Shown here: positions 1-64,000 of the stretch, in pieces
Numbering within the stretch: position 1 is the stretch's first letter
Layout: each line of letters starts with the position of its first letter
DNA from: Saccharomonospora amisosensis
Lineage (GTDB): Bacteria; Actinomycetota; Actinomycetes; Mycobacteriales; Pseudonocardiaceae
Direction of reading: 5' to 3'
DNA: 64,000 bases
Assembly: GCF_011761185.1 (NCBI RefSeq)
Contig: NZ_JAAOYM010000001.1
Coordinates: 4,650,001 to 4,714,000 of the forward strand
Made by a program: the position numbers and the translations under genes
The notes under the pieces: generated by a model
Told to the model about the DNA's origin: nothing
Database searches by the model: none
The model's input: the letters and a program-made list of their open reading frames with translations, nothing else

Positions 1-2
1 GC

Positions 3-731
3 ACGCTGCAAGCCGCCGTTCGGTACGCCGTGGACAACGACGTTGTCGTCGTGGCAGCCGCGGGTAACACCGGCGAGAACTGCCCCCAGAACGACCAGCG
101 AGACCCTGCCAAGCCGAAGACGATCGTGACGCCACCCTGGTTCGCAGAAGACGTACTTTCGGTAGCAGCCATTGACGAAACCGGCAGCGTGGCTGACTTC
201 AGCGTCCACGGACCATGGGTGACAGTCGCCGCACCGGGAACAGGCATCACATCCCTTGACCCGGCCGCCGGCTCCGGCGGTCTGGCGAATCTCACCATCG
301 AGAATGGCGAGCCACAACAGATCCAGGGCACCAGCTTCGCGGCGCCATATGTGTCGGGAGTCGCCGCGTTGGTACGTGCGAAGTACCCGGATCTGACGGC
401 CCGTCAGGTGATGTACCGGATCGCGTATACCGCACAGCATCCCGCGGCGTCGGGCGGTCGGGACAACTTCGTCGGCTACGGGATCATCGACCCCATGGCG
501 GCTCTTACGGCGACGGTGCCTTCCGAAGAGGGCATCGAGCCCGCAAGGGCTGACCAGCTCCCTTCGGACCTGCCTCTGACCGACAACCGCGACTGGACCC
601 CGATGGTCGTGGCTCTGGCCGGCTCCGGCGGTGCCCTCATGGCGTTGATCATCACTCTGTTCGTGGTACACACCATCCGCCGCAACCGCACCGACGAAGC
701 CCACCCCACGGATAGCCGGAAGCGCGTTTAG
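3..731 (+). CDS. mycP: Type VII secretion mycosin (subtilisin-like serine protease), 3' part
   Basis: This is the C-terminal part of a membrane-anchored S8 protease of the mycosin family; the reading frame is open to the left edge, so the start lies outside the window. Visible are the oxyanion-hole region AAAGNTGENC and the catalytic-serine motif GTSFAAPYVSGVAALV. The catalytic Asp and His would be upstream. A hydrophobic segment (about 20 residues) followed by a basic tail near the C-terminus is the usual mycosin membrane anchor. Mycosins process or stabilise ESX secretion at the outer face of the membrane. The convergent neighbour is eccB and eccE follows, so this is a T7SS locus. The last two codons and the TAG stop lie in a dispersed repeat. 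Confidence 0.93.
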   Translation, partial: TLQAAVRYAVDNDVVVVAAAGNTGENCPQNDQRDPAKPKTIVTPPWFAEDVLSVAAIDETGSVADFSVHGPWVTVAAPGTGITSLDPAAGSGGLANLTIENGEPQQIQGTSFAAPYVSGVAALVRAKYPDLTARQVMYRIAYTAQHPAASGGRDNFVGYGIIDPMAALTATVPSEEGIEPARADQLPSDLPLTDNRDWTPMVVALAGSGGALMALIITLFVVHTIRRNRTDEAHPTDSRKRV

Positions 732-742
732 CGGGCTAACCG
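725..742 (+). repeat. Dispersed repeat copy overlapping the mycP stop
   Basis: Core CGTTTAGCGGGCTAACCG. The TAG inside the repeat (729-731) is the stop codon of the mycosin gene, so the repeat determines the last residues of that protein. This is the variant with TAA instead of AAA on the right side, also seen at 32039-32089. Confidence 0.85.
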
Positions 743-874
743 CGCTTCCGCGGCCGGCATTTCCACCCCGGGGCCCGTCGTCGTTTGCCGTACCCCTTCC
801 TCAGCAGCACGTCACAACGCAGCCGCAGACACTTCGGCGACCAAGCTTCAGCCTGCCTTCTTCGGAGGGGAGCA

Positions 875-892
875 CGTTTAGCGGGCAAACCG
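875..892 (+). repeat. Dispersed repeat copy
   Basis: Exact core CGTTTAGCGGGCAAACCG, preceded by GCA and followed by TGG. It is in inverted orientation to the copy at 956-973. Confidence 0.9.
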
Positions 893-955
893 TGGCAAGG
901 ATGGGCAAGAACCCGGATCCAAAGACCCATCGTCGGGAACGCGTCCTCGCAGGGA

Positions 956-973
956 CGGTTTGCCCGCTAAACG
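956..973 (-). repeat. Dispersed repeat copy
   Basis: Exact reverse complement of the core at 875-892, flanked by matching bases (TGC after the core). The two copies form an inverted pair about 63 bases apart downstream of both mycP and eccB. Confidence 0.9.
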
Positions 974-1109
974 TGCCACATCCCACCGACTCCCCCGGCC
1001 GCCGGCACTACGTGGCCTTGGTTTCCCCATACTGCGCATCGCGACGGGCTCACCCGCGACATCCGGACTTGCGACCTCGCGCGGTTATCCGGCTCAAGGG
1101 CAGGCGATT

Positions 1110-2735
1110 TCAGTTACCGCCTGTCGTCCCGGCCGCACCGTCCTGTTGGAACGAGCCCGCGTTCGGGTCAACAGGTACGGCGTCGAATGTGCGCATGACG
1201 TCTTGGGTGTTCAGCGAAGCACCCACAGGAAGCAACTTGATAATGGACTCGGGAGCGGGGTCGAGCCTGTTCAACCCCAACCCGGTGGCGATGTCGGTGT
1301 TTGGGATGCCGTAGCGCATTCCTCGATCGGAGATGAGCTGGATGTTGCCCCTGCCGAAGGTTTCTTTGGTCGTCGCCGACCGCACCGCAGCCGCGAACCC
1401 CGGCCGCATGTAGAAGCTGTCGATCTTCCAGTTGTCAGGACTCGGGGACCCGATGTCGATCAGTTGCGGCTTGCCTTGGGCGTCCTTGGGTCCTGGCAGC
1501 TCAGAACCGACGTAGACGGCGGTGTAGGCGTCCTGTTGGGGGCCCGTGCCCTTGACACTCCAGCCGAGACATCCGACGGGGAACTTCAACGGGTCGAGCA
1601 CGGTGGGCACCGACGGCGGGTAGTAATCGACGTCGAGGTAGGCAGGGTCGTTCCTGCCAACGCTGGGAACATTCGTCAGTACGTCGGGGCTGACCCGCTC
1701 AACGGACTCGCCTCCGCCTTGGGTGTTGCTGAACCGGATCATGTCGGCAACGGCCTGCGTGATCGGTTGAGTACCCGAGCGAGTGATGACGTAGTATTCG
1801 GTGCTGTTGCTGCGTTCGATCGCGAAAACCGCCCCGACAGGAAGGCCATCAACGTCGAATCCGTCGGGCGTCTCGCCCGCTCCCGGCACTGTGGGTGCTT
1901 TTAGTTCGCCCACGGCAGGGATCGCGTTCAACAACCCCATCGAGATTCGCCTTGCCATAGCCGGGTCCAGCTCCAACGCACGGCGCACGGAGGCGTCCTC
2001 CATGTCGACCTCGGCCCGAACCGCGTTCGCGTTGGGTTGGTTCTCGTCAGTGCCTTGTCGGTAGATCAAATGATGCTTGCCGTCTTCGGCGACGACCAGG
2101 AGTGCTTGATTCTGCGTCAGTTCCCGCCCGAGATCCTTCAGGCCTGCGAACACGGTTGTCGTTGTCTCTGCCGAGTCTCGCGCCACGCCACTGGGCAGGT
2201 CACGGTTGATGTCGATCTGGTCGCAGACCGCCCAGTCAGTCGAGATGAGCTGGTCCTCTGCCGGCAGCAACTCAGGCCCGTTCGGTATGCCCTGAAGTCG
2301 TCCTCGCGGGATGTCTTTGAGCTGGTCGTCAGGAACCACTTCGGGCTCGGCCGCCTGGCCACCACTCCCGGCGGCCGCCGCTTGCCCGCCTTCCCCACCC
2401 TGTTGGGAGGCCATGAGCATAAGCCGCGCCGAAGCGAGGTTGAACGTCGGGATGAGCTTCTTCGGATTTTCCGCGACGACGTAGACGGAACCGGATGGCT
2501 CGCCGATGACGATGCCGGAATCCGGCGGCTTGGGAGCAGGCTTGAAGAACCCGACGATGATGAAGCCGACCATCGCCAGCGCACTCAGCACGACACCGAC
2601 AATGGTGGCACGCGAGTGCGTCCGCATGGGGTCGTGCAACATCACCGCGTCCTTGCGGACCAGCGCGGACTGCATGCGCCGCAGCACGAACCGGTACGCC
2701 TGAACTTGCGACTTGGTTGTCGGTGTTGACGGCAT
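1110..2735 (-). CDS. eccB: Type VII secretion protein EccB
   Basis: 541-residue core component of an ESX secretion machine. EccB is a bitopic membrane protein with a short cytosolic N-terminus, one membrane helix and a large extracytoplasmic domain. The N-terminus (VQAYRFVLRRMQSALVRKD) is the typical EccB opening, followed by a membrane helix at about residues 44-64. The periplasm-side domain contains two conserved-looking cysteines (in WAVCDQ and GCLGWSV), likely a disulphide. A Gly/Ala/Gln-rich insertion sits near residues 110-130. It is convergent with mycP and divergent from eccE, so it is probably transcribed separately from both. Confidence 0.95.
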   Translation of the reverse strand: MPSTPTTKSQVQAYRFVLRRMQSALVRKDAVMLHDPMRTHSRATIVGVVLSALAMVGFIIVGFFKPAPKPPDSGIVIGEPSGSVYVVAENPKKLIPTFNLASARLMLMASQQGGEGGQAAAAGSGGQAAEPEVVPDDQLKDIPRGRLQGIPNGPELLPAEDQLISTDWAVCDQIDINRDLPSGVARDSAETTTTVFAGLKDLGRELTQNQALLVVAEDGKHHLIYRQGTDENQPNANAVRAEVDMEDASVRRALELDPAMARRISMGLLNAIPAVGELKAPTVPGAGETPDGFDVDGLPVGAVFAIERSNSTEYYVITRSGTQPITQAVADMIRFSNTQGGGESVERVSPDVLTNVPSVGRNDPAYLDVDYYPPSVPTVLDPLKFPVGCLGWSVKGTGPQQDAYTAVYVGSELPGPKDAQGKPQLIDIGSPSPDNWKIDSFYMRPGFAAAVRSATTKETFGRGNIQLISDRGMRYGIPNTDIATGLGLNRLDPAPESIIKLLPVGASLNTQDVMRTFDAVPVDPNAGSFQQDGAAGTTGGN

Positions 2736-2887
2736 TCTCGACCTACAGCTCTCCCACTCGCGGTACGGTTCCGCAGGATAGCCGTGCGGGGAACCATCTG
2801 GTGTTGGTTTCTACCAACTCCGTCATGGTTCGGTTTCCCGGGACCGCTTGACGCCAGTTGTACGCACGAGGGGAAGAGAACGAGCGG

Positions 2888-4381
2888 ATGTCCGTCAGCA
2901 CTCCTCCACGTCGCACGGGCCCGCCGCCGAGACCGCAACCGCCGGTCGGGCGGCCCGCGGGTCCTCGACAGCGACCAGACGGGCCTGGCCGAGGCCCCGC
3001 AGTCCCACGCAGCCCGCAAGGTCCACACGGACCGCAGGGGCCAGGAGGGCCGGGGGGTCCTGGGGGGCCGGGCGGACCACCGGGGCCTCCACCCGGTCAG
3101 CAACCCCCTCGGCCGAACGGCTCCAGCCCACCGGCTCGTACAGCGCCACCTGCACGGCGCCGCACGCTTGGCGCAAGTTTCGGCCCGCTGCCAGTCGCGA
3201 ATGTGGTGCTGCTGGAGGTCGGGCTGGCGATCGGCCTCCTTCTTCTAGCCCTCAACAATTCCCTGCTGTACGTCGCGATAGCTGTCGTCGCAGTCGCGCT
3301 GGTCCTGGCTCTACTCCGTTGGGGTGGTCAGTGGTTCACCCAGTGGGCCGGATTGACCGCGCGCTACACCCTCCGGTCTCACGGCCGGGAAGTCACACCA
3401 CCACCACCGCCAACGGTGGAGAAGCTCGCTACCGAGGCTGCCGAACAGAACGTGATCGGCCCCGACGACGCGAGAGTCAGCCTGCTCCGGCTCGCTGTGC
3501 CGGACCTTGTGGTGGCATACGGCAAGGATCACGAACACCAGGATGTGGGGCTTGCCTGGCACGACGGAAACTGGACCGCAGTGCTGCTGGTGGAGCCGAC
3601 ACCAGCACTGATCACGCAGGCAGGCGGTGCCCCGAGCCTGCCCCTGTCGGCATTGGCGCCGTGTCTGGAAGACCGCGGCGTGGTCCTCGACTCCATACAG
3701 CTGACCTGGCACTGCTACCCGGGCAGTGCCGCCCTACCCGCCGATTCTCCCGCGCTGAGTTCTTACATGGAGGTGCTCGGACCACTTCCTGCTGCGGCGC
3801 GCCGCACAACGTGGGTTTCCATCCGGCTCGACCCGAAGCGGTGCCCCGCAGCGGTACAGGAACGTGGTGGCGGCGTAGTCGGGTCACATCGAGCACTGAT
3901 CGGTGCGCTGTCACGAGTGCGCAACGCGTTGGAATCACGAGGCGTACCGACCCGGCCCCTCAATCCCGACGAACTGCTGCGAGCAGGGATCTCCGCCGCC
4001 GAACTCACCGGTGTCGCTGGATCCGACACTCGCGTCAGGCTGCGCGAACGCTGGACCGGCGTGACAGCCGCGGGAATAGGGCATGCCAGCTACGCGATCA
4101 CGGGTTGGCCCAAGGGCAAGATCAGCAGCAACCTCAACGCGCTCACGAGCGTGCGCGCACTTTCCGCGACGGTGGCTATGGCAATCTCGCCCGCGCAGGA
4201 GAGTGGCAAGATCGCGCTGCGGGGTGTTGTCCGGGTCAGCGCCCGCAACCCCCGTGAACTCGAGGCAGCGGACCAGCGCCTGACGAACATTTCCGGCCGC
4301 CTTGGGGTGGCACTGACACCGCTGCGTGGCCTACAGGCGGCTGGCTTCTCCGCAACTCTTCCGATAGGAGGCACCGCGTGA
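2888..4381 (+). CDS. eccE: Type VII secretion protein EccE
   Basis: 497 residues from the ATG at 2888, which has a purine-rich GAGGGGAAGAG stretch upstream; a start ten codons earlier is possible. The first 90 or so residues are very rich in Pro, Gly and Arg with GGP repeats. Two adjacent membrane helices follow (VANVVLLEVGLAIGLLLLAL and the stretch beginning LLYVAIAVVAVALVLALL), then a large soluble domain. This is the EccE layout; EccE sits at the periphery of the ESX membrane complex. The next gene overlaps the stop by four bases. Assignment rests on topology, length and context rather than on a catalytic motif. Confidence 0.85.
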   Translation: MSVSTPPRRTGPPPRPQPPVGRPAGPRQRPDGPGRGPAVPRSPQGPHGPQGPGGPGGPGGPGGPPGPPPGQQPPRPNGSSPPARTAPPARRRTLGASFGPLPVANVVLLEVGLAIGLLLLALNNSLLYVAIAVVAVALVLALLRWGGQWFTQWAGLTARYTLRSHGREVTPPPPPTVEKLATEAAEQNVIGPDDARVSLLRLAVPDLVVAYGKDHEHQDVGLAWHDGNWTAVLLVEPTPALITQAGGAPSLPLSALAPCLEDRGVVLDSIQLTWHCYPGSAALPADSPALSSYMEVLGPLPAAARRTTWVSIRLDPKRCPAAVQERGGGVVGSHRALIGALSRVRNALESRGVPTRPLNPDELLRAGISAAELTGVAGSDTRVRLRERWTGVTAAGIGHASYAITGWPKGKISSNLNALTSVRALSATVAMAISPAQESGKIALRGVVRVSARNPRELEAADQRLTNISGRLGVALTPLRGLQAAGFSATLPIGGTA

Positions 4382-5100
4382 CCACCCGCGTTCACGATGC
4401 CAACAACGGCGCCGGGGTGGCTGCGGAATTCATCGTCGACCCGACGCTGCTCGACGCCATCAGCCCGTCAGGTGATCGGGGCGGCATCGTGCTGGGGTCA
4501 GGGCTGCAGGGTGAGCCGCTGACCATCTCAGCCCTGCGCTCCACGCCGACGAGGATCGTGCTCGTCGGTGGGCTTTACCTCGCCCGGCAGGTCGCCTTGC
4601 GTGCGATGGCGGTAGGGGCGTGGGTCGTCGTCGCGACGGGTAGGCCCACCGCGTGGCATGTGTTGTCGCAGGCTGCGGGTACCCAGCGCAACGGCCAGCC
4701 TTCACCGCTGGTGCAGATCCGGCGACTCTCGCCTGTCGAGCTTCCAAGGCCGTCGGAAGATGCGCCATTGCTGGTTGTACACGACGGCGGCCCTACACCG
4801 CAGGATCTGTTTCCTCCCCGATCGCCGTGGCAAACCACCGTTTATGTGCTGCCGTACCTGCATCCGCAAGCGGGTGCGCTCGCGAACGCCGCGGACCTGG
4901 TGCTGATGCAGCGGCTTCCAGCAGGACAGGCCGAACTCGCGGCGCGTATCTGGCGATTGCCCTTCCAGATGAAGGGGCAACTGACGATGCTGAAGGACGA
5001 CCAAGTGGTCGCTCTTGGTCGAAACCTTTGGCGACCACTTCGCCTGGTGACCACGAGCAAGGAACAACAGATCCTGGGCCCCGTCCGGCGCGGCGACTGA
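4378..5100 (+). CDS. ESX-linked conserved hypothetical protein
   Basis: 240 residues, GTG start inside the eccE stop (GTGA overlap), so it is translationally coupled to eccE. There is no signal peptide and no convincing membrane helix. The central part (TRIVLVGGLYLARQVALRAM, then VVVATGRPTAWHVL) alternates hydrophobic strands and helices as in an alpha/beta nucleotide-binding fold, but I see no Walker A motif. The second half contains LLVVHDGGPTPQDL and a beta-rich tail. I do not recognise the family. Position makes a cytosolic accessory role in this ESX system likely, but that is inference. Confidence 0.75.
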   Translation: MTTRVHDANNGAGVAAEFIVDPTLLDAISPSGDRGGIVLGSGLQGEPLTISALRSTPTRIVLVGGLYLARQVALRAMAVGAWVVVATGRPTAWHVLSQAAGTQRNGQPSPLVQIRRLSPVELPRPSEDAPLLVVHDGGPTPQDLFPPRSPWQTTVYVLPYLHPQAGALANAADLVLMQRLPAGQAELAARIWRLPFQMKGQLTMLKDDQVVALGRNLWRPLRLVTTSKEQQILGPVRRGD

Positions 5101-5112
5101 CACGCCCAACAA

Positions 5113-5161
5113 CGCGGTTTGCCCGCGAAACGTGCGCACCGCGTTTCGCGGGCAAGCCGCG
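5113..5161. repeat. Inverted pair of dispersed repeats (hairpin)
   Basis: Two copies of the repeat, cores 5115-5132 (minus) and 5142-5159 (plus, one mismatch), separated by 9 bases and extended by flanking bases, giving a stem of about 20 bp with one mismatch. It lies 13 bases after the stop of the ESX-linked gene, so it could end the eccE transcript, although there is no T-run after it. Confidence 0.85.
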
Positions 5162-5280
5162 TCTTGACCTCACTCGCCGGCCAAGCGCGGGGGGGTACAG
5201 GGCTGTGGATAACCGCGCCCTTGTGGACAACTCACGATAGGCCGTGCCTGAATGTCGGTCAGCCCAGCAAGGTTTACTGG

Positions 5281-6180
5281 GTGAACAGAACAACGAGGCC
5301 ACACGAGCTGACAAACGTCTTCCGCGGATCAGTTGCCCGTGCCGAAGGGTACGTAACAGAAGCCCAGCTACGCGGGCCGATGTTCCGACGGCTGTTTCAG
5401 GACGTCTACGCGCCGGCCCACCTGCCGGTGACGCACGAACTCCGCTGCCGCGGCGCGGCATTGATCGTTCCCAAAGAAGCGGTGCTGACAGGCCGGTCAG
5501 CCGCGACAGTCCTCGGGATCGACCTCGCCAAACCGCACGACCCAGTTGAATTCGTCGTTCCAGAGAAATCGCGTTTCGGTCCCATAAGCGGTATCCGCGT
5601 GCGCAGGACAGCTGTCAAACGAAAAGAATCCCGACCCTGGCAGGGCATCAGGATAGCCCGGCCCACTCGCATAGCTCTTGATCTACTGCTGCGACTCTCG
5701 CCGCGAACGCACGGATGGATAAGGCGGCTACGCATAGCTGTCCCAGACCTTGACGCATTCCTGCGCTCGAAGCTGGTTTCCACGAAGGCGCTAGAACGTA
5801 CTCTCCGAGATCGGCGTAATCGGGGTATCAGACTCGCACGAGAGGCTCTCCTCATGTCCGACGCACGAGCGGAATCACTTCCCGAGTCAGAACTGCGGGT
5901 CGTCCTCGAAACAGGAGGCCTCAACCCGACTCCGCAGTACCGGATTCTGAAGAATGGTACAGAAGTGGCCCGGCTCGATCTCGCGATCACCGAAACACGA
6001 ACGGCTATAGAGTACGACGGTTACTGGCATCGAGAACGAAGACAGACCCTCCTCGACCGAGCCCGACGTGGGCGACTCGCTGCCGAAGGATGGCGGTTCG
6101 TCATTGTCACCGCTGAAGACTTGACAGGCGATCCGAACAAGATACTGGAGGCCGTGCGCCGCGCCCAGCAATCGCCCTAG
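5281..6180 (+). CDS. AbiEi-like / DUF559-type protein with nuclease-like C-terminus
   Basis: 299 residues from a GTG at 5281. The frame is open further upstream only by reading through the repeat hairpin, so that extension is rejected. The N-terminal part (VARAEGYVTEAQLRG, then RRLFQDVYAP) resembles the winged-helix domain of AbiEi-type antitoxins. The C-terminal part (LDLAITETRTAIEYDGYWH, then RARRGRLAAEGWRFVIVTAEDL) resembles the Vsr-like DUF559 fold with an acidic D...E-x-D core. It uses codons rare in its neighbours (ATA, CTA, CTT, AGA), suggesting transfer or weak selection. No partner toxin is visible next to it. It converges on truA with a four-base overlap. Confidence 0.75.
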   Translation: MNRTTRPHELTNVFRGSVARAEGYVTEAQLRGPMFRRLFQDVYAPAHLPVTHELRCRGAALIVPKEAVLTGRSAATVLGIDLAKPHDPVEFVVPEKSRFGPISGIRVRRTAVKRKESRPWQGIRIARPTRIALDLLLRLSPRTHGWIRRLRIAVPDLDAFLRSKLVSTKALERTLRDRRNRGIRLAREALLMSDARAESLPESELRVVLETGGLNPTPQYRILKNGTEVARLDLAITETRTAIEYDGYWHRERRQTLLDRARRGRLAAEGWRFVIVTAEDLTGDPNKILEAVRRAQQSP

Positions 6181-7070
6181 GAACTGCTCGGGTGCGCGGA
6201 TCGAGTATTGCGGGTCTCATTGGCTCGCGCGGCGAGCTCACCTGCAGGCGGATAGTCAACGCCAATCAATGTCAGCCCGTGGGGCGGCGCTACCGCACTG
6301 TCGCGTAGGTGACTGCGAAGCGATTCGACAACTGATGCAGCACTGCGGCGCCCATCTCCCACCAGCAATAGTGCCCCCACAAGGCTGCGAACCATGGAGT
6401 GGCAGAACGCATCGGCCGTAACCGTCGCGTGTATCTCGTGTTCGCCCACTTGCCGCCAGCTCAGCCGTTGCAGATGTCTGATGGTCGTTGCGCCCTCACG
6501 CTGCTTGCAGAAGGCGGCGAAGTCGTGCAGCCCGATGAGAGGGCTTGCGGCTTCGTTCATGGCTTCCACAACAAGTGCCCGCGGCCACGCCAGGGTGTCC
6601 CGTCGACGCAGCGGGTCAACGCCCCATGGCGCATCCGACACCTTGTACAGATAGTGCCGTCTCATGGCGGAGAACCGGGCATCAAAACCGTCCGGCGCGA
6701 CATCGACCGCCAATACCCGTACATCTGGCGGAAGAACCCTGTTCCAACGGTGTCGTAAGCGGATCAGGTCAGGGACACCCTGCTCATCCACAGCCAAGCC
6801 CCGCAACGTTTTGCCCGCGAAACGCGATGCGTCGACATGGGCGACTTGGGCAGTGGCGTGGACGCCCGCATCTGTGCGGCCCGCGACCACCATGGGTCCG
6901 ACCATCGCCTCGCCCGGTGGTTGCTTCGCGAGCGCTTCCTCGAGCACTCCCTGCACTGTCCGTTGCCGTGGCTGCTTTGCCCACCCGGAAAAGTCGGTGC
7001 CGTCATAGGCCAAGTCGAGACGAATACGAACGAGCCCGCCATCCACTGTGGGAACGGCGGGCTCGTTCAT
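6177..7070 (-). CDS. truA: tRNA pseudouridine(38-40) synthase TruA
   Basis: 297 residues. TruA isomerises uridines 38-40 in the anticodon arm of many tRNAs. The catalytic Asp is in AGRTDAGVHATAQVAHVD (Asp67), and the N-terminal YDGTDFSGWAKQPRQRTVQG is characteristic. It is the last gene of the alpha-operon run, 14 bases after rplQ. A copy of the dispersed repeat lies inside the gene at 6807-6824 and encodes part of the stretch RFAGKTLRG just after the active-site region. The reading frame is intact, so the repeat is tolerated in a surface segment or has become part of the protein. Confidence 0.96.
   Translation of the reverse strand: MNEPAVPTVDGGLVRIRLDLAYDGTDFSGWAKQPRQRTVQGVLEEALAKQPPGEAMVGPMVVAGRTDAGVHATAQVAHVDASRFAGKTLRGLAVDEQGVPDLIRLRHRWNRVLPPDVRVLAVDVAPDGFDARFSAMRRHYLYKVSDAPWGVDPLRRRDTLAWPRALVVEAMNEAASPLIGLHDFAAFCKQREGATTIRHLQRLSWRQVGEHEIHATVTADAFCHSMVRSLVGALLLVGDGRRSAASVVESLRSHLRDSAVAPPHGLTLIGVDYPPAGELAARANETRNTRSAHPSSS
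6807..6824 (-). repeat. Dispersed repeat copy inside truA
   Basis: Core CGTTTCGCGGGCAAAACG read on the minus strand, the C-variant also found at 5142, 32977 and 53866. It is the only copy in the window inside a coding sequence rather than at or between gene ends. Confidence 0.85.
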
Positions 7071-7084
7071 CGGACTTTGAGCCG

Positions 7085-7681
7085 TCAGGACTCTTCCTTC
7101 TTGTCGCTCGGCTCACCGGTAGGCGCTTCAGCGCCCTCGGCGGGGTCCGCAGTGGCCTCGTCCGTCGCAGTGGTCGGCGCCTCCGCGTCCTGGTCGGCGG
7201 CCGACTCCTTCTCAGCCTGAGCAGTCTCCTCGGGCTTCGACTCCTCTGCCCGCGTCTCGGACGCCGCAGACTTGTCCTTCGCGAACTTCGTCTTCTTCGC
7301 GGCCTCGGCCTCTGCCGTCACGGTCTTCTCCGACACCAGTTCGATGACTGCCATCGGAGCGTTGTCGCCCTTGCGTGGCAGTGTCCTGGTGATTCGTACA
7401 TAGCCACCGTTGCGGTCCTCGAAGAAGGGGCCGATCTCGGCCATCAGCTTGTGCACGACGTCCTTGTCGCGCACGACACGCATGATCTGGCGGCGGTTAT
7501 GCAGATCACCGCGCTTGGCCTTGGTGATCAGCTTCTCCGCGAGTGGCCGCACACGCTTCGCCTTCGCCTCGGTCGTGGTGATCTTGCCGTGCGCGAACAA
7601 CGACGTGGCCAGGTTGGCCAGCATCAACCGCTCGTGCGCGGGCGATCCGCCGAGACGGGGTCCCTTGGTGGGAGTGGGCAT
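7085..7681 (-). CDS. rplQ: 50S ribosomal protein L17
   Basis: 198 residues. The first about 120 are the conserved L17 fold ([20 protein letters not shown], then [17 protein letters not shown] and [20 protein letters not shown]). A tail of about 75 residues rich in Glu, Ala, Lys and Thr follows; such acidic extensions occur in actinobacterial L17 and are probably disordered. L17 binds 23S rRNA near the peptide exit tunnel. It lies 37 bases downstream of rpoA and just before truA. Confidence 0.97.
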
Positions 7682-7718
7682 CGGTTCTCCTCGTTCAGCT
7701 CGTCAGCCGCAAGACGAC

Positions 7719-8783
7719 TTACAGCTGCTCCGTCTCTGCGTAGTCCTGACCATCGTCATGACCGGTGTCGGGCAGGCCAGGGGTAGCTTCGGCCCCCCAC
7801 GTCTCACCCTCGTAGGTGGACGCCGCCGCAGTGGGATCAAACCCAGGCGGGCTGTCCTTCAACGTGAGACCAAGACCGACGAGCTTCATCTTGACCTCGT
7901 CGATCGACTTCGCACCGAAGTTACGAATATCGAGCAAGTCCGCCTCACTGCGGGAAACCAACTCGCCGACAGTGTGGATGCCCTCACGCTTGAGGCAGTT
8001 GTAAGACCGCACCGTCAGGTCGAGGTCCTCGATCGGCATCGCGTAGGCCGCGATGGTGTCCGCCTCCTGCGGCGAGGGGCCAATCTCGATGCCCTCGGCA
8101 TCAACATTCAGCTCACGCGCGAGGCCGAACAGCTCAACCAGCGTCTTGCCCGCCGATGCGACGGCGTCCCTGGGAGTGATCGACGGCTTGGTCTCCACAT
8201 CGAGAACCAGCTTGTCGAAGTCCGTGCGCTGCTCGACACGGGTGGCCTCAACCTTGTAGGTCACCTTCAGCACCGGTGAGTAGATCGAGTCAATGGGAAT
8301 TCGACCGATCTCGGCACCAGCCTGCTTGTTCTGCAGTGCAGGAACGTACCCGCGGCCACGTTCGACGACGAGCTCGATCTCGAGCTTGCCCTTGCCGTTC
8401 AGCGAGGCGATGTGCAAATCCGGATTGTGAACCGTCACACCAGCTGGTGGCACAATGTCAGCGGCGGTGACCTCACCGGGTCCCTGCTTGCGCAGGTACA
8501 TCGTGACGGGCTCGTCCTCCTCGGAGGAGACCACGAGCTCCTTGAGGTTCAGGATGATCTCGGTGACATCTTCCTTCACCCCGGGAACGGTGGTGAATTC
8601 GTGCAGCACACCGTCGATGCGAATGCTGGTGACCGCAGCGCCCGGGATCGAGGACAGCAGCGTACGCCGCAGCGAGTTGCCGAGCGTGTAGCCGAAGCCT
8701 GGCTCGAGCGGCTCGATGGTGAACCGTGAGCGGGTCTCGTTGACCGTCTCTTCGCCGAGAGTCGGCCGCTGGGAAATGAGCAC
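7719..8783 (-). CDS. rpoA: DNA-directed RNA polymerase alpha subunit
   Basis: 354 residues from the GTG at 8783, chosen because the protein then starts [12 protein letters not shown] as alpha subunits do and a purine-rich GGAAGAAGGAAA lies directly upstream. A longer frame to 8816 is less likely. The N-terminal domain (about 1-230) forms the dimer that nucleates core assembly. The C-terminal domain ([20 protein letters not shown], then [20 protein letters not shown]) contacts UP elements and activators. It is embedded between rpsD and rplQ in the alpha operon. Confidence 0.97.
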
Positions 8784-8898
8784 TTTCCTTCTTCCTTTCC
8801 TGCCGGCGCCCGCCATATGACGCCGAAAGGTGTGGCGTAGCGGCGACGCGCTTCGGGCGCCGCCGCCAACCCATTCCTGGCCGAAGCCAGGCCCTGGG

Positions 8899-9504
8899 TT
8901 ACTTCGAGTAGAACTCGACGATCAACTGTTCCTGCACCGGAATCTCGATCTGCGCACGTTCGGGCAACTGATGCACAAGAATCCGCAGGCTCGACGGCAC
9001 GACCTGCAGCCACGCCGGAATAGGGCGCTCGCCCATGGCTTCCTTGGCCGCCACGAACGGCAGCGTCTGAAGCGACTTGGGCCGCACGTCGATGATGTCG
9101 AACTTCGAAACCCGGAAGCTCGGGATATTCACCTTCTCGCCGTTGACGAGAAAATGGCCGTGACTGACGAGCTGGCGGGCCTGCCGCCGCGTGCGGGCCA
9201 GGCCAGCACGGTAAACCACGTTGTCCAGTCGCGACTCAAGGATCTGCAGCAGGTTCTCACCCGTCTTGCCAGCGCGGCGGGCGGCCTCCTCGTAGTAGCG
9301 CTTGAACTGGCGCTCCAGAATGCCGTAGGTGTGGCGCGCCTTTTGCTTCTCCTGAAGCTGGAGCAGATACTCGCTTTCCTTGACGCGGCCCCGGCCGTGC
9401 TGGCCGGGCGGGTAAGGGCGGCGCTCGAACGCCTGGTCGCCACCGATGAGGTCGACCTTGAGCCGACGCGAAACGCGCGTCGCGGGGCCGGTGTAACGGG
9501 CCAT
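8899..9504 (-). CDS. rpsD: 30S ribosomal protein S4
   Basis: 201 residues starting [16 protein letters not shown]4 nucleates 30S assembly by binding 16S rRNA. The S4 RNA-binding domain is visible as [20 protein letters not shown] followed by [21 protein letters not shown]. The N-terminal region lacks the zinc-binding cysteines, the usual actinobacterial zinc-free form. It lies 22 bases downstream of rpsK. Confidence 0.97.
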
Positions 9505-9526
9505 CTGTTCTTACTCCTCCCGTTCC

Positions 9527-9931
9527 TCAGACCCGGCGCCGCTTCGGCGGGCGGCAGCCGTTGTGCGGCTGCGGGGTCACGTCCTGGATCGTCCCCACCT
9601 CGAGGCCGGCGGCCTGCAGCGACCTGATCGCCGTCTCACGGCCGGAGCCGGGACCCTTGACGAAGACGTCGACCTTCTTCATACCGTGCTCGGCGGCCTT
9701 CCTGGCCGCGCTCTCGGCTGCCATTTGTGCGGCGAACGGCGTGGACTTGCGGGAGCCCTTGAAGCCGACGTGGCCGGAGGAGGCCCACGAAATTACCGCA
9801 CCGTTGGGGTCGGTGATGGAAATGATGGTGTTGTTGAATGTGCTCTTGATGTGGGCATGCCCGTGAGCGACATTCTTCTTTTCCTTGCGCCGGACCTTCT
9901 TGGTTCCGGTCGTGCGTGCCTTGGGTGGCAT
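9527..9931 (-). CDS. rpsK: 30S ribosomal protein S11
   Basis: 134 residues. Typical S11 blocks are [35 protein letters not shown] and the C-terminal [18 protein letters not shown]11 forms part of the 30S platform near the mRNA 3' end. The gap to rpsM is unusually large and is filled by a 61-codon ORF. A GAGGAG Shine-Dalgarno lies between that ORF's stop and the rpsK start. Confidence 0.97.
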
Positions 9932-9949
9932 GGTCTGGGTGACTCCTCG

Positions 9950-10135
9950 TTAGCGCGAGTTCTTCTGGTGGGCCGCAGCGGCTTCACGCTGTCCACGCCG
10001 AATCAACGTGCCGGCGTCGGTGTACAGCTGGCGCAGCGCCATCGGGCGAGCGTAAAGAGCCTTCGGCGACATGTAGGAAGCGCTGCCCTGACGTTGCATG
10101 GCTCCGCCCACGAGCTTCTTGCCCCGGATACTCAC
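9950..10135 (-). CDS. Small basic protein of unknown function between rpsM and rpsK
   Basis: 61-residue frame starting with a GTG that overlaps the rpsM stop (GTGA), a typical translational-coupling arrangement, and ending 18 bases before rpsK. Third codon positions are mostly G or C (about 48 of 61 by hand count), as expected for a coding frame here. The product is basic ([11 protein letters not shown], then [19 protein letters not shown]) with no membrane helix, signal peptide or cysteine. I do not recognise it. Most alpha operons have rpsK directly after rpsM. Alternatively it is a chance frame within a long intercistronic leader. Confidence 0.55.
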
Positions 10136-10512
10136 TTCTTGCCCGCCTTCTTCTTGCCCGCGACCGTCTTCTTCGGGCCCTTGCGCGTACGGGCGTTGGT
10201 CTTGGTGCGTTGCCCGCGGACAGGAAGTCCGCGTCGCCAGCGCAGGCCTTCGTAACAGCCGATCTCGATCTTTCGACGGATGTCAGCATTTACCTCGCGA
10301 CGGAGGTCACCCTCGACCTTGAAGTTCTCTTCGATGTAGTCCCGCAGTTTCACAAGGTCGTCATCGCTGAGGTCCTTCACGCGGGTGTCCGCGTTCAGTT
10401 CCGTGGCGGTGATCAGTTCCTTGGAACGGGTACGGCCGATGCCGTAGATGTAGGTAAGCGCGATCTCGAGCCGCTTCTCGCGGGGAAGATCGACGCCAGC
10501 GAGTCGTGCCAT
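10132..10512 (-). CDS. rpsM: 30S ribosomal protein S13
   Basis: 126 residues starting [20 protein letters not shown]. The helix-two-turn-helix region ([14 protein letters not shown]) and the basic C-terminal tail ([20 protein letters not shown]) that reaches toward the P-site tRNA are present. S13 sits in the 30S head and contacts L5 across bridge B1b. Its stop overlaps the GTG of the small ORF downstream. Confidence 0.97.
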
Positions 10513-10722
10513 TGGCGCTCATGCTCCTTCTTCATCGTGTCTCCAGGTCTGCTCCCTGACCATTCCCGGGACGACTCGCTGTCGCACCACCCGCTCTCGC
10601 GGGCGGCGTCCCGGCCCCGGCCTGGAGTCCGGGGGTGAGCCGGTCCCGTCGGCTTTCGCCGCGGTCCGGCAGGTACGGGGAGTGGTTCTCGGCTATGAAT
10701 TCACTCGGACGAGTGCCGGTGA

Positions 10723-10836
10723 TCAGCCCTGCCGCTGCTTGTGCCGCAGGTTGTCGCAGATCACCATGATCCGACCGTGCCGACGGACGATCTGGCACTT
10801 GTCACAGATCCGCTTGACGCTCGGCTTGACCTTCAC
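10723..10836 (-). CDS. rpmJ: 50S ribosomal protein L36 (zinc form)
   Basis: 37 residues from the GTG at 10836: [20 protein letters not shown], then [17 protein letters not shown]. The zinc ligands are visible as C-x2-C plus a later Cys and His, so this is the zinc-binding paralogue. Longer upstream extensions of the frame have no L36 similarity. It follows infA and precedes rpsM with a gap of about 210 bases that holds no other gene I can support. Confidence 0.95.
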
Positions 10837-10912
10837 GTCTCCTGCTCTCCTGCTCGTGCTGAGTTGCTGCGTGCCCCCTGGTGGAGGTCTCCCTCCACCA
10901 CGCTCACCGTGA

Positions 10913-11134
10913 TCACTTGTAGCGGTAGACGATGCGACCACGGGACAAGTCGTAGGGCGAAAGCTCTACGACAACCCTGTCCTCCGGCAGAATGCGGATG
11001 TAGTGCTGCCGCATCTTGCCACTGATGTGTGCAAGGACCTTGTGGCCGTTCTCCAACTCGACGCGAAACATCGCGTTGGGAAGCGGCTCGATTACGCGGC
11101 CTTCGACCTCGATGGCCCCGTCCTTCTTCGCCAT
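10913..11134 (-). CDS. infA: Translation initiation factor IF-1
   Basis: 73 residues from the ATG at 11134 ([20 protein letters not shown]). The whole length is the S1/OB fold of IF-1, which occupies the A site during initiation. Family-typical blocks are [20 protein letters not shown] and [19 protein letters not shown]. The frame stays open further upstream but nothing there resembles IF-1. A promoter-like sequence lies about 120 bases upstream, so infA probably begins the alpha-operon transcript. Confidence 0.97.
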
Positions 11135-11255
11135 GTCCTCCGCGTTTCGTGATTGGTTGAGCGGTGAGTGCTTGCCTGCCTGGTGGCACGCACGCCACGC
11201 CAATCCCGCTGCCCAGTGGAAGTGAGCATGCTGGAACCGGCGTGATGAGCACGCC

Positions 11256-11284
11256 GAATAGTCAGTGTACGCGCCGCGTGTCAA
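11256..11284 (-). promoter_or_regulatory. Candidate promoter of the infA-rpmJ-rpsM operon
   Basis: On the minus strand TTGACA (11284-11279) is followed after 17 bases by CTATTC (11261-11256), a consensus -35 and a fair -10 element for the housekeeping sigma factor. It would give an infA leader of about 115 bases. Confidence 0.6.
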
Positions 11285-11383
11285 GCCCCCTAAGCCGGGG
11301 TTGCTTGAGTCAGCCGCCTACCAGGTGAACGACTCACGAGTAATGATAACAGCGTTTCGGAGGAGTGCCGCGCTCCCAAATCA

Positions 11384-11433
11384 CGTTTAGCGGGCAAACC
11401 GTGCTTGCCGGGCAACGTTTAGCGGGCAAACCG
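11384..11433 (+). repeat. Two direct copies of the dispersed repeat
   Basis: Cores 11384-11401 and 11416-11433, both CGTTTAGCGGGCAAACCG, in the same orientation 14 bases apart. They lie between the 3' end of map and the infA promoter. Apart from these and the promoter I see nothing in the 11135-11453 gap. Confidence 0.9.
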
Positions 11434-11453
11434 TGGTAAGCGGTGACAGATCA

Positions 11454-12275
11454 TCACTGTTCTGGTTCCGTCAACACCCACGGCCCCTCGTCGGTGACCG
11501 CTACCGTGTGCTCCCAGTGCGCGGCGCGAGATCCATCAGCGGTGACCACCGTCCAGCCGTCTTCCAGCTCGACGGTCTCTGGCGAGCCAGCCGTGAGCAT
11601 GGGCTCGATTGCCAACGCCATACCCACCTCGAGCAGCGGCCCTCGGCCTGGCCTGCCCACGTTGGGCAGGAATGGGTCCATGTGCATTGCCGAACCGATA
11701 CCGTGCCCGCCGTACTCGAGCACCATCCCGTACTCGACACCGTCCTCGGCGGCAGCTCGCCGGGCCGTCTGCTCGATGGCATAAGAGATGTCGGTGAGCC
11801 GCGCGCCCGGGTTGACCGCCCTCACCCCTGCTAGCATCGCGGCCCTGGTGGCCGCCGACAGCTTCTTGTCCGCCTCCGCAACGGCACCGATCTCGATGGT
11901 GACCGCCGAGTCACCGTGCCAACCGTCCAGGATGGCCCCGCAGTCCACCGACAGCAGGTCACCTTCCCGTAGGACACGCGCCGGCGAGGGGATGCCATGC
12001 ACGATCTGCTCGTTCACCGATGTGCAAATCGACGCCGGAAACCCGTGATAGCCCTTGAACGACGGCACCGCGTTGGCTTCCCGGATGGTCTGCTCGGCCA
12101 ACTCGTCGAGTTCTGCCGTGCTTACGCCCGGCGCAGCGGTTTGGACTACGTCACGCAAGGTTCGAGCGACAACCAGACCTGCCGCGCGCATGGCTTCCAG
12201 CTCGCCCCGGCTCTTCACCTCGATGGAGCGATCCCGACGGAACAACTGCCGCACGCGGCGTGGGAGGAGCTTCAC
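11454..12275 (-). CDS. map: Methionine aminopeptidase, type I
   Basis: 273 residues. Removes the initiator methionine from nascent proteins using a dinuclear metal centre. Metal-ligand regions are visible: [20 protein letters not shown] (two Asp), [16 protein letters not shown] (His), GMALAIEPM (Glu) and a final Glu in [13 protein letters not shown]. The substrate His is in HGIPSP. The ATG at 12275 overlaps the adk stop by four bases, which supports this start even though about 17 residues precede the usual type I N-terminus. It is the last gene of the secY-adk-map unit. Confidence 0.96.
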
Positions 12276-12826
12276 GAGCGGTTGCCGAGAGCTTCCAGCA
12301 CTCGAGCCGACACCTGGTCCACGTCGCCCACGCCGTCCACCGTCACAAGGATGCCAGAGTAATACTGCAACAGCGGAGCGGTCTCAGAACGGTACACCTG
12401 CTGCCTGCGTCGAATCACGTCCTCGGTGTCGTCCGTACGCCCCCTAGCCAGTAAGCGATCCACCAGCACGTCTTCAGGTACCTGCAGCTCGATCACGGCG
12501 TCCAATGCGGTATCCGACTCCGCGAGCATCTGGGCCAGCACATCAGCTTGCTTGGTGTTGCGTGGGAAGCCGTCGAGCAGGAAGCCCGACTTGGCGTCCG
12601 GTTCCGTGAGCCGCTCCCGCACCATCTCGTTGGTCACCGAATCCGGAACCAGTTCACCGGAGTCCAGGTAACGCTTCGCTTCTCTGCCAAGTGGTGTCTG
12701 CTCCCCTACGTGGGTCCTGAACAGCTCGCCCGTGGAGATATGCGGTACGCCGAGTCGCTCGGACAACGCCGCAGCCTGCGTACCCTTTCCTGCCCCAGGC
12801 GGACCGACTAGAACCACGCGCGTCAT
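12272..12826 (-). CDS. adk: Adenylate kinase
   Basis: 184 residues. Catalyses ATP + AMP to 2 ADP. The P-loop [10 protein letters not shown] is at residues 8-17, the AMP-binding part includes STGELFR and LDGFPRN, and the LID is the short form ([19 protein letters not shown]) without the zinc-binding insertion, as is common in actinobacteria. It overlaps both secY and map by four bases. Confidence 0.97.
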
Positions 12827-14130
12827 CGCAGGAACCCTTCGTAATTGCGCTGCATCAGCTGGCTTTCGATCTGCTTCACCGTGTCGAGACCGACACCAAC
12901 CATGATCAGCACAGCAGTGCCGCCGAACGGGAAGTTCTGGTTCTGACCTTCACCGGTGATCGACAGGAAGAAGTTCGGCAGGATGGCAACGATGCCGAGG
13001 TAGATCGACCCCGGAAGTGTGATACGGCTGAGCACGTGACCGAGGTACTCGGCCGTGGGCCTGCCTGGCCTGATGCCGGGAATGAAGCCACCGAACTTCT
13101 TCATCTCCTCCGCACGCTCATCCACGTTGAAGGTGATCGTGATGTAGAAGTAGGTGAAGAAGATGATCAGCGCGAAGTACATCAGGATGTGCACCCAGCT
13201 CGACTGGTCGACCAGGTACGTCTGCAGGAAGCGTTGCCACCAGGACGCCTCGTTCGGGTTCCCCACGAGCCTGCCGATCAGGTCGGGCAGGTAGAGCAGC
13301 GAGGACGCGAAGATCACCGGAATGACACCGGCCTGGTTGACCTTGATCGGCAAATAGGTGGACGTCCCGCCGTACATGCGTCGGCCGATCATGCGCTTGG
13401 CGTACTGCACGGGGATTCGGCGCTGCCCCTGCTCGACGAAGATGACACTCGCGATGATCGCCAGCCCGAGCACACACACGAAGAAGAACACCAGGCCGCC
13501 CTGGTTGTTCAGGATGTTGCCACCCTCAGCCGGGATGCGCGCGGCGATGTTAAGGAAGATCAACAGCGACATCCCGTTGCCAACGCCGCGTTCGGTGATC
13601 AACTCACCCAGCCACATCATCACGGCGGTGCCTGCCGTCATGGTGAGCACCGTGAGCGCGAGCGCGTACACGCTGTTGTCCGGCAGCACCGGCTGGTCAC
13701 AGTCACCGAAAAGCTGACCTCGATCGGCCAGCGCGACCACACCCGTCGCCTGCAAGATCGCCAGCGCGATAGTCAGGTACCGCGTGTACTGGGTGAGCTT
13801 GCTCTGCCCCGCCTGGCCTTCCTTCTTCAACTCCTCGAACCGCGGGATGACCACGGTCAGCAACTGCACGATGATGCTCGCCGTGATGTAGGGCATGATC
13901 CCGGTGGCGAACACCGATAGCTGCAGCAGCGCACCACCGCTGAACAGGTTCAGCAGCGAGAAGATGTTCTGATCTTGAACCTGCGCCTGACAAGCCTGGA
14001 CGTTCGGGTACGACACCCCAGGTGCTGGCATGGTCGCGCCGATCCGATAGACGGCCACGATCATCAGCGTGAACAGGATCTTCTTGCGCAGGTCCGGCGT
14101 CGCGAGAGCCGAGCGGAAGGCGCTGAGCAC
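12823..14130 (-). CDS. secY: Protein translocase subunit SecY
   Basis: 435 residues from the GTG at 14130, with GAGGAGG upstream. The longer frame to 14241 adds a Ser/Arg-rich stretch unlike SecY. The protein starts [20 protein letters not shown] and has the expected ten membrane helices, with typical segments [13 protein letters not shown] and [16 protein letters not shown]. It forms the channel for Sec-dependent export, with SecE encoded at 57053. Two copies of the dispersed repeat separate it from rplO, so secY-adk-map is probably a transcription unit of its own. Confidence 0.97.
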
Positions 14131-14264
14131 GCGGGGGACCTCCTCGGCGTCGTCGGCGATCAGCCGACGATCGGCTTGGCCGGCACTGGACCGGCAGGAC
14201 ACACTGTTGCTGGCGGGCAAGCCAGGGGCGCGTCGGGGCACGGGTATCCCGAAGCGTGGCTCCG

Positions 14265-14270
14265 ACTCTA
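14265..14270 (-). promoter_or_regulatory. Possible -10 element for secY-adk-map
   Basis: TAGAGT on the minus strand about 135 bases upstream of secY, a good -10 match, but no convincing -35 is present at the right spacing. Tentative. Confidence 0.3.
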
Positions 14271-14356
14271 ACAGCCCCGCTCAACGCGACATCACGTAGT
14301 GCCGCTTTTGAGCCCGCCTGCCCCGGCTCGCCGCCGCAGCCCGGGCTCGCCGGGCA

Positions 14357-14416
14357 CGTTTAGCGGGCAAACCGTGGTGAGGGGACCCGATGGGAACGCG
14401 TTTAGCGGGCAAACCG
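14357..14416 (+). repeat. Two direct copies of the dispersed repeat
   Basis: Cores 14357-14374 and 14399-14416, both CGTTTAGCGGGCAAACCG, same orientation, 24 bases apart, between rplO and secY. Like the pair at 11384-11433, these copies are tandem rather than inverted. Confidence 0.9.
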
Positions 14417-14435
14417 CGGTAAGGGGAGCTGGCAT

Positions 14436-14488
14436 GGAACGGCCCGGAGGGGTTTCCCTTTGGGTGGGTTCTCCTCCGGGCCGGTTCC
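14436..14488 (-). terminator. Hairpin after rplO, possible terminator of the spc unit
   Basis: Inverted repeat: GGAACGGCCCGGAGG (14436-14450) pairs with CCTCCGGGCCGGTTCC (14473-14488) with one bulged base. It starts a few bases after the rplO stop. There is no T-run, so it is a candidate only. Confidence 0.5.
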
Positions 14489-14494
14489 GCTCAC

Positions 14495-14938
14495 TCAGAG
14501 CTTGGTGGCCGAGCCACCTGCCGCCTCGAGCTTCTCCTTCGCCGAGTTGGAGAAGGCATCGGCGGTCACATCCAGCTTGACGCCGTTCAGCTCACCGTTA
14601 CCGAGCACCTTCACCAGCTCGTTCTTGTGCACCAGGCCGCGGGCGACAAGTTCCTCCTTGCCGACCTTGCCACCGTCGGGGAACACCCGGGCCAGGTCGC
14701 CCACGTTCACCGCCTGGTACTCGGTGCGGAAGCGGTTCTTGAAGCCACGCAGCTTCGGCAATCGCATGTGAATGGGCATCTGCCCACCCTCGAAGCCGGC
14801 TGGCACATTCTTACGGGCCTTGGTGCCCTTCGTGCCGCGACCGGCGGTCTTGCCCTTCGAGCCCTCACCACGGCCGACCCGGATCTTCTCCCGGTTGGCG
14901 CCAGGAGCGGGCCTGAGGTGATGGATCTTGATGGCCAT
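14495..14938 (-). CDS. rplO: 50S ribosomal protein L15
   Basis: 147 residues. The N-terminal glycine-rich basic arm ([20 protein letters not shown]) and [20 protein letters not shown] are diagnostic. L15 helps late 50S assembly. Its start overlaps the rpmD stop by one base (TAATG). It is the last gene before the repeat-bearing gap that separates the spc proteins from secY. Confidence 0.97.
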
Positions 14939-15120
14939 TACTTGACCTCCTCCACGGTCACCAGGTGCCGCACCGTGTGGATGAGGCCACGCACCTGCGG
15001 GGTGTCATCACGCACGACCGACTGCCGGATCTTGCGCAGACCCAGCGTGCGCAGCGAATCCCTGTGGTTGCGCTTGGTCCCGATCGTGCTCTTGATCTGG
15101 GTGACCTTGAGCTGAGCCAT
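14938..15120 (-). CDS. rpmD: 50S ribosomal protein L30
   Basis: 60 residues from the ATG at 15120 ([20 protein letters not shown]). A longer frame exists upstream but has no L30 similarity. L30 spans the whole length: [20 protein letters not shown], then [20 protein letters not shown]. It is one base away from rpsE and overlaps rplO by one base. Confidence 0.96.
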
Positions 15121-15121
15121 G

Positions 15122-15757
15122 TCAGACCCCCTGCCCCGCACGCTGGCGCAGCATCCGGGCCGGTGCCACGTCCTCCAGCGGAAGACCACGGCGCGCCGCG
15201 ACCTCCTCCGGACGCTGCAGGTCCTTCAGTGCCCGCACGGTCGCGTGCACGATGTTGATCGCGTTGTCGCTGCCGAGCGACTTGGACAGCACGTCGTGCA
15301 CGCCCGCGCACTCGAGCACCGCACGAACCGGCCCTCCCGCGATAACTCCGGTACCAGGGCTGGCCGGGCGCAGCAGCACGACACCGGCGGCCTCCTCACC
15401 CTGCACAGGGTGGGGAATGGTGCCTGCGATGCGAGGCACGCGGAAGAAGTTCTTCTTCGCCTCCTCGACACCCTTGGCGATGGCCGCGGGCACTTCCTTG
15501 GCCTTGCCGTAGCCGACGCCGACCTGTCCGTCCCCGTCACCGACGACGACCAGCGCGGTGAAGCTGAAGCGCCGACCACCCTTGACGACCTTGGCCACTC
15601 GGTTGATCGCTACGACGCGCTCGAGGTGCGGGGTCTTGTCCTGGGCCGCCCCGCCACGGCCACCGTCACGACGGTCCCTGCGGTCCCTGCCGCCACCGCG
15701 CTCGCGGTCGCCGCCGGGTCCGCCCTGGCCGCCGGATTGCCGCGTACGTCCCGGCAT
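15122..15757 (-). CDS. rpsE: 30S ribosomal protein S5
   Basis: 211 residues from the ATG at 15757. The S5 double-stranded-RNA-binding domain ([20 protein letters not shown], then [20 protein letters not shown]) and C-terminal domain ([20 protein letters not shown]) are complete. About 40 residues of Gly, Arg, Asp and Gln precede them ([20 protein letters not shown]), a low-complexity RG-rich extension. S5 takes part in decoding fidelity and mRNA unwinding at the entry tunnel. Confidence 0.97.
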
Positions 15758-15794
15758 CAGGCGTTCCTTCCGTTCTCGAGAATGTTGCTCACTG

Positions 15795-16193
15795 TTAGAA
15801 CTCCAACCCCGCCTCGCGGGCGGCGTCGGCCAGCGCGGCGATCCGGCCGTGGTAGGCGTTGCCACCACGGTCGAACACCACCTTGGAGATTCCCGCGTCC
15901 TTGGCGCGGGCCGCGACCAACTCGCCGACCTTGGCTGCCTTGGCCTTCTTGTCGCCCTCGACCGAGCGCACACTCGCTTCGAGGCTCGATGCCGACGCCA
16001 TGGTGTGCCCGGCGATGTCGTCGATCAACTGGACGACGATGTGTCGCGAGGACCGCTTCACCGACATCCTGGGCCGCTCGGCCGTACCGTTGATCTTCTT
16101 GCGCAGCCGGTTGTGCCGCCGGATCTTGCCTTCGCGCCGACGGGTCGAGATGTCCTTGCCGATGGGCTTGCGCTTTGTAACCGTTTCGCTCAT
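15795..16193 (-). CDS. rplR: 50S ribosomal protein L18
   Basis: 132 residues from the ATG at 16193. A GTG two codons earlier, overlapping the rplF stop, is the alternative. L18 carries 5S rRNA into the 50S subunit. Visible blocks are [40 protein letters not shown] and the C-terminal [20 protein letters not shown]. It lies between rplF and rpsE. Confidence 0.96.
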
Positions 16194-16195
16194 GA

Positions 16196-16735
16196 TCACT
16201 TACCCGTCTTTCCGACCTTGCGGCGGATGCGCTCACCCTCGTAGCGCAGGCCCTTGCCCTTGTACGGGTCGGGGCGACGTAGCTTGCGGATGACCGCCGC
16301 GGTCTGGCCGACCTTCTGCTTGTCGATGCCGGACACCGAGAACCGCGTCGGGCTCTCCACCTTGAAGGTGATGCCCTCCGGTGCCTTGATCGTCACCGGG
16401 TGGCTGTAGCCGAGGGCGAACTCCAGGTCCTGCCCCTTGGCCTGCACGCGGTAACCGACCCCGTGGATCTCCATCCGCTTCTCGTAACCGTCGGTCACGC
16501 CGACGACCAGGTTGTTCACCAAGGTGCGGGTCAGACCGTGCAGCGAGCGGCTCTCCCGCTCGTCGTCGGGACGCCTCACCTGCAACGTGCCGTCCTCGGC
16601 GCGCTCCACCATGATCGGCTCGGGAACGGTGTGCTCGAGAGTGCCCTTGGGGCCCTTGACCGTGACGCGCTGTCCGTCGATGGTCACCTCGACCCCGGAG
16701 GGGACGGTGATCGGCAGCTTACCGATGCGTGACAT
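16196..16735 (-). CDS. rplF: 50S ribosomal protein L6
   Basis: 179 residues starting [20 protein letters not shown]. Two tandem L6 folds are present. The C-terminal signature ([20 protein letters not shown]) binds 23S rRNA near the sarcin-ricin loop and factor-binding site. It sits between rpsH and rplR in the spc region. Confidence 0.97.
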
Positions 16736-16750
16736 GCCAGTCCCCCTTCC

Positions 16751-17149
16751 TCACCAGACGTAGGCGAGGACTTCCCCGCCCACGCCGTTGCGCTTGCACT
16801 GCCTGTCGGTCTGCAGCCCCGACGACGTCGAGATGATCGCCACCCCGAGGCCACCCAGAACACTGGGCAGGTTGGTCGATTTGGCGTACACCCGCAGACC
16901 GGGCTTCGAGACTCGCCGCAGCCCCGCGATGCTGCGCTCCCGGTTCGGGCCGTACTTCAGCTCGACGACGAGGTTCTTGTGCTTCTCGCCCGGCTCTGTC
17001 CGGTAGCTCGAGATGTAGCCCTCGCGCTTGAGGATCTCGGCGATGTTCACCTTGATCTTCGAGTGGGGCAGCACGACCTCGTCGTGGTACGCCGAGTTCG
17101 CGTTGCGCAGACGTGTCAGGAAGTCTGCGATCGGGTCGGTCATCGTCAT
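16751..17149 (-). CDS. rpsH: 30S ribosomal protein S8
   Basis: 132 residues from the ATG at 17149 ([20 protein letters not shown]). A start four codons upstream is possible but atypical. The C-terminal [20 protein letters not shown] is the S8 signature. S8 binds the central domain of 16S rRNA. In E. coli it also represses the spc operon; I cannot see an equivalent site here. Confidence 0.96.
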
Positions 17150-17225
17150 GGTGACCTTCAACCTTTCTCGCCCTGGTTCCCCGCGTCGCGGGGCCTGTGG
17201 CGAAGTGGGAGTCGGTAGTGAGCCT

Positions 17226-17411
17226 TCACCAGCTGGACTTGTTCACACCGGGAAGCTGGCCGGCGTGCGCCATCTCCCGCAGGCAGACGCGGCAAAGGCC
17301 GAACTTGCGGTAGACGGAGCGCGGCCGCCCGCAGCGCTGGCAGCGGGTGTAGCCCCGAACCTTGAACTTCGGCTTGCGCGCGGCCTTGGCGATCAGAGCT
17401 TTCTTGGCCAT
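17226..17411 (-). CDS. rpsZ: 30S ribosomal protein S14, type Z
   Basis: 61 residues, the short zinc-binding S14. Two C-x2-C pairs are visible in [21 protein letters not shown]. The short length and all four cysteines place it in type Z rather than the long zinc-free paralogue used under zinc limitation. It lies between rplE and rpsH, its usual position. Confidence 0.96.
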
Positions 17412-17486
17412 CTGCTCAGTTCTCCTGTGTCTTGCGGGACACCCGCGCCCGGCTGGCTTTCCTGAGCGTGTGCACTCGGGTGTCGC

Positions 17487-18059
17487 TCATGACGCCTCCT
17501 TGAACGGGAAACCGAGCTTGCGAAGCAGCGCACGGCCCTCGTCGTCAGTGGTGGCGGTGGTGACGACCGTGACGTCCATGCCGCGAGGGCGGTCGATGGA
17601 GTCCGGGTTGATCTCGTGGAACATCGACTGCTCCGTGAGACCGAAGGTGTAGTTGCCCTTGCCGTCGAACTGCTTCGCGGACAACCCGCGGAAGTCACGG
17701 ATACGCGGCAGTGCGATGGTGAGCAGCCGGTCGAGGAACTCCCACATGCGGTCGCCGCGCAGCGTCACTCGCGCACCGATCGGCTGCCCCTCACGCAGCT
17801 TGAACTGCGCGATGGACTTGCGGGCCCTGCGCACCTCCGGCTTCTGGCCGGTGATGGTGGCCAGGTCGCGGACGGCGCCCTCGATCAACTTGCTGTCGCG
17901 GGCGGCGTCGCCGACGCCCATGTTGACCACGACCTTGACCACACCGGGGATCTGGTGCGGGTTGGTGTAGCCGAACTCCTCGCGGAGCTGCCCTGCGATC
18001 TCTTCGCGGTACCGGATCTTCAACCGCGGTGTCGGATATGTCTTCTCTGCGGTGGTCAT
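17487..18059 (-). CDS. rplE: 50S ribosomal protein L5
   Basis: 190 residues. Family blocks are [40 protein letters not shown] and [21 protein letters not shown]5 binds 5S rRNA and contacts S13 and the P-site tRNA. The start overlaps the rplX stop by one base. Confidence 0.97.
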
Positions 18060-18373
18060 CAGATGTCCTTGCCGGTCCTGCGCGAGATCCGAACCTTCTT
18101 ACCGTCCTCGCCGATGCGGTGGCCCACCCTGGTCGGCTTGCCATCGGAGTCCACCACCATCACGTTCGACACGTGGATGGGGGCCTCCTGCGTCACGATG
18201 CCGCCGGACTGAGCGCCCCGCTGGGTCTGGGTGATCCTGGTGTGCTTCTTGATGCGGTTCACACCCTCGACCAGAACCCGTTGGCGGTCTGGATAGGCCT
18301 GGATGACCTTGCCCTTCGCGCCCTTGTCCTTGCCTGCGATGACGAGGACGGTGTCGCCCTTCTTCACCTTCAT
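18059..18373 (-). CDS. rplX: 50S ribosomal protein L24
   Basis: 104 residues starting [20 protein letters not shown], which is the KOW motif. L24 initiates 50S assembly at the 5' end of 23S rRNA. It abuts rplN directly and overlaps rplE by one base. Confidence 0.97.
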
Positions 18374-18742
18374 CTAGAGCACCTCCGGCGCGAGCGAGAT
18401 GATCTTCATGAACTTCCGATCGCGCAGCTCGCGCCCAACCGGGCCGAAGATGCGGGTCCCTCGCGGTTCGTTGTCGTTCTTGATGAGGACCGCGGCGTTC
18501 TCGTCGAACCGGATGTAGGAGCCGTCGGGGCGACGCTTCTCCTTCACCGTCCTGACGATGACGGCCCTGACGACGTCACCACGCTTCACGTTGGCGCCCG
18601 GGATGGCGTCCTTGACGGTGGCGACGATGATGTCGCCGATGCCCGCGTAGCGCCGCCCCGAGCCACCGAGCACCCGGATGGTCAGGATCTCCTTGGCACC
18701 CGTGTTGTCGGCGACTCGCAGTCGCGACTCCTGCTGGATCAC
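18374..18742 (-). CDS. rplN: 50S ribosomal protein L14
   Basis: 122 residues from a GTG at 18742 ([20 protein letters not shown]). A longer open frame to 18910 is not L14-like. L14 spans the whole protein, including [20 protein letters not shown] and the C-terminal [16 protein letters not shown]. It lies at the subunit interface. There are 76 bases to rpsQ upstream. Confidence 0.97.
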
Positions 18743-18818
18743 GTCAACTCCTGTATGTCGCGCCGGTTCTCGGTAGACCCGAGCCTGGCGGAACGAACGG
18801 GGCCACTCGAGCCCCTGC

Positions 18819-19100
18819 TTACTTGGCCTTCTCGCGGATCTCGACGAGCCGCCAGCGCTTGGTGGCCGACTGGGGCCGGGTCTCCATGAGGAGCACGCGG
18901 TCGCCCACACCGGCCGTGTTCTGCTCGTCGTGCGCCTTGACCTTCTTGGTCGAGCGCATCACCTTGCCGTACAGCGGGTGCTTCTTGCGGTCCTCGAGCT
19001 CGACCACGATCGTCTTGTCCATCTTGTCGGACACGACCAGACCTTCCCGGACCTTCCGGTAGTTACGGCCGGACTCCTTCTTCTGCACCGGCTCCGTCAT
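18819..19100 (-). CDS. rpsQ: 30S ribosomal protein S17
   Basis: 93 residues. S17 OB fold with [20 protein letters not shown] and [20 protein letters not shown]. It binds 16S helix 11. An N-terminal extension of about 15 residues precedes the fold. Its start overlaps the rpmC stop by four bases. Confidence 0.97.
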
Positions 19101-19348
19101 GCGGCACCTTCACTCTCGTTCTCGTCAGGCGCGATGGAGAGCCCGAGCTCACGCTCGCGCATCACGGTGTAGATGCGGGCGATGTCCGCGCGCACGGTGC
19201 GCAGCCTGCGGTTGTTGTCGAGCTGCCCGGTGGCCATCTGGAACCGGAGGTTGAACAACTCCTCCTTGGCTTCCTTCAGCCGCAGCACGAGCTCCTCCGC
19301 AGTGAGCTCACGAAGTTCTGACGCCGCAACTCCTCCGGCCTTAGCCAT
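19097..19348 (-). CDS. rpmC: 50S ribosomal protein L29
   Basis: 83 residues. The two-helix L29 fold is seen in [20 protein letters not shown] and [21 protein letters not shown]29 lies at the polypeptide exit, next to L23. A short acidic C-terminal tail follows. It overlaps rplP by one base and rpsQ by four. Confidence 0.96.
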
Positions 19349-19767
19349 CAGAACTCACCACCTTCGCGCGTCACGATCCGGCACTTCATCGGCAGCTTGT
19401 GGATCGCGCGGCGCAGCGCCTCGCGAGCCACGGTCTCGTTCGGGAAACTCATCTCGAACATGACCCTGCCCGGCTTCACGTTGGCCACCCACCACTCGGG
19501 CGATCCCTTACCGGAACCCATGCGGGTTTCGGCTGGCTTCTTCGTCAGCGGCCGGTCGGGGAAGATGTTGATCCAGATCTTCCCGCCACGCTTGATGTGC
19601 CGGGTCATGGCGATACGGGCAGACTCGATCTGCCGGTTCGTCACATAGCTGTGCTCGAGCGCCTGGATCCCGTACTCACCGAAGTTGACCTTGGTGCCAC
19701 CCTTGGCGGCGCCGGAACGCTTCGGCGAGTGCTGCTTGCGGTGCTTGACCTTGCGTGGGATGAGCAC
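19348..19767 (-). CDS. rplP: 50S ribosomal protein L16
   Basis: 139 residues starting [20 protein letters not shown]. Family blocks are [20 protein letters not shown] and [21 protein letters not shown]16 helps position the A-site tRNA and organise the peptidyl transferase centre. It follows rpsC with three bases between them. Confidence 0.97.
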
Positions 19768-19770
19768 GCC

Positions 19771-20628
19771 TCAGCCCTCCGTTTTCTCTGCGGCGTCCTG
19801 CGCCGCCACCTGCGGAGCCTGGCCTGCGGCCACATCGGTGTCGCTCTGCGCGCCACCCTGCGAGGCCGCGGCGGCCCGGCCGGCTTCGGTCGAGGTCGGC
19901 GTGGTGCCGGAGGAACCGGAACGACGCCGGGAGGGCCGCTCGCGCCGTGGGGCGCGCTCGGCGGCCGCGGCCGCGTCCCGCTCCTGCTTGCCCTTCAGCC
20001 CACCGACGATGTCGCCCTTGTAGATCCACACCTTCACGCCGATCCGGCCGAAGGTGGTGCGAGCCTCAAAGAAGCCGTAGTCAATGTCGGCACGCAACGT
20101 GTGCAGCGGAACCCTGCCGTCGCGGTAGTGCTCCGAGCGCGACATCTCGGCGCCGCCGAGCCTGCCGCTGCACTGCACGCGGATGCCCTTGACCTGCGGC
20201 GAACGCATCGAGGTCTGGATCGCTTTACGCATGGCCCGCCGGAAAGCCACCCGGTTGGACAGCTGCTCGGCCACGCCCTGGGCGACCAGCTGCGCGTCCG
20301 ACTCGGGGTTCTTCACCTCGAGGATGTTCAGCTGCACCTGCTTGCCGGTGAGCTTCTCCAGTGCGCCACGAATCCGGTCGGCCTCGGCGCCACGGCGGCC
20401 GATGACGATGCCCGGCCGCGCGGTGTGGATGTCCACACGGACCCGGTCCCGGGTGCGCTCGATCTCGACCTTGGAAATACCGGCCCGCTCCATGCCCGTC
20501 GACAGGAGCTTGCGGATCTTGACGTCCTCGGCGACGTACTCCGAGTACTGCTTGTCGGCGTACCAGCGGGACTTCCAATCCGTGGTGATCCCGAGCCGGA
20601 AGCCGTGCGGGTTGATCTTCTGGCCCAC
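19771..20628 (-). CDS. rpsC: 30S ribosomal protein S3
   Basis: 285 residues. The KH domain is visible as [20 protein letters not shown], and the S3 C-terminal domain as [20 protein letters not shown] and [10 protein letters not shown]. About 70 residues of low-complexity Ala, Arg, Ser and Gln follow, an extension common in actinobacterial S3. S3 lines the mRNA entry tunnel. It overlaps rplV by one base. Confidence 0.97.
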
Positions 20629-21056
20629 TACCGGCCACCTGCCTTCTTCTTGCTCTTCGACTTCGCCTTGTCGGACGCGGGCCGGGACTCGAGCTCAACC
20701 GTGATGTGGCTGGTCCGCTTGCGGATCCGGTACGCCCGGCCCTGGGCGCGCGGCCGGATGCGCTTGAGCGTCGGACCTTCGTCGGCGTAGGCGTTCTTGA
20801 CCCAGAGCGTGTCCGGGTCGAGGTCCAGGTTGTTCTCCGCGTTGGCCATGGCACTGGCGAGCACCTTCGCCACGGGCCCACTGGCCGCCTGCGGAGCGAA
20901 CCTGAGCACGGCCAGCGCCTCGTTGGCGTTACGGCCCTTGATCAGCTCGATCACCCGGCGCACCTTGGTCGGCGAGTCCCGGACGAAGCGAGCTCGCGCG
21001 AAGGCTGTCGGCAGGGTCTCCTCTGCCTCGGCCACCGCGTCATTACGCGCGTTCAT
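20628..21056 (-). CDS. rplV: 50S ribosomal protein L22
   Basis: 142 residues. L22 motifs: [20 protein letters not shown] and the beta-hairpin region [20 protein letters not shown] that lines the exit tunnel. The C-terminal tail is Lys/Ser-rich. It lies between rpsS and rpsC. Confidence 0.97.
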
Positions 21057-21082
21057 CGCTGCTTCCCCTTCTCGGTGCGCGC

Positions 21083-21364
21083 TCAGCGGCGGCGCGACTT
21101 GCGGTCTTCCTTGACGTGGCCCTTGAAGGTCCGCGTCGGGGCGAACTCACCAAGTTTGTGTCCGACCATCGCCTCGGTGACGAACACCGGCACATGCTTG
21201 CGGCCGTCGTGCACCGCGATGGTGTGGCCGAGCATGTCCGGAATGATGGTCGACCTGCGAGACCAGGTCTTGATCACTGTCTTCTTGCCCGACTCGTTGA
21301 GCGCGTCCACCTTCTTGAGCAGGTGGTCGTCCACGAACGGGCCCTTCTTCAGGCTGCGCGGCAT
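21083..21364 (-). CDS. rpsS: 30S ribosomal protein S19
   Basis: 93 residues starting [20 protein letters not shown], full-length S19. The C-terminal [20 protein letters not shown] is typical. S19 is in the 30S head next to S13. It lies 18 bases downstream of rplB. Confidence 0.97.
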
Positions 21365-21382
21365 CTCTTACTACCTCCCTGC

Positions 21383-22216
21383 TCAGCGCTTCTTGCCGGT
21401 GCGCCGACGGCGGACGATCAGCTTGTCGCTCGGCTTGCTGCGACGCGTGCGGCCTTCCGGCTTGCCGTTCGGGTTCACCGGGTGCCTACCGCCGGAGGTC
21501 TTGCCCTCGCCACCACCGTGCGGGTGGTCGACCGGGTTCATCACGACACCACGGACGGTGGGGCGCTTGCCGCGCCACCGGTTACGTCCCGCCTTGCCCC
21601 AGTTGATGTTGGAGTGCTCGGAGTTGCCGACCTCGCCGACCGTCGCCCTGTTGCGCACGTCCACGTTGCGGATCTCGCCGGAAGGCATCCGCAGCTGGGC
21701 GTACGGACCGTCCTTGGCGACCAACTGCACGCGGGCACCCGCCGACCTCGCGATCTTCGCGCCGCCGCCGGGACGGAGTTCGATCGCGTGGATCACGGTG
21801 CCCACCGGGATGTTGCGAAGCGGCAGGTTGTTGCCCGGCTTGATGTCGGCCCTCGGACCGCTCTCCACCCGGTCACCCTGCTTGAGGCGTTCCGGCGCGA
21901 TGATGTAGCGCTTGTCGCCGTCGGCGTAGTGCAGCAACGCGATGCGGGCACTGCGGTTGGGGTCGTACTCGATGTGCGCGACCTTGGCGGGAACACCGTC
22001 CTTGTCGTTACGCCGGAAGTCGATGACCCGGTACGCGCGCTTGTGTCCACCACCCTTGTGCCGGGTGGTGATCTTGCCAGCGGAGTTGCGGCCGCCACGC
22101 CCGTGCAGCGGACGCAGCAGTGCCTTCTCCGGCGTCGAGCGGGTGATCTCGGCGAAATCCGAGACGGAGGAGCCACGACGACCAGGCGTCGTCGGCTTGT
22201 ACTTGCGGATGCCCAT
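21383..22216 (-). CDS. rplB: 50S ribosomal protein L2
   Basis: 277 residues. L2 is needed for subunit association and the peptidyl transferase centre. The conserved functional block [20 protein letters not shown] holds the histidine implicated in activity. The N-terminus [20 protein letters not shown] is also standard. It lies between rplW and rpsS. Confidence 0.98.
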
Positions 22217-22230
22217 GTCTTCTCAGTCCC

Positions 22231-22542
22231 TTACGCGGCGGGTCCGCCGAAGATCTCGATCGGCTTGCTCTCGGCCGAGAGCGTGACAATGGCGCGCTTG
22301 GTGTCCTTGCGCTTGCCGTAGCCGTACCGGGTGCGCTTGCGCTTACCCGGCCGGTTCAGCGTGTTCACGCTGATCACCTTCACGCCGAAGACCTTCTCGA
22401 CCGCGACCTTGATCTGGGTCTTGTTGGCGTCGGGGCGGACAAGAAAGGTGTACTTGTGATCCTCAAGCAGCCCGTACGACTTCTCGGAGATCACCGGCGC
22501 GATCAGGATGTCACGCGGGTCGGGAATCGCCACGGAGCTCAT
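22231..22542 (-). CDS. rplW: 50S ribosomal protein L23
   Basis: 103 residues. L23 docks trigger factor and SRP at the tunnel exit. Typical blocks are [20 protein letters not shown] and [20 protein letters not shown]. The loop [20 protein letters not shown] inserts into rRNA. The start overlaps the rplD stop by four bases. Confidence 0.97.
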
Positions 22543-23210
22543 GCCTGGTCACTCCTTTCGGCATCGCCCGACTTGGCCGCCCTGCTCGGGCCGGCGAGAA
22601 ACACGTCGAACGCCGCCTTGGTGAACACGACGTCATCGTTGACGAGAACGTCGTAGGTGTTGAGCTGGTCGGGGGTCAGCAGGTGCACGTTCGGCAGGTT
22701 GCGCACGGAAAGCCTGCTCAGCTCCTCGTCGCGGTGCAGCACCACGAGCACACGCTTGGCCTGCGTCACCGCGGCGAGCGCGGCCTTGGCTGCCTTCGTG
22801 GACGGCTTCTCACCGGACACCAGCTCCGTGACCACGTGCAGTTGCCCTGAGCGCGCCCGGTCGGAGAGGGCGCCGCGCAGCGCGGCCGCCTTCATCTTCT
22901 TCGGGGTCCGCTGGGTGTAGTCACGTGGCGTGGGGCCGTGCACGGTGCCACCGCCGGTGAACTGCGGTGCACGGACCGAACCCTGCCTGGCGCGACCGGT
23001 TCCCTTCTGCCGGTACGGCTTGCGGCCACCGCCGCGCACCTCGCCCCTGGTCTTCGTGTCGTGCGTACCCTGCCGCGCCGCGGCCAGCTGGGCCACGACG
23101 ACCTGGTGCATCAGCGGGATGTTCGCCGGTACGTCGAAGATCTCGGCGGGAAGCTCGACCGTCCCCTCGGCCTTGCCTGCCGGGGTCTTGAGTTCCACGG
23201 TCGCGGTCAC
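22539..23210 (-). CDS. rplD: 50S ribosomal protein L4
   Basis: 223 residues. The long loop lining the exit tunnel is visible: [20 protein letters not shown] and [20 protein letters not shown]. In E. coli L4 also represses the S10 operon through its leader; the rpsJ upstream region here has hairpins but I cannot show equivalence. It overlaps rplC and rplW by four bases each. Confidence 0.97.
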
Positions 23211-23863
23211 TGCGTCACACCACCCTTCGCGGCGCTGCGGACGAAGATCAGCCCGCCCTTGGGTCCGGGAACCGCGCCCTTGATCAGCAGCAGGCCGTCC
23301 TCGGGACGCACCGCGTGCACGGTGAGGCCCTGCGTCGTCACTCGCTGGTTGCCCATCCGGCCCGCCATGCGCAGGCCCTTGAACACACGGCCAGGAGTGG
23401 CGCAGCCGCCGATCGAACCGGGAGCACGGTGCTTGGCCTGGTTACCGTGGCTGGCGCCCTGCCCGGAGAAGCCATGTCGCTTCATTACACCGGCGTAGCC
23501 CTTGCCCTTGCTGGTACCGGTCACGTCGACCACGGAACCGCTGGGGAACACCTCCGCGGTGATCTCCTGGCCGACCTCGTAGGACTCGGCGTCGGCCGTG
23601 CGTAGCTCGGCGATGTAGCGCCGCGGTGTCACACCGGCCTTCTCGAAGTGGCCCGTCCTCGGCTTGTTGACCCTGCGTGGGTCGACGGCACCGAAGGCGA
23701 GCTGTACGGCCGAGTAGCCGTCCGTCTCCTTGTTGCGCACCTGGGTCACCACGTTCGGCCCGGCCTGCACGACGGTCACCGGGACAACCCGGTTGTTCTC
23801 GTCGAAGACCTGGGTCATGCCGAGCTTGGTGCCCAGAATGCCCTTCACTTGCCTTTCAGACAT
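23207..23863 (-). CDS. rplC: 50S ribosomal protein L3
   Basis: 218 residues starting [20 protein letters not shown]. The loop reaching the peptidyl transferase centre, [20 protein letters not shown], is present, as is [17 protein letters not shown]3 initiates 50S assembly. It lies 30 bases downstream of rpsJ. Confidence 0.97.
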
Positions 23864-23893
23864 GAGTCTCTATCTCCGCCGCTCGACCAACGC

Positions 23894-24199
23894 TTACTGG
23901 ATGTTGACGTCGACGCTCGCCGGAAGGTCGATGCGCATCAGCGCGTCGACCGTCTTCGGCGTCGGGTCGAGGATGTCGATCAGACGCTTGTGCGTGCGCA
24001 TCTCGAAGTGCTCGCGCGAGTCCTTGTACTTGTGCGGCGAACGGATGACGCAGTAAACGTTCTTCTCGGTGGGCAGCGGCACAGGTCCGACGACCGAGGC
24101 GCCGGTGCGCGTCACCGTCTCGACGATCTTGCGCGCGCTGGCGTCGATCGCCTCGTGGTCGTAGGCCTTGAGCCTGATGCGGATCTTCTGTCCCGCCAT
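23894..24199 (-). CDS. rpsJ: 30S ribosomal protein S10 (NusE)
   Basis: 101 residues, full-length S10: [20 protein letters not shown] and [21 protein letters not shown]10 is a 30S head protein and, as NusE, a partner of NusB and NusG in transcription-translation coupling. It is the first gene of the S10 region; the 315-base gap upstream separates it from tuf. Confidence 0.97.
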
Positions 24200-24365
24200 G
24201 GTTCCTTACCGTCTCGTACCGCTGTTACCGCACGTCAACGACTTGCCTTCCGGTCCACGCGGTCGGGCGTGTCGCGCCCACTACGCAGACTGATCCCGCA
24301 GGATCGTTGTCGTGCCGCTAGGTCTGTCACATCACGAAGGGCCGACGGCGCGGCCGGCCACTCCC

Positions 24366-24388
24366 GACCCACGGAAAGACCGTGGGTC
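24366..24388 (-). promoter_or_regulatory. Perfect hairpin in the rpsJ upstream region
   Basis: GACCCACGG and CCGTGGGTC (9 bp, fully paired) around a five-base loop. It lies between the tuf-proximal hairpin and rpsJ. It could be part of the S10-operon leader or a second terminator stage after tuf. I see no clear promoter in 24200-24360. Confidence 0.5.
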
Positions 24389-24404
24389 CAGGACGCTCGC
24401 AGCA

Positions 24405-24448
24405 GGGCGGCCGATTTCTTGAACTCAGTCCCTGGAAATCGGCCGCCC
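24405..24448 (-). terminator. Probable tuf terminator
   Basis: A 14-bp stem (GGGCGGCCGATTTC pairing with GAAATCGGCCGCCC) around a 16-base loop, about 67 bases after the tuf stop. No T-run follows, which is common for actinobacterial terminators. Confidence 0.55.
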
Positions 24449-24514
24449 CGCGTCGAGCAACCTTAACAGGATGCCACACGGGCACCCGGCATTCGCACCG
24501 GGGGGTGCACTGCC

Positions 24515-25708
24515 TTACTTGATGATCTTGGTGACCTGACCGGCACCAACGGTACGGCCACCCTCACGGATGGCGAACCGCAGACCCTCGTCCATGGCGA
24601 CCGGCTGGATCAGCTGCACCGAGATGTGGGTGTTGTCGCCGGGCATGACCATCTCCGTGCCCTCGGGAAGGGTCACGACGCCGGTCACGTCCGTGGTGCG
24701 GAAGTAGAACTGCGGGCGGTAGTTGTTGAAGAACGGCGTGTGCCGACCACCCTCGTCCTTGGACAGAATGTAGACCTGGCCCTCGAACTCGGTGTGCGGC
24801 GTGGTGGTGCCGGGCTTCACGACGACCTGACCGCGCTCCACGTCCTCACGCTTCACACCACGCAGCAGCAGAGCCGCGTTGTCACCGGCCTGACCGTAGT
24901 CCAGCATCTTGTTGAACATCTCGATGCTCGTGACCGTGGTCTTGCGCGAGTCGGGCCGGATACCGACGATCTCGACCTCTTCGTTGAGCTTGATCTCACC
25001 GCGCTCGATACGGCCGGTGACGACCGTCCCGCGACCGGTGATGGTGAAGACGTCCTCGATCGGCATCAGGAACGGCTTCTCGGTGTCACGCACCGGGTCC
25101 GGGATGTTGTCGTCCACGGCCTCCATGAGGTCGAGCACGCTCTGCGACCACTTCTCGTCGCCCTCGAGCGCCTTCAGCCCGGACACGCGAACCACCGGAG
25201 CGTCGTCGCCGGGGAACTCCTGGGCGCTCAGCAGCTCACGGACCTCCATCTCGACGAGCTCGAGGATCTCCTCGTCGTCCACCATGTCGGCCTTGTTCAG
25301 AGCCACCACGATGTAGGGCACACCGACCTGACGGGCGAGCAGCACGTGCTCGCGAGTCTGCGGCATCGGGCCGTCGGTGGCCGCCACCACGAGGATCGCG
25401 CCGTCCATCTGGGCCGCACCGGTGATCATGTTCTTGATGTAGTCGGCGTGACCCGGAGCGTCGACGTGCGCGTAGTGCCGCTTGTCGGTCTGGTACTCGA
25501 CGTGCGAGATGTTGATCGTGATACCGCGCTGCTTCTCCTCGGGCGCGTTGTCGATCTGGTCGAACGCGCGCGACTGGTTCAGCTCGGGAAACTTGTCGTG
25601 GAGAACCTTGGTGATCGCCGCGGTCAGAGTGGTCTTGCCGTGGTCGACGTGCCCGATGGTTCCGATGTTGACGTGCGGCTTGCTCCGCTCGAACTTCGCC
25701 TTCGCCAC
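24515..25708 (-). CDS. tuf: Elongation factor Tu
   Basis: 397 residues. GTPase delivering aminoacyl-tRNA. The G1 motif [15 protein letters not shown]3 [13 protein letters not shown]4 ALNKADM and the effector region [18 protein letters not shown] are intact. Domains 2 and 3 are complete to the C-terminal [16 protein letters not shown]. It is separated from fusA by 192 bases, enough for its own promoter, though I cannot point to one confidently. Confidence 0.98.
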
Positions 25709-25900
25709 TGGAATGTCCTCCTGGACTTTCTTGCTCGTGACCGGCGTGGCTGCCGATCTACGACTCGATCTGGTCAGTTGTGCGGACCTTCAGGGAACAG
25801 CCCCTTGGCGCCCGCTTTGGATGCTTTGAGGGTTGTTACTCCCCCACCGCCGCGGTGCCGATGTGAAGACACCGGGTTCGCCGTACCCGTCCCAGGGCGC

Positions 25901-28000
25901 TCACTCCCCCGTCGCCTTCGCGATGATCTCCTTCGCGACGTTCGCCGGAACCTCCGCGTAGGAGTCGAAGTGCATCGTGTAGTTGGCACGACCTTGGGTC
26001 TTCGACCGCAGGTCGCCCACGTACCCGAACATCTCCGACAGCGGCACGAGCGCCTTCACGACGCGCGTGCCCGACCTCTCCTCCATGGCCTGGATCTGGC
26101 CACGGCGGGAGTTCAGGTCGCCGATGACGTCACCCATGTAGTCCTCGGGTGTGGTCACCTCGACCGCCATCATCGGCTCCAGCAGTACCGGGCCTGCCTT
26201 CCTCGCGGCCTCCTTCATCGCCATCGAACCGGCGATCTTGAAGGCCATTTCCGAGGAGTCGACCTCGTGGTACGCACCGTCCAACAAGGTGAACTTCAAC
26301 CCGACGAGCGGATAGCCTGCGAGCACGCCGTACTGCATGGCGTCCTGCGCACCCGCGTCCACCGATGGGATGTACTCCCTCGGCACGCGGCCACCGGTGA
26401 CCTTGTTGTCGAACTCGTAGAGTGCGCCGTCCGTGGTCTGCAGCGGCTCGAGCTTGACGATCACCTTCGCGAACTGACCGGAACCACCGGTCTGCTTCTT
26501 GTGGGTGTACTCGAGCTTCTCGACGGTGTTGCGGACGGTCTCACGGTAGGCGACCTGGGGCTTACCGATGTTCGCCTCGACCTTGTAGTCGGACTTCATC
26601 CGGTTGACGAGCACCTCGAGGTGGAGCTCGCCCATGCCCTCGATGATCGTCTGCCCGGTCTCCTCGTCCTGGCTGACCCGGAAGGTCGGGTCCTCCTCGG
26701 CGAGCTTCTGGATCGCGGTGGAGAGCTTCTCCTGGTCCGCCTTGGTCTTGGGCTCGATGGCGACCTTGATGACCGGCTCGGGGAAGGTCATCGACTCCAG
26801 CACAACCGGGTTCTGCGGGTCGGCGAGGGTGTCGCCGGTCGTGGTGTCCTTCAGCCCGATGACGGCGTAGATGTGGCCCGCCTGCGCCTCATCGACTGGG
26901 TTCTCCTTGTTGGAGTGCATCTGGAAGATCTTGCCGATGCGCTCCTTGCGCTCCTTGGTCGCGTTGACGACCTGGCTGCCCGCCGCGACCTTGCCCGAGT
27001 AGACCCGGATGTAGGTCAGCTTCCCGAAGAACGGGTGCGCGGCGATCTTGAACGCGAGCGCGGAGAACGGCTCAGTAACCGACGGCTTGCGCATGACCGC
27101 GGTCTCGCCGTCGGTCAGCGTCCCTTCCACCGGCGGCAGATCCAGCGGCGACGGCAGGTAGTCGATCACGGCGTCGAGCATGGGCTGCACGCCCTTGTTC
27201 TTGAACGCCGAACCGGCAAGCACCGGGTAGGCCGCGCGCTCCGTGGTGAGCTTGCGGATGCCGTTCTTGATCTCGGCTTCGGTCAGCTCTTCGCCGCCGA
27301 AGTACTTCTCCATGAGCTCGTCGTCGGTCTCTGCGACGGCCTCGACCAGCTTGTCGCGATATTCGGCGGCCTTGTCGGCGAGCGAGGCCGGGATTTCCTC
27401 GACCTCGTAGTCCTCGCCCTTCTTGACGTCGCCACGCCACGTCAGCGCCTTCATGCGGACGAGGTCGATCACACCCTCGAACTCGCTCTCCGCGCCGATC
27501 GGCAACTGGATGACGAGCGGGCGGGCGCCGAGGCGCTCCTCAATGGTGCGCACGGTGAAGTAGAAGTCCGCGCCCAGCTTGTCCATCTTGTTGACGAAGC
27601 AGATGCGAGGGACCTCGTACTTGTCGGCCTGGCGCCAAACCTGCTCGGACTGCGGCTCGACACCCTCCTTGCCGTCGAAGACGGCGACCGCGCCGTCGAG
27701 CACGCGCAGGTTGCGCTCCACCTCGACGGTGAAGTCGACGTGGCCAGGGGTGTCGATGATGTTGATCTGGTAGTCGTTCCAGAAGGTGGTGGTGGCAGCC
27801 GAGGTGATGGTGATACCCCGCTTCTGCTCCTCCTCCATCCAGTCCATCGTCGCGGCGCCGTCGTGCACCTCGCCGATCTTGTAGTTGATCCCGGTGTAGA
27901 ACAGGATCCGCTCGGTGGTGGTCGTCTTACCGGCGTCGATGTGGGCCATGATGCCGATGTTGCGGACCTTGCTCAGGTCGGTCAGCACGTCACGTGCCAC
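25901..28000 (-). CDS. fusA: Elongation factor G
   Basis: 699 residues from the GTG at 28000, chosen because AGGGGA lies eight bases upstream and the protein then begins [16 protein letters not shown] as in other actinobacteria. A TTG seven codons earlier overlaps that ribosome-binding site. EF-G is the translocation GTPase: G1 [16 protein letters not shown]3 [17 protein letters not shown]4 FVNKMDKLG. All five domains appear complete. It lies between rpsG and tuf. Confidence 0.97.
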
Positions 28001-28075
28001 TTCAGTGTTCCCCTGTCTCAAACGTGGGGCCCGGCATTGGCTGATCGTCCCGGACCGGGCGACTGTGTTCCTTGC

Positions 28076-28546
28076 TCACCAGCGGTAGTGGGCAAAAGCC
28101 TTGTTGGACTCGGCCATCTTGTGGGTGTCCTCGCGGCGCTTCACGCTGGCCCCGAGGCCGTTGCTCGCGTCGAGCAGCTCGTTCTGCAGGCGCTCGATCA
28201 TGGTCTTCTCGCGGCGCTGCCGCGCGAAGGTGACGATCCAGCGCAGCGCAAGGGTGGTCGAGCGACCGGGCTTGACCTCGATGGGCACCTGGTAGGTCGC
28301 GCCACCAACCCTGCGGCTCTTCACCTCGAGAGTGGGCCGCACGTTGTCCAGCGCACGCTTCAGTGTGACGACCGGATCGGTGCCGGTCTTCTCACGAGCC
28401 CCTTCCAGCGCGCCGTAGACGATTCGCTCGGCGAGCGAACGCTTCCCGTCCGTCAGCACCTTATTCACCAGCTGGGTGACGAGCGGAGATGCGTACACCG
28501 GGTCAGCGATCAGCGGCCGCTTCGGGGCCGGACCCTTGCGGGGCAT
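28076..28546 (-). CDS. rpsG: 30S ribosomal protein S7
   Basis: 156 residues from the ATG at 28546 ([20 protein letters not shown]). A longer frame runs into rpsL and is spurious. S7 initiates 30S head assembly and contacts the E site. Blocks: [20 protein letters not shown] and [20 protein letters not shown]. It overlaps rpsL by one base. Confidence 0.97.
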
Positions 28547-28920
28547 TAGCTCTTCTCCTTCTTCGCGCCGTACCGGCTGCGCGCCTGCTTGCGGTTCTTC
28601 ACACCCTGGGTGTCGAGCGAACCGCGGATGATCTTGTAGCGAACGCCCGGCAGGTCCTTCACACGCCCGCCACGCACGAGCACCATGGAGTGCTCCTGGA
28701 GGTTGTGACCCTCGCCGGGAATGTAGGCCGTGACCTCGATGCCGCTGGTCAGCTTCACACGCGCGACCTTGCGCAGCGCCGAGTTCGGCTTCTTGGGTGT
28801 GGTCGTGTACACGCGCGTGCACACACCACGACGCTGCGGGCTCCCCTTGAGCGCCGCGGTCTTCTGCTTGGCAGCCTTGTCCTGGCGGCCCTTGCGGACC
28901 AACTGCTGGATCGTGGGCAA
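28546..28920 (-). CDS. rpsL: 30S ribosomal protein S12
   Basis: 124 residues, full-length S12 of the decoding centre. The two loops where streptomycin-resistance changes occur are wild type: Lys43 in [13 protein letters not shown] and Lys88 in [11 protein letters not shown]. First gene of the rpsL-rpsG-fusA-tuf run. Confidence 0.98.
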
Positions 28921-29324
28921 TGGACCAGCTTTCTGTCGCGTCCTTCAGCTATACAGCTCTGCTTGTCTCCCCGGTCCCCGAGGTCGGGCGTGTCGGCCCG
29001 CGTCAGGATCTTCGCGACCCTTCAACTTCCCATCGGGATTGCCGTGGAGCTCCGCCTGGCCAGCGCGGCGAACCGGGAACACCCGGACGTGGCCCGATGG
29101 CGCACGGAGCAGCCCGACAGCTGCCGGGCACGGTCGTCAAAGATACCCGCCCGCATTGATGGCTACCACATCGGGGGTCGCTTCCGGCCCACCAAGCAGC
29201 CACGGACGGATGGCCTGCGGTTACCAGCTTACCCGATTCCGGCCCACGGCCGTGTGGGGATGATCCATCATGAGTCCGCAAAGCAAGCCGGCCGTCGCAG
29301 CCACCATAGCCCGGGAGGCCCCTC
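28921..29324. other. Divergent intergenic region between rpsL and the T7SS cassette
   Basis: 404 bases expected to hold the rpsL-operon promoter (minus) and that of the plus-strand cassette. On the minus strand a TATAGC hexamer near 28950 is a possible -10 for rpsL, without a good -35. GGGAGG just before the GTG at 29325 is the ribosome-binding site of the first cassette gene. No convincing ORF, repeat copy or hairpin was seen. Confidence 0.5.
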
Positions 29325-29897
29325 GTGTCAGCGGAGTTCGACCAACTGGTCGCGGAGTTCGAGAAGTTCCAGTCCAAGATCAAGAATGTGGATGACCGAT
29401 TCGCGAACCTCGGTCAGCTGCGCAACGAGATTGCCTCGCTCGAGGCAACCGCCACCTCCGCCGACCGCTCCATCACCGTCGTGGCTGGTCCCGGCGGCGC
29501 CATCAAGGACATCCAGTTCACAGAGAAGGCGCTGGGCCAGCAACCACAGGCGTTGTCTTCGGCTCTGCTCACAACTATCCAGCAGGCCGTGGCGGAGGCG
29601 GCACGCAAACAGGCCGGGCTCGTCGACGAGCACCTCGGTGACGACGCCCAACTCAGCGAGCAGGTTCTCCAGGCCCAGGCGGAACTGTTCGGCACTTCCG
29701 TTGAGGAGCTGCGCTCCCAGCACGGCGACGGCGTCCGCAGGCAGCCTGCCGAGGAGGAGTACCACGACGACTACTCGCAGCGGACGGTGCTGAGCTCCGG
29801 CGCTGACCGTGGCACCCAGGCACCGCCACCCAGCGCGGGTGGCAGCTCGGCGGGCGAGGAGTTCCTGCAGAACCTGTTCAACGAGGAGGACCGCTGA
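29325..29897 (+). CDS. YbaB/EbfC-like protein of a T7SS cassette
   Basis: 190 residues from a GTG preceded by GGGAGG. The N-terminal helix (FDQLVAEFEKFQSKIKNVDD) followed by strands SITVVAGPGGAIKDIQFTEK and a helical segment (LLTTIQQAVAEAARKQAGLV) matches the small YbaB/EbfC nucleoid-associated fold. A disordered acidic C-terminal tail of about 70 residues is rich in Pro, Ser, Gly and Gln. Such proteins are often encoded next to WXG100-type genes in actinobacteria. It overlaps the next gene by one base, so they are co-transcribed. A DNA-binding role is inferred from the fold only. Confidence 0.75.
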   Translation: MSAEFDQLVAEFEKFQSKIKNVDDRFANLGQLRNEIASLEATATSADRSITVVAGPGGAIKDIQFTEKALGQQPQALSSALLTTIQQAVAEAARKQAGLVDEHLGDDAQLSEQVLQAQAELFGTSVEELRSQHGDGVRRQPAEEEYHDDYSQRTVLSSGADRGTQAPPPSAGGSSAGEEFLQNLFNEEDR

Positions 29898-30217
29898 TGA
29901 CCGGGTTCAACGTCAATTCCGAGGAACTACGCACCTACTCGGGCAAGCTCGCGGGGCAGAAGGACACGGCTAGCGAGATCGCGGGCCTCGTCGACACCGC
30001 CGACGTCGGGGACAAGTCGTGGGGCGTCGTCGGGTTGTTCGTGAAACACAGTTACACCGAGATGCTCGGCGATCTCAAAGAACTGTTCACCAGCCTGCAG
30101 GACGGTTTCCAGTCGGCATCCGAAAAGTTCGCCATGGCCGCGGACGGCTACCAGCAAAACGAGGACGCCGTGAAACAACTCCTCAACGGGGTCAAGTTCG
30201 AGATCGACGGCAAGTAA
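29897..30217 (+). CDS. EspC-like / WXG100-superfamily small T7SS substrate
   Basis: 106 residues, predicted to be two long helices joined by a turn (NSEELRTYSGKLAGQKDTAS and LKELFTSLQDGFQSASEKFA), with no signal peptide. SWGVVG sits at the turn position where WXG100 proteins carry W-x-G. The length, the helix-turn-helix pattern and the ending in YQQNEDAVKQLL resemble the ESX-secreted EspC/DUF2580 family. Its stop is 20 bases before the next gene, a larger WXG-type protein with which it may pair. Inferred role: partner or chaperone-like substrate for ESX export. Confidence 0.75.
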   Translation: MTGFNVNSEELRTYSGKLAGQKDTASEIAGLVDTADVGDKSWGVVGLFVKHSYTEMLGDLKELFTSLQDGFQSASEKFAMAADGYQQNEDAVKQLLNGVKFEIDGK

Positions 30218-30237
30218 GGGACACGGAATCAACCAAC

Positions 30238-31362
30238 ATGACTGAAGAAGAGCACGAAGCAGGCGGCGTCAAGATCAAGGTCGGGGAGAAGGACACCGGC
30301 ACGAAGGCACGCGAAGCCGTACCCATTTACGGCAACGCACTGAAAGCGTTCGAGGCCGGAGGCAAACTGACCGACGGCGCCACCGGCTCCGAAGTGTCCG
30401 GCTTGGTGTCCGAGGGTTCCGGTCTGATCATGTCCCTCGGTGGCGCTGCCATGGGAATCGCCACCGATCCGATCGGCTGGCTGGTAAGTCAGGGCCTGAA
30501 CTTCCTGATCAGCGTGGTACAACCGCTCGAGGACGCCATTCACTTCGTCAGCGGCGACGGGCCAGCACTGTCACAAGCCGCGGAGAACTTCGACGCCATC
30601 GGCAAGGGCGTGGAGAAGCTGCGCGAGAAGTTCAACGAGGACCTCGCCAACTCCCTGCAGAACTGGGGAGGAGCGGCGTCAGAAGCAGCTGGCACCAAGC
30701 TCGCCGACTTCGCCAGGGGCATCGACGGCGTCGCCGGGCAGGCGGGCGAGCTGGCCCAGTTCCTGCAAATGTCAAGCATGGTAATGACGGTCATCGAGGA
30801 CTTCATCAAGGCGCTGCTCACCGAATTCATCACCTGGCTGATCATGATCTGGATACCCGCCCTCGCCGCCGCCGTTCCAACCGCAGGCGCCTCGACCGCC
30901 GCCGCTGGGACAGCCACCACAGCACGCGCGGCCACGACCGGAGGAAAGGTCTCACAGGCGATCGCGAAGCTGCGCAGGCTTTTCGACAAGGTCATGGACT
31001 TCCTGCGGGGGCTCCGTACCCGGATGGGCAACCTGCGCACCGGGTTCAAACAGGCCATGGACTACAAGAAGCTCGACAGCGCCTTGGCGGACATGGCGCT
31101 GGAGGCGGGCAGCAAGTCTCCGATCGTCAAACTCATGAGCGGCGACGGCCTGGTCGGCGAGCGGGTGCAGGCCGGGTTCGCGCGCTCCGTGGGCAAGAAC
31201 GTGATGGATACTGCCGTCGCCCAGGTAGGACTCGGCACGGGTGCCAACGCCGGGCCGGAGAAGTCGGCTCGCAACATCGGCAACGCGCAGAAGGCCGGGG
31301 AGTATGACGAGACGGGTGCGGACCAATCCAGGAGTGAGACCGAGGGCTACCTGGACATCTGA
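30238..31362 (+). CDS. Large WXG-type T7SS-associated protein
   Basis: 374 residues from the ATG at 30238. A helical region with NWGGAASEA (WGG at 143-145) resembles the WXG100/PPE-like N-terminal helical module. A hydrophobic, Ala-rich segment follows at about 187-230 (ITWLIMIWIPALAAA), reminiscent of CpnT-like or LXG-like export modules. The remaining 140 residues are helical with basic patches. No catalytic toxin domain is recognisable at the C-terminus, so it may be a structural or pore-like substrate, or have an unknown effector domain. The gene sits between a small EspC-like gene and a membrane-protein gene, all on the same strand. Confidence 0.7.
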   Translation: MTEEEHEAGGVKIKVGEKDTGTKAREAVPIYGNALKAFEAGGKLTDGATGSEVSGLVSEGSGLIMSLGGAAMGIATDPIGWLVSQGLNFLISVVQPLEDAIHFVSGDGPALSQAAENFDAIGKGVEKLREKFNEDLANSLQNWGGAASEAAGTKLADFARGIDGVAGQAGELAQFLQMSSMVMTVIEDFIKALLTEFITWLIMIWIPALAAAVPTAGASTAAAGTATTARAATTGGKVSQAIAKLRRLFDKVMDFLRGLRTRMGNLRTGFKQAMDYKKLDSALADMALEAGSKSPIVKLMSGDGLVGERVQAGFARSVGKNVMDTAVAQVGLGTGANAGPEKSARNIGNAQKAGEYDETGADQSRSETEGYLDI

Positions 31363-31391
31363 GCCAGTTCACGACTGAGAAGGTTGGACCG

Positions 31392-32045
31392 ATGGACCCG
31401 GCAATCTGGCTGCCCGACAACGTGTGGGGATGGTTGATCCTCGCCCTGCTCGTACTCGGGCTTGGCTGGTGGCTGAAACGACTCATCCCCAGGGTGATCT
31501 TCCGGTGGGGCGGAGCCCGCCGCATGGCGCGGCAACACGGTTGGCTGGTGAAGACCGGCAGCGGCACGAACGGTGATCTGAGCCCGGACGGTACGGCCAC
31601 ACCTGAATCGTGGGAGGCCACAGCACTGCCGGGAACCGACATCGAACTGCTCGGTGAACACCGCGGGTACATCTTTCACGCGCGCCAGCAGCGAACTCGG
31701 ATCAGGGTCAGTGCGGGCACGTCGGGTGGATACAGAAAGGCCTGGCGCTACGACTACGTGGTGAGCATCGCCATGAACCGCTACCCCTATGGCGGTTTCT
31801 TCACCTCCAGCAGCCGCCAGGCGATCATCGACTGGCGGCTGGCTTTGTACCCGGCGTTCATCGAATGGGAACAGCCGATCTTCAAGGATCTGTCCTCCGG
31901 GGCTTACACACCACCCGAAGGCTTCCGCAGCCGGCAAGGAATGATCTCCACCGAACACAGGGACCGCAGGCTCAGCAAGGGCGCCCTGCTGAACCATCTC
32001 GACCAACTGCTGAACGAAGTCCAGCCAGGCGCCCCGCGCGTTTAG
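31392..32045 (+). CDS. Membrane-anchored protein ending the T7SS cassette
   Basis: 217 residues with one N-terminal membrane helix (WGWLILALLVLGLGWWLKRL) and a soluble part rich in aromatic and basic residues (GGYRKAWRYDYVVSIAMNRY). I do not recognise the family. As the last gene of the YbaB-EspC-WXG set it could be an immunity or accessory protein, but this is inference from position. The TAG stop (32043-32045) and the last Arg-Val codons lie in a dispersed repeat hairpin, so the original C-terminus may have differed. Confidence 0.7.
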   Translation: MDPAIWLPDNVWGWLILALLVLGLGWWLKRLIPRVIFRWGGARRMARQHGWLVKTGSGTNGDLSPDGTATPESWEATALPGTDIELLGEHRGYIFHARQQRTRIRVSAGTSGGYRKAWRYDYVVSIAMNRYPYGGFFTSSSRQAIIDWRLALYPAFIEWEQPIFKDLSSGAYTPPEGFRSRQGMISTEHRDRRLSKGALLNHLDQLLNEVQPGAPRV

Positions 32046-32089
32046 CGGGCTAACCGTGGTCGTCGACACCACGGTTAGCCCGCTAAACG
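32039..32089. repeat. Perfect inverted pair of dispersed repeats
   Basis: Arms 32039-32060 and 32068-32089 are exact reverse complements (22 bp) around a seven-base spacer. Cores are CGTTTAGCGGGCTAACCG and its complement, the TAA variant seen also at 725. The hairpin lies between two convergent genes and could serve as a bidirectional terminator, though no T-run is present. Confidence 0.95.
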
Positions 32090-32112
32090 TGGCATGCGAA
32101 TGTCGGCCCGGG

Positions 32113-32850
32113 CTAGATGCCGCAGCTGGAGGCCGACCAGAACCGGCTCGACCGGTGGTCGACGTGGGTGTGATCACTGTGCCCCGGGTAGCCGGGTCCG
32201 AGGATCCCGTTGAAGCCGTGGTTGCGTGCCTGCCTGGCGAGCGTGCAAAGCGAGTGCGGGCCCGACCCGAGGTCCACCGCGTCGCCGTAGAGGTGACGGC
32301 TGTTGGGTGCGCCGCCAACCGCGTCGTTGCAGGAATGGCTGCGGAAGCCGCTGGTCACCCGAATCGGCTGATCACCAAGTGCGTGTCGCATGGCCTGTAG
32401 CTTCCACATCGAGACCAATGCGTTGGCTCTTGCCGTGGACGCACCGACCGCACCGCCCGACCAACTGGAGTTGCAGTTGTTCAACTCGCCGTAGGAGAAG
32501 TTCACCGGGCTGCAGTCGTCGTCCTGGAGTGCGTAGATCTTGCTGAACGTCTGCGGGCCGGCGATCCCATCAGCACTGAGGCCGTACGCCTGCTGAAAAC
32601 GGGTGACCGCGGCCTTGGTGGCTGGGCCGTACGAACCGTCGAGCGCGAGCACCGACCCGTATCCGGGATAGCCGGAGACGCGTACTTGCAGCTGACGGAC
32701 GTCCTCACCCGAGGCACCTTGTGACAACGTTCGGTTCCAGGTGTAACAGCCGTCAGCCTGCGCGGGCGCTGCCGTGACCACGGCGCCCACAAAACTGGTG
32801 ACGACAGCGATCAGCAACACGGCGAGCAACCCGGTTACGCGTCTCTTCAT
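32113..32850 (-). CDS. Secreted zinc D-Ala-D-Ala carboxypeptidase-like peptidase with peptidoglycan-binding domain
   Basis: 245 residues from the ATG at 32850, chosen because GAGGAGG lies just upstream. A signal peptide ends around AAPAQA. A peptidoglycan-binding domain follows (GASGEDVRQLQVRVSGYPGY, then TRFQQAYGLSADGIAGPQTF). The C-terminal M15-type zinc peptidase carries the ligand motifs SRHLYGDAVDL and DHTHVD, as in the Streptomyces albus G enzyme. Six or more cysteines fit an extracellular disulphide-bonded enzyme. It would trim peptide stems of the cell wall. It is convergent with the T7SS cassette; a functional link is unproven. Confidence 0.9.
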   Translation of the reverse strand: MKRRVTGLLAVLLIAVVTSFVGAVVTAAPAQADGCYTWNRTLSQGASGEDVRQLQVRVSGYPGYGSVLALDGSYGPATKAAVTRFQQAYGLSADGIAGPQTFSKIYALQDDDCSPVNFSYGELNNCNSSWSGGAVGASTARANALVSMWKLQAMRHALGDQPIRVTSGFRSHSCNDAVGGAPNSRHLYGDAVDLGSGPHSLCTLARQARNHGFNGILGPGYPGHSDHTHVDHRSSRFWSASSCGI

Positions 32851-32976
32851 CAACAACCTCCTCACACGAACGAGTGACGATGAGGAAGCTTGCTGTAACG
32901 ACTCTCAAGCTGTCAACAACTCACCAACTGATCGCATAACACGAGTAACAATCACCTCCGCTGGCTGCCCTGACCA

Positions 32977-33036
32977 CGTTTTGCCCGCGAAACGCGGTCC
33001 ATGGGCCGGGCCTGGGCACGTTTAGCGGGCAAAACG
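32977..33036. repeat. Inverted pair of dispersed repeats
   Basis: Cores 32977-32994 (minus, C-variant) and 33019-33036 (plus, A-variant), 24 bases apart. They lie between the peptidase gene start and the rpoC terminator. The two arms are different variants, so they were probably acquired or diverged independently. Confidence 0.85.
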
Positions 33037-33050
33037 CGGTGAGGGCGCAA

Positions 33051-33097
33051 GAAAAGGGGGAGGCCTCGGCCTGGTGGCCGGGGCCTCCCCCCTTTTG
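33051..33097 (-). terminator. Terminator of the rpoB-rpoC operon
   Basis: On the minus strand, GGGGGAGGCC pairs with GGCCTCCCCC, with further pairing inside (CCGGCCACCAGGCCG), followed directly by TTTTCTT. A good intrinsic terminator about 40 bases after rpoC. Confidence 0.8.
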
Positions 33098-33137
33098 CTG
33101 ACGCAGCGTGAGTTGGCGCTGCCGCTGGTACGACCGG

Positions 33138-37049
<3,912 letters not shown>

Positions 37050-37139
37050 GTCCTTGCATCCCCTTGGGTTGATTCGGCTAGAGGGGTTGGGCTACCTGGC
37101 GGGGGTACGCGGGAGGCACACCCCCGCCAGGCGGCTGGG

Positions 37140-40631
<3,492 letters not shown>

Positions 40632-40766
40632 GATGCGTCCTTCCGGGGACATAGCTGGTTGAGCAGCCGCGTTAGCAACTACCAACGCGTACTGTCAAGG
40701 TGCGGTGTTGCCGACCATACTAGCTACCGCATTAGGGCAGCCTGAAAGTGGGCAGCGCAAAGAAGC

Positions 40767-40795
40767 AGTCTAGCCCGGAAGACGCCGCTTGTCGA
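40767..40795 (-). promoter_or_regulatory. Candidate rpoBC promoter
   Basis: On the minus strand TCGACA (40795-40790), 17 bases, then TAGACT (40772-40767): a near-consensus promoter giving a leader of about 130 bases. The following CTTTGCGCTGCCC looks like the leader element I recall from other actinobacterial rpoB genes. A second TTGACA (40698-40693) closer to the gene lacks a good -10. The rest of 40632-40938 holds no gene I can support. Confidence 0.6.
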
Positions 40796-40938
40796 GGGGG
40801 CCTACCCGATGGGTGCCCAGCCTCGACGGCCTGTCTCCTGGCTCGCCTCCCGCAAGGCGTGCCGTTGCCTGTAAGCGTGAACCCCTGAAGACGCTGAGTC
40901 AAGCGCCCAGGTGGGGTTACCCGCCGGTTGGCGCAGTG

Positions 40939-41850
40939 TCAGTTACCGCCTTGGGGCTGCCCTGCCTGCGATGACGGCGCGGGCTGTTGACTCGGAGCCG
41001 CCTGGTCACCGCCGTAGGTGTCCATGTTGACGACCTTCCACTCACCGTCACGACGCTCGGTCGTCAGCCACATCGCGGCGCCGCCCGCGGAGGTCTGGTT
41101 ATTGTCTGTCCTCGTCGCCGTCTGGTCGATGTACACCATGACCTTCGCGCGGTCACCGTCGAGCTGCACCACCGCGCTCCGAGTTGCCTTGACGGTGACG
41201 ACCATCTTCTGCTTGGGCGCGATCTCGCGCACCTGGCCCATCAGCGCGTCGTACTTGCGTTTGACCTCGTCGTTGACCAGCAGCCTGTCGGCGGCACGCT
41301 GGGTCTTGTTCAGGTCGTTGAAGTCCACTGAGAACAGCGACTCGGCCGCCTCGCTCATCGCCTGCTTGACCTGCGCCGTCGTCGCCACGTCCACCAGCGC
41401 GGTGTTGTCGGTGGCTGAAGCGACCTCCCCGTGCCGGAACTTGAACAACACGGCCAGACCGGAGAACACCAGACCGACCACCAACAACAAGGCCACCGCG
41501 GCGTAACCGAACCGGCGCGGCGGTCGCTTCGAAGACTCGCCCTCCGGTCGCGCCGACGTCAGCGGGTCGCCATCGACCTCCGCGGTGGTCACTTCCTCCT
41601 CCGCGGCGGGCTTGGCCCTGCCAGCGTCCCTGGTCTTGCGGCGCGGGCTCGGGCGGGATCGCTCGGTGGCACGCTGCCCGCTGTCTGGCTCCCGCTCCGC
41701 GTCCGCCTTCCCTGACCTCGGTTCCTTCGGGGCTTCGACCTGCTCGGTTTCGTGCCGCCCTTCGGGGGCCTCCGGCCTGCGCAGACCGGCGACACGGGGA
41801 CGGCGCGCCGGTGTCGGTACACCGTCGAGTCGGCGACGGGGTGATGGCAC
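40939..41850 (-). CDS. Mce-associated membrane protein (second)
   Basis: 303 residues. The N-terminal 110 residues are a disordered Arg/Pro/Glu-rich cytoplasmic region, followed by one membrane helix (YAAVALLLVVGLVFSGLAVL) and an extracytoplasmic domain of about 150 residues, as in the Mas proteins that close mce operons. The C-terminal tail is Pro/Gln/Ser-rich. Mas proteins are thought to stabilise the Mce complex. It is the last gene of the mce operon, 45 bases after its paralogue. Confidence 0.85.
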   Translation of the reverse strand: MPSPRRRLDGVPTPARRPRVAGLRRPEAPEGRHETEQVEAPKEPRSGKADAEREPDSGQRATERSRPSPRRKTRDAGRAKPAAEEEVTTAEVDGDPLTSARPEGESSKRPPRRFGYAAVALLLVVGLVFSGLAVLFKFRHGEVASATDNTALVDVATTAQVKQAMSEAAESLFSVDFNDLNKTQRAADRLLVNDEVKRKYDALMGQVREIAPKQKMVVTVKATRSAVVQLDGDRAKVMVYIDQTATRTDNNQTSAGGAAMWLTTERRDGEWKVVNMDTYGGDQAAPSQQPAPSSQAGQPQGGN

Positions 41851-41895
41851 GACTGACTCCTGACTGCTAACGCGTTGGTTTGCTGAGCGAGGGAC

Positions 41896-42573
41896 TCACT
41901 GCCCGGGTCCGACCACCGGTACCTCGCCCATGTTGGCCAGCTTCCAGACCTGCTCGCCGTTCTCGTCGACGCGGGTCAACTGCAGCTCCAGCCGCAGCGC
42001 CTTGGCGCTCTGCTTGTCGCCCTGCGTCACGTCGAGATTCACCGTGGCCAGTGCGCTCGCCTTGCCCTCGTGCACGTTGAGCTCTTCCACGGCGACGTCC
42101 TGAACCGTCGAGACAACCTTCGTCTTTGCCTTGGCGATGGCGTCGCGGTAGCTCTTCTCCGACTGCTCGATCATCTTGCGCAGCTCGTCCGTCGCGAGCG
42201 TCTTCTGCCGCTCGAAGTAGGCGTCGGGGTTCTCGTAGTCCAGCTCGGTCAACGCCGTTACCGCGTTGCCCGCCGCACGCACGACGTCCTCCCTCGCACC
42301 CGCGATCTCGGCGTCGTCGCTGCCTGACGCGACCCACCACATGACCCCGAACACCGCCGCCACCACGAAGGCGGCGACTGCGAACGCGGCGCTGGCGGCG
42401 ACGAGCCACTTCGGTGGTCCGGCACTCGACCGCCCCGCCCGCTCCTCGGAGGCGCCCTCCACCTCCGGTTCCGCGTCGGTGACCTGGTCAGCCCCGGTGT
42501 CGGTGGCTTCCGCGGTCTCCTCGGCGTCGGCGGCCTCGTTCGCCCGCGTCCGCCGCTGCTCGTCCGAACTCAT
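41896..42573 (-). CDS. Mce-associated membrane protein (first)
   Basis: 225 residues. An acidic N-terminus of about 50 residues precedes a membrane helix (WLVAASAAFAVAAFVVAAVF) and an extracytoplasmic domain (DAYFERQKTLATDELRKMIE). The same layout as the following gene marks it as a Mas family member. It lies 36 bases after the mceF stop in the same direction. Confidence 0.85.
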   Translation of the reverse strand: MSSDEQRRTRANEAADAEETAEATDTGADQVTDAEPEVEGASEERAGRSSAGPPKWLVAASAAFAVAAFVVAAVFGVMWWVASGSDDAEIAGAREDVVRAAGNAVTALTELDYENPDAYFERQKTLATDELRKMIEQSEKSYRDAIAKAKTKVVSTVQDVAVEELNVHEGKASALATVNLDVTQGDKQSAKALRLELQLTRVDENGEQVWKLANMGEVPVVGPGQ

Positions 42574-42609
42574 AGCGCTCCAGAGTAGGTATGCGGTGTG
42601 ATGTGGCTG

Positions 42610-43869
42610 TCAGCCCGGCAGCCCGGCCAGCTGCGACAGACTCGTGATGTCGAGGCCAGGACCACCCGCGATGCCCGGCAAGCCGCGCAGCGAGGCCAGC
42701 TCCTCCTCGTCGCGGTGGGAGTTGGCTTCCACCTGCTGCTCGCTCGGCTTCTGCGGAACGCCGTGGTAGGGCGCGTTCTGCGACCCGCGCACCGCGATCG
42801 GGCTGCCTGGTGGTTCGGCGCAGTACGCGTCCTGTTTGGGCTCCCTCGGCGCGGTTTCGCTGCCGGGTCGGTACTGCTCCGGCGGCAGGTAGCCCTTGGT
42901 GCAGGTCGGCGGGTTGAACAGGTTCAGCGCCAAGCCGAGGTGCGCGGTGCCGTCGCCGGGGGTGACCGTGTACGCCCCTGCCGCGACGACCGGGTAGGTC
43001 ACGAACGCCTGCTCCAACCCGTCGAGCCGAGTGACCGCCAGGTTCGAGGTGGTCAACAGGTTGGCCACAAGCGTGGAAAGGCCAGGGCCCGACTCGGCCA
43101 GTACCTGGCTGACCTGCCCAGACACCTTCGGCGTTATGTCGATCAACTCGCGCAGCTCGCCGTCGGAGTCGCGCAGTGTCGCCGACAGGTCCTTGAGGTC
43201 CCTGCTGAACGAGCGCATCGAGGATGCCATCTCGTTCTGCGTCGTCAACACCGTCGTGCCCGCGTCGAGCAGCTGCACCGTCTGCGGCAGGTGCTGCTGC
43301 GCGACCGTGGTGAACTCGCGCGTGGTGTCCATCAGCACCTGCAGATCATCGCCGGTGCCACGGAAGGCGTTGTAGGACTCGTCGACCACTGTTCGCAGCG
43401 CGTCCGTGGGTACGGAGGCGGCCAGACTGTCGAGGTCGGCGATGACCTGCTCGGTGGGCACCGGCGTGTCGGCACGCTCCACCGATATCACCGAACCGTC
43501 CCGCAGGAACGGTCCACGGTCGGTCACCGGGCGTAGGTCGACGTACTGCTCCCCGACAGCCGACCGGTTCGCCACCACGGCATGCAGGTCACTGGGCACC
43601 TTCGGCGCGTCGCCCTCGATGTTGAGTTCGGCCTGCAGCCCGGTTTCGGTGAGACTCAGCCTGCCGACCTTGCCGATGTTGTAGCCGCGGTAGGTCACCT
43701 CGGCGCCGGTGAAGATGCCTCCCGACTCGGCGAGCTGCAACCGCACCGTGTAGCCGCCGGTGCCGAAGGTCTTCTCGACGTCGGTGAACCGCACCAGCGC
43801 GTACCCGATCGCCAGCACCGAGATGACCAGGAAGGCCACCAGCTGGATTTTCGTCCTGCGCAACAGCAT
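42610..43869 (-). CDS. mceF: Mce family protein, MceF position
   Basis: 419 residues. An N-terminal membrane helix (KIQLVAFLVISVLAIGYALV) is followed by the MlaD/Mce domain (GIFTGAEVTYRGYNIGKVGR) and a long helical region that would form part of the lipid-conducting tube. The C-terminal about 100 residues are Pro-rich. Assigned to position F because it is the sixth Mce gene in order. It overlaps mceE by one base. Confidence 0.93.
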   Translation of the reverse strand: MLLRRTKIQLVAFLVISVLAIGYALVRFTDVEKTFGTGGYTVRLQLAESGGIFTGAEVTYRGYNIGKVGRLSLTETGLQAELNIEGDAPKVPSDLHAVVANRSAVGEQYVDLRPVTDRGPFLRDGSVISVERADTPVPTEQVIADLDSLAASVPTDALRTVVDESYNAFRGTGDDLQVLMDTTREFTTVAQQHLPQTVQLLDAGTTVLTTQNEMASSMRSFSRDLKDLSATLRDSDGELRELIDITPKVSGQVSQVLAESGPGLSTLVANLLTTSNLAVTRLDGLEQAFVTYPVVAAGAYTVTPGDGTAHLGLALNLFNPPTCTKGYLPPEQYRPGSETAPREPKQDAYCAEPPGSPIAVRGSQNAPYHGVPQKPSEQQVEANSHRDEEELASLRGLPGIAGGPGLDITSLSQLAGLPG

Positions 43870-45071
43870 CAGCCGGCACCTCCGGAAAAGAGGTCGAAGA
43901 GCCCGCCGAGGCCCGTCGACTCGTCCTGGCGCTGGTCGTCGCCGGTGTTGTTGCCTCCCTCGCCGGGCAGCGGCAGCGGCGGCGGACCGTCACCGGAGCC
44001 GTCCTGCCCGCTGGTGAGACCGCCGAGGATCGGCACGTCCTGCAGCGGGTTCTGCCTGCTGCGGCTGAGGTTGGCGAGGATTTCCTGCAGGTTGAGGTCG
44101 ATGTCGGCGTAGAGGTTGAAGTAATCGCCCTTGGCGCCCTCCACCGCCGCGTCGCTGAACGGGTAGGTGAGCATCACCTCCAGCGCCTTCGGCAGGTCGG
44201 ACCCGGCCTCGCCGAGCTTGCGCAGGGTCGGCAGCAACGCCTCCAGGTTGGCGACCAGATCCTCCTGGCTCGCGTTGACCGTATCGACCGCGACCACGGA
44301 CAGTTCGTCCAACGCCCGCAACATCGTGACCAGCTGGCCGCGCTGCCGCTCCAGCACTTCGAGCCCCGGACCGAGGTCGTCGATCGCTCCCACGATCTGG
44401 TCGCGCTGGCCGTTCAGCGTCGAGGAAAGCCGGTTCAACCCGTCCAGCGCGCGAGTGATGTCGGCCGACTGCTCGTCGAGTGCACTGACCAGCTCGTCAG
44501 TGTTGCGCAGCAGGGCCTTGACGTCGGCCTCGTTGCCATCCAGGGCGTTGTTCAGCTCCTTTGTGATGGTGTTCAACTGCTCGACACCGCCGCCATTGAG
44601 CAGCATGGACAGCGCGCCGAGCACCTCCTCCACCTCGACGCTGCGGTTGGTGCGCGTCACCGGGATCACGTCGCCGTCACTGAGTTCGGCCTGTGCCGCG
44701 GCCTCGGGTGGCGCGGTCAGCTCGACGTACTTCTCACCGAGCAGGCTCGACTGGCGCAGGTTCGCGATCGCGTTGGCCGGCAGCTCGACGTCACCGTTGA
44801 CCAGCACCGTGACCTCGGCGGTCCAGCCGTCCGCTGCGAGGCCGACGTTCTCGACCCTGCCTACCGGTACCTCGTTGACACGCACCCCCGCCTGCGGCAC
44901 CAGGTCCAGCACGTCGCGGAACTGCACCTTGACCGTGTAGGGATCGTTCCCCACGTCGGCGCCGCCCGGCAACGGAACGTCGTAGATGCCGGAGAAACCG
45001 GGGACGGAGCAGCCCCCCGCCAACACGCCCGCGCACACGACGGCTGCGACCTTCACACGGCTGCGGTTCAC
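43869..45071 (-). CDS. mceE: Mce family lipoprotein, MceE position
   Basis: 400 residues from a GTG at 45071 that overlaps the mceD stop (GTGA). The signal peptide ends in a lipobox (VLAGGC), so this is the lipid-anchored Mce subunit that is typically fifth in the operon (LprK-like). The Mce domain includes LVPQAGVRVNEVPVGRVENV. The C-terminal region has long helices and a Gly/Pro-rich tail. A longer upstream frame is rejected because it lacks a signal peptide at its start. Confidence 0.93.
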   Translation of the reverse strand: MNRSRVKVAAVVCAGVLAGGCSVPGFSGIYDVPLPGGADVGNDPYTVKVQFRDVLDLVPQAGVRVNEVPVGRVENVGLAADGWTAEVTVLVNGDVELPANAIANLRQSSLLGEKYVELTAPPEAAAQAELSDGDVIPVTRTNRSVEVEEVLGALSMLLNGGGVEQLNTITKELNNALDGNEADVKALLRNTDELVSALDEQSADITRALDGLNRLSSTLNGQRDQIVGAIDDLGPGLEVLERQRGQLVTMLRALDELSVVAVDTVNASQEDLVANLEALLPTLRKLGEAGSDLPKALEVMLTYPFSDAAVEGAKGDYFNLYADIDLNLQEILANLSRSRQNPLQDVPILGGLTSGQDGSGDGPPPLPLPGEGGNNTGDDQRQDESTGLGGLFDLFSGGAG

Positions 45072-46252
45072 TGGCCACCCCCTGAGGCGTTTAGCTGGCC
45101 GAGGACCGGCAGCGGCAGGTCGGGCAGCTCGCCGTTGTTCAGGGCATTGACTGACTGGGCCAGCGAGGGCAGCGGCAGGGCTCCGTCGAGCACCGGCGCC
45201 AGTTGCCCGCACAGCTCGCCGAGCGCGTCGAGTTCTTCCGGTGTCTGCTTGAGGAAGTTGCAGATCATCACGACGGGAGGTTGGGTCAGTTCGTTGAGGT
45301 TCGCCCTCGCGTCCAGCGTTCCTGAGGACGCGTTGTAGGTGTTGGCCAGGTTGCTCAGTGCCAGCGGTGCGATGTCGAGCGTCTCGGCGAGTGCGGCACG
45401 CTGGTCGACGAGCACCCTGGTGATCCCCGCCAGCTTGTCCACATTGGATCGAACCCGGCCGTGGTTGTCCTCGATGAAGCCCCGCACTGCCTGCAGTGTG
45501 GTGCCCAGCTCCCGCACGGTCGCCGCCAGGTTCTCCCGCTCCCCCGACAAGAACGAGCTGACGTCGGCCAGCTGTGATTCGAACCGGCGGACCTCCTCGT
45601 CGCTCTCGGCGAGCGTGGTTGACAACTTGGCGAGGTTGTCAACGGTCGCGAAAAGGTCGCCGGAGTTGCCAGAGAGGCTGCGCGCGGCCTGGCCCAGCTT
45701 GGTGATCGTGTCGTTGAGCTGGGTGCCGTTGCCCTCCATGTTGTCCGACAGTGTGTTGAGCAGGTCGGAGAGCGACCCGTCGGCGTTGGCTCCGTTGGGC
45801 CCCAGCGACTCCGAAACGCGGCTGAGGCTGTCGCTGAGTTCGTCGATCTCCAGTGGCACCGCCGTGCGATCCATCGGGATGACGGCCCCGTCCTCCAGTT
45901 GCGGACCGCCGGTGTGGGCGGGGGCGAGCTGCACGTAGCGGTCGGAGACCAGCGAGGGTGCCACGATCGCGGCCTGCGCGTCGGCGGGGACGGCGACGTC
46001 CCGGTCGTAGGCCAGCTCCACCCTGACCCGGTCACCGAGCGGCTGGATACCGGTTACCTCTCCCATCTCCACACCGAGAACGCGCACGCTGTTGCCCACG
46101 TAGAGGCCGATCGCGGCGGGAAAGTAGGCGACGGCATGCTTGCGTCCGGCGTCCTTGAGCGTCCACCACAGCGCGCCCGCGACGACGAGCCCGAGCACGC
46201 ACGCGATGACGATTCCGCGCGTGAGCTGCCTTCCGAAGCGGGTGTCGGTCAT
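45068..46252 (-). CDS. mceD: Mce family protein, MceD position
   Basis: 394 residues. Membrane helix near the N-terminus (GIVIACVLGLVVAGALWWTL), then the Mce domain (IGLYVGNSVRVLGVEMGEVT). Long heptad-like helices follow. Overlaps mceC and mceE by four bases each. Confidence 0.93.
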   Translation of the reverse strand: MTDTRFGRQLTRGIVIACVLGLVVAGALWWTLKDAGRKHAVAYFPAAIGLYVGNSVRVLGVEMGEVTGIQPLGDRVRVELAYDRDVAVPADAQAAIVAPSLVSDRYVQLAPAHTGGPQLEDGAVIPMDRTAVPLEIDELSDSLSRVSESLGPNGANADGSLSDLLNTLSDNMEGNGTQLNDTITKLGQAARSLSGNSGDLFATVDNLAKLSTTLAESDEEVRRFESQLADVSSFLSGERENLAATVRELGTTLQAVRGFIEDNHGRVRSNVDKLAGITRVLVDQRAALAETLDIAPLALSNLANTYNASSGTLDARANLNELTQPPVVMICNFLKQTPEELDALGELCGQLAPVLDGALPLPSLAQSVNALNNGELPDLPLPVLGQLNASGGGQ

Positions 46253-47235
46253 CGTGCGTTACACCCCTCTTCGTTCAGTGGCCCCAGCGAGGGCAGCAGC
46301 ATTCCGCAGATGTAGTTGTCGAACCAGCGGCCGCTGCTGATGGTGTTGTTGAACACCCGGATGAACGGCGCGAAGCGCTTGATGCCCTCGGAAAGCGACT
46401 CCTGGTTGCGCTGCAGCATGTTGGTGAGCCGGTCGAGTTTGGCCATAACGGGTTCAAGTTGCTCGTTGTTGTCGTCGACAAGCCCACGCAGTTCGGCGGC
46501 GAGTTGCCTGCTGCCCGTCAACAGCGCGCTGATGGCCTGTTCCCGGGCGGAAAGCTCCTCGAGCAGTTCGTTGCCGTCCTCGAGCAGCTTGCGCAGTTCC
46601 GCGTCACGGTCGGCGAGCGTCTGGCTCACCTGCCGGGTGTTGGCGAGCAGATTCGCCAACTGCCGGTCGCGGGTGGCGATGGTGTCGGAGAGTCGCGAGA
46701 GCCCGTTCAGCGCACCGCGCACGTCGTCCGGGGTGTCGGCGAAGGTCTGCGACAGCACGTCGAAGCTTTGCGAGAGCTGGTCGGTGTCGATCTCGTCGAC
46801 GGTCTCCGAAAGCCCGCGGAACGCCTCGAGCACGTCGTACGGCGCGGTCGTGCGCTCCCTCGGGATGGTGTCGCTGGGATCCAGCGGCCGGTCACCGACC
46901 GGGTCGAGTGCGAGGTACTTCTGCCCGAGCAGCGTCTTGATCTTGATGGTCGCCGCGGTTCGGTCGCCGAGCCAGGCATCGGAGACCTTGAACGAGACGA
47001 GCACCCGGTCGCCGTCGAGCTCGACATCGGTCACCTTGCCGACCTTGACGCCGGCGATACGCACCTCGTCGTCGGTCTGCAGGCCCGCGGCCTCGCTGAA
47101 GTGCGCACGGTAGGTGGTGCCTCCGCCGATGATCGGCAGGTCGTCTGAGTTGAGAGCGGCCAGCGTGCCGAGGATCATCAGCACGATTCCCACCACCGCG
47201 ATGGGAATGGGGTTGCGCTTGGAGAAGCTGGTCAT
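46249..47235 (-). CDS. mceC: Mce family protein, MceC position
   Basis: 328 residues from the ATG at 47235, which overlaps the mceB stop (ATGA). Membrane helix (IPIAVVGIVLMILGTLAALN) and Mce domain (AAGLQTDDEVRIAGVKVGKV). The helical needle region is shorter than in MceA, and the C-terminus has two cysteines (YICG and GCNAR). Confidence 0.93.
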   Translation of the reverse strand: MTSFSKRNPIPIAVVGIVLMILGTLAALNSDDLPIIGGGTTYRAHFSEAAGLQTDDEVRIAGVKVGKVTDVELDGDRVLVSFKVSDAWLGDRTAATIKIKTLLGQKYLALDPVGDRPLDPSDTIPRERTTAPYDVLEAFRGLSETVDEIDTDQLSQSFDVLSQTFADTPDDVRGALNGLSRLSDTIATRDRQLANLLANTRQVSQTLADRDAELRKLLEDGNELLEELSAREQAISALLTGSRQLAAELRGLVDDNNEQLEPVMAKLDRLTNMLQRNQESLSEGIKRFAPFIRVFNNTISSGRWFDNYICGMLLPSLGPLNEEGCNAR

Positions 47236-48263
47236 GACAGGCACCGCTCCCTGCTCGCAGGCATGACCGGGAGGTGGACCGGTTCGTTCACAACGCCGGG
47301 CACTCCCACGTTGCCGTTGGCCTCGCAGAGGTAGAAGTTGAACCAGGAGCCGTAGTCGGCGGTCGCGCTCATCCTGGTGACCTTCTCCGGCAGGAACTGG
47401 ATGAAGTGTTCGACGAGCGGTTCGGAGTCGTTGAGGTTGCCCACCAACGTGCCCAGCGCCTGGATGTCCTGCTTCAGCGGCTGCCTCGCTTCCCGCAACA
47501 GCCCGGCCGTGGTGTCACTCAGCTCACCGAGCGATTCGATGGCATCGCCGATGGGTTCCCGGTCGCTCGCCAACCCGGAGACGAACTGCTGCAGCCTGGC
47601 CACGAGGTCCGACAGTTGCGGCGTGTGCTCGTTCAGGGTCTGCAACACGGAGTTCAGGTTGTCGATGACCTGACCGATGACCTGGTCCTTCTCGGCGATC
47701 GTCGTGGTGAGCGATGCCGTGTGAGCGAGCAGGTTCTCAACCGTGCCGCCCTCGCCCTGCAACACCTGGATGATCTCGTAGGACAGCTTGTTCACGTCCT
47801 CCGGTGACAGTGCGCGGAACAGCGGTTTGAAGCCGTTGAACAACTCGGTCAGGTCAAGGGCCGGGCGGGTGCGTTCGATGGGGATGTTGCCGCCCGGCTC
47901 GAGGTAGCCGCCAGGCTCGCCGGTGCCTCGCTCCAGTGCGACGTAACGCTGGCCGACGAGGTTGCGGAACTTGATCGTGGCGGTGACTCCCGCTGGCAGC
48001 CTGCGGTTCTGATCGACCTCGAACTCCACCTCGGCCTGCCTGCGGTCGACGATCCGGACGTCGGCGACCTGGCCGACCCGGACACCGGCGATGCGCACGT
48101 CGTCACCCTCGATCAGCATCGTCGCGTCCGTGAAGCGCGCGGTGTAGGTCTTGGTGTCCGACAGGTTGAGGTTGGCGATGCTCAGCCCCAGCATGGCGGT
48201 GAACACGATGGTGACCACGACGAAAATGCTCAGCTTCGTCAAAGGTGCGGCGATTCCCCTCAT
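47232..48263 (-). CDS. mceB: Mce family protein, MceB position
   Basis: 343 residues from the ATG at 48263, overlapping the mceA stop by four bases. A membrane helix (LSIFVVVTIVFTAMLGLSIA) precedes the Mce domain (MLIEGDDVRIAGVRVGQVAD). C-terminal WFNFYLCEANGNV is shared by this subfamily. Part of the hetero-hexameric substrate tube. Confidence 0.93.
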   Translation of the reverse strand: MRGIAAPLTKLSIFVVVTIVFTAMLGLSIANLNLSDTKTYTARFTDATMLIEGDDVRIAGVRVGQVADVRIVDRRQAEVEFEVDQNRRLPAGVTATIKFRNLVGQRYVALERGTGEPGGYLEPGGNIPIERTRPALDLTELFNGFKPLFRALSPEDVNKLSYEIIQVLQGEGGTVENLLAHTASLTTTIAEKDQVIGQVIDNLNSVLQTLNEHTPQLSDLVARLQQFVSGLASDREPIGDAIESLGELSDTTAGLLREARQPLKQDIQALGTLVGNLNDSEPLVEHFIQFLPEKVTRMSATADYGSWFNFYLCEANGNVGVPGVVNEPVHLPVMPASRERCLS

Positions 48264-49603
48264 CGCACGGTCACCTCCGCTCCCCGGTACAGCGGGCCCA
48301 CCAGAAGCGCACCCCAACCGGGCACATCGGACGGACTCAGCCCGACAGCGGGCCCGATGAGGTGAGAGAGCAGCGCGTGCTCAGCCACACTGTTGACGGG
48401 ATTGGAGCTGGCGGTTGTGCCGCCGTAGCCACCCGCGTTGGCGTTGTTGTTGGCCGGGTTGAGCCCCTCGCTCTGGGTACGAGCCGCGGGCGGTGTGGTG
48501 CTGCCGTCCTGTAGCGGTCCGTCCGGCGGATGTTGTGGGAAGGGTTGCGGGAATTCCTTCATGTCGTAGCAGCGTGGGCCCCGCTTGTCGTTGTACTCGG
48601 GCTCGTCCTGACCCGGTTTGTAGGGACCTCGGTTGGTCGTGATCTCGATTGTGGCGTGCAGACCTGGCTTGTTGGTGCCCTTGCCGAACGCCTTGTCGAT
48701 CCGGGGAACGAGATCACTCATCTGCCCGAGGAAGCACGGGTACTCCGGCGCGTATTTGGCGAGCAACTCGGCTGTCGGCCGCGCCGTCTCGCCAAGGCTG
48801 ATCAGGTTGTCCGCGTTGGCGGAGAGGAAACTCTCCAGATCCACCGACGCGGTGCCGAGGGTGGTGTAGAGGTTGCTCAGCTTGTGTTGCTGCTCGACGA
48901 CGGTGCGGCTGGTCACCGAGAAGTTCTCCAGCACTCGCACCAGATCTGGCGCGGCGTCGGAAAGATTGTCGGAGAACCGCGCGAGCTGACGCAGGTTCTC
49001 CTGCAGCCGGGGCAGGTGCGGGTTCAGCTCGCCGACGTAGTCGCCGAGTTGTGCCAGCGTCTCGCCCAACGGTTTGCCCCTGCCCTCCAACGCGGTGGAG
49101 ATGGCGGCCAGCGTGCTCGACAGCTTCTGCGGTTGCACCGCTCGCAGCACCGGCATCAGGCTTTCCAACGCCTGGTCGAGCTCGATGGCGCTGCTGGTGC
49201 GGTCCTGCGGGATCACATCGCCGTCGCGAAGAGCCTGCGGAGAGGGTTCCTCCGGCAACTGCAGCGACACGAAGCGCTCGCCGAACAGCGTCTTCGGCAG
49301 AAACCGGGCCGTGACATTGGTCGGTACCAGGTGGGCATGTTGCGGGTCGAGTCGCAAGGTGAGCACCGCACCCGTTTGGGTCGGCGTGATATCGGCGACG
49401 CTGCCAACGATGAGCCCGCGAACCTTGACGTCGGAGTTGACCGCCAGTTGGTTGCCGATCGTGTCCGCCTCGAGTGTCACCGTGACGAACTTCGAGAAGC
49501 TCTTGTTGTACAAGGCGATGCTGAGCGCGACCCCGCCGACGAGCACGGCGACCAGCAGCAGCCCGAGCAGCCTCCGCCGAAGGGTGACCAGTGCGGCGCT
49601 CAT
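48260..49603 (-). CDS. mceA: Mce family protein, MceA position
   Basis: 447 residues. Membrane helix near residues 12-31 (LLGLLLVAVLVGGVALSIAL), Mce domain (LAVNSDVKVRGLIVGSVADI) and long helical part. The C-terminal 120 residues are Pro/Asn/Gly-rich. It overlaps the upstream permease gene by four bases and mceB by four. Confidence 0.93.
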   Translation of the reverse strand: MSAALVTLRRRLLGLLLVAVLVGGVALSIALYNKSFSKFVTVTLEADTIGNQLAVNSDVKVRGLIVGSVADITPTQTGAVLTLRLDPQHAHLVPTNVTARFLPKTLFGERFVSLQLPEEPSPQALRDGDVIPQDRTSSAIELDQALESLMPVLRAVQPQKLSSTLAAISTALEGRGKPLGETLAQLGDYVGELNPHLPRLQENLRQLARFSDNLSDAAPDLVRVLENFSVTSRTVVEQQHKLSNLYTTLGTASVDLESFLSANADNLISLGETARPTAELLAKYAPEYPCFLGQMSDLVPRIDKAFGKGTNKPGLHATIEITTNRGPYKPGQDEPEYNDKRGPRCYDMKEFPQPFPQHPPDGPLQDGSTTPPAARTQSEGLNPANNNANAGGYGGTTASSNPVNSVAEHALLSHLIGPAVGLSPSDVPGWGALLVGPLYRGAEVTVR

Positions 49604-50439
49604 CCTGCGATCCTCACGGTGGTGTCGGTTCCCCAGATCGCGAAACCGATGAAGAAGTTGACGATCGCGACCGTGACGATGGAAAGCCGCACGGCACGGC
49701 CGACGGCGACACCCACCCCTGCGGGCCCACCGCTGGCGCGATAACCGTAGTAGCAGTGCGTCAAGATGATCAACACGCTGAAGATCAGGACCTTGACGAA
49801 TGAGTAGAAGACGTCCTCAGGCGGCAAGAACATATCGAAGTAGTGGTCGTAGGTGCCTGCCGACTGGTCGTACAGGTAGACGACCACCGTTCGGGAGGCG
49901 AGGTAGGAGCTCAGCAGACCGACGACGTACAGCGGAATCACCGCGACGAAGCCGGCGATGATGCGGGTTGTGACAAGGTAGGGCAGGCTAGGCACACCCA
50001 TGACCTCCAGCGCGTCGATCTCCTCCGAGATCCGCATCGCGCCGAGCTGTGCGGTGAAGCCCGCGCCAACGGTGGCCGAAAGCGCGAGCCCAGCGACCAG
50101 CGGCGCGATCTCGCGAGTGTTGAAGAAAGACGTCAAGAACCCCGTGAACGCCGACGTTCCGATCGAGTTCAACGCGGAGAAACCCTGCAGGCCCACCAGC
50201 ACACCGGTGAACAGGGTCAGTCCGACCATCACGCCGACGGTGCCGCCGATGACTGCCAGCGAGCCGGACCCGAAACTCACCTCGGCGAGCAGGCGCAGCA
50301 CTTCCTTGGTGTAGCGCCGGATCGTCCTCGGCGCCCACGCGACGGCGCGCAGGTAGAACGACATCTGATCGCCGAGGTCGTCGAGGACCTCCAGTGGCCG
50401 GTTGGCGATCTTCTTCGCGTGCTGTGACAGGGAAGGCAT
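49600..50439 (-). CDS. yrbEB: YrbE/MlaE-type permease B of the Mce transporter
   Basis: 279 residues with five or six membrane helices. The MlaE signature region is RISEEIDALEVMGVPSLPYL. Together with the next gene it forms the permease pair of the lipid importer, driven by MceG. It starts four bases after the stop of the other permease and overlaps mceA by four. Confidence 0.94.
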   Translation of the reverse strand: MPSLSQHAKKIANRPLEVLDDLGDQMSFYLRAVAWAPRTIRRYTKEVLRLLAEVSFGSGSLAVIGGTVGVMVGLTLFTGVLVGLQGFSALNSIGTSAFTGFLTSFFNTREIAPLVAGLALSATVGAGFTAQLGAMRISEEIDALEVMGVPSLPYLVTTRIIAGFVAVIPLYVVGLLSSYLASRTVVVYLYDQSAGTYDHYFDMFLPPEDVFYSFVKVLIFSVLIILTHCYYGYRASGGPAGVGVAVGRAVRLSIVTVAIVNFFIGFAIWGTDTTVRIAG

Positions 50440-50443
50440 CGTG

Positions 50444-51238
50444 CTAGTCCAACTTCGCAGGAACGATCTGGAGGTAGATCAGCGTGATCACGAAGTTGAC
50501 CACGAAGAGCAGCAGGAACGTGATGACGACCGACTGGTTCACCGCGTCGCCGACCCCCTTTGGTCCCGGCGGAGGATTCAGCCCGCGGTAGGCCGCGACC
50601 ACCGCGGCGATGAAGCCGAAGATGAGGGCTTTGATCTCGCCGACCCACAGGTCGGGCAGCTGGGCCAGCGCTGAGAAGCTCGCAAGGTAGGCGCCGGGTG
50701 TGCCGTCCTGCAACACCACGTTGAAGAAGTAGCCACCGAGCACGCCGATCACGCTGACCATGCCATTTAGCAGCATGGCCACGAGCATCGCGGCGAGCAC
50801 CCTGGGTACCACGAGCCGTTGCACCGCGGAGACGCCGAGCACCTCCATGGCGTCGATCTCCTCGCGGATCGTGCGCGCTCCGATGTCGGCACAGATGGCG
50901 GAGCCACCCGCGCCCGCGACGAGCAACGCGGTCACCAGCGGGCTCGCCTGCTGCACGGTGGCAAGCACGCTCCCCGCACCGGTGTAGGACTGCGCGCCGA
51001 GCTGCTTGGCCAGCGAACCGAACTGCAACGAGATGACCGCGCCGAACGGGATGGCGACGAGTGCCGTCGGCAAGATCGTGACGCTGGCTATGAACCAGGA
51101 CTGCTGGATGAACTCCCGCAACTGGAAAGGCCGCTGGAAGATCCCCCGTGCGACGTCGAGGCCGAGTGCGAACAGCTTGCCGGTCTCTCGCAACATGCCA
51201 GCACCGGGGACCCTGGCCGCCGAGGCCGGTGAGGTCAT
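50444..51238 (-). CDS. yrbEA: YrbE/MlaE-type permease A of the Mce transporter
   Basis: 264 residues, membrane protein. The coupling-helix region IREEIDAMEVLGVSAVQRLV matches MlaE permeases and probably contacts MceG. The N-terminus carries an amphipathic helix (ARGIFQRPFQLREFIQQSWF). Overlaps the mceG stop by four bases, so the ATPase and permease are translated together. Confidence 0.94.
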   Translation of the reverse strand: MTSPASAARVPGAGMLRETGKLFALGLDVARGIFQRPFQLREFIQQSWFIASVTILPTALVAIPFGAVISLQFGSLAKQLGAQSYTGAGSVLATVQQASPLVTALLVAGAGGSAICADIGARTIREEIDAMEVLGVSAVQRLVVPRVLAAMLVAMLLNGMVSVIGVLGGYFFNVVLQDGTPGAYLASFSALAQLPDLWVGEIKALIFGFIAAVVAAYRGLNPPPGPKGVGDAVNQSVVITFLLLFVVNFVITLIYLQIVPAKLD

Positions 51239-52380
51239 GAGCGTCCCTGCTGGTGCCCTGGCCGTCGCCGGGTGGGATCATCCACCCTCGGCTGTGGGTC
51301 GCGCCAGCCGGAGCGAGGCACCTGCGCGACCGCCTCTGTGGGTAACTGGCCGCGGTGAGCGCCGACGTAGTGGCCGGGCTGCACCCCGTAGCGCAACCTG
51401 TCCTCCGGGGTGAGCGACTGCAGGATGGCCTCCTGCGCCGCGGGCGGCAGGGTGTGCAGAATCTGCATGACACGGTCCTTGCGACGGCGCACGGCCTTGC
51501 GTTCGGGCAGGCCGGGCGTCGGCTGCAACTGCGGCACGATGCCGCGCATGTCCTCGGTGGAGCCGTCGTGGTGACCGGCGTCGACGTGGGCCTGCTCCCT
51601 GGCCATCTGCGCGGAGTCCTTCTCCTCGCTCATGCCGATGGGCCCGAGCCTGCTGCCGTTGAGGAACTGCTCGACCGCGGGCTCGTCGCTGGTCAGCAGC
51701 ACCTCACGGGGCCCGAACATCACCAGCTCCTTGCGGTAGAGCATGCCGATGTTGTCGGGCACGGTCCGTGCCACGTTGATGTTGTGGGTGACGATGAGGA
51801 TCGTGGCGTCGATCTGGGAGTTCAGGTCGACGAGCAGCTGCGAGATGTAGGCCGTGCGTACCGGGTCGAGGCCGGAGTCCGGCTCGTCACACAGGATGAT
51901 CTCCGGATCGAGCACCAACGCCCGCGCCAGACCGGCCCGCTTGCGCATACCGCCGGAGATCTCACCCGGAAGCTTCTTTTCGGTTCCGGACAAGCCGGTC
52001 ATTTCGAGCTTCTCGAGAACGATCTTGCGGATCTCGGTCTCGGATTTCTTGGTGTGCTCACGAAGTGGGAAGGCGACGTTGTCGTAGAGGTTCATGGAAC
52101 CGAACAACGCGCCGTCCTGGAACAGCACCCCGAACAGTTTCCGGATCTCGTAGAGCTTGTGCTCGGAGCATTTCACGATGTCGACGCCGTTGATGACGCA
52201 CTTTCCCCGATCGGGCTTCAACAGCCCGATCATCGACTTCAGGAAGACCGATTTGCCCGTACCCGAAGGACCGAGCATCACCGAGACTTCGCCAGGCGGC
52301 AGCGTCAACGTGACATCCCGCCAGATGGCCTGCTTACCGAAGGATTTGGTCAAACCTTCGATGACCACCTCGGCACCCAT
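51235..52380 (-). CDS. mceG: Mce transporter ATPase MceG (Mkl/MlaF-like)
   Basis: 381 residues, ABC ATPase. Walker A GPSGTGKS, signature ISGGMRKR, Walker B IILCDEPDSG and the His switch IVTHN are intact. About 120 extra residues follow the ABC fold, as in mycobacterial MceG. GGGAGG lies eight bases upstream of the ATG. It is the first gene of the operon here, directly downstream of rplL, which matches the position of the orphan mkl gene near rplJ-rplL in Mycobacterium. The 52381-52543 region upstream should hold its promoter; a TAACCT is a weak -10 candidate. Confidence 0.95.
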   Translation of the reverse strand: MGAEVVIEGLTKSFGKQAIWRDVTLTLPPGEVSVMLGPSGTGKSVFLKSMIGLLKPDRGKCVINGVDIVKCSEHKLYEIRKLFGVLFQDGALFGSMNLYDNVAFPLREHTKKSETEIRKIVLEKLEMTGLSGTEKKLPGEISGGMRKRAGLARALVLDPEIILCDEPDSGLDPVRTAYISQLLVDLNSQIDATILIVTHNINVARTVPDNIGMLYRKELVMFGPREVLLTSDEPAVEQFLNGSRLGPIGMSEEKDSAQMAREQAHVDAGHHDGSTEDMRGIVPQLQPTPGLPERKAVRRRKDRVMQILHTLPPAAQEAILQSLTPEDRLRYGVQPGHYVGAHRGQLPTEAVAQVPRSGWRDPQPRVDDPTRRRPGHQQGRS

Positions 52381-52543
52381 CGCACCTCCCGGAGCTCATT
52401 CGCGGCGGTATGCCCCGAAGCCCTGCGTCAACCACATGCAACGAGTTGAGGGCGCACAGGTTACTCGCCAGTTCAAAAAATGGTGGACACCGCATCGAGC
52501 AGCGTCGACCGTGGAGCAAGGTAACGCACGTGGGTGACACACG

Positions 52544-52585
52544 AAAAGGGCGGGCACCGGGATGATCATTCCCCGGTGCCCGCCC
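52544..52585 (-). terminator. Terminator of rplJ-rplL
   Basis: On the minus strand GGGCGGGCACCGGG pairs perfectly with CCCGGTGCCCGCCC (14 bp) around a ten-base loop, followed by TTTTCG. A classic intrinsic terminator 26 bases after the rplL stop. Confidence 0.9.
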
Positions 52586-52611
52586 TCGCGGTCGCGCTGG
52601 TGGCGCTCAGC

Positions 52612-53004
52612 TCACTTGACGGAGACGCTCGCGCCCGCCGCCTCGAGCTTCTCCTTGGCGGCGTCCGCCGCCTCCTTGTCGACCTTCTCCAGCAGCGGCT
52701 TCGGCGCGCCCTCGACCATCTCCTTGGCCTCCTTCAGACCGAGGCCGGAGACGATCTCGCGAACGACCTTGATGACCTGGATCTTCTTGTCGCCCGCACC
52801 CTCGAGGATGACGTCGAACTCGTCCTGCTCCTCCTCGGCGGGTGCCGCGCCCTCACCGGCGCCACCGGGGGCGGCGACAACGGCCGCAGGAGCGGCGGCG
52901 GTGACGTCGAAGGTCTCCTCGAACTTCTTGACGAATTCGGACAGTTCGAGCAGGGTCAGCTCCTTGAACGCGTCAAGCAGCTCGTCGGTGCTCAGCTTCG
53001 CCAT
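52612..53004 (-). CDS. rplL: 50S ribosomal protein L7/L12
   Basis: 130 residues. N-terminal dimerisation helix, Ala/Gly-rich hinge ([20 protein letters not shown]) and C-terminal globular domain ([20 protein letters not shown]). Multiple copies form the ribosomal stalk that recruits EF-G and EF-Tu. 53 bases after rplJ. Confidence 0.98.
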
Positions 53005-53057
53005 GGTGGCGTTCCTTCCTTGATCGGGCCCAGATCGGGGATTGGTGTGTCTGAATG

Positions 53058-53603
53058 TCAGCTCTCGGCAGCTTCGCCTTCGCCACCCTCGGACTTGCGC
53101 TTGTCCTCCAGCGCGGCAGCCAGGCGCGCGACCTGGGACGCCGGAGCCTGGAACAGCGCAGCGGCCTGGGACAGCTTCGCCTTCATCGCGCCAGCGGCCT
53201 TGGCGAGCAGCACCTCACGGCTTTCCAGATCGGCGAGTCGCTCGATCTCGGCGACCGTGAGCGGCCTGCCGTCCATGTAGCCGCCCTTGATGACGAGGGC
53301 GTTGTGGTCCTTCGCGAAGTTCTTGAGTGCCTTCGCGGCCTCGACCGGCTCACCCTCCACGAAGGCGATGGCGGTGGGACCGATGAAGAGCTCGTCGAGA
53401 CCCTCGATGCCAGCGTCCTCCGCGGCACGCTTGACGAGGGTGTTCTTCGCGACCCGGTACTTGGCGGTGTTGCCGAGAGCGCGGCGCAGCTCGCTGAGCT
53501 GTGACACGGAGAGGCCGGTGTACTCGGTGACAACCGTTGCCGAGCTGTTGCGGAACCGGTCCGCGATCTCGGCGACGGCCGCCACCTTGTCGGGCTTCGC
53601 CAT
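53058..53603 (-). CDS. rplJ: 50S ribosomal protein L10
   Basis: 181 residues from the ATG at 53603, preceded by GAGAGGAGG. L10 anchors L7/L12 dimers to the ribosome. Blocks: [20 protein letters not shown] and [20 protein letters not shown]. Frames extending further upstream read through the leader and are rejected. Confidence 0.97.
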
Positions 53604-53815
53604 GGTCGCCTCCTCTCTTGGCGTTGGCGACCGCCGGCGGTTCGGACCCCCAATACGACGAAACGCCCCTGCGCAGCAGGCGCGGGGCGTCGTGAGAACG
53701 CGGTCTGGGCCGCGTACGTGCCTCGTCCTCCTGCGCGGGCCGCCCGTCGTCTGCGGGACCTTCGTTCCTCGCGCGTCGGCGCGAGAAAGACCAGCGGTCT
53801 TCGGTAGAACCGCAA
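53604..53815 (-). promoter_or_regulatory. Candidate L10 leader upstream of rplJ
   Basis: About 210 untranslated bases before rplJ contain strong local pairing, for example ACGACGCCCC with GGGGCG near 53650-53690. Many bacteria regulate rplJ-rplL by binding of the L10-L12 complex to a leader in this position. I infer it from location and structure, not from a confirmed motif match. TATGCT near 53815-53825 on the minus strand is a possible -10. Confidence 0.5.
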
Positions 53816-53861
53816 ACCAGCATACGTGACCACCAACCCCCACCCGCTCCGGCCCCCACAA

Positions 53862-53919
53862 ACCGCGTTTCGCGGGCAAACCGCGGTCGGCTCACCGCGG
53901 TTTGCCCGCGAAACGCGGT
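53862..53919. repeat. Perfect 26-bp inverted pair of dispersed repeats
   Basis: Arms 53862-53887 and 53894-53919 are exact reverse complements with a six-base spacer (cores 53866-53883 and 53898-53915, C-variant). It lies between the divergent rplJ leader and a plus-strand gene, so it is not acting as a simple 3' terminator here. Confidence 0.95.
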
Positions 53920-53953
53920 CGGCGGCACCACGGGGAGTGCGCGAGCAGGCATC

Positions 53954-54796
53954 ATGGGTCACGTGGCTGAGCAGCGATCCGACGGACGGCACGATCCCGA
54001 ACCGCGGGCAGGCGCCGAGGTGGGGCCCGCCGAGGAGGCCGCGCCGCAGCACGCCGACCAGGAACAACTGCGCCAGTTCGAGCAGTTTCAGCAGTTCCAG
54101 GAGTTCCTGCGATTCCAGGAAGCGCAGCGGCAGGCAGGCACCGAGCTCACCCGTGGCGGGCAGCCGCAACCCGTGCCCACGGTGACCCGGGACCTCGTCC
54201 CCGCGCCTCCGTCGACCGGCAGCAAGGTTCCCGGCTGGCTGCGCTGGCTCGGCAAGAAGCTGCTCGGCTGGCTGATCTTCTTCATCCTGCTCGCCATCGC
54301 ACTGACGTGGGCGTACAACTACTTCCTCGGCGGAGGTGACGACAACAGCAGCGAGTCGGCAGCCAAGATGGGTGGCGGTACCTACAAGACCAACGAGCTG
54401 TTCTCCAAGGAGCCGTACGCCGCGGTCAGGCAGCTGTACTCCAAGATCGCGGAAGGCCGTGCCGACCTCGCGTGTGGATACTTCGACAACGAACGGCGGG
54501 CCGTCCAACAGCGGTTCGCGCAGGATTTGGGTTATCGCGACTGCCAAGAAGCAGTGAACGAACTCAGCAAGCAGGTCACACACGTCACGAACTACTCGCG
54601 TTCCATCCACCCTCGGCGTTACGACGCCAACGCCACCAGCCTGCGAATCGACTCCTGTGACTTCGACGTCGAGGGCGGGCCTGCGCTTGGGGTCTTCACC
54701 GTCACCCAGGTCGAGCTCGGCCAGTGGCTGATCACCGGCCACGAGCCGGGACCGGCCACCTGCCCAAAGCCGACACCGGCGACGACTGGCAACTGA
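53954..54796 (+). CDS. Membrane protein of unknown function with Gln/Phe-rich helix
   Basis: 280 residues from an ATG; a GTG three codons later is the alternative start. A cytoplasmic region carries an unusual QFEQFQQFQEFLRFQEAQRQ stretch (about residues 40-60), probably an amphipathic or coiled helix. One membrane helix follows (LLGWLIFFILLAIALTWAYN), then an extracellular domain of about 150 residues with four cysteines (ACGYF, RDCQE, DSCDF and ATCPK). I do not recognise the family. It is convergent with rplA and shares a terminator hairpin with it. Confidence 0.8.
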   Translation: MGHVAEQRSDGRHDPEPRAGAEVGPAEEAAPQHADQEQLRQFEQFQQFQEFLRFQEAQRQAGTELTRGGQPQPVPTVTRDLVPAPPSTGSKVPGWLRWLGKKLLGWLIFFILLAIALTWAYNYFLGGGDDNSSESAAKMGGGTYKTNELFSKEPYAAVRQLYSKIAEGRADLACGYFDNERRAVQQRFAQDLGYRDCQEAVNELSKQVTHVTNYSRSIHPRRYDANATSLRIDSCDFDVEGGPALGVFTVTQVELGQWLITGHEPGPATCPKPTPATTGN

Positions 54797-54800
54797 CACG

Positions 54801-54837
54801 CAAGGGACGGCCGTCCGAGCAGGACGGCCGCCCCTTG
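54801..54837. terminator. Bidirectional terminator between the membrane-protein gene and rplA
   Basis: CAAGGGACGGCCGTCC pairs with GGACGGCCGCCCCTTG around a five-base loop with one mismatch. It lies 4 bases after the plus-strand stop and 12 bases after the rplA stop, serving either strand. Confidence 0.7.
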
Positions 54838-54848
54838 TTCAGTACGGT

Positions 54849-55568
54849 TCAGGCCGCGGCTTCCTCGGTGAGGAGGTTGCGCGTGCGTGCCGGGTCGACC
54901 GGAATACCGGGGCCCATCGTCGTCGAGAAGGTCACCTTCTTCAGGTAACGGCCCTTCGCGGCGGCGGGCTTGGCCCTGAGCACCTCGTCGAGCACCGCGG
55001 CGTAGTTCTCCACCAGCTTCTCGAGGTCGAACGACGTCTTGCCGATGACCAGGTGCAGGTTGGCCTGCTTGTCAACGCGGAAGCTGATCTTCCCGCCCTT
55101 GATGTCGGTGACGGCCTTGCCGACGGCCGGCGTCACGGTGCCGGTCTTCGGGTTCGGCATCAGGCCACGAGGGCCGAGTATGCGGGCAACCCGCCCCACC
55201 TTCGCCATCTGGTCCGGCGTCGCGATCGCGGCGTCGAAGTCGAGCCAGCCACCCTGGATGCGCTCGATCAAGTCGTCGGACCCGACCGCGTCCGCGCCCG
55301 CCGCCTCGGCCTCGGCGGCCTTGTCACCGGTGGCGAAGACGACGACGCGGACGGTCTTTCCCGTTCCGTGCGGCAGGTTCACGGTGCCGCGGACCATCTG
55401 GTCGGCCTTGCGGGGGTCGACGCCGAGCCGCATCGCCACCTCGACGGTGGCGTCCATCTTGATCTTGGAGGTCTCCTTGGCGAGCTTGGCGGCCTCGAGC
55501 GGCGTGTACAGCCGATCGCGGTCGACCAGCTCCGCGGCCTGGCGGTAAGCCTTGCTGCGCTTGGTCAT
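54849..55568 (-). CDS. rplA: 50S ribosomal protein L1
   Basis: 239 residues. L1 forms the mobile stalk near the E site. Blocks: [20 protein letters not shown] and [20 protein letters not shown]. It follows rplK by 83 bases and is the last gene of the secE-nusG-rplK-rplA unit. Confidence 0.98.
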
Positions 55569-55651
55569 GCTCTGTCCTTACGAGTCGAAGTGGATCAGTT
55601 GTGGTACGGGTCAGCGCGTGGCCCTTCCACCTGCGGCGGAGTGCCGCGAGA

Positions 55652-56083
55652 TCATTCGATGGTGATACCCATCGAACGGGCGGTACCGGCGATGATCTTG
55701 GCGGCCTGGTCCGGGTCGTTGGCGTTCAGATCGCTCTTCTTCGTTTCGGCGATCTCGCGGATCTGATCCCAGGTTACTTTGCCGATCTTGCTCTTGTGCG
55801 GCTCGCCGCTGCCCTTCTCCACGCCCGCGGCCTTCAGCAGCAACTTGGCCGCCGGTGGGGTCTTGAGCTTGAAGTCGAACGAGCGGTCCTCGAACACGGA
55901 GATCTCGACCGGCACGACGTTGCCACGCTGCGACTCCGTCGCCGCGTTGTACGCCTTGCAGAACTCCATGATGTTGACGCCGTGCTGACCCAACGCGGGG
56001 CCAACCGGCGGAGCCGGGTTCGCGGCACCCGCCTGGATCTGCAGCTTGATGATCGCTGCGAGCTTCTTCTTCTTGGGTGGCAT
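55652..56083 (-). CDS. rplK: 50S ribosomal protein L11
   Basis: 143 residues from the ATG at 56083 ([20 protein letters not shown]). A frame nine codons longer is less like L11. The proline-rich hinge ([20 protein letters not shown]) and the C-terminal rRNA-binding domain are intact. L11 is the target region of thiostrepton-type antibiotics and part of the stringent-response switch. Confidence 0.97.
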
Positions 56084-56160
56084 TCTTCGTTCCTGTTCAG
56101 TGTCGCTCACCCTCGGGCTCCTGCCGTGCCCCGAGGTCCTTCCGGTCGGCTCAGCGACCG

Positions 56161-57499
<1,339 letters not shown>

Positions 57500-57533
57500 G
57501 AGCTACTCCTCCGCTCCACCTGACACGTCAACG

Positions 57534-57606
<73 letters not shown>

Positions 57607-57799
57607 TCGAGCGAGCGAACCCGCTCTTCAGGACGCACTCCACCCACCCCACATTAGCTGCGGGGCCGGTGCCGTGCGTTCCAAGTCCGGCAGTCTACGG
57701 CAAGCCCGATGACGGGTCGCAACCGCGCCCGGTACAACCGGTACAGATGCTGTCGAGGGCGGCATCCGAGTCTTCGCGCGACCGTGAAAAAATGCCGGT

Positions 57800-59032
57800 A
57801 TGGCCACGTCCGAGAGTACCGCCACCAGTCCTCGTTCCCGGGTGTCCGCCCGTATCGCGGGTATCACGCCCTCCGCCACGCTCGCTGTCGACGCGAAGGC
57901 GAAAGCCCTCAAGGCGGAGGGACGACCGGTGATCGGCTTCGGCGCGGGCCAGCCCGACTTCCCTACCCCCGACTACATCGTCGAGGCCGCTGCCGCCGCC
58001 GTGCACGAGCGCGTCAACCACGGCTACACCGCCGCGGCGGGGCTGCCCGAACTGCGTGAGGCCATCGCCGCCAAGACGCTGCGGGATTCCGGATTCGAGT
58101 GCGACGCCTCGCAGGTACTGGTCACCAACGGCGGCAAGCAGGCCGTCTATTCCGCGTTCGCCACGCTGCTCGACCCCGGCGACGAGGTGTTGCTGCTGGC
58201 GCCGTACTGGACGACCTACCCGGAGTCGATCACTCTGGCGGGCGGCGTGCCGGTGCAGGTCACCGCCGACGACTCGACCGACTACCTGGTCGGCGTCGAG
58301 CAACTGGAGGCGGCACGCACCGAACGGACGAAGGTGCTGCTGTTCAACTCGCCGTCCAACCCCACCGGCTCCGTCTATCCGAGGGAGCAGGTGGAGGCCA
58401 TCGGCCGCTGGGCTGCCGAGCACGGCATCTGGGTGGTCACCGACGAGATCTACGAGCACCTCGTCTACGACGGCGTCACGGCCGAGTCGATGCCGGTGGT
58501 GGTACCCGAACTCGCCGACCAGACGCTGATCCTCAACGGTGTCGCGAAGACGTACTCGATGACCGGCTGGCGCGTCGGCTGGATCGTCGGACCGCAGGAC
58601 GTGATCAAGGCGGCGGCCAGCTTCCAGTCCCATCTGTGCGGCAACGTCGCCAACGTGTCGCAGCGGGCGGCACTCGCGGCCGTGGCAGGCCCACTCGACG
58701 CCGTCGAGCGGATGCGCGCCTCGTTCGACGTTCGCCGTAAGAAGATCGTCTCGATGCTCTCGGAGATCCCCGGCGTGCACTGCCCGACTCCGCAGGGCGC
58801 GTTCTACGCCTACCCCTCGGTGAAGGCTCTGCTCGGCAAGGAGATCCGGGGCGAGCGGCCAGCCGATACGGTTGCGCTGGCCGACCTCATCCTGCGGGAG
58901 GCCGAGGTCGCGATCGTCCCGGGTGAGGCGTTCGGCACGCCCGGCTACTTCCGCTTCTCCTACGCCCTGGCCGAGGAGGATCTGGTTGAAGGCGTGAGCC
59001 GGGTCGCGAACCTGCTGTCCGAGGCACGCTGA
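57800..59032 (+). CDS. aspC: Aspartate aminotransferase (class I PLP enzyme)
   Basis: 410 residues. PLP-dependent transamination of aspartate and 2-oxoglutarate. The PLP lysine is in [16 protein letters not shown], the substrate-binding part in [15 protein letters not shown], and the PLP aspartate in [13 protein letters not shown]. The N-terminal [18 protein letters not shown] is typical of the Ib subgroup. The gene lies in the gap between trpT (divergent) and an SGNH lipoprotein gene. A related prephenate or other amino-acid aminotransferase is the alternative. Confidence 0.93.
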
Positions 59033-59047
59033 CCGACGCTCGCGTAG

Positions 59048-59073
59048 GCCCCGGGGTCGGATGACCTCGGGGC
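59048..59073 (+). terminator. Terminator of the aminotransferase gene
   Basis: GCCCCGGGGTC pairs with GACCTCGGGGC (11 bp with one G-T) around a four-base loop, followed by TCTTCGT. It lies 15 bases after the aminotransferase stop. Confidence 0.7.
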
Positions 59074-59159
59074 TCTTCGTATTGCCGAGCCCACGGCGGG
59101 GTTGCTCGACGACCTCGTCCGGTGAGCTCAGGCCTAGCGAACCTGATACAACCAACACG

Positions 59160-60011
59160 ATGGGCAGGAAGGGTCTCGGTATAGCCGTCGCCGTGCTGAT
59201 GCTCGTGACCGCATGCGGGCAGCAACCGGATTCACAGCAGCGACCGCAGCACTACGTCGCGCTCGGTGACTCCTACACTTCGGCTCCCGGTACCGGCGAA
59301 TCGGTCGGTTCACCGCCCGGTTGCGACCGGTCCCGCAACAACTATCCACGGCTCGTCGCCGCCGAGTTGAGCGCCGAACGCTTCACCGATGCAAGCTGCA
59401 GCGGGGCCACCACGCGCGACATCACCCGACCGCAGCAAACCCCGGACGGCACCAATCCCCCGCAACTGAACGCGGTCCGACCCGAAACGACACTGGTCAC
59501 GATCGGTATCGGGGGCAACGATGTCGGCCTCGTGGCGCTGGCGGGCGAATGCGCGGCGAACCAGGGCACGCGGTCGTGCCAGCGGCGACTGGCCGAGGGC
59601 GGAATCGACGAGTTGGCCGCCAGGATCGAAAGCGCGGGCGAAGCGGTTGGACAGGTGCTCGCGCGAATCAACGCGAAAGCTCCCGACGCGCGCGTCGTGG
59701 TGGTTGGCTACCCGACGATCCTGCCCGCCGACCCAGCGGTTTGCCCGCCCGAACTCCCTTACGCGGACGAGGACATCGCCTACCTGCGCCGGGGACTTCA
59801 GCGACTCAACACGGTGCTTGCCGAACAGGCACGCCAACACGGGGCAGAGTTCGCAGACACGGCGAAGGCGAGCGTGGGCCACGGGATGTGTGCGCCGCCG
59901 GACTCGCGCTGGGTGGAGGGTCCGCGTTCCACGACGGGTGCCGCACCGCTGCACCCGAACGCGCGCGGTGAGCGTTCGATGGCCAGTGCCGTCGTGCGTG
60001 AGCTCAGTTGA
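59160..60011 (+). CDS. SGNH/GDSL-hydrolase lipoprotein
   Basis: 283 residues from the ATG at 59160. A signal peptide ends in a lipobox (LVTAC), so it is a membrane-anchored lipoprotein. SGNH blocks: the Ser in ALGDSYTSAPGTG, Gly in CSGATTRD, Asn in GIGGNDVG and His in PLHPNARG. The Asp usually three residues before this His is not obvious, as in some Streptomyces esterases. Six cysteines suggest disulphides. It would act on ester-linked envelope lipids or sugars. Its last bases overlap hadB on the opposite strand by eight. Confidence 0.9.
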   Translation: MGRKGLGIAVAVLMLVTACGQQPDSQQRPQHYVALGDSYTSAPGTGESVGSPPGCDRSRNNYPRLVAAELSAERFTDASCSGATTRDITRPQQTPDGTNPPQLNAVRPETTLVTIGIGGNDVGLVALAGECAANQGTRSCQRRLAEGGIDELAARIESAGEAVGQVLARINAKAPDARVVVVGYPTILPADPAVCPPELPYADEDIAYLRRGLQRLNTVLAEQARQHGAEFADTAKASVGHGMCAPPDSRWVEGPRSTTGAAPLHPNARGERSMASAVVRELS

Positions 60012-60417
60012 TCCGCACCACAGCCTGAGCCTTACCCAGCACGGTCTTGCCTTCGAACTTGGCGGTGATGTCGATGCGCGCGGTGCAGTCGTCACGGATT
60101 TCGCGGACCTTGCCGGTGAACTCCACGAGGGCGCCGGTGTCGTCGGAGACGACGACCGGCCGGGTGAAGCGAACGCCGTACTCCACGACCCGTCCCGGGT
60201 CGCCTAGCCAGTCGGTGACCATGCGCCCGCCGAGTGCCATCGTGAGCATGCCGTGCGCGATGACGTCCGGCAGCCCGACACTCTTGGCGAAGCGTTCGTT
60301 CCAGTGGATCGGGTTGAAGTCCAGCGACGCACCCGCGTAGCGCACGAGCTGCTCCCTCGTGACCTGCACACTCAGCGCGGGCAACTCGTCACCGGTTTGG
60401 GGCCTCGGCAGGGTCAT
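60004..60417 (-). CDS. hadB: MaoC-type dehydratase, HadB-like
   Basis: 137 residues from the ATG at 60417. The hydratase-2 motif of the hot-dog fold, with the catalytic Asp and His, is visible in YAGASLDFNPIHWNERFAKS. HadB is the catalytic subunit of the (3R)-hydroxyacyl-ACP dehydratase of FAS-II-type elongation. It follows hadA by four bases. No hadC follows, unlike in mycobacteria. Confidence 0.9.
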   Translation of the reverse strand: MTLPRPQTGDELPALSVQVTREQLVRYAGASLDFNPIHWNERFAKSVGLPDVIAHGMLTMALGGRMVTDWLGDPGRVVEYGVRFTRPVVVSDDTGALVEFTGKVREIRDDCTARIDITAKFEGKTVLGKAQAVVRIN

Positions 60418-60421
60418 TGCC

Positions 60422-60865
60422 TCACTCTCCCCGGACAACGAGCTGGGCGTGGGTGGTGGAGACCGGCTCGTCGGCCACCGTGCTGATGTCGGCGCGGACG
60501 TTGAGGAAGTCGTTTCCCGCGCGGGTGAAGATGTCGGCGATGTGGGTGGTCAGCCGCAACTCGTCGCCTGCGTGGACCGGCCGGTGGTGGGTGAAACGCT
60601 GGTCGCCGTGCACCATCCGGGAATAGTCCAGTCCCAGCTCCGGGTCGGCGACGATGGCGTTGATCGAGGCCAGGTTGATGATCGTCAGGAACGTGGGCGG
60701 TGCGATCACGTCCGGATACCCCGCAGCCTTGGCGGCTTCCGGGTCTCGGTAGAGCGGGTCGGGATCACCGATGGCGTCGGCGAACTCAGCGATCTTCGCG
60801 CGGCTGACCTCGTAGGTGCTCGTAGGCGGGTAGGTACGCCCGATGAAGGAGGGGTCCAGTGGCAC
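60422..60865 (-). CDS. hadA: MaoC-type dehydratase subunit, HadA-like
   Basis: 147 residues from the GTG at 60865 (VPLDPSFIGRTYPPTSTYEV); longer frames read into the neighbouring terminator. It has the hot-dog FAS1-like fold (MVHGDQRFTHHRPVHAGDEL) but lacks the catalytic Asp-His motif of HadB, as expected for the substrate-holding subunit. HadA and HadB would form one heterodimer. The place next to rpmG matches Mycobacterium. Confidence 0.9.
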   Translation of the reverse strand: MPLDPSFIGRTYPPTSTYEVSRAKIAEFADAIGDPDPLYRDPEAAKAAGYPDVIAPPTFLTIINLASINAIVADPELGLDYSRMVHGDQRFTHHRPVHAGDELRLTTHIADIFTRAGNDFLNVRADISTVADEPVSTTHAQLVVRGE

Positions 60866-60898
60866 GCGCCGCAGGTTACCGCCTCCGCCGCGCGGCAC

Positions 60899-60933
60899 GG
60901 TCGGGCGGCGCGGGTGAGCGGCGCCGCCCGACC
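60899..60933 (-). terminator. Terminator of the S1 protease gene
   Basis: GGTCGGGCGGCGC pairs exactly with GCGCCGCCCGACC (13 bp) around a nine-base loop, 24 bases after the protease stop and 34 bases before hadA. It would isolate hadA-hadB from the protease transcript. Confidence 0.65.
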
Positions 60934-60956
60934 ATCGCGATCGGAGGCGCACCGGG

Positions 60957-62048
60957 TCAGTTCAGCGAGACCCCGTAGGCGTTGAGCGCCTCCACCACCG
61001 GCTGGAAGAAGGAGCTACCGCCGCCCATGCCGGATGTGATGCCGAGCGCGGTGCTTCCCGCGAAGAGCGCACCGCCGGAGTCACCGGAGTTCACCGAAGC
61101 CGATGTCTGGATCAGCTGGTGAACGGCGCCCTGCGAGTAGTTGACCGTCACGTTGGTGGCCTGCACGACGCCGCAGGTCAATCCCGTGGTGCTGCCGCTC
61201 TTGCAGATCCGTTGCCCGACAGTGGCGTTGCCCGCCGAGTTGATGGCCTGGGTGGAGCCGTCCCACAGCGTGACCGCACCGGGACCGCTTCCGGTGTCGT
61301 TGCGGATCAGGCCGTAGTCGTTGCCGGGGAAGCTGGCCGCAACCGAAGGGCCGACGTTCCACTGCGACACCGCGCCCGTGCAGTGGCCCGCGTCGACGAT
61401 GTAGAGCTGGCCACCGGAGTTGACGTTGAACCCGGCCGAACACCGGCTGCCTCCGCCCGTGATGGCCTCGCCGCCGTAGATGGCCTTGTGCAGACCACCC
61501 GTAGCGTGCTCCACGCGCACCGCGTCACCGAAGCGGGCGGCCGCCGCGAGCAGGTCGGCGGCCGCGGCGTCGTCGGCTTCCTCGGCCACGGTGAGCACCA
61601 CCTGGTTGGCCTCGGGATCGACGGCGATGGCGGTGTGGGCCACGGCGGGCACCGCCTCGAGTGCCTCACGTGCGGACCGCAACTCGGCGGCCGAGTAGTC
61701 GACCACGCGAGCGGCGACGCCGGACGGGGCGAGTTCGGCCGCGGTGGCCTCGTCGAGGACGTTGACGACGGGCTTTCCCGAGTCGTCGAGGTAGCCTCCC
61801 GCCTGCCGGTCGCCTAGCTGGTCGAGGGCGCCGTTCAGCGTCTCGACACTGTCGGACTGGACGCGCAGGACCTCCTCGGCCGCGGCAGGCGTGATGCCCT
61901 CCGTCGAGGCGATCTCGGCGACCGCGGCCTGCTGCACGTCACTGGAGTAGCCCTCAATACTCGTGGCGGAGGCGACGGTTGGGGTGAGCAGACCGAGCGC
62001 GAGCGCACTGGCCGCAAGGGTTATCGCGGATCTCGACACTGTTCTCAT
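60957..62048 (-). CDS. Secreted chymotrypsin-like (S1) serine protease, alpha-lytic/streptogrisin type
   Basis: 363 residues from the ATG at 62048, with GAAAGTGAG upstream. A signal peptide is followed by a pro-region of about 150 residues and the mature protease. The catalytic triad regions are DAGHC (His), GNDYGLI (Asp) and NSGDSGGALF (Ser). Paired cysteines near the His (CSAG and GHC) and later (ICKS and TCGV) fit disulphides. Pro-domains of this family act as folding chaperones. It sits between rpmG and hadA and so interrupts the order seen in mycobacteria. Confidence 0.94.
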   Translation of the reverse strand: MRTVSRSAITLAASALALGLLTPTVASATSIEGYSSDVQQAAVAEIASTEGITPAAAEEVLRVQSDSVETLNGALDQLGDRQAGGYLDDSGKPVVNVLDEATAAELAPSGVAARVVDYSAAELRSAREALEAVPAVAHTAIAVDPEANQVVLTVAEEADDAAAADLLAAAARFGDAVRVEHATGGLHKAIYGGEAITGGGSRCSAGFNVNSGGQLYIVDAGHCTGAVSQWNVGPSVAASFPGNDYGLIRNDTGSGPGAVTLWDGSTQAINSAGNATVGQRICKSGSTTGLTCGVVQATNVTVNYSQGAVHQLIQTSASVNSGDSGGALFAGSTALGITSGMGGGSSFFQPVVEALNAYGVSLN

Positions 62049-62165
62049 ACGGCAACTCACTTTCGCAGGGGAAACCGGTTGGTCTCACCCGACAGAGTGA
62101 TCTCCGTTACTCAGTGCCGGTAGCTACGATCGTTGGGATTTTTCCAACAGCATGGCCAGACACAA

Positions 62166-62197
62166 CGAAGCCGCCCCCGATCATGGGGGCGGCTTCG
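62166..62197 (-). terminator. Terminator of rpmG
   Basis: CGAAGCCGCCCCC pairs perfectly with GGGGGCGGCTTCG (13 bp) around a six-base loop, followed on the minus strand by TTGTGT. It lies 15 bases after rpmG. Confidence 0.75.
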
Positions 62198-62211
62198 TCG
62201 AACTCGTGGCG

Positions 62212-62376
62212 TCAGCGCGTCTCTTTGTGCACCCTGTGGGTTCCGCAGTTCGGGCAGAACTTCTTCATCTCCAGGCGATCCGGGTCGTTACGCTTGTTCT
62301 TCCTGGTGATGTAGTTGCGGTGCTTGCACTCCTCGCACGCCAGCGTGATCTTCGGTCGCACGTCGGTGGCAGCCAC
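62212..62376 (-). CDS. rpmG: 50S ribosomal protein L33
   Basis: 54 residues from a GTG at 62376 with AAGGAG upstream: [20 protein letters not shown] through [17 protein letters not shown]. The two C-x2-C pairs make it the zinc-binding form. The order tRNA-Thr, tRNA-Met, rpmG, (protease), hadA, hadB resembles the mycobacterial rpmG2-hadABC locus. Confidence 0.95.
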
Positions 62377-62407
62377 AACGGCTCCTTACTCTCTCATCGA
62401 AACAGCG

Positions 62408-62480
62408 TAGCGGTGGCCGGACTCGAACCGGCGACACAGCGATTATGAGCCGCTTGCTCTACCGACTGAGCTACACCGCC
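62408..62480 (-). tRNA. tRNA-Met (anticodon CAT)
   Basis: Read from the minus strand: acceptor GGCGGTG pairs with CACCGCT, D arm GCTCAGTCGGTAGAGC, anticodon CAT in GGCTCATAATCG, T arm GGTTCGAGTCC. The first acceptor pair is G-T, so it is an elongator rather than an initiator tRNA. CCA is not encoded. Confidence 0.95.
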
Positions 62481-62494
62481 TCATACAGACACCG

Positions 62495-62567
62495 AGCCCC
62501 TTTACGGAATCGAACCGTAGACCTTCTCCTTACCATGGAGATGCTCTGCCGACTGAGCTAAAGGGGC
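62495..62567 (-). tRNA. tRNA-Thr (anticodon GGT)
   Basis: Read from the minus strand: acceptor GCCCCTT pairs with AAGGGGC, D arm GCTCAGTCGGCAGAGC, anticodon GGT in the loop ATGGTAA between TCTCC and GGAGA, T arm GGTTCGATTCC. CCA is not encoded. It lies 14 bases from tRNA-Met and is transcribed before it. Confidence 0.96.
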
Positions 62568-62643
62568 CTGCTCAACGAGCCTGGAAAAAGAGTACATGAG
62601 CCGCCTTCGTGCCCGACAGCCGGGGGTCGTGGCCGGGCGAACG

Positions 62644-64000
62644 TCAGGTGAGCAGTGTCAGCACCGTTTCCGACTGCCGGTCGAAAGACCGCGCCGTCCG
62701 CGCCTGCAACCACGCCTCCAGCCGCTCCTCCGACAACGGTCGCGAGATCAGGTACCCCTGTGCCACGTCGCAACCCATCGCCTCGAGCTGGTCTCGCGCG
62801 ACGTCCTCCTCCACGCCCTCTGCCACCACTGTGAGGCCGAGGGAGTGGCCGAGTTCGACGATCGAACGCACCACCGCCAGGTCGGAGAGGTCGGTGCCCA
62901 TGCCGAGCACGAAGCTTTTGTCGATCTTGACCTGGTCCACCGGAAGCTGCCGTAGGTAGGCGAGCGACGAGTAGCCCGTCCCGAAGTCGTCCACGGCGAG
63001 CTCGATGCCGAGTCCGTGCAACTCGCGCAGGATGGGTAGCGCGCGCTGCGGGTCGGCCATCACGCCGGACTCGGTCAGCTCGAAGGTCAGCAACTCGGCG
63101 GGCACGCCGAACCGCGCAAGCGCGTCGGCGACCTTGCCAGGGAACTCCGCGTCGGCGAGGTTTCGCACCGACAGGTTCACCGCGACCGAGATGCGTAGCC
63201 CCTCTTCCATCCAGCGACGCACCCTGTCCAGCGCCTTGTCCAGTACAAAGGAGGTCAGGGCACCGACGAGACCCGCAGCCTCCACAGCGGGAACGAACTC
63301 GTCGGGGTCCACCCTGCCGAACTCCGGGTGTTGCCAGCGCACCAGCGCCTCGACCCCGAGCACATGCTTGCCAGGCAGCGACACCTTCGGCTGGTAGTGA
63401 ACGCTGACCTGGCCGTCTTCGAGCGCCTGCCGGAACTGGGTGACCATCTGGAACCGTCGCAGGAAGATCTGGCCCATGCTCGGAACGTAGGCCTTGACCT
63501 CCTCGCCACCCCGTGTCGCGCGCACGGCGACGTCGGCACGCTGCAGCAGCGCGTCCACGTCCACCGGCTGGCAGTTCTCCTCCACGGTGCTAGCCGCGTA
63601 CCCGACCATCGCGTTGGCCTCGACCGTCAACCTGTCGACGGGGTACGGCATGGAGAGTTGCTCGCGCAGCCGCTGCGCGAAGTCGTGTGCCTCCTGCGGC
63701 CCGCACCCGACGAGCAGCGCGGCGAACGAGGCGCCCTCCAGCCTGGCAAGCGGCACGTCGGCTCCGAGCGCCTCGCGCATGCGCCTGCCCGCCGCTATGA
63801 CCATCCGGTCGCCCCACGCGTAGCCGAGCGCGTCGCTGACCGTGGAGAACACGTCCAGGTCCACGCGCAGCATCACGGACTGGGTGTGTTCGCGCAGCGG
63901 TTCGCCCGCGACCTGCCGGAAGCCGGGCCGGTTGAGCAGCCCGGTCAGCGGGTCGTGGTAAGCGTCGTGCCGCAGGGTCGCCAGCAACCGGCGGTTGTCC
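62644..64000 (-). CDS. Degenerate-GGDEF / EAL c-di-GMP protein, 5' part outside the window
   Basis: The frame is open to the right edge, so the N-terminus (perhaps a PAS or membrane sensor) is missing. The GGDEF-type domain begins at DPLTGLLNRPGF, but the active-site motif is replaced (RLEGASFAALLV), so cyclase activity is unlikely. The EAL domain keeps the expected catalytic and metal residues: EALVRW, AVNLSVRNL, FELTESGVM, DDFGTGYSSL, KIDKSF and EGVE. It is therefore probably a c-di-GMP phosphodiesterase whose GGDEF domain may act as a GTP sensor. Confidence 0.93.
   Translation of the reverse strand, partial: DNRRLLATLRHDAYHDPLTGLLNRPGFRQVAGEPLREHTQSVMLRVDLDVFSTVSDALGYAWGDRMVIAAGRRMREALGADVPLARLEGASFAALLVGCGPQEAHDFAQRLREQLSMPYPVDRLTVEANAMVGYAASTVEENCQPVDVDALLQRADVAVRATRGGEEVKAYVPSMGQIFLRRFQMVTQFRQALEDGQVSVHYQPKVSLPGKHVLGVEALVRWQHPEFGRVDPDEFVPAVEAAGLVGALTSFVLDKALDRVRRWMEEGLRISVAVNLSVRNLADAEFPGKVADALARFGVPAELLTFELTESGVMADPQRALPILRELHGLGIELAVDDFGTGYSSLAYLRQLPVDQVKIDKSFVLGMGTDLSDLAVVRSIVELGHSLGLTVVAEGVEEDVARDQLEAMGCDVAQGYLISRPLSEERLEAWLQARTARSFDRQSETVLTLLT

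Follow-up and report, generated by a model that had tools for sequence, protein, structure and literature searches.

What kind of element is a short sequence that recurs among the ESX, ribosomal-protein and RNA polymerase genes of Saccharomonospora amisosensis, and why does it lie there? An earlier note on a 64,000-nucleotide stretch of this chromosome (hereafter the window; contig NZ_JAAOYM010000001.1, positions 4,650,001 to 4,714,000) had described 16 copies of an 18-base core as a dispersed repeat family marking junctions between gene blocks. All 16 were matched exactly where it had placed them (at most 3 mismatches), versus a mean of 0.04 and a maximum of 1 in the dinucleotide-shuffled window at the same threshold. 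The core is real, but the true unit is longer, a near-palindrome of 20-30 bp around TTTnG-4-CnAAA.

At the left end of the window, a copy at 725..742 (+), CGTTTAGCGGGCTAACCG, overlaps the stop codon of the ESX-cluster subtilase gene (gene end 731). A consensus copy at 875..892 (+) follows in the convergent intergenic space before eccB; its inverted partner, also a consensus copy, is found 81 bp away at 956..973 (-), as expected of the fifth, wider inverted pair that had been reported. Two of the four close inverted pairs are perfect. The first, 32039-32089, has a 22-bp arm and joins 32039..32056 (+) to 32072..32089 (-) in a convergent intergenic space, the second copy adjoining the end of an M15 peptidase gene (32113-32850, -). 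The other, 53862-53919, has a 26-bp arm and joins 53866..53883 (+) to 53898..53915 (-) in the divergent space upstream of rplJ (53058-53603, -). The pair at 5113-5161 is imperfect, with 20 of 24 arm positions paired between 5115..5132 (-), which has the CGTTTCGC form and follows the end of a called gene by 15 bp, and 5142..5159 (+). Pairing is weak at 32977-33036 (19 of 30 arm positions, 12 contiguous), where 32977..32994 (-) and 33019..33036 (+), 42 bp apart, lie downstream of rpoC (33138-37049, -), the former past a T-run hairpin. The two direct pairs are 11384..11401 (+) with 11416..11433 (+), spaced by 32 bp between map (11454-12275, -) and infA (10913-11134, -), and 14357..14374 (+) with 14399..14416 (+), spaced by 42 bp between rplO (14495-14938, -) and secY (12823-14130, -). 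The sole intragenic copy, 6807..6824 (-), is inside truA (6177-7070, -; PF01416), and all others are intergenic or at a gene end.

When 2 mismatches are allowed, the whole genome (G000) contains 36 copies, and the reversed-pattern control gave 0. All 36 fall within C1:4576122-4725427, which is 149 kb of 5.53 Mb, or 2.7% of the genome, and contains rpoBC, ribosomal-protein operons, the ESX cluster and groEL. The sequence is a repeat family, as proposed, but a regional and not a dispersed one; the earlier note had taken a motif occurring only in this region to be no repeat family, yet this regional restriction is its main property. In G001 a stretch of 145 kb takes in all 28 copies, and in G016 all 18 fit in 267 kb. 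G019 is less strictly confined, since the rpoC contig has 25 of its 56 copies, one other contig has 16 and 15 lie elsewhere, and a few outlier copies are distant from the cluster in some genomes of the Amycolatopsis-like group g16 (G100, G122, G302, G246). Of all 12-mers in the domain, the motif shows the strongest over-representation in G000, G001, G015, G198 and G246, and in G229 that place is taken by the same motif in another dialect. Across genomes the domain measures about 75-310 kb, with a site cluster every 2-4 kb (median) and gaps of at most 31 kb; coverage is uneven, the S10-str part (14.9-28.9 kb of the window) having 0 copies. In G015 and G001 the distance from dnaA to the start of the cluster is 0.61-0.67 Mb, which does not match a parS-like placement around oriC and led us to reject an origin domain. 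A replication-terminus domain was also rejected, the G001 cluster occupying 0.668-0.812 Mb of 5.97 Mb with dnaA at 1.2 kb.

Within the domain, intergenic spaces hold 32 of the 37 G000 sites, where their length would predict about 5. Observed and expected numbers were 11 and 0.8 for convergent, 16 and 3.1 for codirectional, and 5 and 1.1 for divergent spaces. This excess bears out part of the proposed association with junctions between gene blocks, but the whole domain is marked, not particular junctions. A link to transcript ends would agree with the 3' lean of codirectional intergenic sites, whose relative position averages 0.28-0.40, and the median distance of intergenic sites from the nearest 3' end is 56-126 bp. 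G229 is unlike the other genomes, with 39 of 59 sites in called coding sequence. The spacing of sites is phased at a helical period of 10.5 bp (R=0.78, n=51, and R=0.62, n=57; orthologous pairs are counted more than once in the p values). The CGGG centre is balanced in orientation (187 versus 172 over 10 genomes), with no strand bias.

The core TTTnGCGGGCnAAA occurs at least 4 times in 35 of 297 Pseudonocardiaceae genomes, with 125 copies in G009, and never more than 2 times in 391 genomes of the class outside the family. Uniformity is high within a genome and the difference lies between genomes, whose dialects have the half-sites CGTTTAG, CCTTTAG or GCTTTTG. The cluster is missing from 9 of 25 sampled g16 genomes (0-2 core matches), so that the site system is dispensable or replaced there. 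The sites are kept in place. Intervals with sites in both genomes, in G000 only, in the other only or in neither numbered 14/0/0/27 for G015, 12/0/3/23 for G246 and, in spite of its other dialect, 4/0/0/15 for G229; sharing between G019 and G000 was not significant (p=0.11). The infA, secY, rplJ and glmM/rpsI intervals hold sites in most compared genomes. Site-bearing intervals are common to several genera, contrary to the idea of a REP-like element. Word searches for sites in G209, G254, G050, G022 and G069 found none. A dyad search, run on G209 and G254, returned nothing of this architecture in G209 and a list filled by masked Ns in G254; it also misses the window's own imperfect palindrome, and a hidden dialect in genomes without sites could have escaped it.

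Coding copies show how sites may originate. Among the 32 truA sequences listed, 14 have a site at these same codons, written in the form proper to the genome concerned, and 11 of these 14 use TTA or TTT there, within regions of 66-70% G+C. The TruA loop that accommodates the site is shorter in the Saccharothrix, Lentzea and Pseudonocardia relatives than here, and in G019 it is short and has no site. Of 12 genomes aligned at an FGGY-kinase gene, 4 owe a site (3 mismatches) to substitutions of the TTC-to-TTT kind, with no indel. These alignments indicate that sites arise by point change, also within coding DNA. The G229 domain includes a foreign PKS block of about 100 kb, with 35 sites in one count and 37 in another, the latter against 0.7 in Markov sequences. 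Called frames contain 29 of its 33 sites at up to 2 mismatches (15, 4 and 10 in reading frames 0, 1 and 2), some of them deep within PKS frames.

On balance, we lean towards the copies being predicted binding sites of a dimeric protein that marks or folds one domain around rpoBC, the ribosomal-protein operons and groEL. A putative dimeric, sequence-specific double-stranded DNA-binding protein would recognise near-palindromes with a half-site of approximately xxTTTnG and a 4-bp G+C-rich centre, often at two or three sites per space on a fixed helical phase. By populating one domain, the sites would mark or fold the rpoBC-ribosomal-groEL stretch. Selection acting on point mutations would create and maintain them, reading frames included, and their letters would co-diverge with the specificity of the binder, giving rise to the genome dialects. 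The earlier suggestion of a protein-bound element agrees with the phased spacing and with the absence of strand bias at the centre.

A candidate binder encoded in the domain was sought by comparing the called genes of G000 with nine site-bearing and five site-less genomes; as far as read (80 kb for five of the fourteen), they have the same core gene set. The sigD, orphan response regulator and TPR-like genes near groEL, identified by place and sequence and missing there in G254, were rejected because G209, which is site-less, has them, and an aminotransferase missing in G209 was rejected as an enzyme. The surroundings of the outlier sites, read in search of the binder's own promoter, are mostly convergent spaces, some codirectional or divergent, adjoined by enzymes and transporters. 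A few adjoin regulator genes, which differ from site to site.

A sister class of sites centred on AGGA, CATTTAG-AGGA-CTAAATG, is present in 42-390 copies in nine g16 genomes and is dispersed chromosome-wide in some relatives. In G246 it has 0 copies in 8.644-8.96 Mb, the core of the CGGG domain, where about 6 are expected. Where the neighbours of a copy were read, the space was convergent for 7 of the 8 in the AGGA class and for most outliers of the CGGG class. It is conceivable, though we would put it forward tentatively, that the chromosome is partitioned by address-like site classes, CGGG for the rpoBC-ribosomal domain and AGGA for the rest, each read by one of a set of paralogous binders, and that selection rewrites arriving DNA in the local dialect, PKS frames included.

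Several other explanations account for part of these observations. Operators of one transcription factor controlling the neighbouring translation, RNA polymerase, ESX and chaperone genes would owe their restriction to gene content and not to domain function; pairs phased as in cooperative operators, the sites kept beside infA, secY, rplJ and glmM/rpsI in most compared genomes and the 5 of 37 sites in divergent spaces are what such a regulon would produce. We nevertheless regard it as unlikely, given that convergent spaces are the most enriched class, that sites occur within truA, the kinase gene and the G229 PKS frames but not near the S10/str operons, and that unrelated genes newly placed in the domain bear them. 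Still less probable is the local spread of a REP- or RPE-like palindrome, as a mobile or copied element homogenised by gene conversion. REP and BIME elements are short palindromes, often in inverted pairs, with a preference for intergenic DNA and 3' ends. BIME-like inverted pairs, copies uniform within a genome and different between genomes, the dispersal of the AGGA class over whole chromosomes and the longer TruA loop are consistent with such an origin, but the intervals common across genera, the coding sites without indel relative to relatives of the same length and the single domain in G000 are not. The RAYT-type Y1 transposase (PF01797), which the earlier note had suggested looking for alongside its REP-like reading, is absent from all but one (G041) of 24 site-bearing genomes and present in 3 of 20 without sites, and the RAYT/REP reading was rejected on this near absence and the position data.

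Transcription terminators or roadblock insulators at operon ends, which we find more doubtful again, would explain the proximity of intergenic sites to 3' ends, the convergent placement of AGGA copies and CGGG outliers and the 13-bp hairpin formed by the g16 dialect; one site folds to a perfect RNA hairpin in both the g16 and G229 dialects, and the window's perfect inverted pairs could form long hairpins. However, one copy taken alone in the window's dialect makes a poor RNA fold (z=-0.49), no T-run stands beside the copies, and a separate T-run hairpin comes after the rpoC stop codon, ahead of the sites there, in keeping with the earlier view that this is not a simple terminator. A T-run hairpin likewise lies between rplO and its sites in G015 (the window's rplO hairpin has no T-run). 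Terminators would need neither a shared sequence nor confinement to a domain, and copies occur within coding frames; for the window's dialect, a terminator or RNA hairpin was rejected. Least probable of all, and in our judgement very much so, is a DNA-transfer watermark marking the DNA of the domain, like DUS/USS or plasmid TraB repeats. DUS of the Neisseriaceae differ in dialect from species to species, form pairs near gene ends and occur in coding DNA as well, and in these respects the present sites recall them, but DUS are genome-wide, in hundreds to thousands of copies, and the sites described here are not polar and number tens in one domain.

Insofar as the copies are binding sites for a domain-marking protein, they would join a small group. 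Site systems that mark bacterial chromosomal domains are few; the literature searched showed none for the ribosomal and RNA polymerase gene region, and no description of this motif was found in it. Dozens of natural sites at fixed places, with drifting letters and missing in sister species, constitute a ready comparative system. The comparative pattern predicts a single co-diverging binder and allows the need for folding, insulation or tethering of the domain to be tested. That a gene cluster new to the domain has sites within its reading frames suggests that coding sequence can itself be shaped by a chromosomal address.

Comparison with known systems places the sites more closely. Polar motifs such as KOPS and Chi are strand-biased, whereas the CGGG centre is not, and DUS, which share with the sites dialects, pairs at gene ends and coding copies, are genome-wide and far commoner, whereas enrichment here is regional. 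REP and BIME elements resemble the sites in palindromic form, inverted pairing and intergenic and 3'-end preference, but differ from them in the single domain, the conserved positions, the in-frame copies made by substitution and, mostly, the lack of a RAYT-type transposase. The RK2 operators are alike in letters: according to PMC11790492, OB (KorB) contains TTTAGC-G-GCTAAA and OA (KorA) GTTTAGCTAAAC, and sites here contain GTTTAGC-GG-GCTAAAC, although the spacer is not the same and the dialect GCTTTTGC lacks the likeness. The KorB domain (PF08535) was found in 0 of 46 genomes tested, 26 of them site-bearing. Exactly one match to ParB_N (PF02195) was found in each of G000, G001, G015, G016 and G019, and likewise in G021, which is weakly positive for the sites; there is thus no Noc-type paralogue in the five site-bearing genomes named first, and KorB, Noc or a second ParB as binder was rejected on these two results. 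About 70 NBS for Noc and 24-52 SBS for SlmA serve nucleoid occlusion (PMC4726725). They too are tens of palindromic sites with one binder and an uneven chromosomal distribution, but are thinned only near Ter, whereas the sites here are confined to 2-4% of the chromosome. The matS sites of the E. coli Ter macrodomain, bound by MatP, are 13 bp long with 23 copies in 800 kb (PMC3330122). Both systems have repeated sites, one binder (here putative) and one chromosomal domain only. The domain here is the rpoBC-ribosomal region on one arm and not Ter, and its sites are about 8-10 times denser, in phased pairs, and have dialects. By analogy, the predicted binder would resemble MatP on matS in what it does.

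All 16 window positions that the earlier note had assigned to a dispersed repeat family were matched by the 18-bp repeat, with no further matches (up to three mismatches; 0.04 expected). Across the genome (G000, 5,534,940 bases), 36 copies were found at up to two mismatches against none for the reversed control. The family is regional: all 36 lie within 149 kb (2.7% of the genome) of contig C1 (NZ_JAAOYM010000001.1), at C1:4576122-4725427. The window, C1:4650001-4714000, lies over the middle and the right-hand portion of the cluster. The earlier observation is correct, and bigger in extent than first apparent. The stretch, hereafter called the domain, includes rpoC, rpoB, tuf, fusA, rplL, rplJ and groEL (NCBIfam), as well as secY, map, infA, rplO, glmM, rpsI and guaB3; its ESX cluster contains eccB together with genes for a subtilase and an FtsK/SpoIIIE ATPase. 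An MCE/MlaE-type lipid-transport operon (two of its genes named by NCBIfam) lies at window positions 42610-51238, flanked by rplL and rpoB. For a 424-aa gene at C1:4634907-4636181 (L034:14907-16181), which we take to resemble an IS110-type transposase, nothing matching turned up in those regions of the relatives that were read. G001, a complete genome, has dnaA at 1.2 kb and its 28 copies at 0.668-0.812 Mb of 5.97 Mb; in G015, dnaA lies at 0.7 kb and the first copies at 0.61 Mb. The domain is therefore on one chromosome arm, neither origin-centred nor at the terminus.

The degenerate 18-mer was present in 30 of 297 genomes of the family, whose named neighbours identify it as Pseudonocardiaceae. 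The core TTTnGCGGGCnAAA, which also takes in genome-specific spellings ("dialects"), occurred at least four times in 35 of the 297, from nine genera, and 0-2 times in the remaining 262. In a class-wide sample of 394 genomes, three of them Pseudonocardiaceae, it exceeded two copies in G000 only. Within the Amycolatopsis-like genus g16, 16 of 25 sampled genomes had at least four copies and nine fell below that. Sites were scanned for at 48 of the 80 named loci surrounding rpoA: 8-17 were seen at those of Saccharomonospora sp. NB11 and Amycolatopsis oliviviridis, coloradensis and WAC 01376, two weak sites in S. iraqiensis, and none in A. arida, rubida and bullii, Prauserella endophytica and salsuginis, or the Saccharothrix, Lentzea, Pseudonocardia, Nocardia and Mycobacterium loci. 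G009 carried 125 copies of TTTnGCGGGCnAAA, the highest of the genomes sampled, yet was negative with the stricter pattern; its copies are another dialect.

Motif-free word counting ranked the element first in the domains of G000, G001, G015, G198, G246, G019 and G078. The top repeat of G229 was GCTTTTGC-GG-GCAAAAGC, though this genome was negative with the first pattern; G074 used CCTTTAG/CCTTTTG and G105 CGTTTCG. The g16 palindrome extends up to 30 bp, GGATCGCGTTTAG-CGGG-CTAAACGCGATCC, with interchangeable half-sites and CGGG, CCCC or GGGG centres, and gave 94 sites in G246 versus 4 for a control pattern. No core copy was found within the stretches read of G254, G209, G069, G050 and G022. Other repeats were seen in ribosomal regions: the palindrome TCCACTGTGGA, shared by genomes that carry the main element and genomes that lack it (G209, G254 and G246), counted as TCCACTGTGG seven times in G209 and eight in G254 and as GTCCAC-N-GTGGAC dyads five times in G209 and six in G246; and, near ribosomal genes of G069 (L163-L166), L199, L223 and L204, the genome-specific GGGCACCTTTACTGC (4), AGGTGGCCTTCACTGCAGT (5), CAGTTTTAGTC (4) and GAACGCTCAACTCGCGCGA (5).

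The position of the sites is conserved between genomes although their letters differ. G000 was compared with one other genome at a time over intergenic intervals no shorter than 80 bp, and those with sites in both, in G000 only, in the other only or in neither numbered 16/0/0/34 for G001, 14/0/0/27 for G015, 13/1/4/19 for G198, 12/0/3/23 for G246, 4/0/0/15 for G229, 8/4/1/27 for G078, 6/3/0/15 for G105, 7/2/2/9 for G074 and 5/4/3/11 for G019. Fisher tests gave values of at most 0.012 for all except G019 (0.11). In truA, a site occupied identical codons in 14 of the 32 sequences printed (for example CGTTTCGCGGGCAAAACG in G000, CCTTTAGCGGGCAAAACG in G198 and CCTTTTGCGGGCAAAAGC in G229), 11 of the 14 with TTA or TTT as the codon at that place. 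Where relatives lacked the site, the loop was either of equal length with other codons (G069, G050, L199, L211) or of another length. Relatives from Saccharothrix, Lentzea and Pseudonocardia, like G019 and G022, had a shorter loop, and Mycobacterium one of its own kind. Because loop lengths differ, the loop may stem from an ancient insertion; the site itself has been gained and lost by substitution. Such an origin is clearer in the FGGY kinase gene, where a gap-free alignment has TACTTTTCGCCCGCGAAACG in G000, G001 and G015, TACTTTTCGCCCGCTAAAGG in G074, and TACTTC instead in the other eight genomes, five of which bear sites elsewhere.

A second class, CATTTAG-AGGA-CTAAATG, is found chromosome-wide in G246, G016, G302 and other g16 genomes (e.g. 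L195:5508-5568, L183:18607-18784). Counts, made at up to three mismatches and so including CGGG forms in small number, were 42-390 in nine genomes (G016 390, G220 303, G122 189, G246 176, G302 168, G139 152, G070 73, G100 63, G172 42), low in G310 (15), G015 (8), G074 (7), G041 (4) and G198 (3), 0-1 in the rest of the site-bearing set (G000, G229, G269 and G275 among them), and no more than one in each of 20 tested genomes without the CGGG class. Seven of the eight copies with neighbours read sit in convergent spaces. Within the domain of G246, AGGA copies share the initial 40 kb of the CGGG cluster and end at 8.644 Mb; none was seen over the other 316 kb of the domain, against about six expected from the genome's mean density.

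Array spacings in genera g1, g15 and g41 were 32, 42-43, 53 and 74 bp (R=0.78 at 10.5 bp, n=51); those of g16, shifted by about 4 bp, were 36-37, 46, 56-57, 66-67 and 78 (R=0.62, n=57), as expected for proteins on one helix face or on alternating faces. Phasing was weaker in G019, with R=0.54 (n=29), and in G229, with R=0.49 (n=13). The asymmetric centre had no strand preference (187 versus 172). Intergenic sites were far above expectation, with placement leaning to the 3' side. Behind rpoC, on its own strand, the stop codon is followed by a hairpin with a T-run and then the sites; such a hairpin likewise precedes the sites at rplO of G015, and the rplO hairpin of the window has no T-run.

G229 has 110 kb between rpoC and gene 108 (C1:2008486-2118703 of that genome, L125-L131), the latter presumably rpsL from its size and place. 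For about 100 kb of this gap, from 2017309 on, none of the other regions read contained a counterpart at more than 50% identity; this part contains a large PKS/NRPS cluster by domain matches, AP_endonuc_2 and UbiA domains, and some genes that resemble those of sugar catabolism. This is an unusual place for foreign DNA to be inserted. The gap holds 37 sites in the G229 dialect versus 0.7 expected (10, 11, 12 and 4 at 0, 1, 2 and 3 mismatches), 35 of them from 2017309 onward and the final two at the far junction. At up to two mismatches, 29 of 33 lie inside reading frames called in this analysis (frames 0, 1 and 2: 15, 4 and 10), calls that place 39 of all 59 G229 sites in coding sequence, unlike in other genomes. 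Such a set of sites is difficult to reconcile with an inserting element, with operators or with terminators, and it suggests selection for one site every few kb within the domain; the block may also have come with its sites already in place, from a donor that shared the dialect.

Our best reading takes the element as a set of sites for a putative domain-marking protein, and we infer an architectural function. The REP-like reading of the earlier note, with a RAYT-type transposase as partner, was not supported: 23 of 24 site-bearing genomes lacked a Y1 transposase, which three of 20 others had. A KorB domain occurred in none of 46 genomes, and no second ParB_N protein was seen beside the single one in each of G000, G001, G015, G016 and G019, nor in G021, which is weakly positive and also has one. 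These searches yielded no binder. As far as read, core genes of the domain are equal with and without sites, and the binder is therefore probably encoded outside it. The site letters resemble those of KorB and KorA operators; the spacing and the dialects set the element apart from both.
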